From positions 1,116,001 through 1,180,000 of the forward strand of contig NZ_CP162101.1 in assembly GCF_040869035.1 (NCBI RefSeq): a DNA stretch of 64,000 bases. Reading direction: 5' to 3'. This DNA comes from Vibrio sp. NTOU-M3. GTDB lineage: Bacteria; Pseudomonadota; Gammaproteobacteria; Enterobacterales; Vibrionaceae. Below the pieces are notes generated by a model. It was given only the letters and a program-made list of their open reading frames with translations. It was not told the DNA's origin and made no database searches. Within the stretch, counting starts at the first letter, position 1. Each line of letters opens with the position of its first letter. Shown here one piece after another: positions 1-64,000 of this stretch. The position numbers and the translations under genes are program-made.

Positions 1-1
1 T

Positions 2-808
2 CACCGCAGCTATTCAACTTCGGGTCACGCCAACCCTAAGTGGGGTGGTTATAGCCCGTCAGACGGGCAATGGTACCTGAATAATATTTGGCAGCTGATG
101 CGTTCTAAGTTGAACCGACTGAATGTTCGATTCTATGGTTTCCGTGTAGCAGAGCCGCAACATGATGGCACCCCACATTGGCATTTATTGTTGTTTGTCG
201 ACCGTCATCACCACAAAACCATGGTGACTGTTATGCGTGACTACGCCATGCGAGAAGACCGAGAAGAAAAAGGAGCCGCAGAGCACCGTTTCACTGAGGT
301 GAAAATTGATGCTTCGAAAGGGTCAGCGACGGGTTACATTGCGAAATACATTTCAAAGAACATTGATGGAAGCGACCTCGACGCAGGTGTGTATGGTGAG
401 GACCCAAAAGATGCGGCAGCGAGAGTTGATGCTTGGGCCTCATGCTGGGGTATCCGTCAGTTTCAGCAACTTGGTGGTTGTTCGGTGACAGTGTGGCGGG
501 AATTGAGACGGCTTAAAGGTGAATTAGGGCTGTCCAAACAACAGCAATCGGTGGTGGATGCAGCAGATAAAGGAGATTGGAAGACGTTTACTCAGTTGAT
601 GGGCGGCGTGTTCTCTCTGCGCAAAGCGCAATTGTTTAAGCCGTACTATGAACTTACTATTGATAAGGAGACGGGCGTCATTAAAACCAGCATGTATTGC
701 AGCGAGGAATGGGTCAGGTCATTAAAAGGGGTGGTCAGTCGGGGACAGGAAATTATCACAAGAGTTATGCAATGGCGTATAGCTTCCAACACATGCTTAA
801 TGTTTTAA
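2..808 (+). pseudogene. 3' part of a P2-type phage replication initiator (gpA-like HUH endonuclease)
   Basis: The frame is open from the window edge, so the true start lies upstream. P2 gpA-type proteins nick the phage origin and start rolling-circle replication. The HUH motif is visible as H-W-H at 176-184, followed by the paired catalytic tyrosines as Y-I-A-K-Y at 335-349. Only about 150 residues follow the tyrosines, less than I expect for the family, and the last residues look unlike it, so the end is probably truncated. No other phage gene follows, which suggests a prophage or satellite remnant. It could still be the last complete gene of an element to the left. Confidence 0.7.
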
Positions 809-885
809 CTTGGTGATTTGAGGTTTGATATTAGCTTAAGTGTTTAGGACATAATGAGTAAGGTTTTGTCGGTGTTCACGTCTAA

Positions 886-912
886 AACGGGAACCTTATA
901 CAGGCTCCCGTT
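886..912 (-). terminator. Hairpin after the yfcC-like gene
   Basis: AACGGGA pairs with TCCCGTT around a short CC/GG extension and an 8-nt loop. It lies 34 bp past the stop of the minus-strand transporter gene. There is no clear T-run, so it is a weak terminator call. Confidence 0.4.
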
Positions 913-945
913 GTCCTCTAATCATTAGGAAAACTGCCTATGATG

Positions 946-2349
946 TTAATTAAATACAACTCCTAGGCTTAACAATATCATCACCATAATGGTTAATATC
1001 GCTAATAACGGACCGATAAACTTCAGCCACGAAGGATATGCTACTCGTCCTATAGCTAAGCCGCCCATGACTACGCCAGATGTTGGAGTGACGAGGTTCG
1101 GTAGTCCTGATGCTGATTGGTAAGCGGTTACAACTAGCTCACGACTCACGCCAGAAAAATCAGCCAACGGTGCTAAAATGGGCATCGATAATACTGCTAA
1201 GCCAGATGATGACGGAACAACTAAGCACAAGACCGCTTCGATCCAATAGATGGCGTTGATAAATGCTACTTCGTGCAGTCCACCAAGTAAACTTTCAGCG
1301 TAGTTCAAAATTGTGTGAGTGATGTTCCCATTGTCCATGACTACAACGAGACCGCGAGCAATTGCGATGATTAATGCTACGCCCAGTAAATCACGAGCAC
1401 CGTTTACGAAACTATCGGTGATTTCTGCTTCTGACATACGAGCGACTATACCGACGACAATACTTGAACCTATAAACAATGCAGACAACTCAGCCATCCA
1501 CCAGCCTGCAATAGATACGCCCCACATCATAATCACAAATGTAATGCCAAAAATAGCTAAGACAGCTTTACGTGTAGCGGTGAACTCAGGTGTTTGTTGT
1601 TTACCGTGCAAAAAGTGATTGATATTTGACTCCCGCTGGTGGGCAACGATAGACAGTTCTGGGTTACGTTTTACTTTTTCAGCGTAACGCATTACATAGG
1701 CCACACATGCTATCCAACCAAGCACCAAAATGGTCGCACGTAGTGCAAAGCCTTCCATAAAATTGATTTCAGCTGCATTGGAAGCAATTACTGTTGCAAA
1801 TGGATTTATTGTTGAACCTAAGCAACCAATACCTGCGCCAATCATAATTATAGCAACGCCAACGATACTGTCGTAACCTGCGGCGATCATGACCGGAATT
1901 AAAAGAGCATAAAAAGGGATTGTTTCTTCCGCCATGCCATATACAGTGCCGCCAAGAGCAAACAGCCCCATCAAAATCGGAATCATCCATTTCTCACGTC
2001 CAGTAAGACGTTTCATTGTACCAGCGATGCCTGCGTCAATGGCGCCTGTATGGGTAACGACAGCAAGAAAGCCACCGATAACCAAAACAAACAGAGCGAC
2101 GTCAACCGCTCGCGCGGTATAGCTGATTGGATCATAGAAGCCTTGAATAGGCGCCATCAGAATATCGATTAATCCCTGCGGGTTTGCATCAACAGTGTGA
2201 TACGTACCAACTACAGGAACCATTCGGCCCAAGGTTTCGTTGGTTTCCATTTGGTACTGGCCTGCCGGAATTGCCCAAGTTAAGATTGCCATTAATACCG
2301 TGAGCAACATTAAGATCGTATAAGCGGAAGGAAATTTTAGTTTTGTCAT
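946..2349 (-). CDS. YfcC family membrane transporter (C4-dicarboxylate/amino-acid type)
   Basis: 467-residue protein rich in hydrophobic segments, beginning with a membrane helix and an IPAGQY segment typical of YfcC/DcuC-like carriers of the inner membrane. A conserved SSGLAVLSMPILAPLAD stretch lies near residues 380-400. The substrate cannot be read from sequence; family members are linked to amino acids or organic acids. It is the third gene of a same-strand set LysR - opine dehydrogenase - transporter, 69 bp after the dehydrogenase, so I infer uptake or export of the compound the dehydrogenase handles. Confidence 0.8.
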   Translation of the reverse strand: MTKLKFPSAYTILMLLTVLMAILTWAIPAGQYQMETNETLGRMVPVVGTYHTVDANPQGLIDILMAPIQGFYDPISYTARAVDVALFVLVIGGFLAVVTHTGAIDAGIAGTMKRLTGREKWMIPILMGLFALGGTVYGMAEETIPFYALLIPVMIAAGYDSIVGVAIIMIGAGIGCLGSTINPFATVIASNAAEINFMEGFALRATILVLGWIACVAYVMRYAEKVKRNPELSIVAHQRESNINHFLHGKQQTPEFTATRKAVLAIFGITFVIMMWGVSIAGWWMAELSALFIGSSIVVGIVARMSEAEITDSFVNGARDLLGVALIIAIARGLVVVMDNGNITHTILNYAESLLGGLHEVAFINAIYWIEAVLCLVVPSSSGLAVLSMPILAPLADFSGVSRELVVTAYQSASGLPNLVTPTSGVVMGGLAIGRVAYPSWLKFIGPLLAILTIMVMILLSLGVVFN

Positions 2350-2418
2350 AGGGTTGTCCTTTTGTTTTTATGGGCACGAAACCCATAAATGTTCAGTCAC
2401 GATTACGTACGTCACGGT

Positions 2419-3528
2419 TTAGTTAACGAAATCCATAATTTCTTGAGCAGACTTATTGTCTAACCCCATAAGTTTTAGTGTTCTTCCATTTTCAAAATAG
2501 TTGGTATCGTTGTAAGCATTATCGATATGCAAACACGAGGTGATTATTGGTGTGTTGACCCCCAGCAATTGCGCGAACTCGTAGCAAGGGACTAGTAGGT
2601 AAGCTGCATCTTCAGTGATATAACGGTTGTTGGCAGAATTCGGAGCACTGTTTAGTTTACCGTGAGTTTCTGAGGTGCGGTTAACTTCATACACGCTCTC
2701 ACATTTCATATCGTATAAAGCGTTCATAGCATTTAACTCAGGTAGAAGGTTAAGGCCAAGTGCGTTGCCGATAGATTGGCGTTCTGCTTCCATTACCGCT
2801 GCGGCTTTTGCGGTGGAGACAGAACAGCAATCTTTGTAGTAATTAAACTTACCGTCAAAGTTTTCAAGCAATCCCATGTTTAACGTAGTGAGTAGTGGAT
2901 GACCGCCAAAGTTAATGTTCTCTAATCCGGCCTCAATAACGTTGCCCAATGGTTTTAATGGCAACGGCATCACTTGTTGAAGTCTTTCTATCGCACTATT
3001 GATTCGCTTTGCCGGAAAAGCCGCTACTGGGAGAAACTGTTTCATACCCAAGATAGCTATTTCGGCTGGACCAACAATACGCGTCGCCCATGGGATAGAA
3101 ATTGCGTCAACAAAGGTAATGTCAAGCGAGTGATAACCTAGGTCGTGTTTGATGCGATTAAGAACCAATGAACCGTAGTTACCCGGCATTAGCATGATAA
3201 TTTGACCATCACGCAGATGGGGCAACATCTCAATGAATAATGGTTCTTGAGCGAAAGATGGAACTGGTAACACCAGAAGATCGGCGTACGCGAGCGTTTC
3301 AGCCAAGTCTCTGCTAATTTTATCGCATTGCTCGAATCCCGCGTAGGTAAGTGGTGTTTCGTTAAAGTGTTCTAAGGCACGAATACCGCCGTGCTGTTCG
3401 ATATCCGTAAGTGGTTGATCAAATTCGGGAGCACCGTATAAACACACATCTGCACCATTTAATGTGAAGTGGTAAGCCGCTGTAAGACCAGCATTGCCAG
3501 ACCCGATGACTGATACACGAGGTTTCAT
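2419..3528 (-). CDS. NAD/NADP octopine/opine dehydrogenase-like enzyme
   Basis: 369 residues. An N-terminal Rossmann fold shows VSVIGSGNAGLTAAYHF directly after the start, the dinucleotide-binding glycine motif of the opine dehydrogenase family. A C-terminal helical region with conserved H and D residues (FGGHPLLTTLNMG near residue 205) fits the catalytic domain. These enzymes reductively join an amino acid to a keto acid or run the reverse reaction. I chose the start at 3528 because AAGGATGG precedes it at good spacing; an in-frame start 13 codons upstream is less likely. Neighbours are a LysR regulator upstream and a transporter downstream. Confidence 0.8.
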   Translation of the reverse strand: MKPRVSVIGSGNAGLTAAYHFTLNGADVCLYGAPEFDQPLTDIEQHGGIRALEHFNETPLTYAGFEQCDKISRDLAETLAYADLLVLPVPSFAQEPLFIEMLPHLRDGQIIMLMPGNYGSLVLNRIKHDLGYHSLDITFVDAISIPWATRIVGPAEIAILGMKQFLPVAAFPAKRINSAIERLQQVMPLPLKPLGNVIEAGLENINFGGHPLLTTLNMGLLENFDGKFNYYKDCCSVSTAKAAAVMEAERQSIGNALGLNLLPELNAMNALYDMKCESVYEVNRTSETHGKLNSAPNSANNRYITEDAAYLLVPCYEFAQLLGVNTPIITSCLHIDNAYNDTNYFENGRTLKLMGLDNKSAQEIMDFVN

Positions 3529-3706
3529 AAATCCATCCTTATTGACGTCTGATTTAACTACTATCAAGACTAAGGAATTGCGGTGCTAACTCACCAATGA
3601 CAAAGTTGTAGGCTAGTATGCAAAAAGGTAATGCTCTTAAAGATATTTGGATGTAATTATTTGAAAAATAATTACTTTATTTTTATCTTTATATGTTGAT
3701 TACCAG

Positions 3707-4633
3707 TTATCTAATTGTGAGGTCTCGCATTGGGCCAACTTTTAGGTAGATGTCCATTTGGTCTGCCAATAGCATAAAATATTCTATGAATTGCTCAGCA
3801 TGACGATGAATTGGCTTGAGTGCAGGATAAAGAATGTCAAACTCAAAAGGTAAGCTAAACACTAACGGGCGCATCACCACGTTGACATGCTCGCTCTCGA
3901 TGTGGGCTGTAAATGGATCGGTAATTGCGATCCCGATACCTTCACGAACTAAAGTTGCAGCGGTACTGGCGAGAGAGACTTCAATTTGTTCGATTGTCGA
4001 TAGGTTGTAGCGACGCAGCAATGCGTCAATACGTCGTTGGGTCATATCTCGCTCATGGCGAATCAAAACTTGCCCAGCAATGTCATACAGGTCGATCACT
4101 GTACGTTTGGCAAGCGGAGAGGTTGCGGGGATCAAGCAGACGCACTCACATTCAACTTTTTGTGCCTTTACACCGGCAAGGTGTTCGTCAATAAAGGCGA
4201 AACCAATATCGGTGGTTTGACTTTGGATTCGATTGATCACTTCCTCGGAACGGTACGTTTTGAAGCTGATTTTCATCTTGCCAGTTTGTTTGAGGAAGGT
4301 GGCTAAGATATGTGGTAGGAAGGCATTAGACAGTAGTGGCATTGCTGCGATATTCAAACTACCGAAATGACGTGAGCGAATGGAGGATGCTGATTGCGAT
4401 AATCCAGATACCGCGTCGAATACTTTTGCGACTTCAAGATAAAAGGCTTGTCCCTCATCACTTAATTCAAGACGGTTTGCTTTACGAATAAATAGTTGAA
4501 AGCCAATACGTTGCTCTAAACCAGAGAGCAAACGACTTACAGCTGGTTGACTCAAATTTAAGCGTTCTGCAGCAGCTGTCACGGTCTGACATTCGACTAC
4601 AGCTTTAAATGCGTTCAACTGGGTTAGTTTCAT
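3707..4633 (-). CDS. LysR family transcriptional regulator
   Basis: 308 residues. The N-terminal winged helix-turn-helix reads LNAFKAVVECQTVTAAAERL followed by NLSQPAVSRLLSGLEQ, the classical LysR signature; the rest is a periplasmic-binding-protein-like effector domain. It lies upstream of, and in the same direction as, the opine dehydrogenase and transporter genes (179 bp to the dehydrogenase start), so it probably controls them. An alternative start 8 codons upstream adds residues not typical of the family. Confidence 0.88.
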   Translation of the reverse strand: MKLTQLNAFKAVVECQTVTAAAERLNLSQPAVSRLLSGLEQRIGFQLFIRKANRLELSDEGQAFYLEVAKVFDAVSGLSQSASSIRSRHFGSLNIAAMPLLSNAFLPHILATFLKQTGKMKISFKTYRSEEVINRIQSQTTDIGFAFIDEHLAGVKAQKVECECVCLIPATSPLAKRTVIDLYDIAGQVLIRHERDMTQRRIDALLRRYNLSTIEQIEVSLASTAATLVREGIGIAITDPFTAHIESEHVNVVMRPLVFSLPFEFDILYPALKPIHRHAEQFIEYFMLLADQMDIYLKVGPMRDLTIR

Positions 4634-4925
4634 AAAGTAGATGTCGCCAAAAAACAAGTTTGGCGTACCTTAACAAGGTCCAAAGACAAATACTTTGATA
4701 CTGTCTTGATAATCTAGCTTGAATTAGTCCACAACTTGGAGTTCTGTGAATAACTGTATTTAGGCGTGATGCTGCTCCATCAATAATGAGAATTTACGTT
4801 AGATAGCGATTGAGTTGCGATACTATCGATACCCAATAACACCTTGTTTCGTGGGCAAATTTTTGCCCAGAGCATTTTTGTATTAATCTGGTTGGGTTAG
4901 TCAGTTCGGTAGTTGGTAAGTACTT

Positions 4926-6296
4926 ATGTATTATGAGATTTTTGATAAGAGTAAATTGTATCGATGTCCTATAGGGAGCTCTAATCCCGAGACTTGTCGT
5001 TGCTCCAGTTGTTTCCGTACCCGTGAATGGGCAGAATCTCAGGCGGCATTGAAAAAAGCAGAAGGTGCTAACTTTGCTTCAGGCTCATCCATTCCTGCGT
5101 CCAGCCCATTGCCTGAACGTCCTACCCCGAAACCGACGACAAAAGAACGACTCGAGCAGCAAAGAAAAGCCAACCATGCAGAGAGTGAGCGCGCTTTTAA
5201 ACAAATCGAGGCAGAGAAAAAAGCAGAGCAAGAGACATTTCATCTTGCTTGGATGCAATCCCCCGTGACACAGTCACAAACGGACTTGTGGCAAAGCCTT
5301 TTTACCTTAGATACGACAGAAGAACAAAAGCAATTCGTGAAACAATGCAATGTTCACCTTAACGAGCCGGTTCGTGAGGGTGAAATTGTTGTCGTGCCAA
5401 CGAAACAGCCAGAAACAGAAGAAGAAAGAGCGCAGCTTTCTGAGTTAATTGAAGAAGCTAAGATAGCGAGCCAAGAGTTAGAAAAGCTAAATGATGATGA
5501 GGTAGCGACCCTCAATCGTCACTTTGATGTACTCTCGTACGAGCTGGATAAACGTATTCGTGAAGATGGCCTGCCTAAAGATTATTATGCACAAGTGGCA
5601 ACGGGTGTTGGGGCAACCGCTGCACTTGTTGAGCAGAACTTAAAGAATATTCAGGGCGTAGTGATGGAGATTAATGCGCTTTACACTTCGCAAGTAGCGA
5701 TGGCGAGCAGAACGGGTGGCATCAACTATGGAACGTTTACTGCTGAGCGTGCCGAACTGTTTAAAAAGCTTGATGGCTCCTTTGCGATGCTTTCAAAACG
5801 CAACGTTAACCTTCCTGTCTACACACAGGTTAAACGTAACCTGAAACTTTCTAAGAAATCGGTTGTTCATAATGCCGACGAGATATTAAAAACCGGCTAT
5901 GTAAAAGGTTTGGGTAAACGTATTGCCAATCTTTCTATAGGAATTTCCGCATCGAAAGGAGTTGGCTATATAGGCTTAACTGTGGGTGCAGTAAGTGGTG
6001 TGGATTCAATCTATGAAGCTTGTAAAGTAGACGGAACGGGTGAGTGTGGTAAAACAACAGCTCGTGAAGTTACTGGATTCCTTGGTTCATGGGTTGGAGG
6101 TGTAAAAGGAGGTGCAATAGGAGCCGCTGGAGCTACAGCTCTTGTAATTGGTATATCTGCTTCTGCTCCAATTTTGGCTATCGCTGCTATTGGTGGTGCA
6201 GTTTTCGGTGGTGCAGTTGGTGGTGTTGTTGGCTCCACGACGGGCAAAGCGTTTGTAGACGGAGTGTATCTTGTTTATGAGTGGGTTACGGAGTAA
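4926..6296 (+). CDS. Probable T6SS membrane-disrupting effector (Tme-like, LysM-like segment plus glycine-zipper C-terminus)
   Basis: 456 residues. The N-terminus is cysteine-rich (CRCSSC near residue 24), then comes a charged coiled-coil-like region (about 60-110), a LysM-like segment ending REGEIVVVPTKQP (about 130-160), a helical middle part, and a C-terminus from about residue 385 that is almost all glycine/alanine/hydrophobic (glycine zipper), ending in a short polar tail. This matches my recollection of the Tme family of Vibrio type VI effectors, which permeabilise the membranes of rival cells. The gene directly downstream encodes a small membrane protein, as expected for the immunity partner. 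No VgrG, Hcp or PAAR gene is adjacent, so the delivery route is inferred. Confidence 0.6.
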   Translation: MYYEIFDKSKLYRCPIGSSNPETCRCSSCFRTREWAESQAALKKAEGANFASGSSIPASSPLPERPTPKPTTKERLEQQRKANHAESERAFKQIEAEKKAEQETFHLAWMQSPVTQSQTDLWQSLFTLDTTEEQKQFVKQCNVHLNEPVREGEIVVVPTKQPETEEERAQLSELIEEAKIASQELEKLNDDEVATLNRHFDVLSYELDKRIREDGLPKDYYAQVATGVGATAALVEQNLKNIQGVVMEINALYTSQVAMASRTGGINYGTFTAERAELFKKLDGSFAMLSKRNVNLPVYTQVKRNLKLSKKSVVHNADEILKTGYVKGLGKRIANLSIGISASKGVGYIGLTVGAVSGVDSIYEACKVDGTGECGKTTAREVTGFLGSWVGGVKGGAIGAAGATALVIGISASAPILAIAAIGGAVFGGAVGGVVGSTTGKAFVDGVYLVYEWVTE

Positions 6297-6298
6297 AT

Positions 6299-6694
6299 AT
6301 GTCTGATGCTGTTTGGTGGGAGATGTTAATTATGTTTCCTGCTGCAATTTTTGGTACCTATGCTATTGCTTGGTCTATCCCTGCCTTAGTCATGAGTGCG
6401 ATTGTGTCGTTAGGTAGCTTGAAACATATTATTTTTATGGATAAACAATTGGCTAAAGATCTGGGCAAATATTACGACGATAAAGGGTATATGCGTCCTC
6501 AGTATCAAATGTCTTGGGCGATCGGTAGTCGTTGCTTTGACTATTGGGTGATGTATCCATTTATTCGTAAAAGGGCTACTACGAATTCCAAAAAATTTAA
6601 AATATTCATGTGGATTAATGCACTGGGTATGTGGAGCTTTATTCTTGCCGGAATTCTGATAATTTCAGCTGTAGCTTTGGGTATCATTTCATGA
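6299..6694 (+). CDS. Putative membrane immunity protein for the upstream effector
   Basis: 131 residues with hydrophobic segments at the N-terminus (about 8-35) and C-terminus (about 105-130). Its ATG lies 2 nt after the effector stop and is preceded by GGAG at 6290-6293, so I prefer it over the GTG at 6281 that overlaps the effector. Tight coupling to a pore-forming-type effector and a membrane location fit a cognate immunity protein that blocks self-intoxication. No enzymatic motif is visible. Confidence 0.55.
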   Translation: MSDAVWWEMLIMFPAAIFGTYAIAWSIPALVMSAIVSLGSLKHIIFMDKQLAKDLGKYYDDKGYMRPQYQMSWAIGSRCFDYWVMYPFIRKRATTNSKKFKIFMWINALGMWSFILAGILIISAVALGIIS

Positions 6695-7062
6695 TCACAC
6701 AGACTCTCACTATGAGTGAAAGAAGAAGTTCTCTAATGCCGCCCCTACTTGGGCTTGTATTAAAGTTTATTTTAATAAGTGCTTGAGTGCATCTTATTGT
6801 TAGTAAGGTGGCTGGTTAAATGGTTTGGTAATTGTTTTAAGAATTGAATATAACTATCAAGAAATAGAGATTGTAAAGCTTATAGAAGTTGAAACCTAAA
6901 CAAAAATAATAAAAATTGAGGTGATTGGTACATTGATGTTTTTGTTAATAAAAACAATAATTTTATCAGTGTCAAAATCTCAAGATAGATTGATTTTCGA
7001 ACTAAAAAAAATGTGTCACTATCCGCATAGCGTATCATCCTACACATAAAGTGCAGAAAATC
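6695..7062 (+). other. 368-bp AT-rich intergenic region before the SIR2-HerA operon
   Basis: No convincing gene. The segment is markedly AT-rich compared with the effector genes to the left and must hold the promoter of the SIR2 operon, but I cannot place -35/-10 boxes with confidence. There is no attC-like sequence here, so this border is not a cassette junction. Confidence 0.5.
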
Positions 7063-8244
7063 ATGGCAGAAACCGTCCACAACCCTGATCAATACATGTA
7101 TGACTTCCGTCATCTAATCACTCATAGCCGCAAGAAAATTGGAATTCTAATCGGAGCAGGTGCTCCTGTTAGTATCAATGTCGGTAGCGAATTAGCATGG
7201 GAGTCTTTAATTCCCGACATTAAGGGACTTACTGAAATTGTTGAGCGTAGCCTAAATGAAATAGAGAAGGTTGCATTTGACGCAATAGCTGCTGAACTCG
7301 AAGACAAAAATATTGAGTTAATCCTTTCAAGGGTGAGAGTCTTAGCTGAAGTCATCGGTCAAACCCCAATTCATGGCTTAGATGCTGAAGGCTATAATGA
7401 GCTTTCTGTAAAGATATGTAAGACTATCAAAGAGGTGGTTACCAAGAGACTCCCCGAGACGGAGAATCCGTACAGTCATTTAATATCGTGGATTAATGGG
7501 ATTAATCGTGATTTTGCCGTAGAAGTGTTTACAACAAATTATGATTTGTTAATCGAAGAAGCAATGGAGAGATCTCGCACTCCTTATTTTGATGGATTTA
7601 CAGGTTCGAAATCGGCTTTTTTTGACCCTTCGACTATTTCTAGTAATGATCTACCTTCAAGGTGGATCCGGCTTTGGAAACTTCATGGGTCGATTAACTG
7701 GTCTAGAAATGAAAAAGGGGAAGTTATCCGGAAGCAGGGTGAAGAAGATGGAAGCATGGTATACCCATCGCATGTTAAGTATGACCAAACTCAAGCAGCC
7801 CCTTTTTCATCAATGTTTGAGAGGCTCAAAAGCTTCTTATTGGAACCAGATTCTTTGCTCATAACAACTGGTTTTTCATTTGCAGATGCACATATAACTG
7901 CGAAACTCGATGAATGCTTATCTGAAAACCCATCGTCAGCAATACTAGCGCTTCAATATCAGGATTTAGCAAATGAACAAGCGGCTGTTACTGTTGGTCT
8001 AAGAAGACCAAACTTAAGCATTTACTGCCGAGATGGTGCAGTGGTTAATGGGGTCAAAGCCAAGTGGAAAACTGGCGAGCTGCCTAGTAAAAACTGGAGC
8101 GTTATTCGAGATGAGTACTGGCAAGACCAAAAGTTTACGCTTGGCGACTATGTATCTCTTTGTCGATTTTTAGCAGGCTCAGGTGGTGGGAAATCTGTGT
8201 CATTAACACAGAATACTGTTGAGGCTTTACCTGATGAACAATGA
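7063..8244 (+). CDS. SIR2-domain protein of a SIR2-HerA defence operon
   Basis: 393 residues. NAD-binding and catalytic motifs of SIR2 are intact: ILIGAGAPVS near residue 28, FTTNYD with N159 and D161, KLHGS with catalytic H208, and GFSFAD near residue 270. SIR2 proteins in bacterial defence degrade NAD+ or act with HerA on nucleic acid during phage infection. The gene overlaps the HerA gene by 11 bp. I use the ATG at 7063; a GTG at 7051 is the alternative and neither has a strong ribosome binding site. Confidence 0.85.
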   Translation: MAETVHNPDQYMYDFRHLITHSRKKIGILIGAGAPVSINVGSELAWESLIPDIKGLTEIVERSLNEIEKVAFDAIAAELEDKNIELILSRVRVLAEVIGQTPIHGLDAEGYNELSVKICKTIKEVVTKRLPETENPYSHLISWINGINRDFAVEVFTTNYDLLIEEAMERSRTPYFDGFTGSKSAFFDPSTISSNDLPSRWIRLWKLHGSINWSRNEKGEVIRKQGEEDGSMVYPSHVKYDQTQAAPFSSMFERLKSFLLEPDSLLITTGFSFADAHITAKLDECLSENPSSAILALQYQDLANEQAAVTVGLRRPNLSIYCRDGAVVNGVKAKWKTGELPSKNWSVIRDEYWQDQKFTLGDYVSLCRFLAGSGGGKSVSLTQNTVEALPDEQ

Positions 8245-10012
8245 GCCAACATATCTCGGAAAAGTAACATCTGTTTCCGGCTCGTCTGTGACTATCGAGC
8301 TTACTCCGAAAGTGCGATCTGGTCTGCTCGTTATAGAGGGGAAAACACATAGAATAGGTCAAGTAGGCAGTTTCATACGTATTCCTCAAGGTTATAACAA
8401 CCTGTACGGACTGATTTCAGAAACGAGTGATACTAGCACTGACTTAGATGCTGCCAACTTATCGAGTGAGCGAAGAATTGTTAGGGTCGAATTAATTGGT
8501 GAGTCTGTAGGTAAAGATTTTGAAAGAGGTATCTCTCAATACCCTGCGATATATGACGAAGCCCATTTGGTCACAGAAAGTGATTTACATACGATTTATG
8601 GCCAAAATGAACATGGTCAAATCAAAATTGGAAAGCTATCTACATCAGACAGTATTGATGTGAGTATTGACTTAGATAAACTGGTCAATAGACATTCAGC
8701 AGTTTTAGGTTCAACTGGTTCTGGAAAATCAACTAGTGTGTCTAGCCTACTTCGATCAATTGTGAATAAGCCAAGTGGACAGTTGCAGACACCTTCATCA
8801 AGAATAATTCTTTTTGATCTGCACGGAGAGTATTCTTCGGCCTTGCAAGATGTAGCAAAGGTTTTTTCTGTTATGCCTTCTGATAGTGAAAATCGTTTAA
8901 TTATCCCATATTGGTGTGTTGCCCCTGAACTGCTTATTGAATTCCTATGTGGTCAGAATGATACTCTTAAGAACAAGTTCATTGAATACATTATTCAAGA
9001 AAAACAACAGTTTGCTGAGAAGAACGAAACCCTAGGAATAGATAAAGATAAAGTTACTCAATATACCCCGCTCCCATTCAATCTAAGAAAAATATGGGGA
9101 AAACTTTGCTTTGAAGATAGGGTTACATGGCAAGAAAAAGAAAAAGAAAACGCTGCCTATAAGGATGGCAATGAGGGTGATTCTAGCAAGCTAATCGCTC
9201 CAGTTTTTGAACCCCCAGCGACAGGTTCTAATCCACCTTTTACAGGAGGAAAGAACGTATGGACAAAACAACTAGAGTTGATGCGTACCCGGTTGCTTGA
9301 TAGCCAATTTGACTTTTTCTTATCACCCAATGAGTGGAGCCTAAAAGACGATTACACTCTTGAGAAAGATATTGCGGATCTCTTGGGTCAATGGCTGGGG
9401 CACGATAAACCAATTACAATCATAGACTTATCACTACTTCCATCAGAAAGACTTGATCTTTTATTAGGCTCTTTACTAGATATTCTTTTTGAGAGCGCTC
9501 TTTGGGGACGTAATCATAACGAAGGTATGAAAACTTACCCATTACTACTTGTAATGGAAGAAGCACATAGATATTTATCAAATGATTCAAATGGTCTGAC
9601 AAAGCAGATGGTAAGAAGAATAGCGAAAGAAGGCCGTAAGTTTGGGGTTGGCTCGATGTTAGTAAGCCAACGACCATCTGAAATTGATGAAACAATCTTA
9701 TCGCAATGTGGAACACTTTTCTCATTAAGAATAAGTAACTCGACAGATAGAGCTAGAGTAAAAGCTGCGATGTCTGATGGGCTTGCTGGTGTCATTGATT
9801 CATTGCCAATTCTAAGGACTGGTGAAGCAATAGTTACTGGTGAAGCAGCAAGGCTACCAATGAGATTTAAGTTTAGGCTACCTAAAGAAGGGCAATTCCC
9901 GAATAGTAGCGACCCTGATGTTTCATCGAATTGGACTAAGCCTTGGCAAGACATGAACTTTGAAAAGCTAACTCATAGTTGGCGTACGCAAAACCCTAAG
10001 AAAAATGATTAA
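8234..10012 (+). CDS. HerA/VirB4-type hexameric ATPase
   Basis: 592 residues. An N-terminal HAS-barrel-like region precedes the RecA-like core with Walker A GSTGSGKS at 159-166, Walker B LLLVMEEAH at about 437-445, and the SQRPSEIDETILSQCGT segment typical of HerA. HerA forms a hexamer, in known systems around or beside SIR2 or nuclease partners. The ATG at 8234 overlaps the end of the SIR2 gene and has GAGG at 8221-8224, indicating translational coupling. A TTG at 8219 is a weaker start choice. Confidence 0.88.
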   Translation: MNNEPTYLGKVTSVSGSSVTIELTPKVRSGLLVIEGKTHRIGQVGSFIRIPQGYNNLYGLISETSDTSTDLDAANLSSERRIVRVELIGESVGKDFERGISQYPAIYDEAHLVTESDLHTIYGQNEHGQIKIGKLSTSDSIDVSIDLDKLVNRHSAVLGSTGSGKSTSVSSLLRSIVNKPSGQLQTPSSRIILFDLHGEYSSALQDVAKVFSVMPSDSENRLIIPYWCVAPELLIEFLCGQNDTLKNKFIEYIIQEKQQFAEKNETLGIDKDKVTQYTPLPFNLRKIWGKLCFEDRVTWQEKEKENAAYKDGNEGDSSKLIAPVFEPPATGSNPPFTGGKNVWTKQLELMRTRLLDSQFDFFLSPNEWSLKDDYTLEKDIADLLGQWLGHDKPITIIDLSLLPSERLDLLLGSLLDILFESALWGRNHNEGMKTYPLLLVMEEAHRYLSNDSNGLTKQMVRRIAKEGRKFGVGSMLVSQRPSEIDETILSQCGTLFSLRISNSTDRARVKAAMSDGLAGVIDSLPILRTGEAIVTGEAARLPMRFKFRLPKEGQFPNSSDPDVSSNWTKPWQDMNFEKLTHSWRTQNPKKND

Positions 10013-10027
10013 ACTAGGAGAATACTA

Positions 10028-10234
10028 ATGGAAAGAGTAAGCGTGTCATCAAGTAATTTGGTTTCTGTGGGGTATGATTCTGATAGCCTCATTCTGGAAG
10101 TGGAGTTTAATAGTGGCATTTACCAGTACTATGATGTACCTGAGTACGTCTATGAGGAGCTCATGGGATCTTCATCTTTAGGTTCTTATCTACATCATAA
10201 TATTAAGAACACTTATGAGTGCGCTCGGGTCTAA
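10028..10234 (+). CDS. KTSC-domain small protein
   Basis: 68 residues. The whole protein matches the KTSC pattern as I know it: SSNLVSVGYD, then EVEFNSGIYQYYDVPEYVYE, then SSLGSYLHHNIKNTY. Function of KTSC domains is poorly defined; they recur near phage and nucleic-acid-handling genes. AGGAG at 10016-10020 precedes the ATG, and the gene starts 15 bp after HerA, so it is part of the same operon and a candidate fourth component or accessory of the SIR2-HerA system. Confidence 0.75.
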   Translation: MERVSVSSSNLVSVGYDSDSLILEVEFNSGIYQYYDVPEYVYEELMGSSSLGSYLHHNIKNTYECARV

Positions 10235-10248
10235 GGCTTTCTATTTAT

Positions 10249-10752
10249 ATGACTAACGAAAACTTACACTCCATTAAACCTAGTGCGCCAGAATCTAAAG
10301 AGCAGCTAGAATCTTTAATTCAAGACTGGTTACCTAGGCTACACAATGCACAGGTTGGTCATTATACGAGATCTGAAGCACTATACAGGAGAGCAGACGT
10401 ATCTGGATATGCATTAATCGTTAGTTCAACCGTCGTTACAGCAATGCTATTTTTGCAAACAGATGGTTATCTAAAAATGCTACTTATTGGCATGAGTATA
10501 CTATCTGCGACATTGTCTGGAGTTGTGTCATTTGCTCGATTTGCTGAAAAAGCTGAACAACATCGTTCTGCAGCAGGAACATATGGAAAGCTTCGTAGAC
10601 AACTAGAAAAGCTGGGTAAAACAACTGACAAATTAAGTTTTGAACAACTGGACTCCAAATTGAAAGTTTTACGGATTGAGTGGGAGTATGTTTCTCAGAA
10701 TGCACCGCTTACGCCTATCTCTGCGATAGCAAAACAAAAAAAGGATGGCTAA
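10249..10752 (+). CDS. SLATT-domain two-helix membrane protein
   Basis: 167 residues. Two hydrophobic helices (about residues 47-62 and 70-90) are followed by the charged helix FARFAEKAEQHRSAAGTYGK, the hallmark of SLATT effectors. In CBASS and related systems SLATT proteins are membrane effectors thought to cause cell death or dormancy. Here the gene closes the SIR2-HerA-KTSC operon. A GTG at 10219 overlapping KTSC is an alternative start. The stop codon lies in the loop of a terminator-like hairpin. Confidence 0.75.
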   Translation: MTNENLHSIKPSAPESKEQLESLIQDWLPRLHNAQVGHYTRSEALYRRADVSGYALIVSSTVVTAMLFLQTDGYLKMLLIGMSILSATLSGVVSFARFAEKAEQHRSAAGTYGKLRRQLEKLGKTTDKLSFEQLDSKLKVLRIEWEYVSQNAPLTPISAIAKQKKDG

Positions 10753-10759
10753 GCCATCC
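10743..10759 (+). terminator. Hairpin overlapping the SLATT stop codon
   Basis: GGATGGC and GCCATCC form a perfect 7-bp stem with the stop codon TAA as the loop. On the minus strand it is followed by a T-run, so it may terminate in both directions. Confidence 0.6.
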
Positions 10760-10921
10760 TTGGTTGTTCTCGACTCTATTGCTCTATTTAATTATAAATG
10801 TGAATCGCTGATGTTATAACTCTTGGCTAATTTGTACGATTTTAGAGCTATATATTTGCTACATAGCTATTTGAAATTACACGAAATTAGTTATTAACCA
10901 ATTGATTTTTAATTAATTTGT

Positions 10922-10952
10922 TTTGTGTTGGTCACGCATTAATGCGGCGTTA
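10922..10952 (+). repeat. Decayed attC at the left border (attC 0)
   Basis: The last 16 bp, TTAATGCGGCGTTATG, equal the end of common attC sites here and about 18 of 23 preceding positions also align. The 5' half of an attC cannot be recognised. It marks the left edge of the array. Confidence 0.7.
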
Positions 10953-10959
10953 TGTGGAA

Positions 10960-11664
10960 ATGAGGAATATCGAATTGAGTGTAACAAATCATGAATATGT
11001 AAGGTTAGCATTACTAAACTTAGGAGGTAGTGCTAACTTATCTGATATCTATAGTGAAGTTCTCAATATATTAAAACGAGAAGGTAGTAATTATAAGCCT
11101 AGTAGGGCTACTTTAAGAGATGCGATGCATAAATTTTCTCGCGATGTTCCCTCTAAATGGAATGGCAAAGTAGATAAAGAGCTATTTAGGCAAGTTGCTC
11201 CTGGGGAAAGAACTGGAAAATGGAAATTACTCACCACAATTGAAGATGACATACAAATTATACAGAACTCTCCAGAGCTAACTAATACAGAAAAACAGCG
11301 AGAAATATCTGTAAGAATGGGGCAAGGAAGATTTAGACAAGATTTAATCAAAAAATGGCGTGGTTGCGCTGTTACTGGTTGTAAAGAATCATCGCTATTA
11401 GTTGCAAGTCATATTAAACCTTGGCGGGATAGTGATAATCGAGAGCGACTAGATTTAAATAATGGTCTGCTTTTGATTGCAACTATAGATAAAGCCTTTG
11501 ATAACGGTTTAATTACTTTTGACGGCAATGGAATAATAGTTATTTCTCCTCATTTTAAAGAGTATGAGGTATGCGGTATCAAGCCAGACATGGTAGTGGC
11601 GATTAATTCAGAGAATAAACGCTATCTAAGTTACCATAGGGAGCATATTTTTAAATCCACATAA
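10960..11664 (+). CDS. HNH endonuclease family protein (cassette 1)
   Basis: 234 residues. The C-terminal part holds an HNH_2-type core: CAVTGC, ASHIKPW, N..NGLLL and D.AFDNGLITF (about residues 143-190), as in putative restriction-type endonucleases. The N-terminal half resembles a DNA-binding or specificity part but I cannot name it. I use the ATG at 10960; the upstream in-frame ATG at 10942 lies inside the attC. The stop codon is the TAA of the following attC. As the first cassette it sits next to the SIR2-HerA operon. Confidence 0.7.
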   Translation: MRNIELSVTNHEYVRLALLNLGGSANLSDIYSEVLNILKREGSNYKPSRATLRDAMHKFSRDVPSKWNGKVDKELFRQVAPGERTGKWKLLTTIEDDIQIIQNSPELTNTEKQREISVRMGQGRFRQDLIKKWRGCAVTGCKESSLLVASHIKPWRDSDNRERLDLNNGLLLIATIDKAFDNGLITFDGNGIIVISPHFKEYEVCGIKPDMVVAINSENKRYLSYHREHIFKST

Positions 11665-11783
11665 CAAGCAATTTAAGAGGGATTCACAACGCTTGGTACT
11701 TTTGCTTCTACTTCAAATTTAGTGTTTATGGCACAATGCTTTAGGTTGGGTGGAGGCGTTGTTCACCCCTTAATTGGGCGTTA
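11662..11783 (+). repeat. attC 1
   Basis: 122 bp; outer arms AAGCAATTTAAG and CTTAATTGGGCG; also supplies the stop of the HNH gene. Confidence 0.95.
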
Positions 11784-11798
11784 AATTACAGAGGATGA

Positions 11799-12266
11799 AT
11801 GAGAAATATATTAATACTACTGTTGTTCAGTATCTCTACGGCAGGGTTATGTAATGAGGGGACTAAGTACTCTGATTTCGAATGGTCGAAAACAGAGGAG
11901 CAGTCAATAGATTTTTCAGAGGCTATGAAAGGCTTTAAAGAACTGCAAGCTTACAAGAACACGGCTCTAGGGATATGGCAGTGTAATGCTTTGAGTTCTC
12001 AGAGTGGGACTTCAGTTCTAAGTTTACAGGAAAAACAAATTACTTATTACAATGATGTGGATAAGTATGAATTTAAGTTATTCGGAGAAAGTCCTCATAA
12101 AGAGGTAGAGCTAATGCTAGAAGGGCTAAAAGTTACACGAAAAATGAAACACAGAAATGCTTCAGACGAACTTGAATTCGACTATGCAACCCAAATTGTT
12201 AGTTTCAAATCTTCTTCAAACATTTACGGCACTTTTGCCAATTATCAATGTACAAAGAAAAAGTAA
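11799..12266 (+). CDS. Secreted hypothetical protein (cassette 2)
   Basis: 155 residues, not recognised. An N-terminal signal peptide (about residues 1-18, ending near AGLCN) predicts export to the periplasm. Two cysteines lie near IWQCNA and at NYQCTKKK close to the C-terminus and could form a disulfide. GAGG precedes the ATG. It is the only gene of its cassette. Confidence 0.7.
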   Translation: MRNILILLLFSISTAGLCNEGTKYSDFEWSKTEEQSIDFSEAMKGFKELQAYKNTALGIWQCNALSSQSGTSVLSLQEKQITYYNDVDKYEFKLFGESPHKEVELMLEGLKVTRKMKHRNASDELEFDYATQIVSFKSSSNIYGTFANYQCTKKK

Positions 12267-12268
12267 TT

Positions 12269-12388
12269 TAACAAGAAATTTAAGAGTGATTCACAACGCT
12301 CGGCGCTTTCACTTCAAGCTAGTTTAATGTTTATGGCACAATGCGTTAGGTAAGGTGTTTGCGTTGTTCACACCTTAATTTGGCGTTA
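12269..12388 (+). repeat. attC 2
   Basis: 120 bp; arms AAGAAATTTAAG and CTTAATTTGGCG. Confidence 0.95.
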
Positions 12389-12408
12389 TATGAATAAAGG
12401 AAGACTTG

Positions 12409-13161
12409 ATGATCAGAAAAGTAGAAGATAACTGTATTAATATTGAAAATCTTGATCAAAAAATATACCGAGTGTTTAGCTATGACAGGTTTGAACAATT
12501 AATAAATGACCAAGAGCTCGTTTTAGTCAAACCGTCTATGTGGGAAGATCCTTTCGAAAACTTTTTCTTTAAGGCTGAAGTCGACTGCGGTAACAATGAG
12601 GTTGCTACACTAGATAATTTGGCAAAAGATTGGTACGGACAGTGTTGGACTACAGAAAAAGATACTGATGCCATGTGGCGTATATATAGCCATGATAAAC
12701 AAGGGGTAAGAGTCTCAACCACTATACGTAAACTATTTGAGCCGATTTTTAACTCTCGTGAAGATTATCGAGGTCTGTGTTACTTCATAGGAAAGGTCAA
12801 CTATTGGAGTGAAAGTGACATTTTTGGTTTTCTGTCAAATATAACTTTCACAAGTCTAGCTATGGGAGGACAAAATGATAACTTCGCGGAGTTATTATGT
12901 ATTAAACGACCTGAGTTTTCGCATGAACATGAAGTACGACTTTTAGCGAACGATTTTGACGAAACTCGCGGAAGTAATGGTCTTTATCGGATTCCTTTCG
13001 ATACCGACCTTCTGCTTGATGAAATATGTATAGACCCGCGTTTGAGTTCAGTTGATGCAAATGATTTAATGACGAAAATAAAAGCTCTTGGTGTCAAGAC
13101 TCAAATCATACAGTCTCCTTTATACAAGATTAAAAACATGCCGCGTATAAAGCTCGAATAA
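12409..13161 (+). CDS. DUF2971 family protein (cassette 3)
   Basis: 250 residues with the DUF2971 pattern: Y..FS.DRFEQLI near the N-terminus, W.DPFEN, CWT....D.MW..Y, and a C-terminal LL.DEICIDPR strand. The family is widespread in accessory regions, with unknown biochemical role. AAAGGAAG precedes the ATG at 12409; a TTG one codon upstream is less likely. Confidence 0.7.
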   Translation: MIRKVEDNCINIENLDQKIYRVFSYDRFEQLINDQELVLVKPSMWEDPFENFFFKAEVDCGNNEVATLDNLAKDWYGQCWTTEKDTDAMWRIYSHDKQGVRVSTTIRKLFEPIFNSREDYRGLCYFIGKVNYWSESDIFGFLSNITFTSLAMGGQNDNFAELLCIKRPEFSHEHEVRLLANDFDETRGSNGLYRIPFDTDLLLDEICIDPRLSSVDANDLMTKIKALGVKTQIIQSPLYKIKNMPRIKLE

Positions 13162-13170
13162 AAATTCATA

Positions 13171-13290
13171 TAACAAACTGTTCAAGAGGGATTCGCAACG
13201 CGTGGCATTTTTACTATGCGTTGGTTTAAGTGATTAAGGTGGTATGCAGCGGCTTCGGTATTGCGTTGCTCACCCCTTAACAGGGCGTTA
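13171..13290 (+). repeat. attC 3
   Basis: 120 bp; arms AAACTGTTCAAG and CTTAACAGGGCG. Confidence 0.95.
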
Positions 13291-13313
13291 GCCGACAACC
13301 GGAAACTTGAGTT

Positions 13314-13799
13314 ATGGAGAACAAAGTGAACGTAAGGAAAGCGATCAAGGAAGACTCCAGTAAGTTGCTAGAACTTATTGGACACAAAGCTGAGTTTGAC
13401 CGAAGAATGAAAGGGTTCGACGGTGAAATCTCCACGACGAAAGAGAAGATAGAACGAACCTTATTTGGTCACTATCCGTTTGCCCATGCTTTGCTATTGG
13501 AAGTCGATGGTGAAGTTCAGGGTTTCGCCTTGTTTCATTATCGTTATTCATCCTTTCGCGGAGAGCCGTCTATTTGGCTGGATGATCTTCTAGTTGTTAG
13601 TAATCATCGGTCAAAGGGGTACGGTGCAGAACTTATGCATGCTTTGAAAACGGAAGCTCAAAAGTCATTAACTTCTCATATTTCTTGGACAGCTAGTCCA
13701 CACAACACCAAAGCACACGAGTTTTACAAAAAGTTAGGCGCAGAAGTTGAACGGATGGATGGTCAGCGTCCGTATTTCCGTTGGGCAATGTACGGCTAA
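13314..13799 (+). CDS. GNAT acetyltransferase, SAT1-like, copy 1 (cassette 4)
   Basis: 161 residues. The acetyl-CoA loop reads VVSNHRSKGYGAELM (about residues 97-111) and the C-terminal motif HEFYKKLGAEV matches GNAT enzymes; the overall layout resembles diamine/spermidine acetyltransferases. A nearly identical copy lies at 42402-42887, differing at four residues (N3S, R28S, H51D, Y103H by my alignment). The stop codon is the TAA of its attC. The substrate is unknown. Confidence 0.85.
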   Translation: MENKVNVRKAIKEDSSKLLELIGHKAEFDRRMKGFDGEISTTKEKIERTLFGHYPFAHALLLEVDGEVQGFALFHYRYSSFRGEPSIWLDDLLVVSNHRSKGYGAELMHALKTEAQKSLTSHISWTASPHNTKAHEFYKKLGAEVERMDGQRPYFRWAMYG

Positions 13800-13918
13800 C
13801 AATAAATTTAAGCAGATTCGCAACGCTTGGCATTTTGCATTTCAAGTTGGGTTTAGTGTTTACGGTGTAAAGGTTTAGGTTAGGTGGTAGGCGTTGCTCA
13901 CTACTTAACGCGGCGTTA
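13797..13918 (+). repeat. attC 4 (chimeric)
   Basis: 122 bp. The 5' arm AATAAATTTAAG does not pair with the 3' arm CTTAACGCGGCG, unlike its sister attC 46, so the site appears to be a recombinant of two attC types. Confidence 0.92.
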
Positions 13919-14022
13919 GCTTTCTACAGACATCAACAATAAATATATACCTCTATAGTGGTTATAAGCTTAAAATGTCGGCTTTGTTGTTTTGATGCTA
14001 TTACATTATTTAAGGTGAGTTT

Positions 14023-14415
14023 ATGTTCCGTTCAAAGATAAAAGTCGGTTTAGTTGTTGTTGCTTTATCAGTATTGAATGCATGCGCATCAGGCTCGGCT
14101 ATTGTTACCGGTGTGAAAAAGCCTGCACTAGATTTCAATCAAGTTCGACTTTATCTGGAAGCACCTGAGCAGTACGAAACTATTGGTATAGTTAAAGCAT
14201 CTAGTGACGCTGGGATTACACAACAAGCTAGTCAGGATTACGCTGTTGAAGAACTCAAAAAACAGGCAGCAAAGCTTGGCGCAAATGGGGTTATTTTGAC
14301 CACAACAGGTGAAAACACTTCATCTATCATTTCAACTAATGCAGATGGCAGTATATATACCATTCCAGTTTCAGCACAAACGGTCTCTGGGAAAGCAGTT
14401 TTCGTCAAGGAATAA
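14023..14415 (+). CDS. Putative lipoprotein (cassette 5)
   Basis: 130 residues. A signal sequence ends in the lipobox LNAC (cysteine at residue 21), predicting lipid anchoring. The mature part contains AVEELKKQAAKLGANGVILT, a pattern seen in small envelope lipoproteins of the DUF4156/RcsF-like kind, but I cannot assign a family with confidence. About 100 bp of AT-rich leader before the gene could hold its own promoter. A purine-rich AAGGTGAG precedes the ATG. Confidence 0.65.
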   Translation: MFRSKIKVGLVVVALSVLNACASGSAIVTGVKKPALDFNQVRLYLEAPEQYETIGIVKASSDAGITQQASQDYAVEELKKQAAKLGANGVILTTTGENTSSIISTNADGSIYTIPVSAQTVSGKAVFVKE

Positions 14416-14420
14416 AAAGC

Positions 14421-14544
14421 TAACAAAGCATTTAAGAGTGACTCACAACGCTTGGCGATCTCAGTTTAAACTTGGCTTTAGTGTTTAAGGTGCAATGGTT
14501 TGGGTTAGGTGTTTTAGCGTTGTTCGCACCTTAATGCGGCGTTA
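14421..14544 (+). repeat. attC 5
   Basis: 124 bp; common type with arms AAAGCATTTAAG and CTTAATGCGGCG. Confidence 0.95.
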
Positions 14545-14563
14545 GAAAAATACAAGGGGTCAT

Positions 14564-15073
14564 ATGAGTTACAAAGTGATAAGCCATGTTCCATTTAAAG
14601 TGTACTGTAAGAATAAATTTCCGGTGTTATTAAAAGTACCAACTTGGCTTGGAGCTTTGCTTTTTCTGGTGGCATTACCGCAAGCTTTTGACCAGTTGAT
14701 TGAGCTGTGGGCTAAAGTGATTATGTTGGTACTTATTCTTCTTTTTATAGCTTTTAGTTGTACGATATCCAGCAACGAAACATTGGAAGTCAATAACAAT
14801 GATTTAGTTTACTCTCGTGATGTACTGGGGGGGACGTATTTAAAGAAAATTTATGGTAGAGGGCATGTAAAGAATATTCGTGTGTATCCGAATATAAATC
14901 AGAAAACACCCTTTGATCCTAAAGGTTTGTTTTCTGAAAAGCTGAGGCTTTACAGTTTAGGTGGCTCAATTGTTTTTGATTATGGTCCATTAAATCGGTC
15001 TGTTTTGTTGTTTAAAGGGCTAGATAAGGGGCAAGCGTCTGAAGTAGTTGCTCTTATCGAACAAGGAGAGTGA
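14564..15073 (+). CDS. Membrane hypothetical protein (cassette 6)
   Basis: 169 residues with two adjacent membrane helices (about 24-42 and 47-66) followed by a soluble, beta-rich part, the topology of small bacterial PH-like or DUF304-like proteins. No family is certain. AAGGGG precedes the ATG. Confidence 0.65.
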   Translation: MSYKVISHVPFKVYCKNKFPVLLKVPTWLGALLFLVALPQAFDQLIELWAKVIMLVLILLFIAFSCTISSNETLEVNNNDLVYSRDVLGGTYLKKIYGRGHVKNIRVYPNINQKTPFDPKGLFSEKLRLYSLGGSIVFDYGPLNRSVLLFKGLDKGQASEVVALIEQGE

Positions 15074-15079
15074 TTTTTC

Positions 15080-15201
15080 TAACAAGGCGTTTAAGACGGA
15101 TTCACAACGCTTGGCGATTTCAGTTTAAATCAGTTTTAGTGATTAAGGTACAATGGTTTAAGTTTGGTGGTTGGCGTTGTTCACCACTTAACGCGGCGTT
15201 A
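15080..15201 (+). repeat. attC 6
   Basis: 122 bp; arms AAGGCGTTTAAG and CTTAACGCGGCG. Confidence 0.95.
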
Positions 15202-15229
15202 GAAGCCACTCAAACTTAGGTAACTTAAA

Positions 15230-15652
15230 ATGGCAATGGAATTATTTGTAGTTTTGGCATTAGAAACCTTGCCAAACACTTCTCAAATGAATGAACTGGC
15301 AGAGAAAGTATCGATTCCGATAGTTTATGAAGCTGGTATCGATCTTCGAGATATTAAGGGGTATCTGCCAGCCAAAGTAGCGGGTAGAAAGTCAGGTTTG
15401 GAAATTCATACATCTGCATATGACAAAGCCTCAATCAAATTGTCTTCTTTTGACGCACAGCAATACCAACAACCGGTGGTAGTTACTCTGAGGTGGGGAG
15501 GCGATTTCTCTGAAATGACATCAGCTCTTTCAACAGCGTATCTATTATCTGAGGGCTATAGTGCTACGACTTTTGAGCCCCAAACAAATACGTATTTGAG
15601 CACTACGGAACTGAAAACAAGTGTTTTTTCAATGCTAGATACTGTGAAGTGA
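15230..15652 (+). CDS. Hypothetical protein (cassette 7)
   Basis: 140 residues, soluble, not recognised. It has no signal peptide or membrane helix. The mix of strands and a VVVTLRWGGDFSEM segment suggests a compact alpha/beta fold. Single gene of its cassette. Confidence 0.6.
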   Translation: MAMELFVVLALETLPNTSQMNELAEKVSIPIVYEAGIDLRDIKGYLPAKVAGRKSGLEIHTSAYDKASIKLSSFDAQQYQQPVVVTLRWGGDFSEMTSALSTAYLLSEGYSATTFEPQTNTYLSTTELKTSVFSMLDTVK

Positions 15653-15659
15653 TGGCTTC

Positions 15660-15779
15660 TAACAAATTGTTCAAGAGTGATTCGGCACGCGTGGCATTTT
15701 TACCATGCGTTAGGTTTAGTGTTTAAGGTGGTATGCGGAGGCTTAGGTATTGCGTGCCTCACACCTTAACAAGGCGTTA
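15660..15779 (+). repeat. attC 7
   Basis: 120 bp; arms AAATTGTTCAAG and CTTAACAAGGCG. Confidence 0.95.
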
Positions 15780-16167
15780 TGTTTACTTGTATTTCAAAGG
15801 CTTAAAGGTCTTGGGTTTAAGTTCTTTGTCCCTCTGGTAGCTTGTCCCTAGTAGACTCAGCAAATCAATATTGTCGCCCTAAGTTCTTGAATCACTCAGC
15901 CCGTAAAACATTCCAATGTTCGCGGGTTGCTTCATTGTCAGGTCGTGGCGGTTAGCTTCTTGTCTAACTGGCTCAAAGTCGCTTTGAGGCTCTTTGCCAA
16001 TTAGCACTTCAGCTTGGCAGTTGCCTCATTGGGCAGGGAAGTGGAATTAAACGTTTGGGTTGGTCGCTTTTGGTTACCAAGTCGGTTCTGTCCTTGTGGT
16101 TTTGCTCAGAAAATTCGTTAGAAATAGCAGTTCTTTCTCAAGTAAATCATGCGTTTGTGGTAAAACA
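15780..16167 (+). other. ORF-less cassette 8, family A copy 1
   Basis: 388 bp with no credible plus-strand gene. It is homologous along its length to 22758-23217, 39963-40253 and 44193-44652, but shorter through an internal deletion. It carries the palindrome/micro-ORF listed separately. The ends TTATGTTT and AAACATAAC match, so the cassette is intact. Confidence 0.8.
15879..15935 (-). other. Conserved palindrome with minus-strand micro-ORF (family A1)
   Basis: Minus-strand 18-codon frame MKQPANIGMFYGLSDSRT plus stop. A 33-bp imperfect palindrome at 15897-15929 (CAGCCCG...CGGGTTG with inner ACAT/ATGT) lies inside it. No ribosome binding site is visible, so RNA or DNA structure is as likely as a peptide. 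Confidence 0.55.
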
Positions 16168-16287
16168 TAACAAACAATTCAACAGTGATTCGCAACGCTT
16201 GGCACTCTCACTTCGAGTTGAATTTAGTGTTTACGGCGCAGTATTCAAGTTCAGTGTCTGCGCTGCTCACACGTTAATTGGGCGTTA
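16168..16287 (+). repeat. attC 8
   Basis: 120 bp; arms AAACAATTCAAC and GTTAATTGGGCG, a type seen only after family A cassettes. Confidence 0.95.
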
Positions 16288-16313
16288 GGCAATATCTTTG
16301 AAAAGGAGTAGAA

Positions 16314-16700
16314 ATGTCAAAGTGGTATCACGACAAAGAAAAGCTAAAAGATGTTTTTGATGGTATTACAAACTATATACTTTGTGGCGTTGTTTGTTAC
16401 ATAGGCGTTCACGCTATTTTCCAGAAAACCGAAATGTGGTTTCTTAATTACGCATACAATTTTTCTGGTGTGATTTTTATTTTGGCATCTATATATCTTT
16501 TCTATGCAAATACAAGCTATCTAAAGCATAAAGTAATCAAGCTATATGAGTTCGATGGCTGGAAATTTCACGTGGCTAACACATTGTTTTCATTTGTTCT
16601 AATTTTCGGTATTGCAGTCCTATTTAATGAAGCGCTAAAGATTCCTGTAGGTAATGTGCCTCTAGGGGACATTACATTAGTTGAACTATTGAGTGAGTAG
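16314..16700 (+). CDS. Three-helix membrane hypothetical protein (cassette 9)
   Basis: 128 residues with membrane helices at about 20-38, 48-65 and 86-105. Not recognised. AAAAGGAG at 16303-16310 gives a strong ribosome binding site for the ATG. Confidence 0.65.
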   Translation: MSKWYHDKEKLKDVFDGITNYILCGVVCYIGVHAIFQKTEMWFLNYAYNFSGVIFILASIYLFYANTSYLKHKVIKLYEFDGWKFHVANTLFSFVLIFGIAVLFNEALKIPVGNVPLGDITLVELLSE

Positions 16701-16716
16701 AAGGCTAAGTATTGCC

Positions 16717-16839
16717 TAACAAAGCATTTAAGAGTGACTCACAACGCTTGGCGATTTCAGTTTAAACTTGGCTTAAGTGTTTAAGGCGCAGTGGTTTAGG
16801 TTAGGTGTTTAGCGTTGTTCGCACCTTAATGCGGCGTTA
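16717..16839 (+). repeat. attC 9
   Basis: 123 bp; common AAAGCATTTAAG / CTTAATGCGGCG type. Confidence 0.95.
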
Positions 16840-16860
16840 TGTTCTTTAGCTGGAGAATGC

Positions 16861-17208
16861 ATGGAAACAATAAAATTACTTAACTTGGAGTTTTCCACAG
16901 CTGATGCAGAGTACCCAAGTATCCATCAGGAAGAGGGCGACCTTCTAGTCGATTTTAACGATTGGCAAGAGAAAGCGGTCAGGCTTCATTTTTCAGATAT
17001 TGTAGCATTTAAGTGGCAAATGGTATTTGACTTACATGAGGGAGAAAGGGATGACCGTTGTTATGAAATTTGTGGTTCTTCGTGGCTTACAAAGCACGTT
17101 CAGTCAGAAATTATTCATGACCATGAAGGCTACAAGCATTATCGTTTGAATTTTAATGAAGTAGGACAACTTGATGTAATCGCACTAAATCTTCGAGTAC
17201 GAACATAA
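16861..17208 (+). CDS. Hypothetical protein (cassette 10)
   Basis: 115 residues, acidic and soluble, not recognised. The pattern of strands (ETIKLLNLEF, LLVDFNDW, VRLHFSDIVAFKW) suggests a small beta-rich protein of the kind often found as an immunity or binding protein, but this is only an impression. TGGAGAA precedes the ATG and the stop is the TAA of attC 10. Confidence 0.6.
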   Translation: METIKLLNLEFSTADAEYPSIHQEEGDLLVDFNDWQEKAVRLHFSDIVAFKWQMVFDLHEGERDDRCYEICGSSWLTKHVQSEIIHDHEGYKHYRLNFNEVGQLDVIALNLRVRT

Positions 17209-17327
17209 CAAGGCGTTTAAGACGGATTCACAACGCTTGGCGATTTCACTCCCAGTTAGGTTAATTGTTTAAGATACAATGGTTTAGGTTTGGTGGCTGG
17301 CGTTGTTCACCACTTAACGCGGCGTTA
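17206..17327 (+). repeat. attC 10
   Basis: 122 bp; arms AAGGCGTTTAAG and CTTAACGCGGCG. Confidence 0.95.
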
Positions 17328-17345
17328 AGCTTCAATGAGAAAACT

Positions 17346-17903
17346 ATGGATTACGAAGAACTAAAAAAGCAAGGAATCGAGAGTTTTCTTGCCGACGAAG
17401 AACATAATAAAGCCGATAGAATTGAACGTTTTGTTGAGTTAAATGAATTGTTTGGACCACAAGGTGACAAGTTGTTAACCGGTGGTATGCAATCACAACT
17501 TGCGTTGCATGAAGTAGCTAATAGCTATGTCAATGGAAACTACATGGCTGTTGTACTCCTTGCTCAAGCGTTTATCGAGCACTCTCTATCTGGCGAATTC
17601 ATAATGCGAGGTCAAAACACGATTGCAGAATCGTCATTTAAAAAGATTATCGATAACTCGCTGAGCGAGAGCATTATAAGTGAAGAACTTTACGTTTCAC
17701 TGGAAGTACTAAGGAAAATTAGAAATCCGTATGTGCATGCTAAAGCTGGCATCAAATCAGGCTCCCTTATAAAAAAGATGATCGATGGGCGCTTTGAGTC
17801 AGCTGAGCTTTTGGCCAAGTCAGATGCACTAGAATCACTGTCTATCCTTAAAGCCTTTATGGAACAAAAAGTAGTTATGTGGTTCTCTGAAGATGAAGCT
17901 TAA
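17346..17903 (+). CDS. HEPN-like protein with RX4H motif (cassette 11)
   Basis: 185 residues, all helical in appearance. The segment LRKIRNPYVHAKA contains R126-N-P-Y-V-H131, the RX4H motif of HEPN ribonucleases, preceded by a helix with LLAQAFIEHSLSG. HEPN proteins often act as toxins or abortive-infection RNases, and some are inactive partners. The upstream in-frame extension crosses the attC, so I start at the ATG. The stop is the TAA of attC 11. Confidence 0.6.
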   Translation: MDYEELKKQGIESFLADEEHNKADRIERFVELNELFGPQGDKLLTGGMQSQLALHEVANSYVNGNYMAVVLLAQAFIEHSLSGEFIMRGQNTIAESSFKKIIDNSLSESIISEELYVSLEVLRKIRNPYVHAKAGIKSGSLIKKMIDGRFESAELLAKSDALESLSILKAFMEQKVVMWFSEDEA

Positions 17904-18019
17904 CAAGCAATTCAAGCTGATTCGCAACGCTCGGCACTTTCGGCTTCAATTTGTTTTGGTGATTACGGTGAAGTGTTTCAGTGCGGTGGAAGCGTTGCTC
18001 ACAACTTAATTGGGCGTTA
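17901..18019 (+). repeat. attC 11
   Basis: 119 bp; arms AAGCAATTCAAG and CTTAATTGGGCG. Confidence 0.95.
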
Positions 18020-18447
18020 GGCACAGTAAGAAATTTCTTGGTTTATTTCTCTAATTTCTCTTTGGCTATTTGCCCCAGTTTATCGGCAATTTAGCTTTAT
18101 CTTCCCGAGTTCTTGAATTACTCAACCCGTAAAACATCGCAATGTTTACGGGTTGCCTCATTCGGTTTGCTAGTCGGTTTGTTGTTAGTTTCTTTGGCCT
18201 AAATCGCTTCAATTTTATTTGTTTTCGAAATACGTTTATTGGCTGAAACTTTGCTCTGAAAGTTAGTCTTTCTAATTCCCTTTCTATGTGCTGAATTGCC
18301 GCTTTCTTTGGTGTTTTGGTTGCAGTGGGTTTCAGAAACTTAGCCGCTTTAGTCTTTGGGTTTTAATTAAATTCGGTGGGTTACGTGTGTTTCTTTTTCC
18401 AAAAGGTGGTTTTCTAAATCCAATTTTAACTATTTGCGTGAAGCGCC
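18020..18447 (+). other. ORF-less cassette 12, family B copy 1
   Basis: 428 bp with no credible plus-strand gene. Homologous along its length to 29319-29747. Ends TTAGGC and GCCTAAC match, so the cassette is intact. A plus-strand frame at 18288 runs into the attC and is not conserved. Confidence 0.8.
18066..18161 (-). other. Conserved palindrome with minus-strand micro-ORF (family B1)
   Basis: 31-codon minus-strand frame beginning MRQPVNIAMFYGLSNSRT and extended by 13 residues. The embedded palindrome pairs CAACCCGTAA with TTACGGGTTG and ACAT with ATGT, with one bulged A. Confidence 0.55.
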
Positions 18448-18570
18448 TAACAAAGCATTTAAGAGTGACTCACAACGCTTGGCGATCTCAGTTTAAACTT
18501 GGCTTTAGTGTTTAAGGTGCAGTAGTTTAGGTTAGGTGTTTTGCGTTGTTCGCACCTTAATGCGGCGTTA
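18448..18570 (+). repeat. attC 12
   Basis: 123 bp; common type. Confidence 0.95.
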
Positions 18571-18631
18571 GGGCTTTCTCCAAAAAATTCCTTCAAAGCT
18601 ATACTCATGGTGATGAATATAGGAGTTGGTT

Positions 18632-18984
18632 ATGGAAAAGTCAGAAGCACTCAACATTGCACGAAGTAAATTCGGTTTAAATGCGACAAATAGAAATTCT
18701 CATTTTTCTAAGGTGAATGCCAGCAAGGATGTATGGTGGATAGAAGTATCTGTAAAGAAAATTACTGATCTTAATTGTCCTAATCTCTACTTCTTATTGC
18801 AGAAAGGTAGTTCGATTGATGTGTTGGATATACCTACAGAGTTTTTGCGCGAGTCAGCGGATGGTTTCAGAACTAGAACAGACAAAAGAAAAACTGCATG
18901 TGCTTCGAAATTGATATTGTGTCTTATAAAGATGTTGTAGGTCCAAAGAAACTAGATTTGCGCCAGTTTTTAGTTTCACCCTAA
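18632..18984 (+). pseudogene. Hypothetical protein gene with a frameshift (cassette 13)
   Basis: The frame from the ATG at 18632 (MEKSEALNIARSKFG) is good up to about residue 86, then passes an A-run at about 18889-18893 and ends in an unnatural tail at 18940. The next frame continues as CFEIDIVSYKDVVGPKKLD and stops at the TAA of attC 13 (18982-18984), the usual place for a cassette stop. A one-base indel in the A-run therefore explains the gene better than the short version. The family is not recognised. Confidence 0.6.
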
Positions 18985-19101
18985 CAATAAATTTAAGAGT
19001 GATTCACAACGCTCGGCGCTTTCACTTCAAGCCAGTTTAGTGTTTATGGCACAATGCTTTAGCTAAGGTGTTAGCGTTGTTCACACCTTAATTTGGCGTT
19101 A
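18982..19101 (+). repeat. attC 13
   Basis: 120 bp; arms AATAAATTTAAG and CTTAATTTGGCG. Confidence 0.95.
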
Positions 19102-19118
19102 TGTGTAAGGGAATAAAT

Positions 19119-19505
19119 ATGAAAAAACTAATAGCAACAGTTTTAAGCTTCTTAGGAGTGACCTCAGCTAATGCTGAGTATGTGCCTGATTATTCAGCTA
19201 TCGATTCAAGAGAGAAGGCATTGGAATTAGTCCAGAAAGGTGAGTTAGTTGAAACTCTTCTTTTTCCAGCTGAATTAGGCGGGCAAGATGTGCCTCAGAA
19301 CAAAGTATTTGTGCCCGTTGGTGTACCGGAGATTCAAACTCAAATAACAGGGACCATCGTTCGCTTCGCCCAAGATGGATTGATCGATAATATGCAAGTA
19401 GACCCTGAGTATAAAGGGGAGAGTTTTGTGCCTTCCAAGATTAAAATATCTACGTCGCATTCCGGAAAAGATGGAAAGTTCAATCCAGTAATAGAGATTT
19501 GGTAG
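19119..19505 (+). CDS. Secreted hypothetical protein (cassette 14)
   Basis: 128 residues. A clear signal peptide ends ANA before EYVPDYS, so the product is periplasmic or secreted. The mature part is not recognised. I take the ATG at 19119 with AAGGGA upstream instead of the ATG at 19101, which lies on the cassette junction. Confidence 0.65.
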   Translation: MKKLIATVLSFLGVTSANAEYVPDYSAIDSREKALELVQKGELVETLLFPAELGGQDVPQNKVFVPVGVPEIQTQITGTIVRFAQDGLIDNMQVDPEYKGESFVPSKIKISTSHSGKDGKFNPVIEIW

Positions 19506-19528
19506 TTACAGGCAAGCAGATTTACACA

Positions 19529-19619
19529 TAACAAAGCATTTAAGAGTGATTCGCAACGCTTGGCAGTTTCGCTTCGCTCAAGTATAGCCAAGCGCCGCTC
19601 ACACCTTAATGCGGCGTTA
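19529..19619 (+). repeat. attC 14 (short form)
   Basis: 91 bp only. Outer arms are the common AAAGCATTTAAG / CTTAATGCGGCG, but the centre is replaced by a short GCAGTTTCGCTTCGCTCAAG segment, shared with attC 49. Confidence 0.95.
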
Positions 19620-19707
19620 TGTGATTGGTGGACACTTCATACCTATTGGGGCTAAAATGCCCGCTCGCGGCTGCACATGAATTTCAGTCAACTTTAGAGA
19701 AAATACG

Positions 19708-20139
19708 ATGATTGTAGAAAATGTGCTTCCTGAAAATTACGCAGAAATGCTTAGTGTTTGGGAAAATTCAGTCCGAGCAACTCATGACTTCACATCAGAA
19801 GAAGATATTGAGTTTTTTAAACCAATTATCATTGAGCAGGCTTTTCCTGCTGTCACGTTAAGATGTGTGAAAAATGAAAGTGGTTCAATTTTAGGTTTCG
19901 TAGGTATCCACGACTCAAAGGTTGAAATGCTGTTCATCTTAAACGAGGCAAGAGGGCAAGGTGTTGGTAAGGTGCTACTGCAATACGCAATAGAGCAGTT
20001 AGGCGCAACCAAAGTGGATGTAAACGAACAAAACCCGAAAGCCGTAGGTTTCTACGAGCATATGGGTTTTAAAGTAGTTTCTCGCTCACCGCTCGATGAT
20101 ATGGGAAAACCTTTTCCCATTCTGCATATGACACTTTAG
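19708..20139 (+). CDS. GNAT acetyltransferase, YjaB-like (cassette 15)
   Basis: 143 residues. It follows the YjaB layout: VWENSVRATHDF near the N-terminus, the acetyl-CoA loop EARGQGVGKVLL (about 73-84), VNEQNPKAVGFYEHMGF and DDMGKPFPILHM at the end. YjaB-type enzymes acetylate small molecules or proteins; the target is unknown. About 90 bp of leader precedes it. Confidence 0.85.
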   Translation: MIVENVLPENYAEMLSVWENSVRATHDFTSEEDIEFFKPIIIEQAFPAVTLRCVKNESGSILGFVGIHDSKVEMLFILNEARGQGVGKVLLQYAIEQLGATKVDVNEQNPKAVGFYEHMGFKVVSRSPLDDMGKPFPILHMTL

Positions 20140-20225
20140 AGCTCGGTTTGTCGTAACCAGTTTGCTAGAAGAAACGGCCAGAGCTAATAACTTTGGGCGT
20201 TTCCGTATGCAATGAAAAAATCACA

Positions 20226-20345
20226 TAACAATAAATTTAAGAGTGATTCACAACGCTTGGCGCTTTCACTTCAAGCCAGTTTAGTGTTTATGGCACAATG
20301 CTTTAGGTAAGGTGTCCGCGTTGTTCACACCTTAATTTGGCGTTA
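20226..20345 (+). repeat. attC 15
   Basis: 120 bp; arms AATAAATTTAAG and CTTAATTTGGCG. Confidence 0.95.
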
Positions 20346-20844
20346 GTCGCCAGAAAAAGCTAGCAATCAAAATCATGTTTCTAAGCTCAATATTTGGCAA
20401 CTGGTTGTCCGGTTCACAGGTTCATCGACGTTGGTCCAAACTCATTTTCAGCTGTTTTAAGTCCAAATTTTGCAATTGTCCTAGCGTTTTTTTGTTCTTT
20501 GTTGCTGACAGAGCAGGGCAATCGAGTATCTGTTTTTGGTTGCAAATCTGCTCGGTGAGTTTGTTGGTTTAAAAGCTTATTTACTTGCTGAAAGGACGTT
20601 TTCTCTGGTGTGGTAAGTTCCACGTGGTTTCAGTGACTTTGTTGAAAGTCCGCACTGTGAGATTGGTTTTCCAAAAGCGCTTTTTTGGTGTTGTCAGTCC
20701 GTTTTCTGCGGCGTTGGCTGTTCCAAGTGGTTTCATTGAGTAGCCGCTTTGAGACTACGCCTGACTTAAGTGCATCAAAACACATAAAGTTTGTTGTTCG
20801 CAAAGTTTAGTTTGGCTTAAAATTGTCGCTCGGTGCCTCGCGAC
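20346..20844 (+). other. ORF-less cassette 16, family D copy 1
   Basis: 499 bp, homologous over much of its length to 41770-42258. Ends TTAGTCGC and GCGACTAAC match. Both copies share a minus-strand reading ELTTPEKTS...QQT, here at 20414-20623, but frames differ upstream and no ribosome binding site is seen, so coding is doubtful. Confidence 0.7.
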
Positions 20845-20964
20845 TAACAAACTGTTCAAGAGTGATTCGCAACGCGTGGCATTTTTACTATGCGTTGGTT
20901 TTAGTGATTAAGGTGGTATGCGGCGGCTTAGGTATTGCGTTGCTCACACCTTAACAGGGCGTTA
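20845..20964 (+). repeat. attC 16
   Basis: 120 bp; arms AAACTGTTCAAG and CTTAACAGGGCG. Confidence 0.95.
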
Positions 20965-21394
20965 GGCGACGGGCAGAAAAGTTCTTTGTTCTCATCTTCT
21001 TAGTTCTCTTTGAGCATTCGTTTTTCTAAGTCGGCAATTAAGCGTTGTCGGCTCAAATTCTTGAATACCTCCAACCGTAAAACATGCCAAAGTTCGTGGG
21101 TTGCCTCATTCGTTTTTGGTGCTGGTTGGTGGTGAGTTTTACTGGCTCAAAGTGTGGCAAAGGCAAGTTAATCGAGACTCTGGCTTTTGCTGTCATTTCG
21201 TAGCTTTAGGTTTATCAGGTTTAAAAGCTACTTTGTCGCTGAAAGGTCGCATTTCGTGGTTGTTGAAACCTTGGCTGAAACATAGTGAGTTTTGTGGTTC
21301 TTGAATCGCAAAAAGTATGAGTGCATTTGGTTGGTAATAGGGTTTCGGGTAATCTGCTTTCAAAACCACTTAAACACTGGTGGGAAACTTCGCC
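20965..21394 (+). other. ORF-less cassette 17, family C
   Basis: 430 bp, single copy in this window, without a credible gene. It shares the palindrome/micro-ORF core with families A and B but little else. Ends TTAGGCG and CGCCTAAC match. Confidence 0.75.
21053..21109 (-). other. Conserved palindrome with minus-strand micro-ORF (family C)
   Basis: 18-codon minus-strand frame MRQPTNFGMFYGWRYSRI and a stop, the same length as in family A. It has one base less in the CAACCG arm than the others. Confidence 0.5.
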
Positions 21395-21516
21395 TAACAA
21401 GGCGTTTAAGGCGGACTCACAACGCTTTGCGCTCTCAGTTTCAGTTGAATTTAGTGTTTAAGGTGCAATGGTTTAGGTTTGGTGGTTGGCGTTGTTCACC
21501 ACTTAACGCGGCGTTA
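21395..21516 (+). repeat. attC 17
   Basis: 122 bp; arms AAGGCGTTTAAG and CTTAACGCGGCG. Confidence 0.95.
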
Positions 21517-21943
21517 GTACGGGGTTGACATCAAAGGTCATAAGTTTTGGTGTTTATCTGTTTTGGTGTTCGTCTTTACACCTTGCAATTAGTGCATCTC
21601 ACGTTCTTTCCGGTGGCACTATATGCGTTGTGCTTGCTTTGATTTCACCGTTTACGGTTTCTAACTCTTAGCCTATTTCTTTGGCGCTTCTTCATTTTCG
21701 TGGTTTTTACTAAGTCAAAATTGTCTTTCTTTGGTGTGGCTGTTGAAGTACGAGGAAAGAATCCTTTTCTAATTTGAAGTTAGTAAAAGTAGGTGAGTTC
21801 AGTACGTTTTTCTTCTAGCCAATTTTCGTCTCTCTATCGATTTTAAGTTTTGTAGCTGCCCGTCTCACTTCAGTATTCAAAGCCTTTCATATCATGCCAC
21901 TTTTCAATATCTTGGAGCGCATAAATAGAAGTAGCGCATGTAC
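21517..21943 (+). other. ORF-less cassette 18, family E
   Basis: 427 bp with no credible gene on either strand and no homology I can see to the other ORF-less cassettes. Ends TTAGTAC and GTACTAAC match, so it is a complete cassette. Nothing else recognised in it. Confidence 0.7.
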
Positions 21944-22064
21944 TAACAAATTGCTTAAGAGTGATTCGTAACGCGTGGCATTTTTACTTTGCGGTGGCTT
22001 ATGGTGATTAAGGCGCTGTGCGGTAGCTTTTGTATTGCGTTACTCACACCTTAGCAAGGCGTTA
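21944..22064 (+). repeat. attC 18
   Basis: 121 bp; arms AAATTGCTTAAG and CTTAGCAAGGCG (covarying GC). Confidence 0.95.
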
Positions 22065-22093
22065 TGTAAATTGGTTAAGTTCGGAGATATAGG

Positions 22094-22639
22094 TTGTTCA
22101 AGATTAGCGAAGAAGTTCAGAAGTTAAAAACTCAAACATTGACTCTTTCTGGAATCGCACTATTCATTTCGATTACAGCGGCATTGCCAGAAAAAATTGC
22201 AATTATCGGCTTAGACCTTTCCGGAAGCAAAGAAACAGCTGGCTGGTTCTTGCTCATAATTCTTGGCTATTTCCTTCTCAAGTTCTCCGTACTTTCCATT
22301 TTTGAAGTCGTGAAAAAAGCGCTTCCTCGTTGGATTAGCTATAAGGGTAAAGATCTTCGTGGCGATGTAATGGGGTTTTCTGAAAAAGATATCCATGATG
22401 AATATGAAAGGCAAGGTCAATATCACGTAAACGAAGACCTAGGTACGCTTTCAGGAGAAGCTGCTGACATTGAACGTAAACGGAACAAATTGGATCGTGA
22501 CTATAAATCTAAGTTTGTTGCGGCATACAATTTATGGCTATATATCAGTGACATAATTTTCCCAATTGTGTTTGGCTGTTTCTGTTCTTGGGCTCTTTAT
22601 CGTTTCTTAGAGTACGGTGTGGTCTTCAAATTTACATAA
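22094..22639 (+). CDS. Membrane hypothetical protein (cassette 19)
   Basis: 181 residues with helices at about 16-34, 50-70 and 150-172 and a charged central loop (GDVMGFSEKDIHDEYERQGQ). Not recognised; the layout resembles membrane effectors with a cytosolic middle domain. The start is a TTG with GGAG at 22083-22086. The stop is the TAA of attC 19. Confidence 0.6.
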   Translation: MFKISEEVQKLKTQTLTLSGIALFISITAALPEKIAIIGLDLSGSKETAGWFLLIILGYFLLKFSVLSIFEVVKKALPRWISYKGKDLRGDVMGFSEKDIHDEYERQGQYHVNEDLGTLSGEAADIERKRNKLDRDYKSKFVAAYNLWLYISDIIFPIVFGCFCSWALYRFLEYGVVFKFT

Positions 22640-22757
22640 CAAAGCGTTTAAGACAGATTCGCAACGCTTGGCATTTTTGGTTTGATTCGGCTCTAGTGTT
22701 TACGGCACAATGTTTTAGGTGTGGTGGTGGCGTTGCTCACTACTTAACGCGGCGTTA
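22637..22757 (+). repeat. attC 19
   Basis: 121 bp; arms AAAGCGTTTAAG and CTTAACGCGGCG. Confidence 0.95.
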
Positions 22758-23217
22758 TGTTTACTTGTATTTCAAAGGCTTAAAGGTCTTAGGCTCTAGT
22801 TCTTTGTCCCTCTGGTAATTCGTCCCTAGTAGACTCAGCAAATCGGTATTGTCGGTCTAAGTTCTTGAACCACTCAGCCCGTAAAACATGCCAATGCTCG
22901 TGGGTTGCTTCATTGTCAGGTCGTGGCGGTCGGTTGTTTGTGTAACTGGCTTAAAGTCGCTTTGGGATTCTTAGCCAATCAGCATTTCGGCTTGGCAGTA
23001 GCCTCGGCAATTTGCCATTGTATTACGCTTTGGTTGGAAAGAAAGGGTGCTTGTTGTTTGTTGGTCGGGTTGCCTCATTGGGCAGGGAAGTGGAATTACA
23101 CGTTTTCGGTTGGTCGCCTTTGGCGGCCAAGTTGGTTTCAGCCTTGTGGTCTAGCTCAGAAAACTAGTCAGTAATTGCAGTTCTTTCTCATGTAAATCAG
23201 TCGTTTGTGGTAAAACA
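22758..23217 (+). other. ORF-less cassette 20, family A copy 2
   Basis: 460 bp, closest in length to 44193-44652. A plus-strand frame from a TTG at 22905 is partly shared with that copy but is broken in 15780-16167, so I do not call a gene. Ends match (TTATGTTT / AAACATAAC). Confidence 0.8.
22857..22913 (-). other. Conserved palindrome with minus-strand micro-ORF (family A2)
   Basis: 18-codon frame MKQPTSIGMFYGLSGSRT plus stop on the minus strand. Confidence 0.55.
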
Positions 23218-23337
23218 TAACAAACAATTCAACAGTGATTCGCAACGCTTGGCGCTCTCACTTCGGGTTGAGTCTAGTGTTTACGGCGCAGTTTGTGGGT
23301 TCAGTGCTTGCGTTGCTCACACGTTAATTGGGCGTTA
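23218..23337 (+). repeat. attC 20
   Basis: 120 bp; arms AAACAATTCAAC and GTTAATTGGGCG, family A type. Confidence 0.95.
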
Positions 23338-23417
23338 GGTTTTCACTCGGCTCTTGGTGCAAAAATTAAATAGTCATATATTAATTTTGTTGCTTATGCA
23401 TGATATGGAGGTCATGT

Positions 23418-23909
23418 TTGAATAGTTTAGTTGGTTTGGCTCTAGGTTTTCTGTTGGTTATGCCATTGGCAGTGTTACTTCACGAGTTAGGTCACGTAAC
23501 ACCTCAGTTAATGGCTGGTCATTCGGCAGAAATTCGGTTAGGTAGTGAGAAAGGCTCTAAGGAATTTCGACTTGGTAAATTGAAACTCTTAGTCGTTCCT
23601 TTCTCAATGAATGTCGGTTTTGCCTCAATCAAAAGAGACGTCAGTAAAAATTTACAAATTCTATCGTTATTAATGGGCCCTGTTGTATCTTTAATTCTAT
23701 GTGCCGGTCTTTACCTGATTAGTCGTCATGAATTGCCATATTTAACTCAATATTTGGTAAGCTTTGGAATGTATTTTTCACTAATTCAGTTCCTGTTTAC
23801 ATCCATCCCTATCTACTACCCAAGCTACTTCGGTGCGTACGAGGGTATGCCCAGTGATTGTAGGCAAATACTGGAATTACTTGGGTTAATGAAAGGTCAA
23901 GATGCATAA
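23418..23909 (+). CDS. M50-like membrane metallopeptidase-type protein (cassette 21)
   Basis: 163 residues. Helices flank a zinc-binding HELGH motif (H22-H26) in the first helix, as in site-2-protease-like M50 proteins, followed by a beta segment and two or three more helices. The usual second zinc ligand (NPDG-type motif) is not obvious, so activity is uncertain. I place the start at the TTG 23418 because GGAGG at 23407-23411 fits it; the upstream ATG at 23400 has no site. Confidence 0.6.
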   Translation: MNSLVGLALGFLLVMPLAVLLHELGHVTPQLMAGHSAEIRLGSEKGSKEFRLGKLKLLVVPFSMNVGFASIKRDVSKNLQILSLLMGPVVSLILCAGLYLISRHELPYLTQYLVSFGMYFSLIQFLFTSIPIYYPSYFGAYEGMPSDCRQILELLGLMKGQDA

Positions 23910-23912
23910 ACC

Positions 23913-24032
23913 TAACAAACAATTTAAGAGGGACTCCCCACGCTTGGCATTTTTGGTTTGGGTTTGGTTCAGTGTTTACGGCGTCCAAATTGGGTGTCGT
24001 GGTCGCGTGGCTCACACCTTAACAGGGCGTTA
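23913..24032 (+). repeat. attC 21
   Basis: 120 bp; 5' arm AAACAATTTAAG pairs poorly with 3' arm CTTAACAGGGCG, a possible recombinant. Confidence 0.93.
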
Positions 24033-24058
24033 TATGCCAGATTCAATTAATTCCCCTA

Positions 24059-24952
24059 CTAGGTAGGGGAAAAGTTTCTGATATCAGAGACTATTTTTTG
24101 ATACAAAGGATTATCGGGAATGATGCGCAGAGCTACCGCTGTTTCAAGGTCAAGGATGTTTTTACGACATTGCGAAATAAGGTTTTCTTTCTTGTCCCCT
24201 TCATGATGATCTTTAATATCGTCAATTACAGGTCTAACGAGTTGAATGAGCGCCCTGTTTGCAACTCGTTTCATTTGAGACTCAAAGTTATGACCTCTAT
24301 AAAATAGGAACATATTTTCCGGAGTCAAGCCTATCTCTTCAGCTTTGGAAAGTGCCTCTACTGGTGGCTCAGGTGTTGGAGTTTCTTCCTCCTTAACTCC
24401 TTCGTATTTTAAATTGAGAACAAGCTTTTTAATGGAGTTCCTATCGCCATTATGGAGGTGGGTTAAGAAAGCGTTAAAGTACTTTGTTGACCAATCATTA
24501 ACTAATTGCTCCAAATCTGGAATGGCGTCTTTTGAGTAGTGTCCTGCAATATTGCAGCATAGGCTCGATAGATTACATGGGTGGAAGTGGAAATTTTCGA
24601 TCGAGTATGCATACGTTTGGAAGCAGAAGTTACTATTTAGTATATCTTGATTATTGTCCGTAAAGTTATCATAGTCACTATCTATACATACCAAGTTGTA
24701 TGCACCTAGTGTTATTTTTCCTTCTTTCAAAAGACTAATTATTGTATCTTTCCCATTGGCTTTTGCTTCAACGCCTACGGCATCAATGTTGAAAGTCCCG
24801 AACCCATTCTCCGAAAGTAATTTCCCCCAAAAGCGCTTGTCGTCAAAACCCTCTACGAACACTTTAATCGTAGGAGTCTCCCCAAATTCTTCGTACGCTT
24901 CTTCTAGTGCATCATCTTCATCGAAGTCTGAGCCACCGATATTGATATTCAC
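24059..24952 (-). CDS. DUF4435 (Toprim-like) protein, PARIS AriB-like (cassette 22)
   Basis: 297 residues. The N-terminal part has the DUF4435/Toprim pattern: IKVFVEGFDDKRFWGKLL with the conserved acidic E..DD near residue 34, and LVCIDSDYDNF near residue 89. In PARIS the DUF4435 protein AriB is the effector released by the AriA ATPase. The gene starts with GTG overlapping the ATPase stop (TAGTG), so the two are translationally coupled. Both genes run against the array, and the cassette is intact. Residue-level similarity to known AriB was not tested. Confidence 0.7.
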   Translation of the reverse strand: MNINIGGSDFDEDDALEEAYEEFGETPTIKVFVEGFDDKRFWGKLLSENGFGTFNIDAVGVEAKANGKDTIISLLKEGKITLGAYNLVCIDSDYDNFTDNNQDILNSNFCFQTYAYSIENFHFHPCNLSSLCCNIAGHYSKDAIPDLEQLVNDWSTKYFNAFLTHLHNGDRNSIKKLVLNLKYEGVKEEETPTPEPPVEALSKAEEIGLTPENMFLFYRGHNFESQMKRVANRALIQLVRPVIDDIKDHHEGDKKENLISQCRKNILDLETAVALRIIPDNPLYQKIVSDIRNFSPT

Positions 24953-26058
24953 TAAACGCCAACCTCAATACATTTACTTCTCCAGTTTTCTTTCACCAGA
25001 GTAGGAGAGTGGGTTGCAATAATAAATTGATTATCTGGAGCAATGCTCACCAAATCTTTAATCAAGCGTTTCTGCCATCTAACGTGCAATGCGATTTCAG
25101 GTTCATCCAAAATGAAAACTCTGACTTTATCTCGATAATAATATGTCGAAAATAAGAGGTATATTATTGTTTTTTCACCTCTAGATAATAAGTTCCAGTG
25201 GATTGGTTCGGCGTTATCGATGTTTGCTAGTGTGAACTTGTTTTGTTCATCTCTTACAAGGTACTTGTTACTGTCCTCAAAGTAGGAGTTTAGTAGGTCT
25301 ACAATAGATTCGATGTCTTGACTTCTCTGTGTTGCATACTGATATTCTGCTGAAGAAGCTAGTTTTTCAAATTGTCCGTTAGCATCCCTAACTTCTTTCG
25401 CTACTACTTTATCTAAATGAGACTCAAGTACTTGCATGAAATCACGGCAATAGGAGAATCGCTCATCGATTGAACTTTTGTAAAGGCTCCAATAGCTACC
25501 TGTAAACTCTACGCTAGCATTATCCATATTGTGCATGCTCATTCGGTCTTCTTGAAACAAGAAGCCCAAAGGTGCTTTTGTTAACTTGTCTCTAAGTTCT
25601 TCCGAATTGAGTTGTTCTGGAATTTCTAATTGCTTGCGCCAACGTTCGCCTTTTTCATTGTTGGTATAGCTAACATAGCTTCGAGAAAAATCTTTACTAT
25701 GTTCATTATAGAGGTTTTGTAAGTAGTTCAGGAATTCATAGTTATGAGTGTCTTCTTGATTATCAAGCAAGTCCATAACTCTATCATCGAATTCTTTATC
25801 ATCGAATGACGCTGGTATAAGTAGCGTACTCATCGTGATTTCATTAGAAAACGTTAGCTTTGATGACCAGTAGCGGTTTTTAGATGTCGATGGTTTTCTA
25901 CTCTTGGTAGCAGTATTCAAGCTATCAAATATTATGTTTAATAGTGAGCTTTTTCCTGAGCCGTTTACACCTGTAAGCAAGGTAACGTCGTCATAGAATG
26001 GGACGGTTATACGCTCTTTGCCCCATAAGTTCACAATTTCCAATTCTGATAAATGCAC
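24952..26058 (-). CDS. AAA/ABC-type ATPase, PARIS AriA-like (cassette 22)
   Basis: 368 residues. RecF/OLD-like ATPase with Walker A GVNGSGKSS near residue 30, a signature motif LSRGEKT near residue 292, Walker B VFILDEPE and the switch histidine IATHSP. It is followed by a DUF4435 gene, the AriA-AriB arrangement of PARIS, which senses phage anti-restriction proteins. A GTG start has AGGA about 8 bp upstream. The gene needs its own promoter because it opposes the array; a candidate lies at 26083-26112. Confidence 0.72.
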   Translation of the reverse strand: MHLSELEIVNLWGKERITVPFYDDVTLLTGVNGSGKSSLLNIIFDSLNTATKSRKPSTSKNRYWSSKLTFSNEITMSTLLIPASFDDKEFDDRVMDLLDNQEDTHNYEFLNYLQNLYNEHSKDFSRSYVSYTNNEKGERWRKQLEIPEQLNSEELRDKLTKAPLGFLFQEDRMSMHNMDNASVEFTGSYWSLYKSSIDERFSYCRDFMQVLESHLDKVVAKEVRDANGQFEKLASSAEYQYATQRSQDIESIVDLLNSYFEDSNKYLVRDEQNKFTLANIDNAEPIHWNLLSRGEKTIIYLLFSTYYYRDKVRVFILDEPEIALHVRWQKRLIKDLVSIAPDNQFIIATHSPTLVKENWRSKCIEVGV

Positions 26059-26082
26059 TTTATTTCCTATGTGTTACAAGCT

Positions 26083-26112
26083 TCTATACAGTATATAGAT
26101 GTAGGGTGTTAA
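26083..26112 (-). promoter_or_regulatory. Candidate promoter with palindrome for the PARIS-like pair
   Basis: Minus strand TTAACA, 18-bp spacer, TATAGA preceded by TG. The -10 box is one arm of the palindrome TCTATA-N5-TATAGA (26083-26099), a possible operator. Confidence 0.45.
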
Positions 26113-26173
26113 TTACTTGATTTTGCCATAAAGCAGTCCGGCAGACCATAGGGACGTTAACGCAAATGGCATA

Positions 26174-26296
26174 TAACAAAGCGTTTAAGACAGATTCCCA
26201 ACGCATGGCATTTTTCATTTCATCGTTGGGTTATGTGTTTACGGTGGTGTGCTTAGGGTTCAGTGGTGGCGTTGCTCACTACTTAACGCGGCGTTA
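26174..26296 (+). repeat. attC 22
   Basis: 123 bp; arms AAAGCGTTTAAG and CTTAACGCGGCG. The cassette ends TTATATGCC and GGCATATAAC match. Confidence 0.95.
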
Positions 26297-26314
26297 TGTG
26301 AATAGGAGGTTTCA

Positions 26315-26719
26315 GTGAACAAGGTAGTCAAAGAACGCTTCGATGAATATCCGGAAAATGCTCGTATTAGGCTAGAGGAGCTACGAAATCTAGTCTTTCA
26401 AATCGCATCTGATTTGGAGCTGGGTGAAGTCGATGAAACTCTAAAGTGGGGTGAACCTAGCTATAGTGTAAAAACAGGCAGCCCGCTAAGAATGGACTGG
26501 AAGCTAAAATCTCCTAACAACTATTACTTGTTCTTTAATTGCCAAACTAAGTTAGTCGATACATTTCGAGAATTGTATGGTGAAGAACTGGTGTTTCAGG
26601 GAAACAGAGCAATCGTTCTGTCCATATCGCAAGTGTTGCCAGAAACAGCAATCAAGTCCTGTTTAGAGTTAGCTTTAACCTATCAGCGGCGTAAACATTT
26701 ACCTCTTTTGGGAGTGTGA
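26315..26719 (+). CDS. DUF1801 family protein (cassette 23)
   Basis: 134 residues. The pattern RLEELRNLVFQIASDL....ETLKWGEPSYSV and RMDWK....NYYLFFNCQTKL matches DUF1801/YdhG-like proteins, small alpha/beta proteins of unknown role. Start GTG with AGGAGG at 26304-26309. Confidence 0.75.
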   Translation: MNKVVKERFDEYPENARIRLEELRNLVFQIASDLELGEVDETLKWGEPSYSVKTGSPLRMDWKLKSPNNYYLFFNCQTKLVDTFRELYGEELVFQGNRAIVLSISQVLPETAIKSCLELALTYQRRKHLPLLGV

Positions 26720-26729
26720 AAAGTTCACA

Positions 26730-26849
26730 TAACAAAGCGTTCAAGAGGGATTCCCAACGCGTGGCATTTTTACTGTGCGTTGGTTTAAGTGATTAAGGTG
26801 GTATGCGGCAGCTTCAGTATTGCGCTGCTCACCCCTTAACAGGGCGTTA
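26730..26849 (+). repeat. attC 23
   Basis: 120 bp; arms AAAGCGTTCAAG and CTTAACAGGGCG, imperfect pairing. Confidence 0.95.
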
Positions 26850-27144
26850 GCTTCTTGGCATCGGAAATGAATTTCTAGGTGTGTTTTTTAACCCTAAAAT
26901 CCTGAGATAAAGTGTCATTGTTTGTCTCGAGTCATTGGCAAGTTTGCGTGTCTGAAATCAGCAATTTCTATTCCCGGCTTCGGCGTGTGAATTCTCGCAG
27001 ACGGCTCCCAGCGTGGCGGTTTTGGTTTGGCTTCAAGCAAATTCACAGTTTTGTAGAGGCTCACAAATTATGGGGTAGCTCGTTGTTTTTATAGGTAGGC
27101 TAATTCAAACTCCATTTGTGAAGTGCGGTAGTTCATCTTTAAGC
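26850..27144 (+). other. ORF-less cassette 24, family F
   Basis: 295 bp. A 60-codon frame at 26912-27094 starts with GTG, has no ribosome binding site and an unnatural composition, so I do not call it. No similarity to the other ORF-less families. Ends TTAGCTT and AAGCTAAC match. Confidence 0.65.
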
Positions 27145-27267
27145 TAACAAAGCATTTAAGAGCGACTCTCAACGCTTGGCGGGTTTAGTTCACAGTTTAA
27201 GTTTTGTGTTTACGGCACAATGGGTTGTGTTCGGCGGTAGCGTTGTTCGCGCCTTAATGCGGCGTTA
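27145..27267 (+). repeat. attC 24
   Basis: 123 bp; common type with small changes in the inner arms. Confidence 0.95.
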
Positions 27268-27290
27268 TACCAATCAACTAATTCATAGAC

Positions 27291-27869
27291 TTAGAAGTCG
27301 AATATTAAGTTTAAATTAATGCAACTTTGCTCGATTTTAACGCTGTATTGGCCTAGAACATCACTTGCTCCGGAAAAGCTTTCGTCATACGTGTTTACCC
27401 ATTCTATTTGTAGGTCTACTGGAGAATGCTTTGTAACTTTAACTCCTATTCCATAGGCTATATCATTGTCTCTTTCACTAATCCCAAAAGCACTAACTTG
27501 TTGCTTTCCCGCTCCTACTAGCCCATAGACTTCAATATGATCATTCACTGGAATAATAGCTTTTCCAAAAACAGCGAAGTAGTGATCAACGGAAACATCG
27601 TAACCAAGAAAATCACCTTCAGAAACATTCCCGTATCCTCTAAATTCGATAGCAGCGTATGAAGTAAATTTGTAACCGATGATAATCCCCAATAAAGTGT
27701 TGTTGCTGACACTTGTTTTGTAATCAGTACCGTCTACAGTAGCTGTTAAGTCAATATCAGATGAAGAAAGGCCAATACCAATGTAAGGCGTCGCTGTATT
27801 TGTTCCTGCTGCGAATGCAGTATGGCTTAGACATAGAGCGCATATTGCAAGGATAAGGTTGTTTCTCAT
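27291..27869 (-). CDS. Outer-membrane beta-barrel protein (cassette 25)
   Basis: 192 residues. Signal peptide ending AFA, then alternating strands (YIGIGLSSSDIDL, LLGIIIGYKFTSYAAIEFRG) and a terminal aromatic residue (LNLIFDF), as in OmpA-like/OMP_b-brl small barrels. It would sit in the outer membrane. The gene is antisense to the array, so it must carry its own promoter in the 80 bp before the next attC. Confidence 0.75.
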   Translation of the reverse strand: MRNNLILAICALCLSHTAFAAGTNTATPYIGIGLSSSDIDLTATVDGTDYKTSVSNNTLLGIIIGYKFTSYAAIEFRGYGNVSEGDFLGYDVSVDHYFAVFGKAIIPVNDHIEVYGLVGAGKQQVSAFGISERDNDIAYGIGVKVTKHSPVDLQIEWVNTYDESFSGASDVLGQYSVKIEQSCINLNLIFDF

Positions 27870-27952
27870 GATAAATCCATTTAAAAAGTGTGGTCATATA
27901 ATCTAGTTATAGTTTACTGGTTGCATATATCAAGTGAAGGGCAATATTGGTA

Positions 27953-28075
27953 TAACAAAGCATTTAAGAGTGACTCACAACGCTTGGCGATTTCAGTTTA
28001 AACTTGGTTTCAGTGTTTAAGGCATAATGGTTTAGGTTAGGTGATTAGCGTTGTTCGCACCTTAATGCGGCGTTA
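27953..28075 (+). repeat. attC 25
   Basis: 123 bp; common type. Confidence 0.95.
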
Positions 28076-28117
28076 AGCGCAATTTTAAAGCATCACAGGT
28101 TAAAAAGGAGATTGTTT

Positions 28118-28318
28118 TTGATTGAAGAACTTTTACTGCAAACACTGTTTACTTTAGTAGTGTTTTTCTATCCGGTGTACTTGATCTACAAACGAGCAGG
28201 GCTTAATACGAATTTAAGTTTTACGCTTTTTATCCCGTTTGTTGGTTATTTTGTTTGTCTATTAATTTTGATTTTTTCAAAATGGAATATTACTAATAAA
28301 ACAGAGGGAGTAGAGTAA
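28118..28318 (+). CDS. Small two-helix membrane protein 1 (cassette 26)
   Basis: About 66 residues, two helices around a KRAG turn (YLIYKRAGLNTNLSF, then FIPFVGYFVCLLILIF and SKW). AAGGAG at 28105-28110 fits the TTG at 28118 better than the TTG at 28112. It shares a K.AG.....SF....P.....KW skeleton with the next gene, so the two look like tandem paralogues. Confidence 0.6.
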   Translation: MIEELLLQTLFTLVVFFYPVYLIYKRAGLNTNLSFTLFIPFVGYFVCLLILIFSKWNITNKTEGVE

Positions 28319-28515
28319 TGGGCGGTATAAGTATTTGGCAGCTAATTATTTTGTCCTTAATAGTACTGATTCCCATATTACTGTTTGGGCCTATTCTCAA
28401 AAAAGCTGGTTTTTCAAAGTGGTGGTCTTTCATTATGTTGGTACCTATTGCCAATATCATTGCAATATGGGTATTCGCTCATATCAAATGGCCAGCTGAA
28501 GAAAATTGCGCTTAA
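28318..28515 (+). CDS. Small two-helix membrane protein 2 (cassette 26)
   Basis: 65 residues, helix - LKKAGFSKWWSF turn - helix - HIKWP. The ATG overlaps the previous stop (TAATG) and GGGAG lies upstream, so the pair is translationally coupled. The function is unknown. The stop is the TAA of attC 26. Confidence 0.6.
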   Translation: MGGISIWQLIILSLIVLIPILLFGPILKKAGFSKWWSFIMLVPIANIIAIWVFAHIKWPAEENCA

Positions 28516-28634
28516 CAAAGCATTTAAGAGTGACTCACAACGCTTGGCGATTTTAGTTTAAACTTGGCTTTAGTGTTTAAGGTGGAGTGGTTTAGGCTGG
28601 CGGTAAGCGTTGTTCGCACCTTAATGCGGCGTTA
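28513..28634 (+). repeat. attC 26
   Basis: 122 bp; common type. Confidence 0.95.
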
Positions 28635-28661
28635 TATGCCATCGGAGTAATAAGGAAAATC

Positions 28662-29198
28662 ATGCAATTGGAACTAGATGGTTACTATCTGCGTTCATTG
28701 AATGTGGAAGATGGAGAAGTATTTTACAATTGGTCTTGTGACCGTGAAGTTACACTCTATAGCCTTTCTTCGTATGCGTATCCTCAATCAAAATCAGATA
28801 TCGAAAAATGGCTTTTATCCATAAATTCAAGCGCTAAAAATGTGTCTTTCGGTATATGCGATAAAAAGAATGATCAGCTAATTGGTTATGCAGGTATATC
28901 TGGGATCAGTTCTCTAAATCGTAGTGGCGAATACTTTATTCTTATTGGAGAAAAAAGTTATTGGGGTAAGGGAGTTGGTACCTCAGTCACGAAAGTCGTA
29001 ACAGATTACGCGATAAGGACTCTTGGTTTACATAGAGTTCAGCTTACAGCAAGCTCTCTTAACTACGGCGCAATTAAGGCTTATGAAAACGCAGGTTATC
29101 AACATGAGGGAGTGATGCGCCAATCAGGTTTTCGTAATGGTGAATTTGTCGATAAAGTACTAATGTCAGTCCTGTCTACAGAATGGGCAGGCATATAA
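28662..29198 (+). CDS. GNAT acetyltransferase, RimJ/RimL-like (cassette 27)
   Basis: 178 residues. Acetyltransf_3 layout: YYLRSLNVEDGEVFYNW at the start, the acetyl-CoA loop EKSYWGKGVGTSV near residue 102, and SLNYGAIKAYENAGYQHEG near the end. Such enzymes acetylate protein N-termini, antibiotics or small molecules; the substrate is unknown. The stop is the TAA of attC 27. Confidence 0.85.
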   Translation: MQLELDGYYLRSLNVEDGEVFYNWSCDREVTLYSLSSYAYPQSKSDIEKWLLSINSSAKNVSFGICDKKNDQLIGYAGISGISSLNRSGEYFILIGEKSYWGKGVGTSVTKVVTDYAIRTLGLHRVQLTASSLNYGAIKAYENAGYQHEGVMRQSGFRNGEFVDKVLMSVLSTEWAGI

Positions 29199-29318
29199 CA
29201 AAGCATTTAAGAGTGACTCACAACGTTTGGCGATCTCGGTTTAAACTTGGCTTTAGTGTTTAAGGTGCAATGGTTTAGGTTAGGTGATTAGCGTTGTTCG
29301 CACCTTAATGCGGCGTTA
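29196..29318 (+). repeat. attC 27
   Basis: 123 bp; common type. Confidence 0.95.
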
Positions 29319-29747
29319 GGCGCAGTAAGAAATTTCTTGGTTCAAATCTCTAATTTCTCTTTAACCATTTGTTCTAGCTTTTCGGCAATTTAGCTTTGTT
29401 TTCCCAAGTTCTTGAATCACTCAACCCGTAAAGCATGTCAAGGTTTGCGGGTTGCCTCATTAGGTTTAGTCACTGGTTTGTTATCAGTTTCTTTGGCTCA
29501 AGTCGCTTCAATTTTATCTGTCTTCGAAACGTATTTATTGACTGAAACTTTGCTCTGAAAGGTAACCTTTTCAAATTTCATTTTTATGCGCTGATTTGCC
29601 AATTTCTTTGGTGTTTTGGTTGCAGTGGGTTCCAGAAATTTAGCCGCTTTAGCATTTGGGTTTTAATCAAATTTAATGGGCTACGTGTGTTTCTTTTTCT
29701 AAAAGGTGGTTTTCTAAATCCAGTTTTAACTATTTGCGTGAAGCGCC
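29319..29747 (+). other. ORF-less cassette 28, family B copy 2
   Basis: 429 bp, homologous to 18020-18447 throughout. Ends TTAGGCGC and GCGCCTAAC match. Confidence 0.8.
29374..29460 (-). other. Conserved palindrome with minus-strand micro-ORF (family B2)
   Basis: 28-codon minus-strand frame beginning MRQPANLDMLYGLSDSRT, then WENKAKLPKS; the extension parallels family B1 (REDKAKLP). Confidence 0.55.
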
Positions 29748-29871
29748 TAACAAAGCATTTAAGAGTGACTCACAACGCTTGGCGATCTCAGTTTAAACTT
29801 GGTTTTAGTGTTTAAGGTGCGGTGGTTTAGGTTAGGTGTTTTAGCGTTGTTCGCACCTTAATGCGGCGTTA
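29748..29871 (+). repeat. attC 28
   Basis: 124 bp; common type. Confidence 0.95.
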
Positions 29872-29879
29872 GGAAAAAT

Positions 29880-30506
29880 ATGCATTCAAATAACGATATT
29901 AGAAAAGTCAGAGTCCTTGATGGTTTAGCTGTTGCTTTTGGTATTATTGAATACAACTATGACGGTCTTCTAGAGTCATGTAATCGCATGCAAGGTGAAG
30001 AAGCGGATATGGCAGAAGTTCTATCGAGAAGTTGGTCAATCATAGATAGTGTGCATCGTGTAAATCAGTTGATTCAAGCTACTCCAGGACTAAATCAAAG
30101 GCAACAAGTCGTCAAAGACTACTTGTCCGTGTCTCTAATAGCTAAAGAATTTAGAAACTATGTTCAGCACCTAAGTCGTGAGTTAGGAAAGAAAGAACCG
30201 GATCCATTCCCTGTTTGGGGTTCGATTTCATGGGTTGATTTGAGTGATGATAAACTTTGTCACACAGCCCTGATTGGAACTCAAATCGAGGGTACAACCT
30301 TAAGCTCGTGTGTTTATGATACCGAAGAGGAAAAGTGGGTAAGCAAAGTTTGCTTGAGTGTTCGTGGTCTAGCATTTAACTTTGATATTGTTGTTCAAGC
30401 GGTTCGAGAGCTCAAAAGGTTTGTTATCCCTTGGATTTTGAATAGTTACGAGCCAGGTATAGACCTTTCAACTAAGTTTCCAATCTATTCTGCACGCGTT
30501 GAGTGA
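29880..30506 (+). CDS. Hypothetical helical protein with HEPN-like RX4H motif (cassette 29)
   Basis: 208 residues. Mostly helical N-terminal half containing EFRNYVQHLSREL, where R92-N-Y-V-Q-H97 fits the RX4H motif of HEPN domains; the C-terminal half is mixed alpha/beta. The ATG begins only 9 bp after the cassette junction, so translation may depend on the attC end or on a leaderless-type start. The family is not otherwise recognised. Confidence 0.55.
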   Translation: MHSNNDIRKVRVLDGLAVAFGIIEYNYDGLLESCNRMQGEEADMAEVLSRSWSIIDSVHRVNQLIQATPGLNQRQQVVKDYLSVSLIAKEFRNYVQHLSRELGKKEPDPFPVWGSISWVDLSDDKLCHTALIGTQIEGTTLSSCVYDTEEEKWVSKVCLSVRGLAFNFDIVVQAVRELKRFVIPWILNSYEPGIDLSTKFPIYSARVE

Positions 30507-30512
30507 TTTTCC

Positions 30513-30632
30513 TAACAATAAATTTAAGAGTGATTCACAACGCTCGGCGCTTTCACTTCAAGCCAGTTTAGTGATTATGGCACAATGGTTTAGGTAAGGT
30601 GTTAGCGTTGTTCACACCTTAATTTGGCGTTA
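30513..30632 (+). repeat. attC 29
   Basis: 120 bp; arms AATAAATTTAAG and CTTAATTTGGCG. Confidence 0.95.
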
Positions 30633-30649
30633 GGTGCTAGAGGGAAATA

Positions 30650-31030
30650 ATGAATTCAAAGGAAATCGTCCTAGCTTTTTGGGTCGCGATGAAAACTAAT
30701 GACTTTGCAAAAGCTAGTGAATGGCTGAGCCCTGATTTCGAAGGTTTTTGGCCCCAATCAGGTGAACTTATAGTTGGTAGAGAAAACTTCACAGCCATTA
30801 ATTCCTACTATCCCGCAAACGGTGTTTGGGAGTTTGAAGTTCATTCGGTAGTCTGCGATGGTCAAATGGTCGTAACTGATGTCTCGATTACAGATAGTGT
30901 CCAAAAAGCCCGTGCTATTACTTTTCATACCGTTGACAACGGTTTAATCAGAAAGCAAAAAGAGTTTTGGCCTGATCCTATGGAAGCGCAAGAATGGCGG
31001 TCAAAATGGGTAAAGATCGTACAAGAATAG
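30650..31030 (+). CDS. NTF2-like (SnoaL-like) protein (cassette 30)
   Basis: 126 residues. The cone-shaped NTF2-like fold is suggested by VLAFWVAMKTNDFAKASEWLSPDFEGFWPQS split over helix and strands, then VVTDVSITD and AITFHTVDNGLIRKQKEFW. Such proteins are small enzymes or ligand binders. AGAGGGAA precedes the ATG. Confidence 0.75.
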   Translation: MNSKEIVLAFWVAMKTNDFAKASEWLSPDFEGFWPQSGELIVGRENFTAINSYYPANGVWEFEVHSVVCDGQMVVTDVSITDSVQKARAITFHTVDNGLIRKQKEFWPDPMEAQEWRSKWVKIVQE

Positions 31031-31040
31031 GCTACGCACC

Positions 31041-31160
31041 TAACAATCTGTTTAAGAGTGATTCGCAACGCTTGGCATTTTTGCTATGCGTTGTGTTTGG
31101 TGTTTAAGGTGGTATGCGGAAGCATCGGTATTGCTTTGCTCACACCTTAACAGGGCGTTA
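31041..31160 (+). repeat. attC 30
   Basis: 120 bp; arms AATCTGTTTAAG and CTTAACAGGGCG. Confidence 0.95.
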
Positions 31161-31223
31161 TGTTTTTCGGGTTAAGACATGTAATAATCATTTGCAAGTA
31201 CACTAGTAACAAAGGGAAAAGTT

Positions 31224-31430
31224 ATGCCATTTATTGCTTTTGAATCAGGTCAGTTAACGGATGAAGTAAAAGAAAAACTGATTGAAAAATTAACTGAAGT
31301 TTCAGTTGAAATAACGGGAATACCTAAAGAATTGTTCTTAGTCTCTATTCGAGAGCAACCGGATAATAATATTGCGGTTGGTGGTAAAAGCGTGGAACAA
31401 ATCAAAAAAGAGATAGCAGAACAAACATAA
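31224..31430 (+). CDS. 4-oxalocrotonate tautomerase family protein, copy 1 (cassette 31)
   Basis: 68 residues. Met-Pro start: the proline becomes the N-terminal catalytic base of the 4-OT family. The rest (LTDEVKEKLIEKLTEVS, IREQPDNNIAVGG) fits. The substrate is unknown. An almost identical copy, differing by S42C, lies at 53045-53251. AAAGGGAAAAG precedes the ATG and the stop is the TAA of attC 31. Confidence 0.85.
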   Translation: MPFIAFESGQLTDEVKEKLIEKLTEVSVEITGIPKELFLVSIREQPDNNIAVGGKSVEQIKKEIAEQT

Positions 31431-31550
31431 CAAAGCATTTAAGAGTGACTCACAACGCTTGGCGATCTCAGTTTAAACTTAGCTTTAGTGTTTAAGGTGC
31501 AGTGGTTTGGGTTAAGTGTTTGGCGTTGTTCACACCTTAATGCGGCGTTA
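31428..31550 (+). repeat. attC 31
   Basis: 123 bp; common type. Confidence 0.95.
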
Positions 31551-31652
31551 TATGAAAAATCGACATAAATCATATAATTAAGATCAATTTAATGAAGTGT
31601 ACAATCCTTTTGGTTAATATGTTTGTAATTGCATATTTTACTTGAGGTATAC

Positions 31653-31994
31653 ATGGAAAATAATAATGAATATACATCACACTATAGTGATGACAGCTTT
31701 TGGGATAAGGTAAAAGGTTTTGCAAAAGTTGCAGGAGAGGCTGTTCTAGAACCTGCGTTAAAATTATATTACGCAGCAAGTGACCCGGATACTCCTGTGT
31801 GGGCTAAAACGGTTGTTTACGGCGCGCTTGGTTACTTTATTTCCCCTATTGATGCAATCCCTGATATCACTCCTGTTGTTGGTTTCACTGATGATCTTGG
31901 CGTTCTTGTTGCTGCTACTGCAACAATAGCCGTTCATATCAAAGACTCTCATTCAGCTAAGGCAAAAGAGACATTAAAGCAGTGGTTTGATTGA
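31653..31994 (+). CDS. YkvA family (DUF1232) protein (cassette 32)
   Basis: 113 residues. The DUF1232 core is clear: KLYYAASDPDTPVWAKTVVYGALGYFISPIDAIPD followed by GFTDDLGVLVAA, read here in pieces at about residues 38-85. A short membrane-associated helix pair is typical. The biological role is unknown. The ATG at 31653 has TTGAGG upstream. Confidence 0.85.
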   Translation: MENNNEYTSHYSDDSFWDKVKGFAKVAGEAVLEPALKLYYAASDPDTPVWAKTVVYGALGYFISPIDAIPDITPVVGFTDDLGVLVAATATIAVHIKDSHSAKAKETLKQWFD

Positions 31995-32010
31995 TAAGGT
32001 AATTTTCATA

Positions 32011-32132
32011 TAACAAAGCATTTAAGAGTGATTCCCAACGCTTGGCATTTTTTATTCCATCGTTGGGTTTTGTGTTTATGGTGGTATGGTTAGCTTTCGT
32101 AGTAGCGTTGCTCACACCTTAATGCGGCGTTA
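32011..32132 (+). repeat. attC 32
   Basis: 122 bp; arms AAAGCATTTAAG and CTTAATGCGGCG with a different centre. Confidence 0.95.
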
Positions 32133-32151
32133 TACAAATACAGGGATGAAA

Positions 32152-32460
32152 ATGGAAATTACAGTTAAGAAAATATCGAAAAGGTCTCTTTTCAAAATGC
32201 TCTTTATCGGCTTTAGCTTAAGCTTCTTTGTTTTCTTTTTGATGTGTGGCATCGCATCCATATTTGGTGTGGAGACTGTAAAGTGGGAAGAAACTCCAGT
32301 AACGGGTGTATCAGGTCTGTTACTAGCATTAGCAATGTGGCCAATATTTAGTTTTTCCCTAGCATTGTTTATGTGGTGCTTTGTAGCATTTGGTTTGTGG
32401 ATTTACTCTTTAGCTAAACCTCTTAAACTAGTCTTTAAAGAGACAGCAGAATCCAATTAA
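32152..32460 (+). CDS. Membrane hypothetical protein (cassette 33)
   Basis: 102 residues with helices at about 15-40 and 55-90. Not recognised. The ATG at 32152 has AGGG upstream; an ATG two codons earlier (32146) is possible. The longer frame upstream runs through the attC and is not used. Confidence 0.6.
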   Translation: MEITVKKISKRSLFKMLFIGFSLSFFVFFLMCGIASIFGVETVKWEETPVTGVSGLLLALAMWPIFSFSLALFMWCFVAFGLWIYSLAKPLKLVFKETAESN

Positions 32461-32469
32461 CCATTTGTA

Positions 32470-32587
32470 TAACAAGCAATTCAAGCTGATTCGCAACGCT
32501 CGGCGCTTTCGGTTTCAACTGATTTAGTGATTACGGTGAAGTGTTTGAGTAAGGTAGCAGCGTTGCTCACAACTTAATTGGGCGTTA
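32470..32587 (+). repeat. attC 33
   Basis: 118 bp; arms AAGCAATTCAAG and CTTAATTGGGCG. Confidence 0.95.
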
Positions 32588-32593
32588 GTTTTT

Positions 32594-32657
32594 AATCAGT
32601 AAATCAGTAAATCAGTAAATCAGTAAATCAGTAAATCAGTAAATCAGTAAATCAGTA
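32594..32657 (+). repeat. Eight perfect tandem copies of AATCAGTA
   Basis: Eight 8-bp units lie between the cassette junction and the ribosome binding site of the next gene. Unit-number changes by slipped-strand mispairing would alter the leader length. Confidence 0.95.
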
Positions 32658-32671
32658 TTGAGGAATTAGTC

Positions 32672-33157
32672 TTGAACGAGATGATAGATATCTTAAAAGA
32701 ATGGCCAACTCTTATCCAAGGGGCTATAGGTTCGGCGATATTTTGGTTGTTTCTATTAGTTGCACAAAAATTAGTTTCATCTGGAAGCAAGATCTTATCC
32801 ACCAAGTCAAGAGAACAACGAGAAAGTTGGCTTATATCTCGTGCTGCTAAGCTTAGAGCTTTTAGTGGAACACAGGATAAAGCAGGTGCACAATTTGCTT
32901 TGTCCAGTCTAAAATATAGAGCCTTGAGACCAGTCTATAAAGGTTTTACTTGGTTGAGCTTAGGTTTAGCTGCTTACCCATTGTTTGAGCTTGGTCTGAC
33001 AGTGGGTGCGCTAGGAGCAGTATATTTTTTCTTGAAAGCTTATGAAGTAGTTTCACCTATCCAGTCTGATGATAATGGGCAAGAATTTGATAATGTGCTC
33101 GATGAACTTCGAGAACTGGGTAAATTGCCTCAGAAAGATGTTGAAATAAAAAACTAA
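32672..33157 (+). CDS. Membrane hypothetical protein behind octanucleotide repeats (cassette 34)
   Basis: 161 residues. One helix at about 18-35 and two close helices at about 92-125, with an acidic C-terminus. Not recognised. The start is TTG with GAGGAAT at 32660-32666. The 64-bp repeat tract directly upstream could modulate expression. The stop is the TAA of attC 34. Confidence 0.6.
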   Translation: MNEMIDILKEWPTLIQGAIGSAIFWLFLLVAQKLVSSGSKILSTKSREQRESWLISRAAKLRAFSGTQDKAGAQFALSSLKYRALRPVYKGFTWLSLGLAAYPLFELGLTVGALGAVYFFLKAYEVVSPIQSDDNGQEFDNVLDELRELGKLPQKDVEIKN

Positions 33158-33276
33158 CAAAGCATTTAAGAGTGATTCACAACGCTTGGCATTTTTGCTT
33201 CTACTTCAAATTTAGTGTTTATGGCACAATGTTTTAGGTTTGGTGGAGGCGTTGTTCACCCCTTAATTGGGCGTTA
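33155..33276 (+). repeat. attC 34
   Basis: 122 bp; 5' arm AAAGCATTTAAG with 3' arm CTTAATTGGGCG, a mismatched, possibly recombinant pair. Confidence 0.94.
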
Positions 33277-33294
33277 TGTTTTAAGGAAGATTAC

Positions 33295-33633
33295 ATGAAA
33301 AAATTACTTTTATTATTAGCTTTAATTAGTACTAATGCACTTGCAGCATATACATGTTCTGGTTATGTAAAAGGTGTTTCAATCGAAGCTAAAACAGGTG
33401 ATGTTATAGTCGAGCAAATAGGGCCATTGAAGTGGCCAAGAATGTGTAAGGTGGACAATGAGCATGATGGTATTAGTGCAGATGCTTGCAAAGCAGTATA
33501 TTCAACTCTGTTAGCGGCGCAAACTAGCAAGAGGCAAGTGATGTTATGGTTCAATGATTCTAAAAGCTGCACAGAACAAGTGGAATGGCAGTGGATGCCG
33601 GGTTGGTACTTTGGTCCGAGTTTGCGTGATTAA
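33295..33633 (+). CDS. Secreted cysteine-containing hypothetical protein (cassette 35)
   Basis: 112 residues. Signal peptide ending ALA before AYTCSG; four further-spaced cysteines (TCSG, MCKV, ACKA, SCTE) in the mature part suggest two disulfides and a periplasmic location. The family is not recognised. Confidence 0.65.
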   Translation: MKKLLLLLALISTNALAAYTCSGYVKGVSIEAKTGDVIVEQIGPLKWPRMCKVDNEHDGISADACKAVYSTLLAAQTSKRQVMLWFNDSKSCTEQVEWQWMPGWYFGPSLRD

Positions 33634-33639
33634 TTAACA

Positions 33640-33762
33640 TAACAAAGCATTTAAGAGTGACTCACAACGCTTGGCGATCTCAGTTTAAACTTGGCTTTGG
33701 TGTTTAAGGTGCAATGGTTTGGGTTGGGTGTTTTGCGTTGTTCGCACCTTAATGCGGCGTTA
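33640..33762 (+). repeat. attC 35
   Basis: 123 bp; common type. Confidence 0.95.
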
Positions 33763-33780
33763 GCTGCACAGAGATATATT

Positions 33781-34038
33781 ATGAAGATCGAAGAACTAAC
33801 TGAATATCTGTATGAAGACCTAAATGGTCAAATAACCTCGATTGAAAAAGGGGATGTTCTCAAGATCCAATTTGAATGTGAGGACAGGGATGGCAATGAT
33901 GTTATCCGTAAGTTCGTCATAAACTGCTTTGATGTTGAGGAGTCGGATATCAATGTATCCAAGTCAGAAACGATGGATTTTAGTAATGAGCATCCATTAC
34001 TAATGAAGTATAACGAACCGCAAGGAGATCATCTATAG
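33781..34038 (+). CDS. Hypothetical protein (cassette 36, gene 1)
   Basis: 85 residues, acidic, soluble, not recognised. The start is the ATG at 33781; the longer upstream frame is attC sequence. It is followed closely by a second small gene in the same cassette. Confidence 0.55.
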   Translation: MKIEELTEYLYEDLNGQITSIEKGDVLKIQFECEDRDGNDVIRKFVINCFDVEESDINVSKSETMDFSNEHPLLMKYNEPQGDHL

Positions 34039-34058
34039 CAGCAAGCAAATATGAAGTT

Positions 34059-34349
34059 TTGGGAAGGATTTACGAGGCCCACGAATTAGTTGTTAGTGGT
34101 TGGAGGCCTTTAAGTGATCATATAAATACATCCTATGCAGGTCAGTATATAACATTTTGTGAGGGCTCTTATGGCTTGCTAGCACGTGGTCCACAATCGT
34201 TACTCAATATCTATGCTGCTTCAATAAAAGACTTAATCACAACGAATTATGTGTCTTCTTTCAAGCCTAAGGGCTCCTTTAAAGCTTTAGTTTTTGACCA
34301 TGGTTTTGTTATATGTAAATCAGTAGAAGTAAGCGAAATGTGCAGCTAA
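34059..34349 (+). CDS. Hypothetical protein (cassette 36, gene 2)
   Basis: About 96 residues from a TTG at 34059, not recognised. The frame is open back to 34014 and reads AASKYEVLGRIYEAHE just before the TTG; AAGGAGA at 34022-34028 would fit a start at the ATA 34035, so the true start is unsure. The stop is the TAA of attC 36. Confidence 0.45.
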   Translation: MGRIYEAHELVVSGWRPLSDHINTSYAGQYITFCEGSYGLLARGPQSLLNIYAASIKDLITTNYVSSFKPKGSFKALVFDHGFVICKSVEVSEMCS

Positions 34350-34469
34350 CAAAGCATTTAAGAGTGACTCACAACGCTTGGCGATTTTAGTTTAAATTTG
34401 GTTTTAGTGTTTAAGGTGCAGTGGTTTAGGTTGGGTGTTTAGCGTTGTTCGCACCTTAATGCGGCGTTA
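34347..34469 (+). repeat. attC 36
   Basis: 123 bp; common type. Confidence 0.95.
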
Positions 34470-34499
34470 GGGCTCTAATGTGAAAGTAAGATCAACGAA

Positions 34500-34525
34500 A
34501 ATAAAAGCCCATAAGGGCTTTTATT
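34500..34525 (-). terminator. Strong hairpin ending the Septu-like operon
   Basis: AATAAAAGCCC and GGGCTTTTATT form a perfect 11-bp stem with loop ATAA, symmetrical in A/T tails, at the stop of the HNH gene. It also shields plus-strand transcription. Confidence 0.8.
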
Positions 34526-35364
34526 ATAAGTATTGCTCGTAGTGCTTTCCTATTATTATATTTCTTAGCAATAAAGACTTCCAATCATTAACACCAAAAT
34601 CTTTTATCCTACTGAAGTATCTTTTGTACAAGATTTGCTTAACCTTTTTTGAGTCCAATATTCCTTTGAAAGATTGAATGTCTGCAATTATCTCACTAAG
34701 TTTTGTTGGAATGTGTTCTTTATATAACCCCAGAATGTCAAGTCTTTCAAAGTGCTTGACGATATGTGGATACGTCGATAGTAATTGAACATTAAGGTGA
34801 TAATCGACTTTCAATATTCCATTTTGGTTGACAATTGTGCAATCTATAAAGCGGAAAGTTGGGATATGATCAGTATAAAAATTAATGATCACCACGGTGA
34901 GTACTCTCTTTCCAATAGGTTGATTTTTTTCCGTTACAGGTCCCACAAGTCCATATTAAATTTTTGGAATATATAGAGAAATCTGGATATATTTCTTTTG
35001 GAATGTAGTGATCAACAGTAATAGCTGGCAATAAACCACAACTAGGACAAATTTGCTTTAAGTGTTCCTCCTGATTGTCTTTAATTGAAATTTTTAAATT
35101 ATCAACAATTTGTGAATTACCTTCATATAGATAAATGAGTGCGTCAGATTCAAGTTCATTTCTTGTGCAATCATTGATACTTAGTAAGTTGTTAGCTAGA
35201 AAACTCTGTTCATATTCGTCATAACGTTCCTCTACACTAGAAGCTAAAGAGCTTAATAGAGGTTTTCTTGTATTTGGAGCCTTTCTATACGTGTTTCTCA
35301 TTGCATTGACGACATCTTGATATATTGCTTTGTCATTGCATTGATAGTAAATTCTATTTTTCAT
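34524..35364 (-). pseudogene. PtuB-like HNH endonuclease, frameshifted (cassette 37)
   Basis: The HNH core is in the first frame (35364-34882): CPSCG, VDHYIPK and CGTCNGKK, as in PtuB of Septu systems. Just after that core a run of seven A (minus strand, about 34926-34932) shifts the frame to a stop at 34882. The other frame continues sensibly as QPIGKRVL...NFYTDHIPTF to 34524. One extra A explains the break. The start lies 1 nt after the ATPase stop. Without correction the product would lose its C-terminal half. Confidence 0.7.
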
Positions 35365-35365
35365 C

Positions 35366-36797
35366 TCAACGAAGGCTCTCTAAATACAATTGACAACTTA
35401 AGCTCAACTTTCCATCAAAAATATCGTTGATTTCTTCATTGGAATATTTTAACGACAAACTTTTAAGTATTTGTTTGTAAGGTTGTTCCGATTCGAAAGT
35501 GTTAAAAACTTCATGTGTTATAGCATTGAGGTTTTCTCCCAGTGTCTCTATCTCAAGTGTTCGTGTCGTTAGTTGACCGCTATAGTTATCGAAAACACGA
35601 ACGAACTTGGAGGGAATTTGCTGAAGAATAATCGGCGAATGTGTTGCAACTATGGCATATGCATTTAACATCCATAGCATCTCATTTATAGCTGGTATTA
35701 TATTTGAAATAGCTCTTGGGTGAAGATGTAGTTCGGGTTCATCGAACAAAACAAGTGATTCTTTCTTTGTCTCAGCTATTATTTGAGTGAAAGAGTATAA
35801 AAGAATACTTTCACCAGAACTCAAGAATGAATTTTCTAATACATTGGAATAAATTCTGTCTATGAAAAATTCTTGGTAAATTCTTTCTATCTTATGTTGA
35901 GGTATAAATTTAGAAAGAATTTTTTCCCATACATATTCAATATTTCTTTCTATTATTTTCTTACAGCTATTCTTGTAATTTTCTAATACTTTTTTTTCTA
36001 TTCATGAATCCAGAGCTATCTCTTAATCCACAATATTTATAACTAAATGTTTTCTTCTCTTTTGGTATTTCAAACGAATCAAAGGCACTAAAAGATGCAG
36101 ATATTATCTTGCTAAAAGAAGGGCGGGATTCAGTAAACTTACCTTTGTTTTCTCGACCGCTCATACTTAAAGCTAAATCAGCCATATAAGTTGTTTTTCC
36201 TGTGCCATTTTCACCAATTATAATGTTAACTCTAGAGCTTGTTGGGAATTTGCTATCGAAGTCAAAGTTACAGGATGTATTATGTGACTCGGTTCCATTG
36301 GAAAATTCGAAGGAAAAACTATCTGTGAATTCCTTGTTTTTAATAATATATTCACCAATCTTTAATGCGCGCTCTGCATCACTGTATCTAATTAATGAAC
36401 TCTTAAAATTGCTGTTAGACTCAAATGTATCTCTTAAACCAGGAAGAATAGATAGGTCATTTAAGCTTTCTAGAACTTTTTCAGCATCTTTCTTCAATGA
36501 ATTTTTAATGGATATATAAAAATCTTCAGATTGACCTAATGAACCTAATTTATCAGGTAGGTTTGTAAACTCTCCAGATATTGTTAGGTAACCATTTTCA
36601 TCGTAATCTTCTGCATTTTTAGAAATTACTTTTATTTCTCCAATATTTTCATATGCATCAATATCACTAAAATAGATGCTCATATCGTAGGTTGATTTGG
36701 TGCCGTAGTCATCCCAGTTTCGAAAGTACAGCAATACATGATCTTCTGATTCAGGAGTAAAGCCAGAGTCAAAATTTGAAACTACAATTATTTTCAT
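35366..36797 (-). pseudogene. PtuA-like AAA ATPase, frameshifted (cassette 37)
   Basis: The first frame (36797-35967) holds Walker A IIGENGTGKTT near residue 195. A run of eight A at about 35990-35997 then shifts the frame to a stop. Removing one A lets the frame run on as NRKKVLENYKNSCKK and through LSSGESILL (signature), LVLFDEPELHLHP (Walker B) and VATHSP (switch) to 35366. It is a single OLD/RecF-like ATPase paired with an HNH nuclease, the Septu (PtuA-PtuB) layout. Whether the shift is a mutation, phase variation or a sequencing error cannot be told here. Confidence 0.7.
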
Positions 36798-36851
36798 TTT
36801 ATTTACTTACCTAAAACATAGGCTAAAGATTAGCATTAGTAATACAACAAT

Positions 36852-36880
36852 AAATTAATGGTGTATTGTACCATTAATTT
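36852..36880 (-). promoter_or_regulatory. 11-bp palindrome upstream of the Septu-like operon
   Basis: AAATTAATGGT and ACCATTAATTT are perfect inverted arms around a 7-bp centre, 55-83 bp before the ATPase start. It is a candidate operator or RNA hairpin. Confidence 0.55.
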
Positions 36881-36965
36881 TATGCGTTACAGTGTATTAA
36901 AACGAAGCCATTGGAATAAAGAACAAAATTTGTAAGTTCGATCATACAAATGGCAACGAGAGCCC

Positions 36966-37086
36966 TAACAAAGCGTTTAAGGCAGATTCCCAACGCTTGG
37001 CATTTTCAGTTCAAGTTAGTTTTGGTGTTTACGGTGCAATGGTTTAGGCTAGGTGGTAGCGTTGCTCACTACTTAACGCGGCGTTA
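36966..37086 (+). repeat. attC 37
   Basis: 121 bp; arms AAAGCGTTTAAG and CTTAACGCGGCG. Cassette ends TTAGGGCTC and GAGCCCTAAC match over 2.5 kb. Confidence 0.95.
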
Positions 37087-37104
37087 TAACACAGGAGTAT
37101 AATT

Positions 37105-37524
37105 GTGGATGAATTGAATAAACTAATTTCATTCTATATCACTAAATCTCAGGAAATAAAAAGTGCTTCAGAGCGCCTCACATCAAAAGAAAGAACTCTA
37201 GTAGACATGTTTAGTAAGCAAAGTGTTAAAGAAGCACAGTCTAGAATCCCCGAGTTTTATGCTTGGCTGTACGAGGGAGATGAGAGCTACTCGAAACACT
37301 TCTTAATTAAGCGAGCTTCTTTTCCGCCCGCTGCTGGTCCAACAGAAACTGAGAGACTTGCCGCGGAGTTGTCCGTTGTATCCAAATCTCGCGAAATCTT
37401 TGTTCAAAGTTTATCTAATTTTGAGCGGGGGATTACCGAAGTTGAGGGAGCTTTAAACTTCAGATTGACTACTATGCTCGCAATATTGGCAATTGCCGTA
37501 TCCTTGGTTACAACAGTGTTATAA
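37105..37524 (+). CDS. Tail-anchored hypothetical protein (cassette 38)
   Basis: 139 residues, helical and charged, with a single C-terminal membrane helix (about 120-138). Not recognised; its layout resembles the gene at 41193 although the sequences differ. The start is GTG with AGGAG at 37092-37096. The stop is the TAA of attC 38. Confidence 0.6.
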   Translation: MDELNKLISFYITKSQEIKSASERLTSKERTLVDMFSKQSVKEAQSRIPEFYAWLYEGDESYSKHFLIKRASFPPAAGPTETERLAAELSVVSKSREIFVQSLSNFERGITEVEGALNFRLTTMLAILAIAVSLVTTVL

Positions 37525-37641
37525 CAAACTGTTTAAGAGTGATTCGCAACGCGTGGCATTTTTACTATGCGTTGGTTTAAGTGATTAAGGCGGTGTGCGG
37601 AGGCTTTTGTATTGCGTTGCTCACACCTTAACAGGGCGTTA
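37522..37641 (+). repeat. attC 38
   Basis: 120 bp; arms AAACTGTTTAAG and CTTAACAGGGCG. Confidence 0.95.
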
Positions 37642-37657
37642 GGCGATTGGGAGGAAA

Positions 37658-38140
37658 ATGACAGAAATATATGAAGTGTGGGCATCTTCAGTCTTCTGGA
37701 TAGTTGCACTATGTGTATTCTTATCGGTTCTCACAATCCCATTTTATAAGTGGAAGAAACGAGGAATCGTAGTAATTGTATTCTTTTGTATCGCTGCTTT
37801 CAGTTTTCTATCATTGCTTGTGTTGGAACACCTGCTGAAAAACAAGATAACAAATGAAGTATCGGAACTAATTAGTGAAGACAGCTATGTGGTTGAAACT
37901 TACGAAGACTTTGATAACGAATTGTTCCTCAAAGCATTAAAGAGCAAGCAATTCGTTTATACCCATAGAACTCGTCCCTTGGAAAAGTCGAGCATACATA
38001 TAGTCAACCATCAAGTGGAGGTTAAGTTACAAGTTGCTCAAGATTCTAAGTACCCACACTTGTATTGGGTATACTACCCCAAGTATCGATATAGTAGTGT
38101 AAATGAATTGGGGAAAGTACGTGTAAATAAGGTTGAGTAA
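37658..38140 (+). CDS. Membrane hypothetical protein (cassette 39)
   Basis: 160 residues. Two helices at about 9-28 and 36-58, then a soluble domain ending in a tyrosine-rich strand (YPHLYWVYYPKYRY without its first residue). Not recognised. Confidence 0.6.
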   Translation: MTEIYEVWASSVFWIVALCVFLSVLTIPFYKWKKRGIVVIVFFCIAAFSFLSLLVLEHLLKNKITNEVSELISEDSYVVETYEDFDNELFLKALKSKQFVYTHRTRPLEKSSIHIVNHQVEVKLQVAQDSKYPHLYWVYYPKYRYSSVNELGKVRVNKVE

Positions 38141-38148
38141 TAATCGCC

Positions 38149-38271
38149 TAACAAGCAATTTAAGAGGGATTCACAACGCTCGGCATTTTTGGTTCTACTG
38201 CAAATTTAGTGTTTATAGCACAATGCGTTAGGTTTGGGTGGAGGCGTTGTTCACCCCTTAGCAGGGCGTTA
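38149..38271 (+). repeat. attC 39
   Basis: 123 bp; 5' arm AAGCAATTTAAG with 3' arm CTTAGCAGGGCG, poorly matched. Confidence 0.94.
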
Positions 38272-38596
38272 GTTGGTATTTGTTTCTTGGTTTTAGGTAC
38301 GAGTTTCGTGCACGTGGTTTGTGGTCTTTCTCCGTATCTCGGCAAGCATCAGATTACCACTCTTGGTTGAGAATCAGGGTTGCTTGCCGAATAAAGTTTG
38401 GCGTCTGGTTTGATGAACGGGCGCATCAGGTCTGTCGGTTTAGTTGCTCGGCATGCAATGAGGTCGCTTAACTTCAAATCTGTCTGCGTTAAAGCAGTGG
38501 CGGGCGCTAAGCATCTAAGCATTGATCGTTTACTGCTTTATAGACCGAGCCTTTTTCTACGGTGGAACATCGAAACTTCAGAGTTCGCTAACCAAC
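38272..38596 (+). other. ORF-less cassette 40, family G, with a long hairpin
   Basis: 325 bp; short frames at 38280 and 38398 lack ribosome binding sites and are not called. A perfect 10-bp inverted repeat, TCGGCAAGCA (38339-38348) and TGCTTGCCGA (38381-38390), encloses 32 nt. Ends TTAGTTGG and CCAACTAAC match. Confidence 0.7.
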
Positions 38597-38715
38597 TAAC
38601 AATCTGTTAAAGACGGACTGCCAACACGGGGCACTTTTAGTACTGGTCTGGTATAGTGTTTACGGTGGTTTAGTTGAGTAACGTGGTAGGTTGGCAGCCA
38701 CTTAACAGGGCGTTA
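38597..38715 (+). repeat. attC 40
   Basis: 119 bp; arms AATCTGTTAAAG and CTTAACAGGGCG. Confidence 0.95.
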
Positions 38716-38732
38716 TGTACTAAGGAGGCAGG

Positions 38733-39113
38733 ATGCCAAAAAAATATTCCGGTTCATGTCACTGTGGTCTCATTAAATTCGAAGTTTTAGCCGATATTGA
38801 TCATCTTCGAGAGTGTAATTGCTCCATCTGTATCCGCAGAGGTGCGCTAAATTTTAGAGTGCCAGAAGAGAATTTGACGGTTCTAACTCCCCTCCAAAAT
38901 GCAGTTTTATACAAATGGGGCAGCGAAACCGCAGAAGACTACTTTTGCCCTAAATGCGGTATTCTGCCATTTCGTAAACCTAGTCAATTAACCAAAGCTG
39001 AAATCGAGGCTGGCAAAGTCCCATTTACTGGTTGGGCTGTAAATGCTCGTTGTCTTAATGGGCTAAATATCGGTGAAATTCCGGTCTTAAAAATAGATGG
39101 AGCATCCCTTTGA
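38733..39113 (+). CDS. GFA (CENP-V/GFA) domain zinc protein (cassette 41)
   Basis: 126 residues. Zinc-ligand pattern GSCHCG, ECNCSIC and YFCPKCG as in glutathione-dependent formaldehyde-activating (GFA-like) proteins; most members have no proven activity. A second, different GFA gene lies at 53401. AAGGAGGC precedes the ATG. Confidence 0.85.
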   Translation: MPKKYSGSCHCGLIKFEVLADIDHLRECNCSICIRRGALNFRVPEENLTVLTPLQNAVLYKWGSETAEDYFCPKCGILPFRKPSQLTKAEIEAGKVPFTGWAVNARCLNGLNIGEIPVLKIDGASL

Positions 39114-39122
39114 GCACGTACA

Positions 39123-39244
39123 TAACAAATCGCTTAACAGGGACTCCTAACGCTTGGCGACTTCAGTCGCAGTTTTAGCTCCGCGTTTAAGGCACAATAT
39201 TCAAGTTGGGTGGTTTAGCGTTATCGCCCGTTAGCAAGGCGTTA
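39123..39244 (+). repeat. attC 41
   Basis: 122 bp; arms AAATCGCTTAAC and GTTAGCAAGGCG. Confidence 0.93.
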
Positions 39245-39275
39245 TGTGCCCGAGTGCTGCTGTTCGACTATGAAG

Positions 39276-39306
39276 CCTCTCTACCAGTTTTATGAAGGTA
39301 GAGAGG
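39276..39306 (-). terminator. Hairpin after the minus-strand gene of cassette 42
   Basis: CCTCTCTACC and GGTAGAGAGG form a perfect 10-bp stem with an 11-nt loop, 23 bp past the stop at 39329. Confidence 0.65.
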
Positions 39307-39328
39307 TTTGAGCTTTTTCTGCTGAACT

Positions 39329-39784
39329 CTATTTAATTAGTGCCATCTTTGAGCCGTAGTGTTCTGCTAATTGTTCAAAACTCATATTCTTAAACTTACT
39401 ATCTTTGTCGTTTCGAAAAGTCTTATCCGTACGTTTTAAAGGTATCCTATCCCATTTCAATGTATTTCCATTAATAGATATGTTGGTCACCCAACATTCG
39501 TTTTTGGGAGAATAGTAGCTACAAATTAGAGCTTGCGCTGAATTATTCCCTTTCATTACGTAGGGGACAAACCCGCTCTCCGATGGCTTGTCCTTGTAAA
39601 CAACACCATCATTAGTATATGAGCCTGGATATCGAACAAAGTTGGCTACTCCAGGCCTTGGGAAAGTAATAAAAATGCGTTCACTGCTTCCGTCATACAC
39701 GTAACTCCCTTCCAACTGTTTGGCGAATGTAGAAGCTGATAAAATTAGGCTAAGAGCCAGAAAAAGTAGACTTAAACACTTCAT
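39329..39784 (-). CDS. Secreted hypothetical protein (cassette 42)
   Basis: 151 residues. Signal peptide ending TFA before KQLEGSY; the mature part has strands (SYVYDGSSERIFITF, CWVTNISINGNTLKW) and two cysteines, suggesting a periplasmic beta protein. Not recognised. It is antisense to the array and has its own terminator, so it is probably an autonomous transcription unit. Confidence 0.65.
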   Translation of the reverse strand: MKCLSLLFLALSLILSASTFAKQLEGSYVYDGSSERIFITFPRPGVANFVRYPGSYTNDGVVYKDKPSESGFVPYVMKGNNSAQALICSYYSPKNECWVTNISINGNTLKWDRIPLKRTDKTFRNDKDSKFKNMSFEQLAEHYGSKMALIK

Positions 39785-39844
39785 TTTATTTCCCTATACA
39801 AATACAAAGTATAGTTGGGTTTTGTTGCTTATCAATAAGGCACA

Positions 39845-39962
39845 TAACAAGCAATTCAAGCTGATTCGCAACGCTCGGCGCTTTCGGTTTCAACTTGTTT
39901 GGTGATTACGGTTCAGTGTTTTAGTAAGGTGGGAGCGTTGCTCACAACTTAATTGGGCGTTA
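39845..39962 (+). repeat. attC 42
   Basis: 118 bp; arms AAGCAATTCAAG and CTTAATTGGGCG. Confidence 0.95.
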
Positions 39963-40253
39963 TGTTTACTTGTATTTTAAAGGCTTAAATGTCTTGGGCT
40001 CTAGTTCTTTGTCCCTCTGGCAATTCGTCCCTAGTAGACTCAGCAAATTAGTATTATCGGTCTAAGTTCTTGAATCTCTTAGGCCGTAAAACATGCCAAT
40101 ATTCGCGGGTTGCTTCATTATCAGGTCGTGGCGGTTGGCTTCTTGTTTAACTGGCTTAAAGTCGCTTTTAGGTTCTTAGCCAATTAGCATTTCGGCTTGG
40201 CAGTTGCCTCGGTAATTTGCCATTGTTTTACGCTTTGGTTGGAAAGATAGGGC
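39963..40253 (+). other. Truncated family A cassette (A3) fused to a toxin-antitoxin cassette
   Basis: 291 bp matching the first part of the family A cassettes. The match stops at GGAAAGATAGGGCG, where the other copies continue with GCTCG or TGCTTG; here the sequence passes straight into GTTAGTTTGC, the start of the next cassette. No attC separates them. Confidence 0.75.
40062..40118 (-). other. Conserved palindrome with minus-strand micro-ORF (family A3)
   Basis: 18-codon frame MKQPANIGMFYGLRDSRT plus stop, retained in the truncated copy. Confidence 0.55.
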
Positions 40254-40310
40254 GTTAGTTTGCATGGATACACTCTCACCCCAGTTATTATTTCTAGGGT
40301 GAAAGTCGTG

Positions 40311-40610
40311 TTATTTCAGATGATTCTGGGGTAGCTGTGATTGACCTAAGACAGCAACGACTAATATAAAGTCATCTTCTTTGGTGAAATAAGCTGTGTG
40401 TTTTCCAATCGGGAAATAAAAGCCATTTGGGTATAGCTCGTGACAGCTTCTTCCTAAACCTGGATTATCAGCTAGCATCTGAAACCCTGATAGCAAAGTG
40501 CCTTTATAGTTGCGCCACTGTAATTCAGAAAAGTTTTCAACAGTGTAGTTTTTGACTTTGCGCAAGTGGGATTGCGCTAAGTTACTTAGCTTGTATTTAT
40601 TCTTTTGCAT
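40311..40610 (-). CDS. ParE/RelE superfamily toxin (cassette 43)
   Basis: 99 residues. LSNLAQSHLRKVKNYT at the N-terminus, then ML.DNPGLGRSCHEL and YFPIGKHTAYFTKEDDFILVVAVL, the ParE-like fold order. ParE toxins inhibit gyrase and RelE ones cut mRNA; which applies is not clear. It follows its antitoxin gene by 7 bp. Confidence 0.8.
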   Translation of the reverse strand: MQKNKYKLSNLAQSHLRKVKNYTVENFSELQWRNYKGTLLSGFQMLADNPGLGRSCHELYPNGFYFPIGKHTAYFTKEDDFILVVAVLGQSQLPQNHLK

Positions 40611-40617
40611 AAGTTAG

Positions 40618-40860
40618 TTACAGCGAATTTATAAAGCTTTCGCCGTCAACAGTGTTTCCATTGTTCAAGTCTTCTTTAGCTGACTTAAAGCAGTGTTTGA
40701 GGTACTCAACTTTCATAGCTTCTAGCTCTTCAAAGTCACGAATGGACATGACAACGACAGTATCTTTACTGTTTTTGCTGATTTTTACTGGCTCGCGTTG
40801 TGCGCTTAGAAGTAGTTCGCCGAAATTTCGTTTGGCATCATTGGCTGTTAATGTATGCAT
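40618..40860 (-). CDS. Phd/YefM-type antitoxin (cassette 43)
   Basis: 80 residues. N-terminal TANDAKRNFGELLLSAQREPVKISKN and VVVMSIRDFEELE fit the Phd/YefM DNA-binding domain; the C-terminus would wrap the toxin. Such antitoxins repress their own promoter. A strong promoter lies just upstream (40890-40917). Confidence 0.82.
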   Translation of the reverse strand: MHTLTANDAKRNFGELLLSAQREPVKISKNSKDTVVVMSIRDFEELEAMKVEYLKHCFKSAKEDLNNGNTVDGESFINSL

Positions 40861-40889
40861 GGTCAGTTCCCAATTGAGTGTACAGTTAG

Positions 40890-40917
40890 ATTATAATGCA
40901 TCGCATGAAATGTTCAA
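40890..40917 (-). promoter_or_regulatory. Promoter of the antisense toxin-antitoxin pair
   Basis: On the minus strand TTGAAC, a 16-bp spacer and a perfect TATAAT, about 30 bp before the antitoxin ATG. Confidence 0.75.
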
Positions 40918-40953
40918 TTTAATTAAATCGTGCGATTTGTGCGAAATGCAAAC

Positions 40954-41073
40954 TAACAAACTGCTCAAGAGGGATTCGCAACGCGTGGCATTTTTACTAT
41001 GCGTTGAATTTAGTGATTAAGGTGGTATGCGGCGGCTTCGGTATTGCGTTGCTCACCCCTTAGCAGGGCGTTA
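40954..41073 (+). repeat. attC 43
   Basis: 120 bp; arms AAACTGCTCAAG and CTTAGCAGGGCG. GCAAACTAAC here matches GTTAGTTTGC at 40254, defining the toxin-antitoxin cassette. Confidence 0.95.
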
Positions 41074-41192
41074 TGTGCAAATTCCCCAAGAGTTTCTGTA
41101 TAGGTAACAGTCATTTATCTCAGCTTTAGTTGCCTTCGTGCATATACAGTTGTACTTTCAAGTGATCAGAACTTGAGAGCAATCACTTAGCT

Positions 41193-41639
41193 ATGAAAAG
41201 GAAAAAACTCAAAACAGTAGATGTGTTGATTGACGAATATTTAACTTGTGCTAAGTCAGTCAACGAGGCTAATTTTCGACTAATTCAATCTAAAAGCGGT
41301 TTCAGAAATAGGAAGATTAAGCTCAGTATCGAAAAGGCTCTCATAGAGTATGAAAACTTTATCGCGGTGCTTGAGGAGTTAGAGCCGTCTTTTATCGGTG
41401 ACTTAGAGATCTATTACCATACTGACATTGCTCATTTGGGGATAAAACAAGTTAATCAAGACGCAGCGGCACGAGCGAGAACCGTTTTTCTTGATAGTCT
41501 ACAGCGTTTTAACAGCACGATATGCACAAAAGAAGAGAGCATTAATTTCAACCAAACGACTAATTTGGCAAGGCTAAGTATCCTGATTGCTGCTCTTTCA
41601 TTTGTGATTAGTTTTGGTTACTCAATACTAGTGACTTAA
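41193..41639 (+). CDS. Tail-anchored hypothetical protein (cassette 44)
   Basis: 148 residues, helical, with a C-terminal membrane helix (about 126-146, LSILIAALSFVISFGYS). Not recognised. About 120 bp of leader separate it from the cassette junction and may contain a promoter. Confidence 0.6.
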   Translation: MKRKKLKTVDVLIDEYLTCAKSVNEANFRLIQSKSGFRNRKIKLSIEKALIEYENFIAVLEELEPSFIGDLEIYYHTDIAHLGIKQVNQDAAARARTVFLDSLQRFNSTICTKEESINFNQTTNLARLSILIAALSFVISFGYSILVT

Positions 41640-41649
41640 AATTTACACA

Positions 41650-41769
41650 TAACAATCTGTTTAAGAGTGATTCGCAACGCGTGGCATTTTTACTATGCGT
41701 TGCGTTTAGTGTTGAAGGTGGTATGCGGCGGCATCGGTATTGCGTTGCTCACACCTTAACAGGGCGTTA
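41650..41769 (+). repeat. attC 44
   Basis: 120 bp; arms AATCTGTTTAAG and CTTAACAGGGCG. Confidence 0.95.
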
Positions 41770-42258
41770 GTTTGCAAGAGGAAAAACGTAACTATATCGC
41801 AAGATCTAGTGGTAAAAGCTTAAAGTCGAAACAGTCATATCGGCACTCATTTCAGTGTTAACTTGCGTGGTGTAAACCCAAAATTAGCATCGTTTCAAAG
41901 GTTGATTTGTTCTTTGGTGCGGCGACTTTTGGGTTAACTGAGTCGAACTTTTTTGCTGAAACTCTGCTCGTTGAGTTTGTTGGTACAAAAGCCGATTTAC
42001 TCGCTGCGAGGACGTTTTCTCTGGTGTGGTAAGTTCATGTAGTTTCAGTGGCTTTGTTGAAAGTCCGCATTGTGAGATTGGTTTTCCAAAAGCGCTTTTT
42101 GGTGTTGTGAGTTCGTTTTCTGCGGCGTTGTTTGTTCTCCGTGGTTTCATTGACTAGCCGTTTTTAGACTACGCCTGACTTAAGTGCATCAAAACACATA
42201 AAGTTTATTGTTTGCAAAGCTTAAAGTGACTTAAAATCAACGCTTTGGGTTTGCAAAC
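41770..42258 (+). other. ORF-less cassette 45, family D copy 2
   Basis: 489 bp, homologous to 20346-20844. An 88-codon minus-strand frame (41884-42150) shares ELTTPEKTS with copy 1 but is P/T/Q-rich, lacks a ribosome binding site and is shifted upstream in copy 1. Ends TTAGTTTGC and GCAAACTAAC match. Confidence 0.7.
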
Positions 42259-42378
42259 TAACAAACTGCTCAAGAGGGATTCGCAACGCGTGGCATTTTT
42301 ACTATGCGTTGAATTTAGTGATTAAGGTGGTTTGCGGCGGCTTTTTTATTGCGTTGCTCACCCCTTAGCAGGGCGTTA
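42259..42378 (+). repeat. attC 45
   Basis: 120 bp; arms AAACTGCTCAAG and CTTAGCAGGGCG. Confidence 0.95.
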
Positions 42379-42401
42379 GCCGACAACCGGAGACTTGAGT
42401 T

Positions 42402-42887
42402 ATGGAGAGCAAAGTGAACGTAAGGAAAGCGATCAAGGAAGACTCCAGTAAGTTGCTAGAACTTATTGGACACAAAGCTGAGTTTGACCGAAGTATGAAA
42501 GGATTCGACGGTGAAATCTCCACGACGAAAGAAAAGATAGAACGAACCTTATTTGGTGACTATCCGTTTGCCCACGCTTTGCTATTGGAAGTCGATGGTG
42601 AAGTTCAGGGTTTCGCCTTGTTTCATTATCGTTATTCATCCTTTCGCGGTGAACCGTCTATTTGGCTTGATGATCTTCTAGTTGTTAGTAATCATCGGTC
42701 AAAGGGACACGGTGCAGAACTTATGCATGCTTTGAAAACGGAAGCTCAAAAGTCGTTAACTTCTCATATTTCTTGGACAGCTAGTCCACATAACACCAAA
42801 GCACACGAGTTTTACAAAAAGTTAGGCGCAGAAGTTGAACGGATGGATGGTCAGCGTCCGTATTTCCGTTGGGCAATGTACGGCTAA
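42402..42887 (+). CDS. GNAT acetyltransferase, SAT1-like, copy 2 (cassette 46)
   Basis: 161 residues, near-identical to the gene at 13314 including the 20 bp before the start. The acetyl-CoA loop reads VVSNHRSKGHGAELM. The copy has a normal, self-complementary attC, whereas copy 1 has a chimeric one, so this copy is closer to the ancestral cassette. The stop is the TAA of attC 46. Confidence 0.85.
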   Translation: MESKVNVRKAIKEDSSKLLELIGHKAEFDRSMKGFDGEISTTKEKIERTLFGDYPFAHALLLEVDGEVQGFALFHYRYSSFRGEPSIWLDDLLVVSNHRSKGHGAELMHALKTEAQKSLTSHISWTASPHNTKAHEFYKKLGAEVERMDGQRPYFRWAMYG

Positions 42888-43004
42888 CAATAAATTTAAG
42901 AGTGATTCACAACGCTTGGCGCTTTCACTTCAAGTCAGCGTAGTGTTTAAGGCACAATGGTTTAGCTAGGGTGTTAGCGTTGTTCACACCTTAATTTGGC
43001 GTTA
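42885..43004 (+). repeat. attC 46
   Basis: 120 bp; arms AATAAATTTAAG and CTTAATTTGGCG. Confidence 0.95.
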
Positions 43005-43062
43005 GTAATCAACGTGCATATTGTTCAGGCATTCGGTAAAATGACGTTTTAAACCAAAAGCG

Positions 43063-44064
43063 ATGATTATCGTGAATAAGCTAAACAACATGCAAGATGC
43101 TCAAAATGAGCCTTTTGAAGAATCTCCTAAACCAAATAGCGAGGCAACAGTCGAAACTGAAGTTGATACCGAGCTAAATGACACTCAAGAAGCAAAGAAA
43201 AAGTTCAGGTTTGCTAGCGTCAAAATTCAAAGGTCTAAAGACTGGAATAAGAAGTCTTTCAAACAGATACGAAAAGATGTACACAAACAGTTTGTTGAGG
43301 CTGGAATCGATGAAGTTCCCGACGAAATCGTAGATAAGTTCGTTGATGAAATCACGGAAGATGTGATTAAAAAGAAGTATCGACAGAATGTTTTTTCAGC
43401 ATTACGCATAGCCTTAGCACTAACTTTAGTAACTTTTGTTGTCTTGGTTACATCTTTACTTATTGATGTTAGTGGAAAGTACGTTGGTAAAACTGAAATT
43501 GCGTCTTCCATGACTAACACAATTAATAAAGACGTATCTTTGGATGATATAAAGATGGTTTATGCTAAAGAGCGCAGCGTAACAGTAGATAACTTTTGGC
43601 CAGTGTTTAAGCCTCATTTGTACTATGAGAAAACAGACCTTACCTTGCATAAGGTTTTGCAAGACATCAAAGCTGAGCTCTTGACTAAAGATGATAGCCT
43701 TACAAGTGAGGAGTTGACTTTCCTTGATAAATTAAATGGTTTGTTATCCGAGTATAACAAAGTCAACCCCTTTGATGGGCTTGATGAGCAAGACTTAAGA
43801 GATTTCAAAGGGCTTTCCATCAAGTTAGATAGTACTTCTTACCAAAAAGTTGAAGATGAGATACTAAGCCTTACATCCTCGATGAAACTAAAAAATAGCT
43901 TAATCCATCAGTATTTGAGTAGTAGTAATACCTCTCTCTATATATCAATTGCAGCTTTTGTTTTTTCGGTAATCATCAGCATTTGGCAACTTTTATCATC
44001 ACGTAAATCAAGTCAAAAACAATTGATCTATGAAGCAATGAAAGAACACGGCCTTGCAAAGTAA
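43063..44064 (+). CDS. Large two-helix membrane hypothetical protein (cassette 47)
   Basis: 333 residues. Acidic disordered N-terminus (about 1-45), then a charged helical part, a membrane helix at about 112-132, a long soluble helical region, and a second helix at about 287-310 before a short basic tail. Not recognised; no enzymatic motif. GTG 43072 and ATG 43090 are alternative starts. Confidence 0.6.
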   Translation: MIIVNKLNNMQDAQNEPFEESPKPNSEATVETEVDTELNDTQEAKKKFRFASVKIQRSKDWNKKSFKQIRKDVHKQFVEAGIDEVPDEIVDKFVDEITEDVIKKKYRQNVFSALRIALALTLVTFVVLVTSLLIDVSGKYVGKTEIASSMTNTINKDVSLDDIKMVYAKERSVTVDNFWPVFKPHLYYEKTDLTLHKVLQDIKAELLTKDDSLTSEELTFLDKLNGLLSEYNKVNPFDGLDEQDLRDFKGLSIKLDSTSYQKVEDEILSLTSSMKLKNSLIHQYLSSSNTSLYISIAAFVFSVIISIWQLLSSRKSSQKQLIYEAMKEHGLAK

Positions 44065-44072
44065 CTGATTAC

Positions 44073-44192
44073 TAACAATCTGTTTAAGAGTGATTCGCAA
44101 CGCTTGGCATTTTTGCTATGCGTTGCGTTTTGTGTTTAAGGTGGTATGCGGGAGCTTCGGCATAGCGTTGCTCACACCTTAACAGGGCGTTA
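44073..44192 (+). repeat. attC 47
   Basis: 120 bp; arms AATCTGTTTAAG and CTTAACAGGGCG. Confidence 0.95.
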
Positions 44193-44652
44193 TGTTTACT
44201 TGTATTTCAAAGGCTTAAATGTCTTAGGCTCTAGTTCTTTGCCCCTCTGGCAGTTCGTCCCTAGTAGACTCAGCAAATCCGCATTGTCGGTCTAAGTTCT
44301 TGAATCTCTCAGCCCGTAAAACATGCCAATGTTCGTGGGTTGCTTCATTGTCAGGTCGTAACGGTTGGCTTCTTGTTTAACTGGCTCAAAGTTGCTTTTA
44401 GGTTCTTAGTCAATTGGCATTTTAGCTTGGCAGTTGCCTCGGCAACCTATCATTGTCTTGCGCTTTGGTTGGAAAGAAAGGGCGCTCGTTGTTTCTTGAT
44501 CGGGTTGCCTCATTGGGCAGGGAAGTGGACTTGCTTGTTTTAGGTTGGTCGCCTTTGGTGGTCAAGCTTGTTTCTGCCTTGTGCTTTAGTTCAGAAAACT
44601 AGTTAAAATCAGCAGTTCTTTGTCAAGTAAATCATGTGTTTGTGGTAAAACA
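44193..44652 (+). other. ORF-less cassette 48, family A copy 4
   Basis: 460 bp, full-length family A member. Ends TTATGTTT and AAACATAAC match. Confidence 0.8.
44292..44348 (-). other. Conserved palindrome with minus-strand micro-ORF (family A4)
   Basis: 18-codon frame MKQPTNIGMFYGLRDSRT plus stop; palindrome arms CAGCCCG and TGGGTTG with inner ACAT/ATGT. Confidence 0.55.
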
Positions 44653-44772
44653 TAACAAACAATTCAACAGTGATTCGCAACGCTTGGCGCTCTCACTTCG
44701 AGTTGAGTTAAGTGTTTACAGCGCAGTATTCAAGTTCAGTGTATGCGCTGCTCACACGTTAATTGGGCGTTA
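44653..44772 (+). repeat. attC 48
   Basis: 120 bp; arms AAACAATTCAAC and GTTAATTGGGCG, family A type. Confidence 0.95.
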
Positions 44773-44806
44773 GCCCTCTTTATTAGATCTCATGGGTGAG
44801 GTGAGG

Positions 44807-46108
44807 ATGGAATATAAATCAGTAGAAGAAGTCCCCGAAGATTTTAAGCATGTCATAAGTCTGTTTCTAGGTGAACAGAGAAAGAAGAGGTTAATTAAGC
44901 AGCTTCATACTGATGATTTCAATCGGCTTTTCCAAGTTGGTTATTACTTACTCATGGTCAGCGATGAAGCCATTGGTAAAATCAGTTCTAAAACTGAGTT
45001 TCAGCAAGTTGTGAGATTAATTGAAAATGCAATTTTCGAAGGTGCAGTCAGCCCTCAATTGGGTGATATTCTAGAGAAGAATATAAGTATTGAATTAGAA
45101 GTAATCTGTTCGGAATTAAAGTCGCTAAGAATCAAAATTCTGAGGAAAAAAGCATCTAGCTATGAATACATGATTTCACAGGGGAAAGACTCTGACGCGA
45201 AGCAGCTGTTTGAAAGCGAGTTATCTAAGCCAAACAACATTAAATTAAAGCGTCAATATGAAGATCTACTGTCGGCAAGCGAGCAAATTAAAAATACATC
45301 TTTTAATGCCGATATTAGTTTAATTACCACTAAGCTGAGTGGTGAGTATCCAACTAATAACATCGCATACCTAATATGTAACCCAGCACGGCTATCCCTA
45401 AATCGTTTATTCGGTCGAGATGTGTGGTTAAGGTTTCCCATGAAATGGGCAGTACAAAAGATGTCCGTCGCATCCCTTTATGACGTAGTTGAAGAGTTTG
45501 AATGTGGTACTGACGTATCTCACTATGTTTTTGATAAGTATAACTATAAAGAAGGGTTCGATACTTTTTTAGAGCTCGTTGACAGTTTAGTTGTGCAGCA
45601 TGCTCTTGGTGGGTTCGATAACCAGCGAAAACAAGTGTTGCGAGAGATTGTCGCTGCTTATAACGCGGGACATTTTTCACTATGCGTATACGCAGCTCTT
45701 CCGATGATAGAAGGATTGTTATGGGATATTGCTAATTATGTTCAAAGGACCGGTGGAAGCATATTCAATTCGGAGTCAGATGCGATAGTTAAAGGTTCGG
45801 AAAAAGTTATTAAAAAGCCTAAGATACGCCAGATTGTGTCTGAAACGGATCTTTCTAGTGATTTAGACTCTGAGTTTATAAATTACTTCTGTTCTGAATT
45901 GTACGATGAAAGAAATGGAGCATTGCATGGTAGAGTCATACCAGATGTTTCAGCTGAAAATGCAGGGAAAAAAATCGTAACGATAGAATATTTGTTAGAT
46001 TTCATAGCAACGTTACATCAAGATAAACTTTTCAAACATCTAGAAAACTCACTTTCAAGTGAATATATTGATGAGCTGTTAGAAAAAACTTCAAAATCAG
46101 AGGGCTAA
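44807..46108 (+). CDS. Large protein with C-terminal HEPN-like domain (cassette 49)
   Basis: 433 residues. The N-terminal half is helical and unrecognised. The C-terminal part has CVYAALPMIEGLLWDIANY and later YDERNGALHGR, where R369-N-G-A-L-H374 is an RX4H motif typical of HEPN RNase domains. A role as an RNA-cleaving defence or toxin protein is inferred. GAGG at 44798-44801 supports the ATG at 44807 over 44792. The stop is the TAA of attC 49. Confidence 0.6.
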   Translation: MEYKSVEEVPEDFKHVISLFLGEQRKKRLIKQLHTDDFNRLFQVGYYLLMVSDEAIGKISSKTEFQQVVRLIENAIFEGAVSPQLGDILEKNISIELEVICSELKSLRIKILRKKASSYEYMISQGKDSDAKQLFESELSKPNNIKLKRQYEDLLSASEQIKNTSFNADISLITTKLSGEYPTNNIAYLICNPARLSLNRLFGRDVWLRFPMKWAVQKMSVASLYDVVEEFECGTDVSHYVFDKYNYKEGFDTFLELVDSLVVQHALGGFDNQRKQVLREIVAAYNAGHFSLCVYAALPMIEGLLWDIANYVQRTGGSIFNSESDAIVKGSEKVIKKPKIRQIVSETDLSSDLDSEFINYFCSELYDERNGALHGRVIPDVSAENAGKKIVTIEYLLDFIATLHQDKLFKHLENSLSSEYIDELLEKTSKSEG

Positions 46109-46196
46109 CAAAGCATTTAAGAGTGATTCACAACACTTGGCAGTTTCGCTTCGCTCAAGTATAGCCAAGCGTCGCTCACACCTTAATGCGGCGTTA
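46106..46196 (+). repeat. attC 49 (short form)
   Basis: 91 bp, almost identical to attC 14, with the same reduced centre. Confidence 0.95.
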
Positions 46197-46209
46197 GCCG
46201 TCATGGAGC

Positions 46210-46244
46210 TTGCTATACTCAAAGTGATAGAATAGTATCACTTT
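46210..46244 (+). promoter_or_regulatory. Promoter and operator of the plus-strand toxin-antitoxin pair
   Basis: TTGCTA, 17-bp spacer, TAGTAT. A perfect palindrome AAAGTGATA-N6-TATCACTTT (46221-46244) overlaps the -10 box, as expected for antitoxin autoregulation. Confidence 0.7.
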
Positions 46245-46267
46245 AGTATTCCTTTGGAGCAGCTCTC

Positions 46268-46525
46268 ATGAAAGTAGAACTAGTTACATCACTCAAACGC
46301 CAAGCAACAAAGATCCTTGCCGATCTCCACGACACTAAGGAACCAGTGTTAATTACCGAACATGGTAAGCCATCGGCATATCTGGTTGATGTTGATGATT
46401 ACGAGTTTATGCAAAATCGTTTGGCGATTCTGGAGGGGATTGCACGAGGTGAACGTGCATTAGCTGACGGTAAAGTGGTGAGTCACGATGAAGCCAAGGA
46501 CAAAATGTCAAAATGGCTGAAATAA
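46268..46525 (+). CDS. Phd/YefM (RelB-like) antitoxin (cassette 50)
   Basis: 85 residues. LVTSLKRQATKILADLHDTKEPVLITEHGKP followed by AYLVDVDDYEFM is the classic Phd/YefM N-domain (shown in parts). The C-terminal region GERALADGKVVSHDEAKDKM resembles toxin-binding tails. It overlaps the toxin gene by 13 bp. Confidence 0.85.
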   Translation: MKVELVTSLKRQATKILADLHDTKEPVLITEHGKPSAYLVDVDDYEFMQNRLAILEGIARGERALADGKVVSHDEAKDKMSKWLK

Positions 46526-46815
46526 TCTGGACTGAGCCAGCGCTATCCGACCTCAATGATATCGCTGAATACATCGCACTTGAAAATGTCGTAGCAGCAA
46601 AACAATTGGTTCAAACGATCTTTTCTAAAGTCGAGCGCTTAGAGGCTTTCCCTGAATCGGGTCGCATTCCGCCTGAACTAGAACATCTAAGTTATCGTGA
46701 AGTTGTAGTTAATCCGTGCCGCGTTTTCTATAAACAAGACGGCGACAAAGTATTTATTCTGTTTGTTATGCGTGCTGAGAGAGACTTGCGTAAGTTCCTA
46801 CTGAGCAAGCAATAA
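46513..46815 (+). CDS. ParE/RelE superfamily toxin (cassette 50)
   Basis: 100 residues. IIWTEPALSDLNDIAEYIA, VERLEAFPESGRIPPEL, YREVVVNPCRVFYKQDGD and FVMRAERDLRKFLL follow the ParE/RelE order. It is translationally coupled to its antitoxin by overlap. In integron arrays such pairs can stabilise the array by post-segregational killing. Confidence 0.87.
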   Translation: MAEIIWTEPALSDLNDIAEYIALENVVAAKQLVQTIFSKVERLEAFPESGRIPPELEHLSYREVVVNPCRVFYKQDGDKVFILFVMRAERDLRKFLLSKQ

Positions 46816-46833
46816 CCTTTGGGAATGAGCGGC

Positions 46834-46953
46834 TAACAAACTGTTTAAGAGTGATTCGCAACGCGTGGCATTTTTACTATGCGTTGGTTTTAGTGTTTAA
46901 GGCGGTATGCAGGGACTTCGGTATTGCGTTGCTCACACCTTAACAGGGCATTA
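46834..46953 (+). repeat. attC 50 with mutated core site
   Basis: 120 bp; arms AAACTGTTTAAG and CTTAACAGGGC. The final core reads ATTA instead of GTTA, the only such change among the complete sites. Confidence 0.93.
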
Positions 46954-47014
46954 AGTGCATTCTTTTATAGCGATAGGGTAGCAACGTAAGTTGTATAAAT
47001 AGAGTATTAGTTAC

Positions 47015-47359
47015 ATGGCTAGTTTGTTTAAATCTTGGATGTTCAATCGTAAAGTAAAATTCGTTGCAAGGAAGCTCATTCCATGGCTCCTTATGTCCGG
47101 AAAAAAGGATAAATACTCTAAGGAAGAAATAGATTATGCAATCGTAAGGTCAGAACTACCAGAAAAGTATTTAGAACTGGCTTACGCGATATATCGCGAA
47201 GAATTGGTGAACTCTGACACTCATAAAAAAGAAGGCTATGAGAAATATGTCACTGACAAAAGTAAGTTTGGTATAGATACGATGAAATCTAACTCGAAAG
47301 CTTATGCGCCACAATCTACAAGTGATTTTTCTGGCGATTGTGGAGTTGGGGGAGAATAA
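47015..47359 (+). CDS. Hypothetical protein (cassette 51)
   Basis: 114 residues, basic N-terminus (SLFKSWMFNRKVKFVARKL), then an acidic helix (YSKEEIDYAIVRSELPEKYLE, in part) and a Gly/Ser-rich tail. Not recognised. Cassette ends TTAAGTGC and GCACTTAAC match, so the cassette is intact although its left core is mutated. Confidence 0.6.
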   Translation: MASLFKSWMFNRKVKFVARKLIPWLLMSGKKDKYSKEEIDYAIVRSELPEKYLELAYAIYREELVNSDTHKKEGYEKYVTDKSKFGIDTMKSNSKAYAPQSTSDFSGDCGVGGE

Positions 47360-47365
47360 TGCACT

Positions 47366-47486
47366 TAACAAAGCGTTCAAGAGGGATTCTCAACGCTTGG
47401 CATTTTCAGTTTGATTCAGTTTTAGTGTTTACGGCACAATGGTTTAGGTTCGGTGGTGGCGTTGCTCACCCCTTAACGCGGCGTTA
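47366..47486 (+). repeat. attC 51
   Basis: 121 bp; arms AAAGCGTTCAAG and CTTAACGCGGCG. Confidence 0.95.
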
Positions 47487-47512
47487 TGCGTTTCAGGAGT
47501 GGATTAGGTCAA

Positions 47513-48037
47513 ATGGAAGTATCTCGTTTTTCAAATAGCATCCTAAAATTGCAGGATGTACCGACTAAGACTTCTAAATATTTAGTGGAAGTCGGTTTGC
47601 CTAACTGGTGTGCACCTCATTTGTATTTCGGTGATTTTGACGAGGAATATTTGCCTCAGCTTAAGAGTTGGTGTTGGGCTTGTGATTGGCCTGAAGGTTA
47701 CGACTCAGCTGTATCTAGATACCCTAAGGCACGCGTTTTAGGGGTAGCTATGGGTAACGAACCGATAATTTTTCTCCCGAACAACCCTAGAGTATTTATC
47801 TTTGATAACAAAGGTTGTGAATTGTTATTTTTAAACTCTGACGTTCAATCACTGTATCGGGTTATCGCGAAGTTTGACAGTATCATAGAGACTGCAGTGT
47901 CCGAAGACCAAGACGCCTTTATTAACAAAACTATACCGCAGACATTGATTAAGAGTTTTCTCGATCAAATCAGAGGTATCGAACTAAATAGCACTGTATG
48001 GTCTAGTTGGGCTGAAGCATGTGGAAAAAACGCATAA
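47513..48037 (+). CDS. SUKH-4-like protein (cassette 52)
   Basis: 174 residues. The order LVEVGLPNWCAPHLYFG, LGVAMGNEPIIFLPN, VFIFDNKGCELLFLNSDVQSLY resembles the SUKH-4 pattern (GLP near the start, then a strand run before a N-S-hydrophobic motif). SUKH proteins are common immunity proteins against polymorphic toxins, sometimes orphan. The ATG at 47513 is preferred over the ATG on the cassette junction. The stop is the TAA of attC 52. Confidence 0.5.
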   Translation: MEVSRFSNSILKLQDVPTKTSKYLVEVGLPNWCAPHLYFGDFDEEYLPQLKSWCWACDWPEGYDSAVSRYPKARVLGVAMGNEPIIFLPNNPRVFIFDNKGCELLFLNSDVQSLYRVIAKFDSIIETAVSEDQDAFINKTIPQTLIKSFLDQIRGIELNSTVWSSWAEACGKNA

Positions 48038-48155
48038 CAAACTGCTTAAGGCGGACTATCAACGCTCGGCAATTTTGGTTTTAGTTAGGTATAGTGTTTA
48101 CGGTGGTCTGGTTAAGTGTCGTGGTTTGCGTTGCTAGCCACTTAGCAGGGCGTTA
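48035..48155 (+). repeat. attC 52
   Basis: 121 bp; arms AAACTGCTTAAG and CTTAGCAGGGCG. Confidence 0.95.
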
Positions 48156-48173
48156 ACTGGATAAGGAGTTTCA

Positions 48174-48683
48174 GTGGGAGATTTACCAATTGGTGTTCGT
48201 GTTTATAGAAGCCGTTGGAGTTTGGTGGCCGCACTTATCGTTGCCCTTTATTTTCTAACTCCTACGGAAAACGTTGGCGAAGTAGTTGTAGTACTGTTGC
48301 TGCTGTTGTTGGGTTTTCGTGAAGTTATTGCTTGGGTAAACGGAAGAACGATATTAGTTGTAAGTCCCGAAGGTATATATCACTACAAGGCAGGGTTTAT
48401 TTGTTGGGAGCAAATAGAAGGCATAGAATCACGCACCCCATTTAAAGATATTCATGTTTACGTACCAAGGTTAGAAGTCACATTATCTAAAAGGAATACT
48501 TACAATGCTTATTGGCTACCAAATAACCAAGTAGTATCTGAAAAGCAGATTGTAGTTTTAAGGTTGCTAGGAATTGATCGACGAGTAAAAGATATAGAAA
48601 AAGACTGCAATAGAATGATTGCAAGTCATCGTCGATACAGGGAGAACAATCCAGTTAACAAAGCATTTAAGAGTGATTCCTAA
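48174..48683 (+). CDS. Membrane protein whose C-terminus is encoded by attC (cassette 53)
   Basis: 169 residues. Two close helices at about 15-50, then a PH-like soluble domain (LVVSPEGIYHY, CWEQIEGIESR). The frame does not stop at the TAAC of attC 53 but reads 28 bp into it, ending NKAFKSDS. The start is GTG with AAGGAG at 48162-48167. The family is not assigned. Confidence 0.6.
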   Translation: MGDLPIGVRVYRSRWSLVAALIVALYFLTPTENVGEVVVVLLLLLLGFREVIAWVNGRTILVVSPEGIYHYKAGFICWEQIEGIESRTPFKDIHVYVPRLEVTLSKRNTYNAYWLPNNQVVSEKQIVVLRLLGIDRRVKDIEKDCNRMIASHRRYRENNPVNKAFKSDS

Positions 48684-48777
48684 CGCTTGGGACTTTTGGT
48701 GTTAAAGTTTAGTTCAGTGTTTACGGTGGTATGATTGGGTTTCGTGGTCGCGTTACTCACACCTTAATGCGGCGTTA
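48656..48777 (+). repeat. attC 53
   Basis: 122 bp; arms AAAGCATTTAAG and CTTAATGCGGCG; contains the stop of the preceding gene. Confidence 0.95.
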
Positions 48778-48794
48778 TGTGAATAGGGGAAATA

Positions 48795-49202
48795 ATGACA
48801 TTACGAGTAGTTCCAGAACTGTATTGCATCGATATAAATGTGAGTAAAGCTTTCTTCACAGATATTATTGGTTTTTCCGTCAAATATGAAAGACCAGAAG
48901 AACAGTTTGTATATTTAACACTAGATGGTGTTGATTTAATGCTAGAAGGTCTATCGAGTAAAAGCCGAAAGTGGCTTACTGGTAAACCCGAGTTTCCACT
49001 GGGCTGTGGTGTGAACTTTCAATGGGACGTTAACGATATTGAACGCTTATATAGTGAAGTTTACTCGAAATCTAACGACTCGATTTATCTAATGCTCGAA
49101 TCTAAATCGTATGAATGTGGTACCAAGTCTGTTATACAAAAGCAGTTTATTGTGCAATCGCCAGATGGGTACTTGTTTAGGTTTTGTCAGGATGTCCTTT
49201 AA
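48795..49202 (+). CDS. VOC (glyoxalase/bleomycin-resistance-like) protein (cassette 54)
   Basis: 135 residues. VPELYCIDINVSKAFFTDIIGFSV opens the fold, VYLTLDGVDLMLEG gives the first repeat and FIVQSPDGYLFRFCQ the second, the paired beta-alpha-beta-beta-beta modules of VOC proteins of the bleomycin-binding kind. The actual ligand or substrate is unknown. Confidence 0.8.
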   Translation: MTLRVVPELYCIDINVSKAFFTDIIGFSVKYERPEEQFVYLTLDGVDLMLEGLSSKSRKWLTGKPEFPLGCGVNFQWDVNDIERLYSEVYSKSNDSIYLMLESKSYECGTKSVIQKQFIVQSPDGYLFRFCQDVL

Positions 49203-49213
49203 CAGAATTCACA

Positions 49214-49336
49214 TAACAAAGCATTTAAGAGTGACTCACAACGCTTGGCGATCTCGGTTTAAACTTGGCTTTAGTGTTTAAGGTGCAATGGTTTAGGTTA
49301 AGTGTTTAGCGTTGTTCGCACCTTAATGCGGCGTTA
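49214..49336 (+). repeat. attC 54
   Basis: 123 bp; common type. Confidence 0.95.
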
Positions 49337-49407
49337 TGTGCCCGAGTACCCCACGTTTAGTAGACACTTTACTAAGTTAGATCTAGGGTCTAATTGAGAG
49401 GTGATTT

Positions 49408-49716
49408 ATGGCTAAACATCGTAATCCAGCGTACACCGAAGAGTTCCGCAAAGAAGCAGTGCGCTTGGCCAGTCTTCCTGGCCGAACAGCCGTCTCCGTT
49501 GCCAAGGAGCTGGGCATCAGTGCCCAGCAGATCCGGAACTGGAAGCGCCAGTTCACACGCCTATCTGATAAACAGTTTAACACCTTGGATGGTGTCGATT
49601 ATTCGAAGAAAGAGCCCGAAGAGCTTCGAGCGCTAAGGCGCGAGAACAAGCGACTCAAAGATGAAATGGGATTCCTAAAAAAGGTCTCGGCGTACTTCGC
49701 GAAGCAGCAAGAGTGA
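49408..49716 (+). CDS. IS3-family transposase OrfA
   Basis: 102 residues. Helix-turn-helix (VAKELGISAQQIRNWKRQF) and a C-terminal leucine-zipper-like region (LRALRRENKRLKDEMGFLKK). An A6G slippery run at 49677-49683 near the end can give the OrfAB fusion transposase by -1 frameshifting, as in other IS3 elements. Confidence 0.9.
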   Translation: MAKHRNPAYTEEFRKEAVRLASLPGRTAVSVAKELGISAQQIRNWKRQFTRLSDKQFNTLDGVDYSKKEPEELRALRRENKRLKDEMGFLKKVSAYFAKQQE

Positions 49717-50564
49717 AGTACGAGTTCATTGAAAGCTATGTCGGTGAGTACTCCATTAGCTTAATGTGCCGTACGTTAGAGGTGAGTCGAGGCGGTTACT
49801 ATAAGTGGTGTCATCATACGCCGAGTAAGCGTTCAAAGCGGCGAGAGCGCTTTGAACAGCTCGTCATGTGTACCTTTGCCCAATATCGGGCACGTTACGG
49901 TTCAGTGCGAATAGCCGAAGAGCTAAACGAAGCAGGCTATGCCTGCTGTGTGAATTATGTGGCTGATATCATGAAGGAAAAAGGTATCAGGGCACGTAAT
50001 GGCAAAGGGTTTAAATACAGCAAGGATGTGGCTGCGATGACGAATGTTGCTGACAATTTACTGCGTCGAGACTTTGAGTCTGAGACACCAAATCAGAAAT
50101 GGGTTACGGACATCACGTATATCTGGGTGAAGAGCCGCTGGCTCTTCTTGGCGACAGTGATGGACTTGCATTCGAGACGCATTGTGGGTTGGTCTCTAGG
50201 GACAACGATGACCGTCGAACTCATCACCAATGCGCTAAAAATGGCGTTTGAGTCACGTAAGCCGCCTAAGGGCGTCATTATCCACTCGGACCGTGGTGTA
50301 CAATACAGAGCATATAAATATCAAGACTTCATGCGCAAGCATGGAGGTGTACCGAGCATGAGTCGGCAGGGTAACTGTTGGGATAATGCGGTGATGGAGT
50401 CGTTCTACAGTCGACTGAAAGTCGAACTGATATACGCAGAAGACTATCAAACTGTCGAAGAAGCCCGAATGGGCATCTTCGAATACATCGAGGTATTTTA
50501 CAATCGCAGAAGAAGACACTCAGCGTTGGGGCACGTCAGCCCAGTTGAGTACGAAAGTATGTAG
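49713..50564 (+). CDS. IS3-family transposase OrfB (DDE integrase domain)
   Basis: 283 residues from a GTG overlapping orfA. HTH_21 region near the start, then the rve/DDE catalytic core: WVTDITYIW (first D), HSDRGVQY (second D), and NCWDNAVMESFYSRLK (E). Intact, so the element may be active. Confidence 0.92.
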   Translation: MKYEFIESYVGEYSISLMCRTLEVSRGGYYKWCHHTPSKRSKRRERFEQLVMCTFAQYRARYGSVRIAEELNEAGYACCVNYVADIMKEKGIRARNGKGFKYSKDVAAMTNVADNLLRRDFESETPNQKWVTDITYIWVKSRWLFLATVMDLHSRRIVGWSLGTTMTVELITNALKMAFESRKPPKGVIIHSDRGVQYRAYKYQDFMRKHGGVPSMSRQGNCWDNAVMESFYSRLKVELIYAEDYQTVEEARMGIFEYIEVFYNRRRRHSALGHVSPVEYESM

Positions 50565-50613
50565 TTATGTACTGTCTACTTTTTGTGGGGTACACCAGGC
50601 TCAAGGAGTTATA

Positions 50614-51043
50614 TATGAAACAAGTTGTAATTTTGATTTTAGTACTTATGTTTTCAATTCCATCCTTAGCTGGAGAAAGAGAGCGATTAGAGTTACTAGT
50701 TGCAGAAGCTATGGGACTTCCAAAGATGGTAGATGATATGGTCTTAGAATCTTTTAGGGAGGTAATTCGATTGAATCCTTCGTTAACACAAGAATCAGTA
50801 GAGGCCAGTCTGGAGCCGCTTTTATTCTCTGCTAGGCAGGAGTATCTCGATGCCTACATTGATGCTTACTCAGTTTACAGTACTGATGAATTGAGGACGT
50901 TACTAGATTTTTATCGTACGGATATGGGACGTTGGTATTTAGAAAAAGGAATCGAATACAACGATAATGTAGTTGGTCGCTTAGCTGAAGTTAGTCAAAG
51001 TATAAATGATGAATTGCTGGAGTATTTAAGCAAGTGCCCATAA
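50614..51043 (+). CDS. DUF2059 family exported protein (cassette 55)
   Basis: About 142 residues from the ATG at 50615. Signal peptide (VVILILVLMFSIPSLAG), then the DUF2059 pattern EYLDAYIDAYSVYSTDELRTLL, DFYRTDMGRWYLEK. The role is unknown. An ORF-long version from 50567 starts inside the IS. AAGGAG precedes the ATG. Confidence 0.75.
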
Positions 51044-51049
51044 GTGCCA

Positions 51050-51172
51050 TAACAAAGCATTTAAGAGTGACTCACAACGCTTGGCGATTTCAGTTTAAAC
51101 TTGGTTTTGGTGATTAAGGTGCAGTGTTTTAGTTTGGGTGTTTAGCGTTGTTCGCACCTTAATGCGGCGTTA
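51050..51172 (+). repeat. attC 55
   Basis: 123 bp; common type. Its 5' flank AGTGCCATAAC does not match the TTATGTGCCCGAG left of the IS3 element. Confidence 0.95.
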
Positions 51173-51213
51173 TGTTTTAAGGAGGAAACTTAGAAACTGG
51201 TGTAACTATAAGC

Positions 51214-51936
51214 TTGGCTCAAATCCCGATCGTGAGAGGCGACTTATGTGGAAATATTGAAAATCACATTAGAATGATTGAGGAATCATCTTCTTACAAA
51301 GCTGATGTTGTCGTTTTTCCGGAATTATCATTGACGGGCTATGAGTTAGATTTGGTTGCTGAGCTAGCGTTTTCGCCTGAGCCGTCGAGTTTTAAAGGAC
51401 TCTCTCAAGCGTCAGTTGAAAATGAGATTATAGTTATTGCAGGTTGTCCGCTAAAAACTAACAATTCCTCAAAACCAACAATAGGTGCGGTAGTTTGTTT
51501 TCCCGATGGCTCAGTCCAATTTTATTCAAAGCAATATCTGCATGAAGGCGAAGATAATTATTGTTCTTTTGGGGCGACGGATTACTTCTTTACTGTGAAT
51601 GGGTATCAAATAGCATTGGCTATTTGTGCCGACTTTATAGTGTTGGAACATTCTTTTCGGGCTAAAAAGCTCGGTGCAGATGCTTATGTTGTAAGTGCTC
51701 TAATTTCTGGTAATGGTTTTACCCCTGACTCTAAAATCCTATCCGAAATTGCTTTAGAGCAACGAGTTCCAGTACTTCTAAGCAACCATATCTCAGAAAC
51801 AGGTGGCTGGAAAACTTGTGGTAAAAGCTCAGTTTGGGATTCATTTGGGAAGCTCATTATTAGCTCTAGTGAAAAAGACAGTGGTTTGGTTTTGTGTACT
51901 ATTGCTGGGAATGAGATCGAGGCTACTAAAACTTAG
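51214..51936 (+). CDS. Carbon-nitrogen hydrolase (nitrilase superfamily) (cassette 56)
   Basis: About 240 residues with the Glu-Lys-Cys triad in place: VVFPELSLTGYE, YSKQYLHEGE and LAICADF. Such enzymes hydrolyse amides or nitriles. The start is unclear: the frame is open upstream and reads TGVTISLAQIPI, a natural-looking N-terminus, but after AAGGAGG only TTA occurs where a start is expected, so the TTG at 51214 may be a fallback. The gene is complete at its 3' end, but its attC has been lost through the IS30 insertion. Confidence 0.75.
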   Translation: MAQIPIVRGDLCGNIENHIRMIEESSSYKADVVVFPELSLTGYELDLVAELAFSPEPSSFKGLSQASVENEIIVIAGCPLKTNNSSKPTIGAVVCFPDGSVQFYSKQYLHEGEDNYCSFGATDYFFTVNGYQIALAICADFIVLEHSFRAKKLGADAYVVSALISGNGFTPDSKILSEIALEQRVPVLLSNHISETGGWKTCGKSSVWDSFGKLIISSSEKDSGLVLCTIAGNEIEATKT

Positions 51937-51948
51937 TATCAAGTTTGA

Positions 51949-53005
51949 AGTGCGACACTTTCTACAGATGCGCATGAATATACTCCGTTGGTGTCCTATA
52001 CCCAAGTCTTTTGCGTGGGCGCGTATTTAATTTGTGTGTAATTTCATTGCAGAGCTTCTGTGTTACGTGTGACATAGAAGTTCGTTTTGGTAAGTATTGT
52101 CGTATCAAACCATTGGTGTTTTCATTGGTGCCTCGCTCCCATGAGTGGTATGGATTTGCAAAACAAAACAGACAGTTATGATGTTTTTCTAGTTGTGCAT
52201 AACCATGAAATTCAGTGCCGTTATCCGCAGTTATCGTCTTAAAAGGTAAGTCAGAGCGGGTCATGATTTTGCTCATTCTTACGTTGAGCGACTCGCTTGT
52301 TCTGTCGTCCATTTGCCCAATAAAAGTGTAGCCTGTAATTCTGTCGACTAAAGTCACGATACAGTGCTTGGTTCCGCGGCCAACGACGGTATCAATTTCC
52401 CAGTGACCAGGCTCTTTTCGATGCTCAGCTTTTGCAGGTCTTTAGGTAATATGGCGCTTTGCTGCCAGTCGACCTCGGCTGTCTTTCGAGTTATACCTTT
52501 TACGCCTTTTCTTAGTGGATTGACGTAGGTGTTTCCATAGGGTTCCACCGAGAGTTTTGTCGTTCCAAATATGTTGATAAATGAGCTCGTGGCTCATTGT
52601 TGGATAGCCTCTTACCCTTAGGTATCCAACGATTTGGTCAGGACTCCAATCCAGTCGTAACAAGGCCTCAGGCAACCTAAAGTCGATTTCGCTGTAGCGC
52701 TTATTTCTGCGCGACCGGCGCAGCCGGTTGCGAGCCATTTGTTGGGCTCTCCATGCCTGATAGGAGTACCTTTTAAAGTGTCTGTTGTATCGGGAGTTGC
52801 GTTCAATTTCTCGATAGATAGTGGCTTTGTGACGCCCCAGTTGTTTAGCTATTTTAGCGGTACTAATTCCTTGCTTTCTGAGCGCAGAAATCATATACCT
52901 TTCGTTCTCAGTGAGGTGTGTGTATTTCATGTTTTTTACTTCTTGGCGGGAGCAAACTTCATGATTATCGCATCTCACTGTTTTTATGTTCAGAGGTGTC
53001 GCACT
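51949..53005 (-). mobile_element. IS30-family insertion sequence with a dead transposase
   Basis: About 1057 bp bounded by AGTGCGACAC (51949-51958) and GTGTCGCACT (52996-53005). It contains one minus-strand transposase gene. No clear target duplication. It joins the nitrilase gene to a second tautomerase copy. Confidence 0.8.
51962..52978 (-). pseudogene. IS30-family transposase, interrupted by an in-frame stop
   Basis: 338 codons. The N-terminal HTH region reads LTENERYMISALRKQGISTA; the DDE core is GHWEIDTVVGRGTKHCIVTL, ADNGTEFHGY and NENTNGLIRQYLPK. A TAA at 52442-52444 interrupts one continuous frame (KRHIT-stop-RPAKAEHRKE); a GAA-to-TAA change would explain it. The element is therefore probably immobile unless helped in trans. 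Confidence 0.85.
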
Positions 53006-53044
53006 TCGTACTTGAATCCAAGACTAGTAACAAAGGGAAAAGTT

Positions 53045-53251
53045 ATGCCATTTATTGCTTTTGAATCAGGTCAGTTAACGGATGAAGTAAAAGAAAAGCT
53101 GATTGAAAAATTAACTGAAGTTTCAGTTGAAATAACGGGAATACCTAAAGAATTGTTCTTAGTCTGTATTCGAGAGCAGCCGGATAATAATATTGCGGTT
53201 GGTGGTAAAAGCGTGGAACAAATCAAAAAAGAGATAGCAGAACAAACATAA
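53045..53251 (+). CDS. 4-oxalocrotonate tautomerase family protein, copy 2 (cassette 57)
   Basis: 68 residues, identical to the product of 31224-31430 except S42C. The 25 bp before the ATG are also shared, but further upstream the IS30 element replaces the rest of the cassette 5' end. N-terminal catalytic proline is present. The stop is the TAA of attC 57. Confidence 0.85.
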   Translation: MPFIAFESGQLTDEVKEKLIEKLTEVSVEITGIPKELFLVCIREQPDNNIAVGGKSVEQIKKEIAEQT

Positions 53252-53371
53252 CAAAGCATTTAAGAGTGACTCACAACGCTTGGCGATCTCAGTTTAAACT
53301 TGTTTTTAGTGTTTAAGGTGCAATGGTTTAGGCTGGGTATTTAGCGTTGTTCGCACCTTAATGCGGCGTTA
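53249..53371 (+). repeat. attC 57
   Basis: 123 bp; common type, near-identical to attC 31. Confidence 0.95.
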
Positions 53372-53400
53372 TATGTTTCATCAATTTAGGAGTTATTTCA

Positions 53401-53817
53401 ATGTCTTATTCTAAGGCTAGTTGCCTCTGTCGTTCTGTGAAAATTACGGCAGAAAACATCAATCCTAAGTTTACAGTTTGTCATTGTCAGTCATGTCGAA
53501 CTTGGGGTGGTGCTCCATTTTTTGCGGTGAAATGTGGAACTCAAGTGAGAGTAGAAGGGGAAGATAAAGTAAAAATGTACAAGTCTTCCTCGTGGGCTTC
53601 TCGAGGTTTTTGCACAGAGTGCGGAACTCATTTGTTCTATAAATTTAAAGAAACAGGTGAGTACAATATGCCAGTAGGCTTGTTTCCAAATCTAGAAGGA
53701 TTGGAAATGGACATGCAATATTTTAGCGATATGCGGCCAAGTTATTACTGCTTTGCTAATGAGACCAAAGAAATGACTACTGAAGAAATCATGGCCTACT
53801 TTGCGGATAAAGTGTAA
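53401..53817 (+). CDS. GFA domain zinc protein (cassette 58)
   Basis: 138 residues. Zinc-ligand pattern SCLC, CHCQSC and FCTECGTHLF, then YNMPVGLFPN, typical of GFA-like proteins, with a different sequence from the one at 38733. It is the last cassette with a good attC 5' half. Confidence 0.85.
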   Translation: MSYSKASCLCRSVKITAENINPKFTVCHCQSCRTWGGAPFFAVKCGTQVRVEGEDKVKMYKSSSWASRGFCTECGTHLFYKFKETGEYNMPVGLFPNLEGLEMDMQYFSDMRPSYYCFANETKEMTTEEIMAYFADKV

Positions 53818-53826
53818 CCAAACATA

Positions 53827-53936
53827 TAACAAGGCATTTATGAGTGACTCACAATGCTTGGCGATCTCAGTTTAAATTAGGTTTCAGTGTTTAAGGTGCA
53901 GTGTTTTAGTTTAGGTGTTTAGCGTTGTTCGCACCC
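53827..53936 (+). repeat. attC 58, truncated
   Basis: About 110 bp of a common-type attC that stops at GTTCGCACC; the last arm and GTTA are missing and a foreign gene fragment begins at once. Confidence 0.85.
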
Positions 53937-53937
53937 T

Positions 53938-54150
53938 TGGTCTATATCTGACGCTCCTGAGGAGTACATTCAAAAAATGCTACCAGCTATTGTTGGTGTT
54001 GAAATAAAAGTTAGTTCTCTCGAAGGGCAATGGAAGCTTAGTCAAAATCAGCCAGAGAAGAATCAACAGGGTGTTATAAATGGTTTATCAATACTAAATG
54101 ACTCAACTTCCCTCGCCGTAGCATCAATGGTACGAGAACAAATAGAGTAA
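53938..54150 (+). pseudogene. 3' fragment of a PaiB-like FMN-binding regulator
   Basis: 70 codons reading WSISDAPEEYIQKMLPAIVG, then EGQWKLSQNQPEKNQQGVI, the C-terminal part of PaiB-like (FMN-binding negative transcriptional regulator) proteins. The N-terminal two-thirds are absent, replaced by the truncated attC 58. It probably belonged to a former cassette, since a decayed attC follows. Confidence 0.75.
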
Positions 54151-54157
54151 GTATGTG

Positions 54158-54256
54158 ACAACGCACTTTGAGTGACTCACAACATTTGGTGATTTCAGTT
54201 TTTAAGGTGCGGTGGTTTAAGCTAGGGTGGAGCATTGCTCAGACCTTAATGTGTTA
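54158..54256 (+). repeat. Decayed attC after the paiB fragment
   Basis: Matches common attC in pieces (TTTGAGTGACTCACAAC, AAGGTGCGGTGGTTTAAG, CCTTAATG then GTTATG) with small deletions. Confidence 0.75.
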
Positions 54257-54293
54257 TGTAATGGTCACTTTTTATAGTAATGGAAATGAATAA

Positions 54294-54962
54294 ATGAGAA
54301 TGAAATCTACTCTTCTTGTAGGATTTAGCACAATAATTGTTGGTTGTGGTGGTGGAGACGGTGGCGCTATTGATTCAACTAGCTCTGAAATAGATGCATC
54401 CAGTTGTTTTGGTACTCAGCTATTTGAACCGGGTACTAGGTATACAGCTACAACTAGGAAAAACAATATTGATTCAGTACAAAATACTTTAGTCAAAAGT
54501 GCTCAGTTTCAAGGGCAGGATGTTATTGAACAATATAATGAAGATACAGGTGACAGTTTGTATTTAACTGTAGATGCAGCCAATAAGTCTTACTTTATAG
54601 TTGGTGGCACGGATGCAAACCAAGAGTGGTATTATTCACCGCCGTCTAAAGTAGCTTTTGATTTGAAATTAGGTGAGACAGATAGTGGCACACATACGAT
54701 GATTTCAGGAACGGATCAGTTTGTTTACGATGAATCAAACAAGTTTGTCGGCATGGAAGTAATTACAATTGCTGCAGGGACATTTGATACATGCAAGTTT
54801 GAACACAATTCAGCCGTGACATTGCCTTCAGGAGAAAAAAAGTCAATTAGTTCAGAAAGGTGGGTTTTGTCTGGGTATAGTATAGCAATTAAAATTGTAG
54901 CAGGTGGTAATACAACTGAACTTGTTTCAGGGAGCATAAATGGCGACCCGATATCAAACTAA
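54294..54962 (+). CDS. Putative lipoprotein (former cassette gene)
   Basis: 222 residues. Short signal with lipobox IIVGC (Cys 18) and a glycine-rich linker, then a beta-rich extracytoplasmic domain (LFEPGTRYTATT, AFDLKLGETDSGTHTM). Not recognised. It lies between two decayed attC copies, so it was once a cassette and is now fixed. Confidence 0.65.
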   Translation: MRMKSTLLVGFSTIIVGCGGGDGGAIDSTSSEIDASSCFGTQLFEPGTRYTATTRKNNIDSVQNTLVKSAQFQGQDVIEQYNEDTGDSLYLTVDAANKSYFIVGGTDANQEWYYSPPSKVAFDLKLGETDSGTHTMISGTDQFVYDESNKFVGMEVITIAAGTFDTCKFEHNSAVTLPSGEKKSISSERWVLSGYSIAIKIVAGGNTTELVSGSINGDPISN

Positions 54963-54971
54963 TACGTAGAA

Positions 54972-55030
54972 AAGCATTTAAGAGAGAGTCAAAACTTCAG
55001 TTTAAGCCTGTTTATAGTGTGTTAGGCGAG
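54972..55030 (+). repeat. Decayed attC at the right border
   Basis: AAAAGCATTTAAGAG, then GAGTCAAAACTTCAGTTTAAGC and TAGTGTGTTAGGCG resemble the first half of a common attC. The end is lost. Last trace of the array. Confidence 0.6.
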
Positions 55031-55107
55031 AGGTATCAATCTCCTAAAGCTGCGTACGGTTTATTTTAATAGGCACCATAATCCCCAAAATATGAATAAG
55101 GAAGTTA

Positions 55108-55896
55108 ATGGAAATACTTCAAGGTGGTCGGGACAATTCAATTTTTCGTTCTGAAAATAAGGTCTACAGACCTCGTGGAAAATGGTCTGAAACGGTGCAT
55201 CGCTTACTGTTACATATTGCGGCGGAGGGTTTTACTTCAGCGCCTAAGCCGTATGGTTTTGATGATAATAACAATGAAATTCTTTCGTATGTTTGCGGTG
55301 ATGTTGTCAATTATCCACTGAAGGGCAATATTGCTACCACAGAGGCTCTCATTACTGCGGCTCAACTTTTACGCCGATATCATGATGCATCTAGTTCATT
55401 TCTTTCAAAAAATACGCTCGAAAAACTGGAGTGGATGCTGCCGCGTAAAGAAGCAGCGGAGGTGATATGTCATGGTGATTACGCGCCTTATAATGTCTCA
55501 TTGGTTGGTTCTCAGGTAGTAGGGAACATTGATTTTGATACCGCTCACCCTGCACCAAGAACTTGGGATATCGCTTATGTTCTATATTGTTGGGCTCCTT
55601 TTAAAACACATGAACATGATGCTATGGGTGATATAGCATCGCAGTCCTTGAGAGCAAAACAGTTTTGCGATGCGTATGGTTTAAGTCTTGGTGCTCGTAA
55701 ACCTCTGGTGATGGAGATGATAGAAAGAGTGCAAGCCTTGATCGATCATATGCACAATCAAGCAAACTTAGGTCATGAAGCTTTTATCCAGAATATTGAA
55801 GATGGCCACCATTTAGCATATATGGCAGATATTGAATATTTAGAGAGTAACGCTCAATACATTACAGAAATTTTGATGGCTGAAACGTGCATCTAG
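55108..55896 (+). CDS. Phosphotransferase (APH/choline-kinase-like) family protein
   Basis: 262 residues. Catalytic loop VICHGDYAPYNV (HGD...N) and the DFD motif GNIDFDTAHPAPRTWDIAY are intact, so it should bind ATP and phosphorylate a small molecule, possibly an aminoglycoside-like compound or a sugar alcohol. The N-terminal lobe begins GGRDNSIFRSENKVYRP. It lies just beyond the array. Confidence 0.8.
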   Translation: MEILQGGRDNSIFRSENKVYRPRGKWSETVHRLLLHIAAEGFTSAPKPYGFDDNNNEILSYVCGDVVNYPLKGNIATTEALITAAQLLRRYHDASSSFLSKNTLEKLEWMLPRKEAAEVICHGDYAPYNVSLVGSQVVGNIDFDTAHPAPRTWDIAYVLYCWAPFKTHEHDAMGDIASQSLRAKQFCDAYGLSLGARKPLVMEMIERVQALIDHMHNQANLGHEAFIQNIEDGHHLAYMADIEYLESNAQYITEILMAETCI

Positions 55897-55986
55897 TGCT
55901 TGATATTGTCCATTCAGGGACATGACTTGAATAGGAAGTAAGTAACTTTTAATGTGGACTTAAGCCGCAACTAATTTGGAGAATAT

Positions 55987-56397
55987 ATGACGGACCAAAT
56001 AAAAGATAGCTGCAAGTACCTAGGCAGTGAATATCCAATGCCTGTTTGTTTGAGCTTTCCTGTTGATGGCGTCAAGATTGAAGAGTTAAGCAATGCAGAG
56101 CTTGCAGATTATGACACTCAAGGAGTCTATCTTTCAACAGCTTGCTGGCGCAATTATGTAGCAACATGGGAGATTCGAGATAACCAACTGTTTCTAGTCC
56201 AAATTGAAGGAAAGTATCGGCTAGTTAATGAGAAGCCTATTGTGGCGAACTGGTTTACAGGAGAGTTTGAATTACCCCAAGGAGACTTGGTTGACTGCAA
56301 TATAGAGTTAGGTTTTCAGCTTAAATATACAAAAGCGGTCACCTTGCATTTCGTTTCTGGGGTATTAGTCGAAAGTATTGTGAGAGACATCGATTAA
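55987..56397 (+). CDS. Hypothetical protein
   Basis: 136 residues, soluble, not recognised. Strand-rich with ACWRNYVATWEIRDNQLFLV and a cysteine near each end. A TTGGAGAA sequence precedes the ATG. It resembles cassette-type proteins in size, but no attC is visible after it. Confidence 0.6.
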   Translation: MTDQIKDSCKYLGSEYPMPVCLSFPVDGVKIEELSNAELADYDTQGVYLSTACWRNYVATWEIRDNQLFLVQIEGKYRLVNEKPIVANWFTGEFELPQGDLVDCNIELGFQLKYTKAVTLHFVSGVLVESIVRDID

Positions 56398-56508
56398 CTT
56401 TATCACCTGCAGCTAGGTTTGGAATGACGTATTATCTGATTTGATAGTTGAGCTCGCGTTTTCAGTAGCCTAAAATAGGCGTTCAAAATCAAATGTTAGG
56501 TCATAAAA

Positions 56509-56760
56509 ATGAGCGACAATAATATGTCAAAACCAGAACTGCCAGATCACTTAGCTGGTAACCCACGTAGTCCACATTACGTAGAGGAGTGTTTTGCGCA
56601 CCCAATTGGTATTCGTTTAAACGGTAAAGAGCGTACAGACGTTGAAGAATACTGCATTAGTGAAGGTTGGGTGAAAATCGCTTCGCCAAAAGCAAAAGAC
56701 CGTTGGGGTCAACCAATGCTGATTAAGCTTAAAGGTGAAGTGGAAGCTTTCTATAAGTAA
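56509..56760 (+). CDS. DUF3297 family protein
   Basis: 83 residues. The sequence PELPDHLAGNPRSPHYVEEC (part), IGIRLNGKERTDVEEYC and GWVKIASPKAKDRWGQP fits DUF3297, a conserved small proteobacterial protein of unknown role. An inner Met at codon 6 is an alternative start. Confidence 0.8.
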   Translation: MSDNNMSKPELPDHLAGNPRSPHYVEECFAHPIGIRLNGKERTDVEEYCISEGWVKIASPKAKDRWGQPMLIKLKGEVEAFYK

Positions 56761-56966
56761 AGTTTGAACCTGATATCTTAAATGGAGGGTCTGCGGTGCT
56801 GACTCTCCACTCTGCCTTGCTTATACAACCCTATGAGCAAGTCAAGGGAAGCTGAATACCCAACGGATGGCAATTTGCCTTCGCGTTGGGTTTCTTGTTT
56901 ATAGCGCTGTCAATTTTACACGCTGTACAAGCTACCTTACTAAAATGCGAATACAAGGACAGTACG

Positions 56967-57557
56967 ATGTGGTTACAAGAAGTTGAGCTTGAATCTGAGA
57001 CAATAAGGTTGATACCGATGCGTGCTGAACATGCGTCAGCGTTGGTTAAAGCCGCATCAGACGGAGAACTATGGAACCTATGGTATACATCGGTTCCAAA
57101 TGCAGAGAATGTTGAAAAGTACATTTCAGTTGCGCTTGAACAACAATCTCTTGGCTCGTCTCTACCATTCGTTGTGGTAGATAAAATGAGTGGAGACATC
57201 ATTGGATCAACACGTTTTTGCAACGCGGACCCAGTGCACCATCGAGTGGAAATTGGTTATACGTGGTACAGCAAAAGGTACCAGAAAACATCGTGTAATA
57301 GTGAGTGTAAATATCTGCTCTTGACCCATGCTTTTGAAACCCTAAGCGCGATTGCGGTAGAACTCCGTACAAATTGGCATAACCACCCATCAAGAGCTGC
57401 AATTAGTCGATTAGGCGCTAAACAAGATGGCGTATTACGAAATCATCAAAAGCTTCCCAATGGAGGATATCGAGATACCGTTGTTTTTTCGATTATCAAT
57501 ACTGAGTGGTTGTCTGTTAAAACAAACTTAGAATATAAACTTAAGAAATATGGTTAA
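56967..57557 (+). CDS. GNAT acetyltransferase, RimL/Acetyltransf_3-like
   Basis: 196 residues. N-terminal LESETIRLIPMRAEHASALV and C-terminal LRTNWHNHPSRAAISRLGA..DGVLRNHQ match the Acetyltransf_3 type. The acetyl-CoA loop is atypical (KRYQKTSCNSECKYLL), lacking the usual glycines, as in some relatives. The ATG at 56967 is preferred to a longer in-frame extension. Confidence 0.8.
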   Translation: MWLQEVELESETIRLIPMRAEHASALVKAASDGELWNLWYTSVPNAENVEKYISVALEQQSLGSSLPFVVVDKMSGDIIGSTRFCNADPVHHRVEIGYTWYSKRYQKTSCNSECKYLLLTHAFETLSAIAVELRTNWHNHPSRAAISRLGAKQDGVLRNHQKLPNGGYRDTVVFSIINTEWLSVKTNLEYKLKKYG

Positions 57558-57822
57558 CTGACAATCTAAAATAGGAACTCCTCTAAGATAAGATACTTTA
57601 ATGTTCCGGTTAAAATGGACCGCTTTGGCTATTGCTTCGAAACAACTTAAAGATGAGCCCTCGCATTTTTGGGTATGGCCATTATGTTGTTTCAATATGA
57701 GCATTAAAGCCTGCCAGTAAACTCGTTAAAATATGAGACTAATGGGACAATCTGCTCGATTGTGCGTGCGTGAACTATTACTATGAAGCTAGCATTAAAT
57801 CTCAACATATAAATGGTAGCTT

Positions 57823-58152
57823 ATGTCTTCCCCTCCTTGTCCAAATTGTCAATCTGAGTACGTATATCAAGATCAAAATCACCTCGTATGTCCTGAATGT
57901 GCTTATGAGTGGGATCCTTCCGTTGTTGAAGAACAAATTAGTGTTAAAGATGCAAATGGCACTGCGCTCGCTGAAGGTGACAAAGTCACTTTGGCGAAAG
58001 ACCTTAAAGTGAAAGGCAGTTCTCTTGTTTTAAAAATTGGTACCAAAGCTATCGTAAGACGGATTGTTGATGGCAAAGATCATCAATTGGATTGCAAAGT
58101 GGATGGTGCAGGAGAGATGATGGTCACTGCAAAGTTTGTCAAGAAAGCATAA
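57823..58152 (+). CDS. yjdM: PhnA/YjdM zinc-ribbon protein
   Basis: 109 residues. N-terminal zinc ribbon CPNCQSEY....LVCPECAYEW and the C-terminal PhnA domain DANGTALAEGDKVTLAKDLKVKG (in part) identify it. Despite the old name PhnA, it is not shown to act in phosphonate breakdown. Confidence 0.9.
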   Translation: MSSPPCPNCQSEYVYQDQNHLVCPECAYEWDPSVVEEQISVKDANGTALAEGDKVTLAKDLKVKGSSLVLKIGTKAIVRRIVDGKDHQLDCKVDGAGEMMVTAKFVKKA

Positions 58153-58214
58153 GCCTCAATGCTTTAATCCCTTTTAATAAGACCACAGCGTATTAATCGA
58201 ATAGGAATTTGTAT

Positions 58215-58658
58215 ATGGAAATTAAAAAAGTAACGTCTCTGGATGTGGAGTTACTAGCGCTTCTTTTTGACGCGTATAGAGTGTTCTATGAACAGGAAAG
58301 TGATCTGGCATCGGCAAGAAAGTATATTGAAGAAAGGTTAACCAACAATGAATCAATTATATTCATGGCAAAAAATTGCCAAGAGGAAGTGATTGGTTTT
58401 ACCCAGCTTTATCCGAGCTTCTCTTCAATTTCTCTACAACGAACATGGATCTTGAACGACTTATATGTGCTAGAAAGTGAACGTGGTAACGGCGTTGGTA
58501 GAATGCTGATACAAGCAGCGACGGATTTTGCGCGAGGCACAGGTGCGAAAGGGCTTTCATTAGAGACAGCTCATGATAACTATAATGCTCAAGGGCTTTA
58601 TGAGTCACAGGGCTTTGTAAGAGATTCTGAATTCTATAGTTATTTCTTAACATTATGA
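58215..58658 (+). CDS. GNAT acetyltransferase
   Basis: 147 residues. Acetyl-CoA loop ESERGNGVGRMLI near residue 93 and SLETAHDNYNAQGLYESQGF near the end are intact. Resembles the common Acetyltransf_1 proteins acting on small amines. AGGAA precedes the ATG at 58215; a TTG two codons upstream is unlikely. Confidence 0.85.
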   Translation: MEIKKVTSLDVELLALLFDAYRVFYEQESDLASARKYIEERLTNNESIIFMAKNCQEEVIGFTQLYPSFSSISLQRTWILNDLYVLESERGNGVGRMLIQAATDFARGTGAKGLSLETAHDNYNAQGLYESQGFVRDSEFYSYFLTL

Positions 58659-58775
58659 TCATTCCTCAGTTCATGATATGGATATACAACGCATTTATCC
58701 CTAACCCATAAATAGATGGGTAACCTAGCCTCTCTATTCGCCTATCCAGCAAAGCTTTATGAAAAGGAGTGTTTA

Positions 58776-59414
58776 ATGACGCGTTATTTAGTATTGGCTT
58801 TTACATTGCTTAGCGGTACCTGTTTGGCTGAGCCTCAGCAAGAAAGCGCAAAAGTGCTCGCTGAAGCATTTGGTGACCTTGATAAAGATGGTAAAGGAGA
58901 AAAAGTCATTGTGATTGATAACGGGTTATCGACAGACATGGGGACGGCTAGGAGTATCTTGATCTACAAACAGATGCCACAGGGTTGGAAACTGTGGCAT
59001 ACAAATGATTCTGCTGTACTACCGAGCTTGCATGGTGGAATGATGGGAGACCCATTTTCTGGAATTGATGTAGAAAGAGGGGCATTAGTCATCCGTCATT
59101 TTGGTGGCAGCAACCAAAAATGGAGCTATGTGCACCGTTTCCGTTATTCGAATAAGCTGAGTGATTGGCAGCTGATCGGTGCAACGGTCGAGTATGGCCT
59201 CATTGAGTGCGATTACACTCGCTTTGATGTTAACGTTTCGACCGGGAAAGCCATCTATCAAACGATTAATAATGCATGTTATGAGGGAGAACAAAAATCG
59301 AAAGAAACTCACGATCTTAATGTTCATTTTAATTCTACGATGTTAATGGACAACTTCTATCCAGGAGAGAATGAGTTGTTATTACCAACAATAAATCAAA
59401 CCATTTATTACTAG
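58776..59414 (+). CDS. Secreted hypothetical protein
   Basis: 212 residues. Signal peptide ending CLA before EPQQESA; FGDLDKDGKGEKVIVID is an FG-GAP/calcium-loop-like segment, followed by strands. Two cysteines lie in the C-terminal half. Likely periplasmic. AAAGGAG precedes the ATG at 58776. Confidence 0.65.
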   Translation: MTRYLVLAFTLLSGTCLAEPQQESAKVLAEAFGDLDKDGKGEKVIVIDNGLSTDMGTARSILIYKQMPQGWKLWHTNDSAVLPSLHGGMMGDPFSGIDVERGALVIRHFGGSNQKWSYVHRFRYSNKLSDWQLIGATVEYGLIECDYTRFDVNVSTGKAIYQTINNACYEGEQKSKETHDLNVHFNSTMLMDNFYPGENELLLPTINQTIYY

Positions 59415-59436
59415 GCACATCAATTAAGGAGCTAGG

Positions 59437-59865
59437 ATGAAGTACAAAGGGATATTGGTATTTATCGCATTTGGTTTATTTGTTGTCATAGGAAGTAAAC
59501 AGAATTGGTTTGGTAGTAGCGATCCTCAATCTTTCCCCAAGCTTCCAGCACACCCTGATTTTGTTATCTCGAAGAAGTACGACGGCCAATGGGAAGGAAG
59601 ACGTATAAATGTCACTAATAACAATATGTGTGAGCGTACCACGATTACTGGCAAGATTGAGCAGGGCAAAGCATCACTTCTATTGACCTATAACGGAACA
59701 GCACTTCAAGGGTGGGTATCGGAGTCTGGAGAGCTCGTCTTATATGCGAATCATCGTCAATGGGATTATCGCTTCTCAGCGAATGGAACCCCGAACAAAT
59801 TAGAAGGGAAATGGCACCTCACCAATGGGCCGTGTCGCGGTACATGGTTTATTAAAAAAATCTAG
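59437..59865 (+). CDS. Membrane-anchored or exported hypothetical protein
   Basis: 142 residues. One N-terminal hydrophobic helix (about 5-20), then a beta-rich domain with YDGQWEGRRINV and KWHLTNGPCRGTWF; two cysteines may pair. Starts 22 bp after the preceding gene with AAGGAGC upstream, so the two may be co-transcribed. Confidence 0.65.
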   Translation: MKYKGILVFIAFGLFVVIGSKQNWFGSSDPQSFPKLPAHPDFVISKKYDGQWEGRRINVTNNNMCERTTITGKIEQGKASLLLTYNGTALQGWVSESGELVLYANHRQWDYRFSANGTPNKLEGKWHLTNGPCRGTWFIKKI

Positions 59866-59992
59866 AACTCTCGGCTGGCATGGTTTAACAAGCTTTATGA
59901 CGGTTTTGCATCGAATGAGTGGATGCTACTGACAAATTCTGTCACTTACATCAAGTATAAAAAGTTGAATCTAACTTGGATGGGATAAAGAA

Positions 59993-60211
59993 GTGCGTTT
60001 GATTTTAAGAGAGAAAATGATTGAAGTCTGTGAGGCTAAGATCGCGAAGAAAGGACAAAATGTAGGTGTTTCCTTCTATGCTTTTTTTCGCAACAAGAAT
60101 GATACTCCTGAGCTACTCATGGAGGCTGCCACATGGTGGATTCAAACTCACAGGTTAGATCATTTCGAACCAGCAACAAAAATTCTCGAATTAATTAACA
60201 GCGAATGTTAA
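59993..60211 (+). CDS. DUF6500-like small protein
   Basis: 72 residues, MIEVCEAKIAKKGQNVGVSF and ELLMEAATWWIQTH. I recall this as DUF6500, of unknown role. The start is GTG; an inner ATG at codon 9 also occurs. Confidence 0.6.
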   Translation: MRLILREKMIEVCEAKIAKKGQNVGVSFYAFFRNKNDTPELLMEAATWWIQTHRLDHFEPATKILELINSEC

Positions 60212-60468
60212 TCGTTTGCATATGATAAATGGGTGCCACACAGTGCCTTGCCGATTTGTTATTTTTAAACTGCGCATAGATATTTGCTGTTCTTATAAAC
60301 CAAAACAGTATTCTATGCTGTCCTTATCATAGGAAATAACACTTTTTTCTGTTTTGTCTGAGTAGTGTCAATTTTTATCGATATGCATATATTCGCATTT
60401 CTGTTGCTACTTTGTAGAGCTCGTTTGCCTTATTGTTACGTTAGAATTGATAATGAGGTAACACCCCA

Positions 60469-61332
60469 ATGCGTTGGCGTAATTCTGAACAAAGTAACAA
60501 TATTGACGACCGTAGAGGGCAAAGTCCGGTAAGTGCAGGTGTACCTGCTGCTGGCTTAATTCGGCTACTGCCGTTTTTAATGAGAAGTAAAGTTGGGCGA
60601 ATCGTTTTGCTTGCTGGTGGCGCATTAATGGCGTACCAACATCTTACTGGAGGAGCATTGCCGGGCATGTCTCCACTAGCAAATGAGTCGACAATTGTTG
60701 AAAATGATGAGAATAAACAATTCGTGTCTGCTATCTTGGCAACGACAGAACAGGTTTGGAAATCGAAACTAGGCCCAAACTACCAAGAGCCGACTCTTGT
60801 GTTATACAACGGCATGACACAAACAGGGTGTGGGTTAGGTAAGGCGCAAACAGGGCCTTTTTATTGTCCTGCAGACAGCAAGGTTTATCTAGATCTCAGC
60901 TTCATGGATGAGCTTAAAAAGCTTGGTGCTCCGGGGGACTTTGCGTTTGCTTACGTGATAGCGCATGAAGTTGGTCACCATGTGCAGAATCAGGTTGGTA
61001 CGAGCTCTGAAGTCCATCAATTGCAGCAACGCTCAAATCGAGTGGAAGCGAATAAACTGAGCGTGATGTTAGAGCTGCAGGCGGATTGCTATGCAGGGGT
61101 ATGGGGACATGAAGTTGATCAGAAAATGGACATGTTAGACATTGGTGATCTAGAAGAAGGTCTCCGTGCTGCAAATTCTGTTGGAGATGATCATCTGCAG
61201 AAAATGGCTGGACGTGCTGTTCAACCTGATGCTTTTACTCATGGTACCTCGGCTCAACGAATCGAATGGTTTAAACGAGGATTTGAGTCAGGTGATATGA
61301 AGGTTTGTGATACGTTCAATAGCCTAAGTTAA
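60469..61332 (+). CDS. ypfJ: YpfJ-type neutral zinc metallopeptidase
   Basis: 287 residues. One N-terminal membrane helix (about 45-60) and the zinc motif HEVGHH near residue 165, then LELQADCYAGVW supplying a further ligand. The family (KPN_02809/YpfJ) consists of envelope-associated proteins of uncertain substrate. A strong terminator follows at 61341. Confidence 0.9.
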   Translation: MRWRNSEQSNNIDDRRGQSPVSAGVPAAGLIRLLPFLMRSKVGRIVLLAGGALMAYQHLTGGALPGMSPLANESTIVENDENKQFVSAILATTEQVWKSKLGPNYQEPTLVLYNGMTQTGCGLGKAQTGPFYCPADSKVYLDLSFMDELKKLGAPGDFAFAYVIAHEVGHHVQNQVGTSSEVHQLQQRSNRVEANKLSVMLELQADCYAGVWGHEVDQKMDMLDIGDLEEGLRAANSVGDDHLQKMAGRAVQPDAFTHGTSAQRIEWFKRGFESGDMKVCDTFNSLS

Positions 61333-61340
61333 GACGAATA

Positions 61341-61369
61341 AAAACGCGATGGCAGCATCGCGTTTTTTT
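61341..61369 (+). terminator. Terminator of ypfJ
   Basis: AACGCGATG and CATCGCGTT form a perfect 9-bp stem with loop GCAG, followed by seven T. Confidence 0.95.
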
Positions 61370-61393
61370 AGATTTAAAGTTTCCAGCGCATAA

Positions 61394-61419
61394 AAAAGGC
61401 CACCGCATGGTGGCCTTTT
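61394..61419 (-). terminator. Terminator of deaD
   Basis: AAAAGGCCACC and GGTGGCCTTTT form a perfect 11-bp stem with loop GCAT, 19 bp past the deaD stop; symmetrical, so it works on both strands. Confidence 0.92.
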
Positions 61420-61437
61420 GCTGTTCTTTATAGAAGA

Positions 61438-63348
61438 TTACGCTTCTGTGCGGCGTCCACGGCCATGACCACGTTCACCACGATAGTTACCACGGTTATC
61501 ACCACCACGGTTACGATCAAAACGACGTTCACCATCGCGACCACCTCGGCCGCCTTCACGGTTACCACGGTAGCCACCTTCACGGTTGCCTTCGCGGTTA
61601 CCACGATAACCACCTTCACGACGGCCACCACCATCGCGATTACCGCGACCGCCGTCACGACCACCACCACGGCGTGGCTCACGGAAGTCGTTGAAGTCAC
61701 ATACTACAGCGTCAACTTGCTTTTGGCGGATACGCAGTTTGCGTAGTTTACCTGCCGTTTCAGAAGACATAGCTTTTGGTAGCTGAACGTACGTTTCGCC
61801 TTGTGCAAGTTTGATTGCACCGATAGAACCTTTTGTTAGACCAAGTTCGTTTGCAAGTGCACCAACGATGTCTTTAACTTGTACGCCTTGTTCGCGACCA
61901 ACTTGTAATTGGTAAGTATCCCAATCTTGATTGCTAAAGTTACGATCACGACCGCGACCGTCACGACCACCCTCACGGCGCTCTTTACGACGCTGTTTGT
62001 CACGCTCGATTGCTTCAATCATTGGGTCTTCGCCAATGTAGAATAGTGGGCGTTTACCTTGCTGGCGTTTAAGCAAGATAGCAGCAAGTGTTGCTGCGTC
62101 TAGCTCTAGAGACTCTTGAAGTTTTTCAACAAGCTCAGAGAATTTATCTAGTGCTTTATGTTCTTTTTCCGTTTCTAGCTCTGTACCTAGTTTCGCTAAG
62201 CGAGCTTCAGCGACTTTGTCACGATGCGGAAGTTGGATCTCTTCCATTGAAGACTTAGTAACACGCTCGATAGTGCGAAGCATACGAAGCTGGTTAGTAC
62301 GAACAAGAAGGATCGCTTTACCTTTACGTCCAGCGCGGCCAGTACGACCGATACGGTGGATGTAAGATTCGACATCGAATGGGATGTCGTAGTTGAATAC
62401 GTGCGTGATACGTGGCACATCAAGACCACGAGCAACAACGTCAGTTGCTACTAGAATATCGATAACACCTTGTTTGATGTGATCAACCGTACGCTCACGT
62501 AGTGACTGAGGAATGTCACCGTGTAGTGCAGACGCTTTGAAGCCGCGTGCACATAGCCAGTCAGCTAGACGCTCAGTGTCTTGACGAGTACGTACGAATA
62601 CGATTGATGCGTCTGTCTCTTCCGTTTCAAGTAGACGAGACATTGCTTCGTCTTTTTCTACGCCTTTAACAACCCAGAACTGTTGCTCTACTTTATCTAC
62701 AGTATGGTTTTTACCAGCTACGTCTACCGTAATTGGATTACGCAAGAAGCGCTCAACAATGTTTTTCAACATTGGAGGCATTGTTGCAGAGAATAGTACA
62801 CGTTGCGCAGAAGAAGGAGCGTGCTCCATGATCGCCGTTACGTCATCAACGAAGCCCATGTTCAACATTTCATCCGCTTCATCTAAAACGAATGTGTGTA
62901 CTTCGTCTAGGTGTAGACGATCACGGTTGATAAGGTCTTGAACACGGCCTGGTGTACCTACCACAATGTGAGCACCATTTTTAAGTGCACGCATTTGATC
63001 AACGATTGATGTACCACCGTAAATCTCAAGCACTTTCAGGCCAGAGATGTTTTGACCTAGGTTCTTCATTTCTGCTGCTACCTGAATAGCAAGCTCACGA
63101 GTTGGTGCTAGAACAATTGCTTGTGGTTTACGTTGTGACAGGTCAAGCTTGTTGAGCAAAGGCAAAGAGAATGCGGCAGTTTTACCAGTACCCGTTTGCG
63201 CTTTACCTAACGCATCAGAACCTTCCATTAGGTGTGGGATTGCTGCTGCTTGGATCGGAGTTGGGGAAACAAAACCCATTCCGTCAAGAGCAGAAAGGAT
63301 AGAGTCGTTCAGCGCTAAATCGCTAAACTGAATTACAGAATCTGTCAT
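61438..63348 (-). CDS. deaD: DEAD-box RNA helicase DeaD/CsdA
   Basis: 636 residues. All helicase motifs are intact: AQTGTGKT, PTRELA, VLDEADEML, SAT, ATDVVARGLD and HRIGRTGRAG. A DbpA-like RNA-binding domain follows (about 480-555), then a long arginine/glycine-rich tail with RGGRDG- and GNREGG-type repeats (about 560-636). It unwinds structured RNA in ribosome assembly and in the cold. Length and motifs match DeaD (CsdA) of gamma-proteobacteria. AGGATCC precedes the ATG. Confidence 0.97.
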   Translation of the reverse strand: MTDSVIQFSDLALNDSILSALDGMGFVSPTPIQAAAIPHLMEGSDALGKAQTGTGKTAAFSLPLLNKLDLSQRKPQAIVLAPTRELAIQVAAEMKNLGQNISGLKVLEIYGGTSIVDQMRALKNGAHIVVGTPGRVQDLINRDRLHLDEVHTFVLDEADEMLNMGFVDDVTAIMEHAPSSAQRVLFSATMPPMLKNIVERFLRNPITVDVAGKNHTVDKVEQQFWVVKGVEKDEAMSRLLETEETDASIVFVRTRQDTERLADWLCARGFKASALHGDIPQSLRERTVDHIKQGVIDILVATDVVARGLDVPRITHVFNYDIPFDVESYIHRIGRTGRAGRKGKAILLVRTNQLRMLRTIERVTKSSMEEIQLPHRDKVAEARLAKLGTELETEKEHKALDKFSELVEKLQESLELDAATLAAILLKRQQGKRPLFYIGEDPMIEAIERDKQRRKERREGGRDGRGRDRNFSNQDWDTYQLQVGREQGVQVKDIVGALANELGLTKGSIGAIKLAQGETYVQLPKAMSSETAGKLRKLRIRQKQVDAVVCDFNDFREPRRGGGRDGGRGNRDGGGRREGGYRGNREGNREGGYRGNREGGRGGRDGERRFDRNRGGDNRGNYRGERGHGRGRRTEA

Positions 63349-63713
63349 TGGGATCCTACTATATATATGTCAACAAAGGTCCCACGAGCTCTACCAATTC
63401 CAATACCAATCCAGAAAAGAGCTGATTCCGTTCAGATGCGGATAAGTCGTAAATCGCATCAAGCCGCTAGGGACGTAAATAAGGGGGCGGATTATTCCCT
63501 AAAAGCATAAAAAAAGCCAGAAAAAATTGAAATTCATCACATATTTTTCTCATAACTGGTAAAAGTGGCGAAATTCCCGCCATGAAGCGTTTTACAAAGG
63601 AAAAAGCCCTGTCCGGAAAGGCCAAAAATTGCTCGTTTGGAGTACCGTTTTAATTAGCAAATCCGAGTCGTGGTGTTATAGTGTGGCCAATTATTGATGT
63701 TAGACGATTAAAG
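63349..63713 (+). other. Divergent intergenic region between deaD and rnb
   Basis: 365 bp without a gene. It holds the deaD leader on one side and the rnb promoter on the other. No attC-like or repeat sequence seen. Confidence 0.7.
63654..63682 (+). promoter_or_regulatory. Promoter of rnb
   Basis: TTAGCA, 17-bp spacer, TATAGT with an upstream TG (extended -10), about 30 bp before the rnb start. Confidence 0.65.
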
Positions 63714-64000
63714 ATGTTTCAAGATAACCCGTTACTCGCTCAGCTAAAGCAACAGATTCAAGAAAACCTTCCTAAAAAAGAAGGGACAATCAAAGCGACT
63801 GAAAAAGGCTTTGGTTTCTTAGAAGTCGACAATAAAACCAGTTTCTTCATTCCACCACCGTACATGAAAAAATGCATTCATGGCGATAAAGTCGTGGCGA
63901 TCATCAGAACCGAAAATGAACGTGAAGTGGCGGAACCTCAAGAGCTTTTAGAGCAAAGCATGACGCGTTTTATTGGTCGCATCAAATTATTTAAGGGCAA
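63714..64000 (+). CDS. rnb: Exoribonuclease II, 5' part
   Basis: First 95 residues, beginning [20 protein letters not shown] and continuing [22 protein letters not shown], then FIGRI. This closely follows the N-terminus and first cold-shock (OB) domain of E. coli RNase II, a 3'-5' exonuclease of mRNA decay. The gene continues beyond the window. Confidence 0.95.

Follow-up and report, generated by a model that had tools for sequence, protein, structure and literature searches.

Two kinds of gene-less cassettes described from Vibrio arrays come close to the sequences examined here. Non-coding cassettes, recognized by the lack of any open reading frame (ORF) longer than 150 bp together with the lack of a protein match, include one family with 45 copies in one V. 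vulnificus strain and 34 in another (Boucher 2006; PMC1382264). Selfish elements, promoters, or RNA were proposed to account for such cassettes, and the relevant sections of that paper leave the choice open. Promoter cassettes, in turn, are a class defined by measured sense promoter activity (Blanco 2024; PMC11014356). As described in the pertinent parts of the latter study, in silico prediction of promoter activity fails and a reporter is needed, and promoters were demonstrated while small RNAs were not excluded.

The window, meaning the entire 64,000-nucleotide stretch of Vibrio sp. NTOU-M3 DNA that was analyzed, contains cassettes that resemble both kinds. Like those of Boucher (2006), they appear, with one exception among seven, to be gene-less, have many paralogues per array, are similar over their whole length between species, and are confined to vibrios. 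Unlike the present work, the sections of that paper devoted to these cassettes name no conserved element, base pairing, or feature joining unlike families. Several paralogues per array and whole-length homology in other vibrios, by which that study recognized non-coding paralogous cassettes, were both found here. When TTG and GTG starts were allowed, six of the seven cassettes in the window had a longest frame of 42–89 codons, with more than 50 codons in three of these six. The cassettes also share with promoter cassettes the lack of a gene, the type of array, and a similar size (508–580 bp in six of seven, compared with 491–666 bp), but they are described here by sequence, whereas that class is defined by measured activity. 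The main text of Blanco (2024) contains neither "palindrom" nor "hairpin". Non-coding cassette families and promoter cassettes are already known, and no published description of the feature presented below was found in the literature searched.

Near their 5′ end, the gene-less cassettes have conserved an element in two parts, TC[R]GCAA-N57-67-TTGC[Y]TCA, which spans about 77 nt. The left arm, TC[R]GCAA, and the right arm, TTGC[Y]TCA, can form 5 bp across a loop of about 60 nt. Units fall into classes that have the arms in common and unrelated interiors, so that the loop sequence differs by class, and the arm spacing is likewise class-specific (59, 61, 63, or 64–66) without helical phasing. All units in the window are on the plus strand. 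Unit 1 of each A cassette carries AGCAA/TTGCT with a spacing of 63, at 15857..15934 in A1 (AGCAA at 15859–15863 and TTGCT at 15927–15931; cassette ~15779–16286), 22835..22912 in A2 (cassette ~22757–23336), 40040..40117 in A3 (cassette ~39962–41072), and 44270..44347 in A4 (cassette ~44192–44771). The units of B1 (18083..18160; cassette ~18019–18569), C1 (21031..21108; cassette ~20964–21515), and B2 (29382..29459; cassette ~29318–29870) have the same spacing with GGCAA/TTGCC. A2 and A4 each carry a second unit, at 23004..23077 and 44439..44512, with GGCAA/TTGCC and a spacing of 59.

An earlier sequence-only reading of this DNA missed both second units and emphasized a shared core in seven gene-less cassettes of three otherwise different families (A, B, and C). 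The core is indeed present on the plus strand at all seven places, where a degenerate pattern gave seven matches at three or fewer mismatches and none in 100 shuffles. One of the seven cassettes, A3, is not gene-less: the copy at 40062 shares its cassette with minus-strand genes for a ParE-type toxin (40311..40610; Pfam PF05016, E 8.3e-15) and a Phd/YefM-type antitoxin (40618..40860; Pfam PF02604, E 1.6e-10). The core also occurs beyond this array, in 69 of the 227 Vibrio genomes searched and 82 of the 329 from Vibrionaceae. After exclusion of one chance match (L026), the set of close copies comprised 172. The suggestion that the core is under selection is also supported, as it diverges at about 0.43–0.62 times the rate of the cassette body. 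Its position is nearly constant, 106–121 nt from the cassette start in 162 of the 168 copies for which a junction was found. Furthermore, 139 distinct whole cassettes of 480–620 bp, taken from the 172 copies, align end to end with a mean identity of 65%. Because of this alignment and the constant core position, the flanks cannot be called unrelated, and the three families belong to a single cassette superfamily.

The proposed 33-bp palindrome was rejected as a hairpin. It is near-perfect in B1 only, and in a sample of 30 diverse copies the share of cells in which its 14 pairs form is 80.0%, the same as in shuffled sequences (80.0%). Its covariation score is 0.119 compared with 0.121 in shuffles, and one of its pairs is unpaired in 28 of the 30 copies. 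The structured-RNA option raised alongside the palindrome survives in another form, as pairing between two arms 57–67 nt apart, the left of which lies outside the originally proposed core.

The element occurs throughout the Vibrionaceae, with up to 105 units in one genome, and 17 unit-bearing cassettes are found among the 115 parsed in the array studied here. It is linked with gene-less cassettes: an ORF of 80 codons is lacking in 84 of 112 unit-bearing cassettes versus 116 of 474 others (p 5e-23). Orientation is uniform, with 134 sense and 0 antisense units in the stretches covered from seven arrays. In most arrays the element lies about 60–80 nt from the cassette start, and unit 1 has a median distance of 62–78 nt from the upstream attC junction in 9 of 12 stretches. 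Among 360 genomes of the same order outside the Vibrionaceae, the arm pattern matched in 52 (17 for the reversed control), and the single true unit judged by eye is on a 3.5-kb contig (G590) with Vibrio-like attC sites. This distribution agrees with the statement of Boucher (2006) that such cassettes are not found outside vibrios. Like attC sites, the element is an inverted, base-paired, strand-specific cassette feature. Unlike them, it is inside the cassette and apart from attC, has no recognizable R and L boxes, and encloses a loop of 57–67 nt.

Several observations indicate that arm pairing is maintained. With the variable base of each arm left free, complementary arms are present in 420 of 426 units; an earlier, overlapping set gave 355 of 357. 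In an alignment of 239 copies with 219 columns, no 5-bp helix other than that of the arms reaches 90% pairing. The arms also contain the best conserved five-column windows, and together with their flanks they account for 11 of the 14 most conserved columns. Pair 1 (G-C in 134 copies, A-T in 104, and A-C in one) is the top covarying pair, with an E value of 0.07 that misses 0.05, and its covariation amounts to one joint event on the tree. Pair 3 has been converted twice from C-G to T-A, once in class I (L081) and once in class III (L265). Both T-A pairs came from a scan for non-canonical arm pairs that yielded 7 fully paired cases versus 2.8 expected (P 0.022), of which the other five seem unrelated to units. 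Overall, there is moderate evidence that compensatory changes keep this long-range closing helix paired.

Signals for a more extensive fold are modest. Covariation beyond the fifth pair does not rise above the marginals. Pairability at pairs 6–8 is 0.58, 0.75, and 0.78 on the plus strand versus 0.40 from composition, an excess that depends largely on G·U, and it is 0.25, 0.22, and 0.46 versus 0.34 on the minus strand, with no excess over the three together. Folding energy is mildly low on the plus strand (mean z −1.08 and −0.70 versus −0.15 in control windows), but for the class I group the minus-strand value comes close to this (z −0.96). RNAalifold windows over the core and the whole cassette are not significant, whereas attC windows are. 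The attC site served as the positive control for covariation, and of the four pairs with E below 0.05 across whole cassettes, the three complementary ones are all in attC. Exceptions in the 5-bp helix of 342 units, counted over five pairs as 9 G·U and 10 A·C cells, do not tell the strands apart. No Rfam match was obtained at the gathering score in the window and four further loci, and one cassette of the window and four loci gave none even when E values up to 1 were allowed. Other candidate features were tried and dropped. These include a second inner helix (GCGC/GCGC) in classes II–V, whose variants by eye alter one side only and for which a covariation run on those units gave no pair with E below 1, a tRNA-like reading (ARAGORN found 0 in the window), and antitermination motifs of the boxA or ops type, which were weighed by eye and are not conserved.

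A leaderless minus-strand micro-peptide, M[KR]QPxNxxMFYGLxxSRT, had also been offered as an option for the core, a possibility that is now close to refuted. The frames exist as described, with 18 codons in A and C, 31 in B1 (18126), and 28 in B2 (29425), and close copies retain the ATG in 168 of 172 cases and the 18-codon frame in 119 of 172. However, a frame test gave z 0.67 in the frame holding the ATG, and the codon-position entropies of 0.44, 0.40, and 0.48 (166 of 172 copies kept) lack a clear third-position excess. As a coding control, 18-codon windows of integron integrase had a mean z of 7.9 and exceeded 2 in 17 of 17 windows. Among 82 scored distant copies (of 89, with 7 unscored), just 3 keep ATG with MFYG in frame, 45 lack the ATG (41 of them with TTG, a possible start), and 34 have an ATG without MFYG in frame. 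The start, ATG-A[A/G]G-CAA, is simply what the conserved right arm spells in the reverse direction, and the switch between K and R at codon 2 corresponds to the base pair that covaries. A longer, 50-amino-acid form matched 13 proteins, none with a Pfam domain. Scores for the other frames in four cassette parts, core, mid, and far included, did not exceed z 1 with 20 of 30 representatives used, and the longest stop-free run was not above a Markov null (83.9 versus 89.3 codons). A protein query against plasmids returned five weak Vibrio matches.

The arm pairing suggests that the role of these "empty" cassettes lies in producing or controlling an RNA, and not in a tiny protein or a palindrome. 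The leading reading, given slightly less than an even chance, is that the selected element acts as a base-paired RNA in sense array transcripts, which would be made from Pc, upstream cassettes, or internal promoters. It might influence the array transcript in cis, through its transcription, processing, or stability, and the conserved unpaired UC and UCA beside the helix could conceivably contact a protein. One mapped start site may weigh against this reading. Cassette C5 of V. cholerae has its start at position 359 (PMC11014356), which would be downstream of both units if C5 belongs to the same cassette family.

The arms could instead be inverted half-sites for a protein in the promoter region of promoter cassettes, a DNA-level regulatory role that is unlikely. 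Most gene-less Vibrio cassettes assayed had sense promoter activity in the results given by Blanco (2024; PMC11014356), a homodimer would also produce joint changes of two half-sites, and the folding support is weak. Yet the class-dependent spacing of 59–66 nt spans two thirds of a helical turn, the conserved arm flanks are asymmetric (TC versus TCA), and the start sites mapped in PMC11014356 are away from the cassette 5′ end. Base pairing fits single-stranded DNA as well, and a single-stranded DNA hairpin or selfish feature that aids cassette excision, copying, or insertion would explain a high copy number without a gene. In its favor are the 105 units in one genome, the usual lack of a gene, and the median 62–78 nt between unit 1 and the upstream junction in most stretches. 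In integron cassette recombination the bottom strand is the recombining strand, but the largely G·U-dependent excess at pairs 6–8 is confined to the plus strand. Moreover, so short a helix (5 bp) closing a loop of some 60 nt would make a weak DNA hairpin, and this explanation is rather improbable.

Very improbable is a trans-acting small RNA, for which the compact, conserved, multicopy module in cassettes mostly lacking an ORF might be taken as a sign. After deletion of the whole superintegron in V. cholerae, the remaining transcriptome was "fundamentally unaltered, with few exceptions" (PMC11551772), so the targets of such an RNA would have to be in the array or other conditions would be needed. 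Its odds are lowered because supposed 300-bp cassettes of element plus attC (L208, L213, and L224) proved to be a parsing error. The attC start is absent there, the GCGTTA present is due to chance, and the claim was withdrawn.

This case illustrates that what looks like a conserved "micro-ORF" may only reflect, as a shadow, an element acting as nucleic acid. Because the element is short, exactly defined, and common to unlike families, it also makes the problem testable: the bases whose disruption should matter, and the exchanges expected to restore function, are specified. A broader and doubtful proposal is that the gene-less cassettes serve as carriers of RNA genes. A single ancient family of ~77-nt RNA modules, occurring once or twice in a cassette at almost the same position and sharing the closing helix despite unlike interiors, might then count as one of the most abundant "genes" in the superintegrons of Vibrionaceae and control the array's own transcript. 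Should the element prove to be RNA, RNA genes or RNA regulators would make up a sizeable part of some of the largest cassette arrays known.

All seven reported copies of the core, the stretch shared by cassettes A1-A4, B1, B2 and C1 and described as lying in gene-less cassettes, were recovered in the window, and neither further sites at three or fewer mismatches nor any matches in shuffled sequences were found. Across the whole genome, a pattern search counts 15 copies and blastn 16 that are near full-length. All share a single replicon and strand and lie downstream of an integron integrase gene (C2:1072337-1073284, minus strand), so that the core is co-oriented with the cassette promoter. Searching Vibrio genomes, as had been proposed, revealed the pattern in 60 of 227 (maximum 41 per genome), and the named loci represent 23 Vibrio species or unnamed species (counted by hand). 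Among the 172 unique copies collected, a junction could be placed for 168, and in 162 of these the core lies 106-121 nt into the cassette; 131 of the 155 cassettes with both ends measure 540-583 bp. Because 139 whole cassettes can be aligned end to end, A, B and C form one superfamily rather than the three unlike families originally described. No other part of this alignment outside attC is as well conserved as the core, which diverges at ~0.43-0.62 of the rate of the cassette body and in step with it (r 0.74). Divergence of attC and body is nearly unrelated (r 0.11), as if attC sites were homogenised within each host.

The sequence-only reading had described the core as an 18-codon micro-ORF on the minus strand and a 33-bp palindrome on the plus strand, and neither survives comparison. 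Micro-ORF entropies are nearly equal across codon positions (0.44, 0.40 and 0.48; 166 copies). Against column shuffles, the ATG frame of the core yields a z of 0.67 and no other frame exceeds 1, whereas the same statistic exceeds 2 in all 17 18-codon windows of the integrase genes used as a positive control (mean 7.9; 20 genes from 22 loci sought; 60 shuffles for the core and 40 for the control). Furthermore, 82 of 89 distant copies could be scored, and 45 of these lack the ATG (41 have TTG, a possible start, at that position), 34 have an ATG with MFYG out of frame or absent, and only three retain both in frame. A peptide-coding core was therefore rejected. The palindrome was likewise discarded as a conserved pairing, since 30 diverse copies pair no more often than shuffled ones and a single pair is broken in 28 of them. 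Read on the opposite strand, the micro-ORF start ATG-A[A/G]G-CAA becomes TTGC[T/C]TCAT, the right of two paired arms, and its K/R alternation is a covarying base.

These arms emerge from an alignment of 239 copies, 79 of them distant. The best conserved five-column windows fall in CGGCAA and TTGCCTCA. Together with their flanks, these two stretches account for 11 of the 14 columns of highest conservation; they are complementary and form the region's sole 5-bp helix with 90% pairing. The resulting unit has a left arm, TC[R]GCAA, and a right arm, TTGC[Y]TCA, separated by 57-67 nt. Its variable bases (pair 1) are G-C in 134 copies, A-T in 104 and A-C in one. Pair 1 is the top covarying pair among 219 columns, with an E-value of 0.07 under a self-written tree-based null in the manner of R-scape. 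Because pair 1 changed jointly just once on the tree, its covariation by itself is only suggestive of arm pairing.

Units fall into several classes whose interiors cannot be aligned by eye, with spacings of 63 (class I), 59 (class II, the second unit of A cassettes), 61 (class III), 64-65 (class IV, two units per cassette), 61 (class V) and 62 (class VI); k-mer clustering resolves only two groups. Such class-specific spacing favors pairing over helically phased protein sites. An arms-only search of 1.09 Mb with the variable base free gave 245 G..C and 114 A..T units, of which 241 and 114 have the 57-67 spacing, where only two non-complementary pairs occur. Across 1.50 Mb, arms are complementary in 420 of 426 units, although most other positions in the arms are set by the pattern itself, so these counts test pair 1. 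When 1670 cassette heads were scanned with arm bases free, GGTAA/TTACC arms appeared twice, in a class I locus (L081) and a class III locus (L265), and are interpreted as double changes from C-G to T-A that arose independently. In that scan, non-canonical arm pairs with complete pairing numbered seven where 2.8 were expected (P 0.022), and the remaining five seem to have no relation to units. Overall, arm pairing is moderately supported.

A sequence-only model of the core finds matches in 69 of 227 Vibrio genomes; among 329 Vibrionaceae genomes it finds them in 82, drawn from three of 13 genera. The pattern TCGGCAA-N55-68-TTGCCTCA is present in 94 of the 227 (highest counts 105, 62 and 47 in G153, G222 and G033). 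By hand tally 56 have two or more matches; 38 have one, and some of these are chance occurrences in coding-like sequence. A reversed control pattern matches once in each of 15 genomes and more often in none. Order-wide, 63 of 394 genomes carry the pattern, 11 of them Vibrionaceae; outside the family, 52 of 360 match once or twice, whereas the control pattern matches 17. On visual inspection, these non-Vibrionaceae matches are unlike sequences, except for a complete class I cassette in G590. As the only true-looking match outside the family, on a 3.5-kb contig, it is ascribed to transfer or contamination. The two units of a cassette lie 169 nt apart in A cassettes and 167 nt apart in a cassette of G092, presumably V. 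cholerae or a close relative given attC sites that we recognise as VCR.

Parsing our array plus eleven further stretches from eight genomes yielded 586 cassettes. Of those with a unit, 84 of 112 lack an ORF of 80 codons, whereas only 116 of the 474 without one do (p 5e-23); our array alone gives 11 of 17 unit-bearing cassettes. The median distance from junction to first unit is 62-78 nt in nine of the twelve stretches, 122-123 nt in G228, and 251 in the sole G295 cassette. All 134 units in the sampled stretches of seven arrays point in the sense direction. A CTTTGGCCATTCGTTT-like box lies 6-9 nt upstream of 52 of 105 representative units, and anywhere within 60 nt of 56, versus two of 105 shuffled. 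On the sense strand, the bodies of unit-bearing cassettes in our array are rich in T (AT skew -0.275 versus -0.004 for the rest).

Several individual cassettes deserve mention. A1 (window 15779-16286) lacks 72 bp relative to its sisters. The gap coincides with a segment that in them is bounded by two TTGCCTC-like repeats, so A1 has lost its second unit, perhaps through recombination of the repeats. A3 (~39962-41072), which carries ParE toxin and Phd/YefM antitoxin genes, looks like the front half of an A-type cassette joined to a toxin-antitoxin cassette. The apparent junction lies inside the second unit at GGGCG/TTAG, a mimic of the attC R' box, as if the A-type 3' half and attC had been deleted. 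Cassettes of 619 and 552 bp adjoin near 20344-21515 and again, in reversed order, at C2 1081242-1082412, which suggests duplication or shuffling; the match was judged solely from cassette and ORF lengths. Another repeated family, with neither unit nor convincing gene, occurs at 20344-20962 and 41760-42250. One cassette encodes, at 24059-26058 on the minus strand, an AAA ATPase resembling AriA and a DUF4435 protein resembling AriB (PADLOC E 2e-39 and 2e-18); AriA and AriB are the two components of the PARIS anti-phage system. A helicase-like protein (61438-63348, minus strand) matches DpdF and BrxH models.

Evidence on action as RNA or as DNA points both ways. Pairs 6-8, beside the helix, show plus-strand pairability, largely G.U, above composition expectation, which counts for RNA; the three together show no excess on the minus strand. 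Counting against RNA, these pairs lack covariation beyond marginals, folding z-scores are mild (-1.08 and -0.70 on the plus strand, -0.96 and -0.30 on the minus strand, -0.15 for controls), and the helix shows G.U and A.C exceptions at the same low level (9 and 10 cells). No Rfam family matched. We infer action at the RNA level. In the excerpts drawn on here, paralogous non-coding Vibrio cassettes were proposed to be selfish, promoters or RNA (Boucher 2006; PMC1382264), non-coding cassette expression was detected (Michael and Labbate 2010; PMC2945992), and sense promoters were measured in most gene-less cassettes assayed, with small ORFs and small RNAs stated as not excluded (Blanco 2024; PMC11014356). 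None of the titles and abstract starts searched in the openly accessible literature describes the element. Overall, the element is a real, ancient, base-paired marker of gene-less cassettes across Vibrionaceae. Because superintegron deletion, in the excerpted account, left the remaining transcriptome fundamentally unaltered with few exceptions (PMC11551772), a role within the array is favored.
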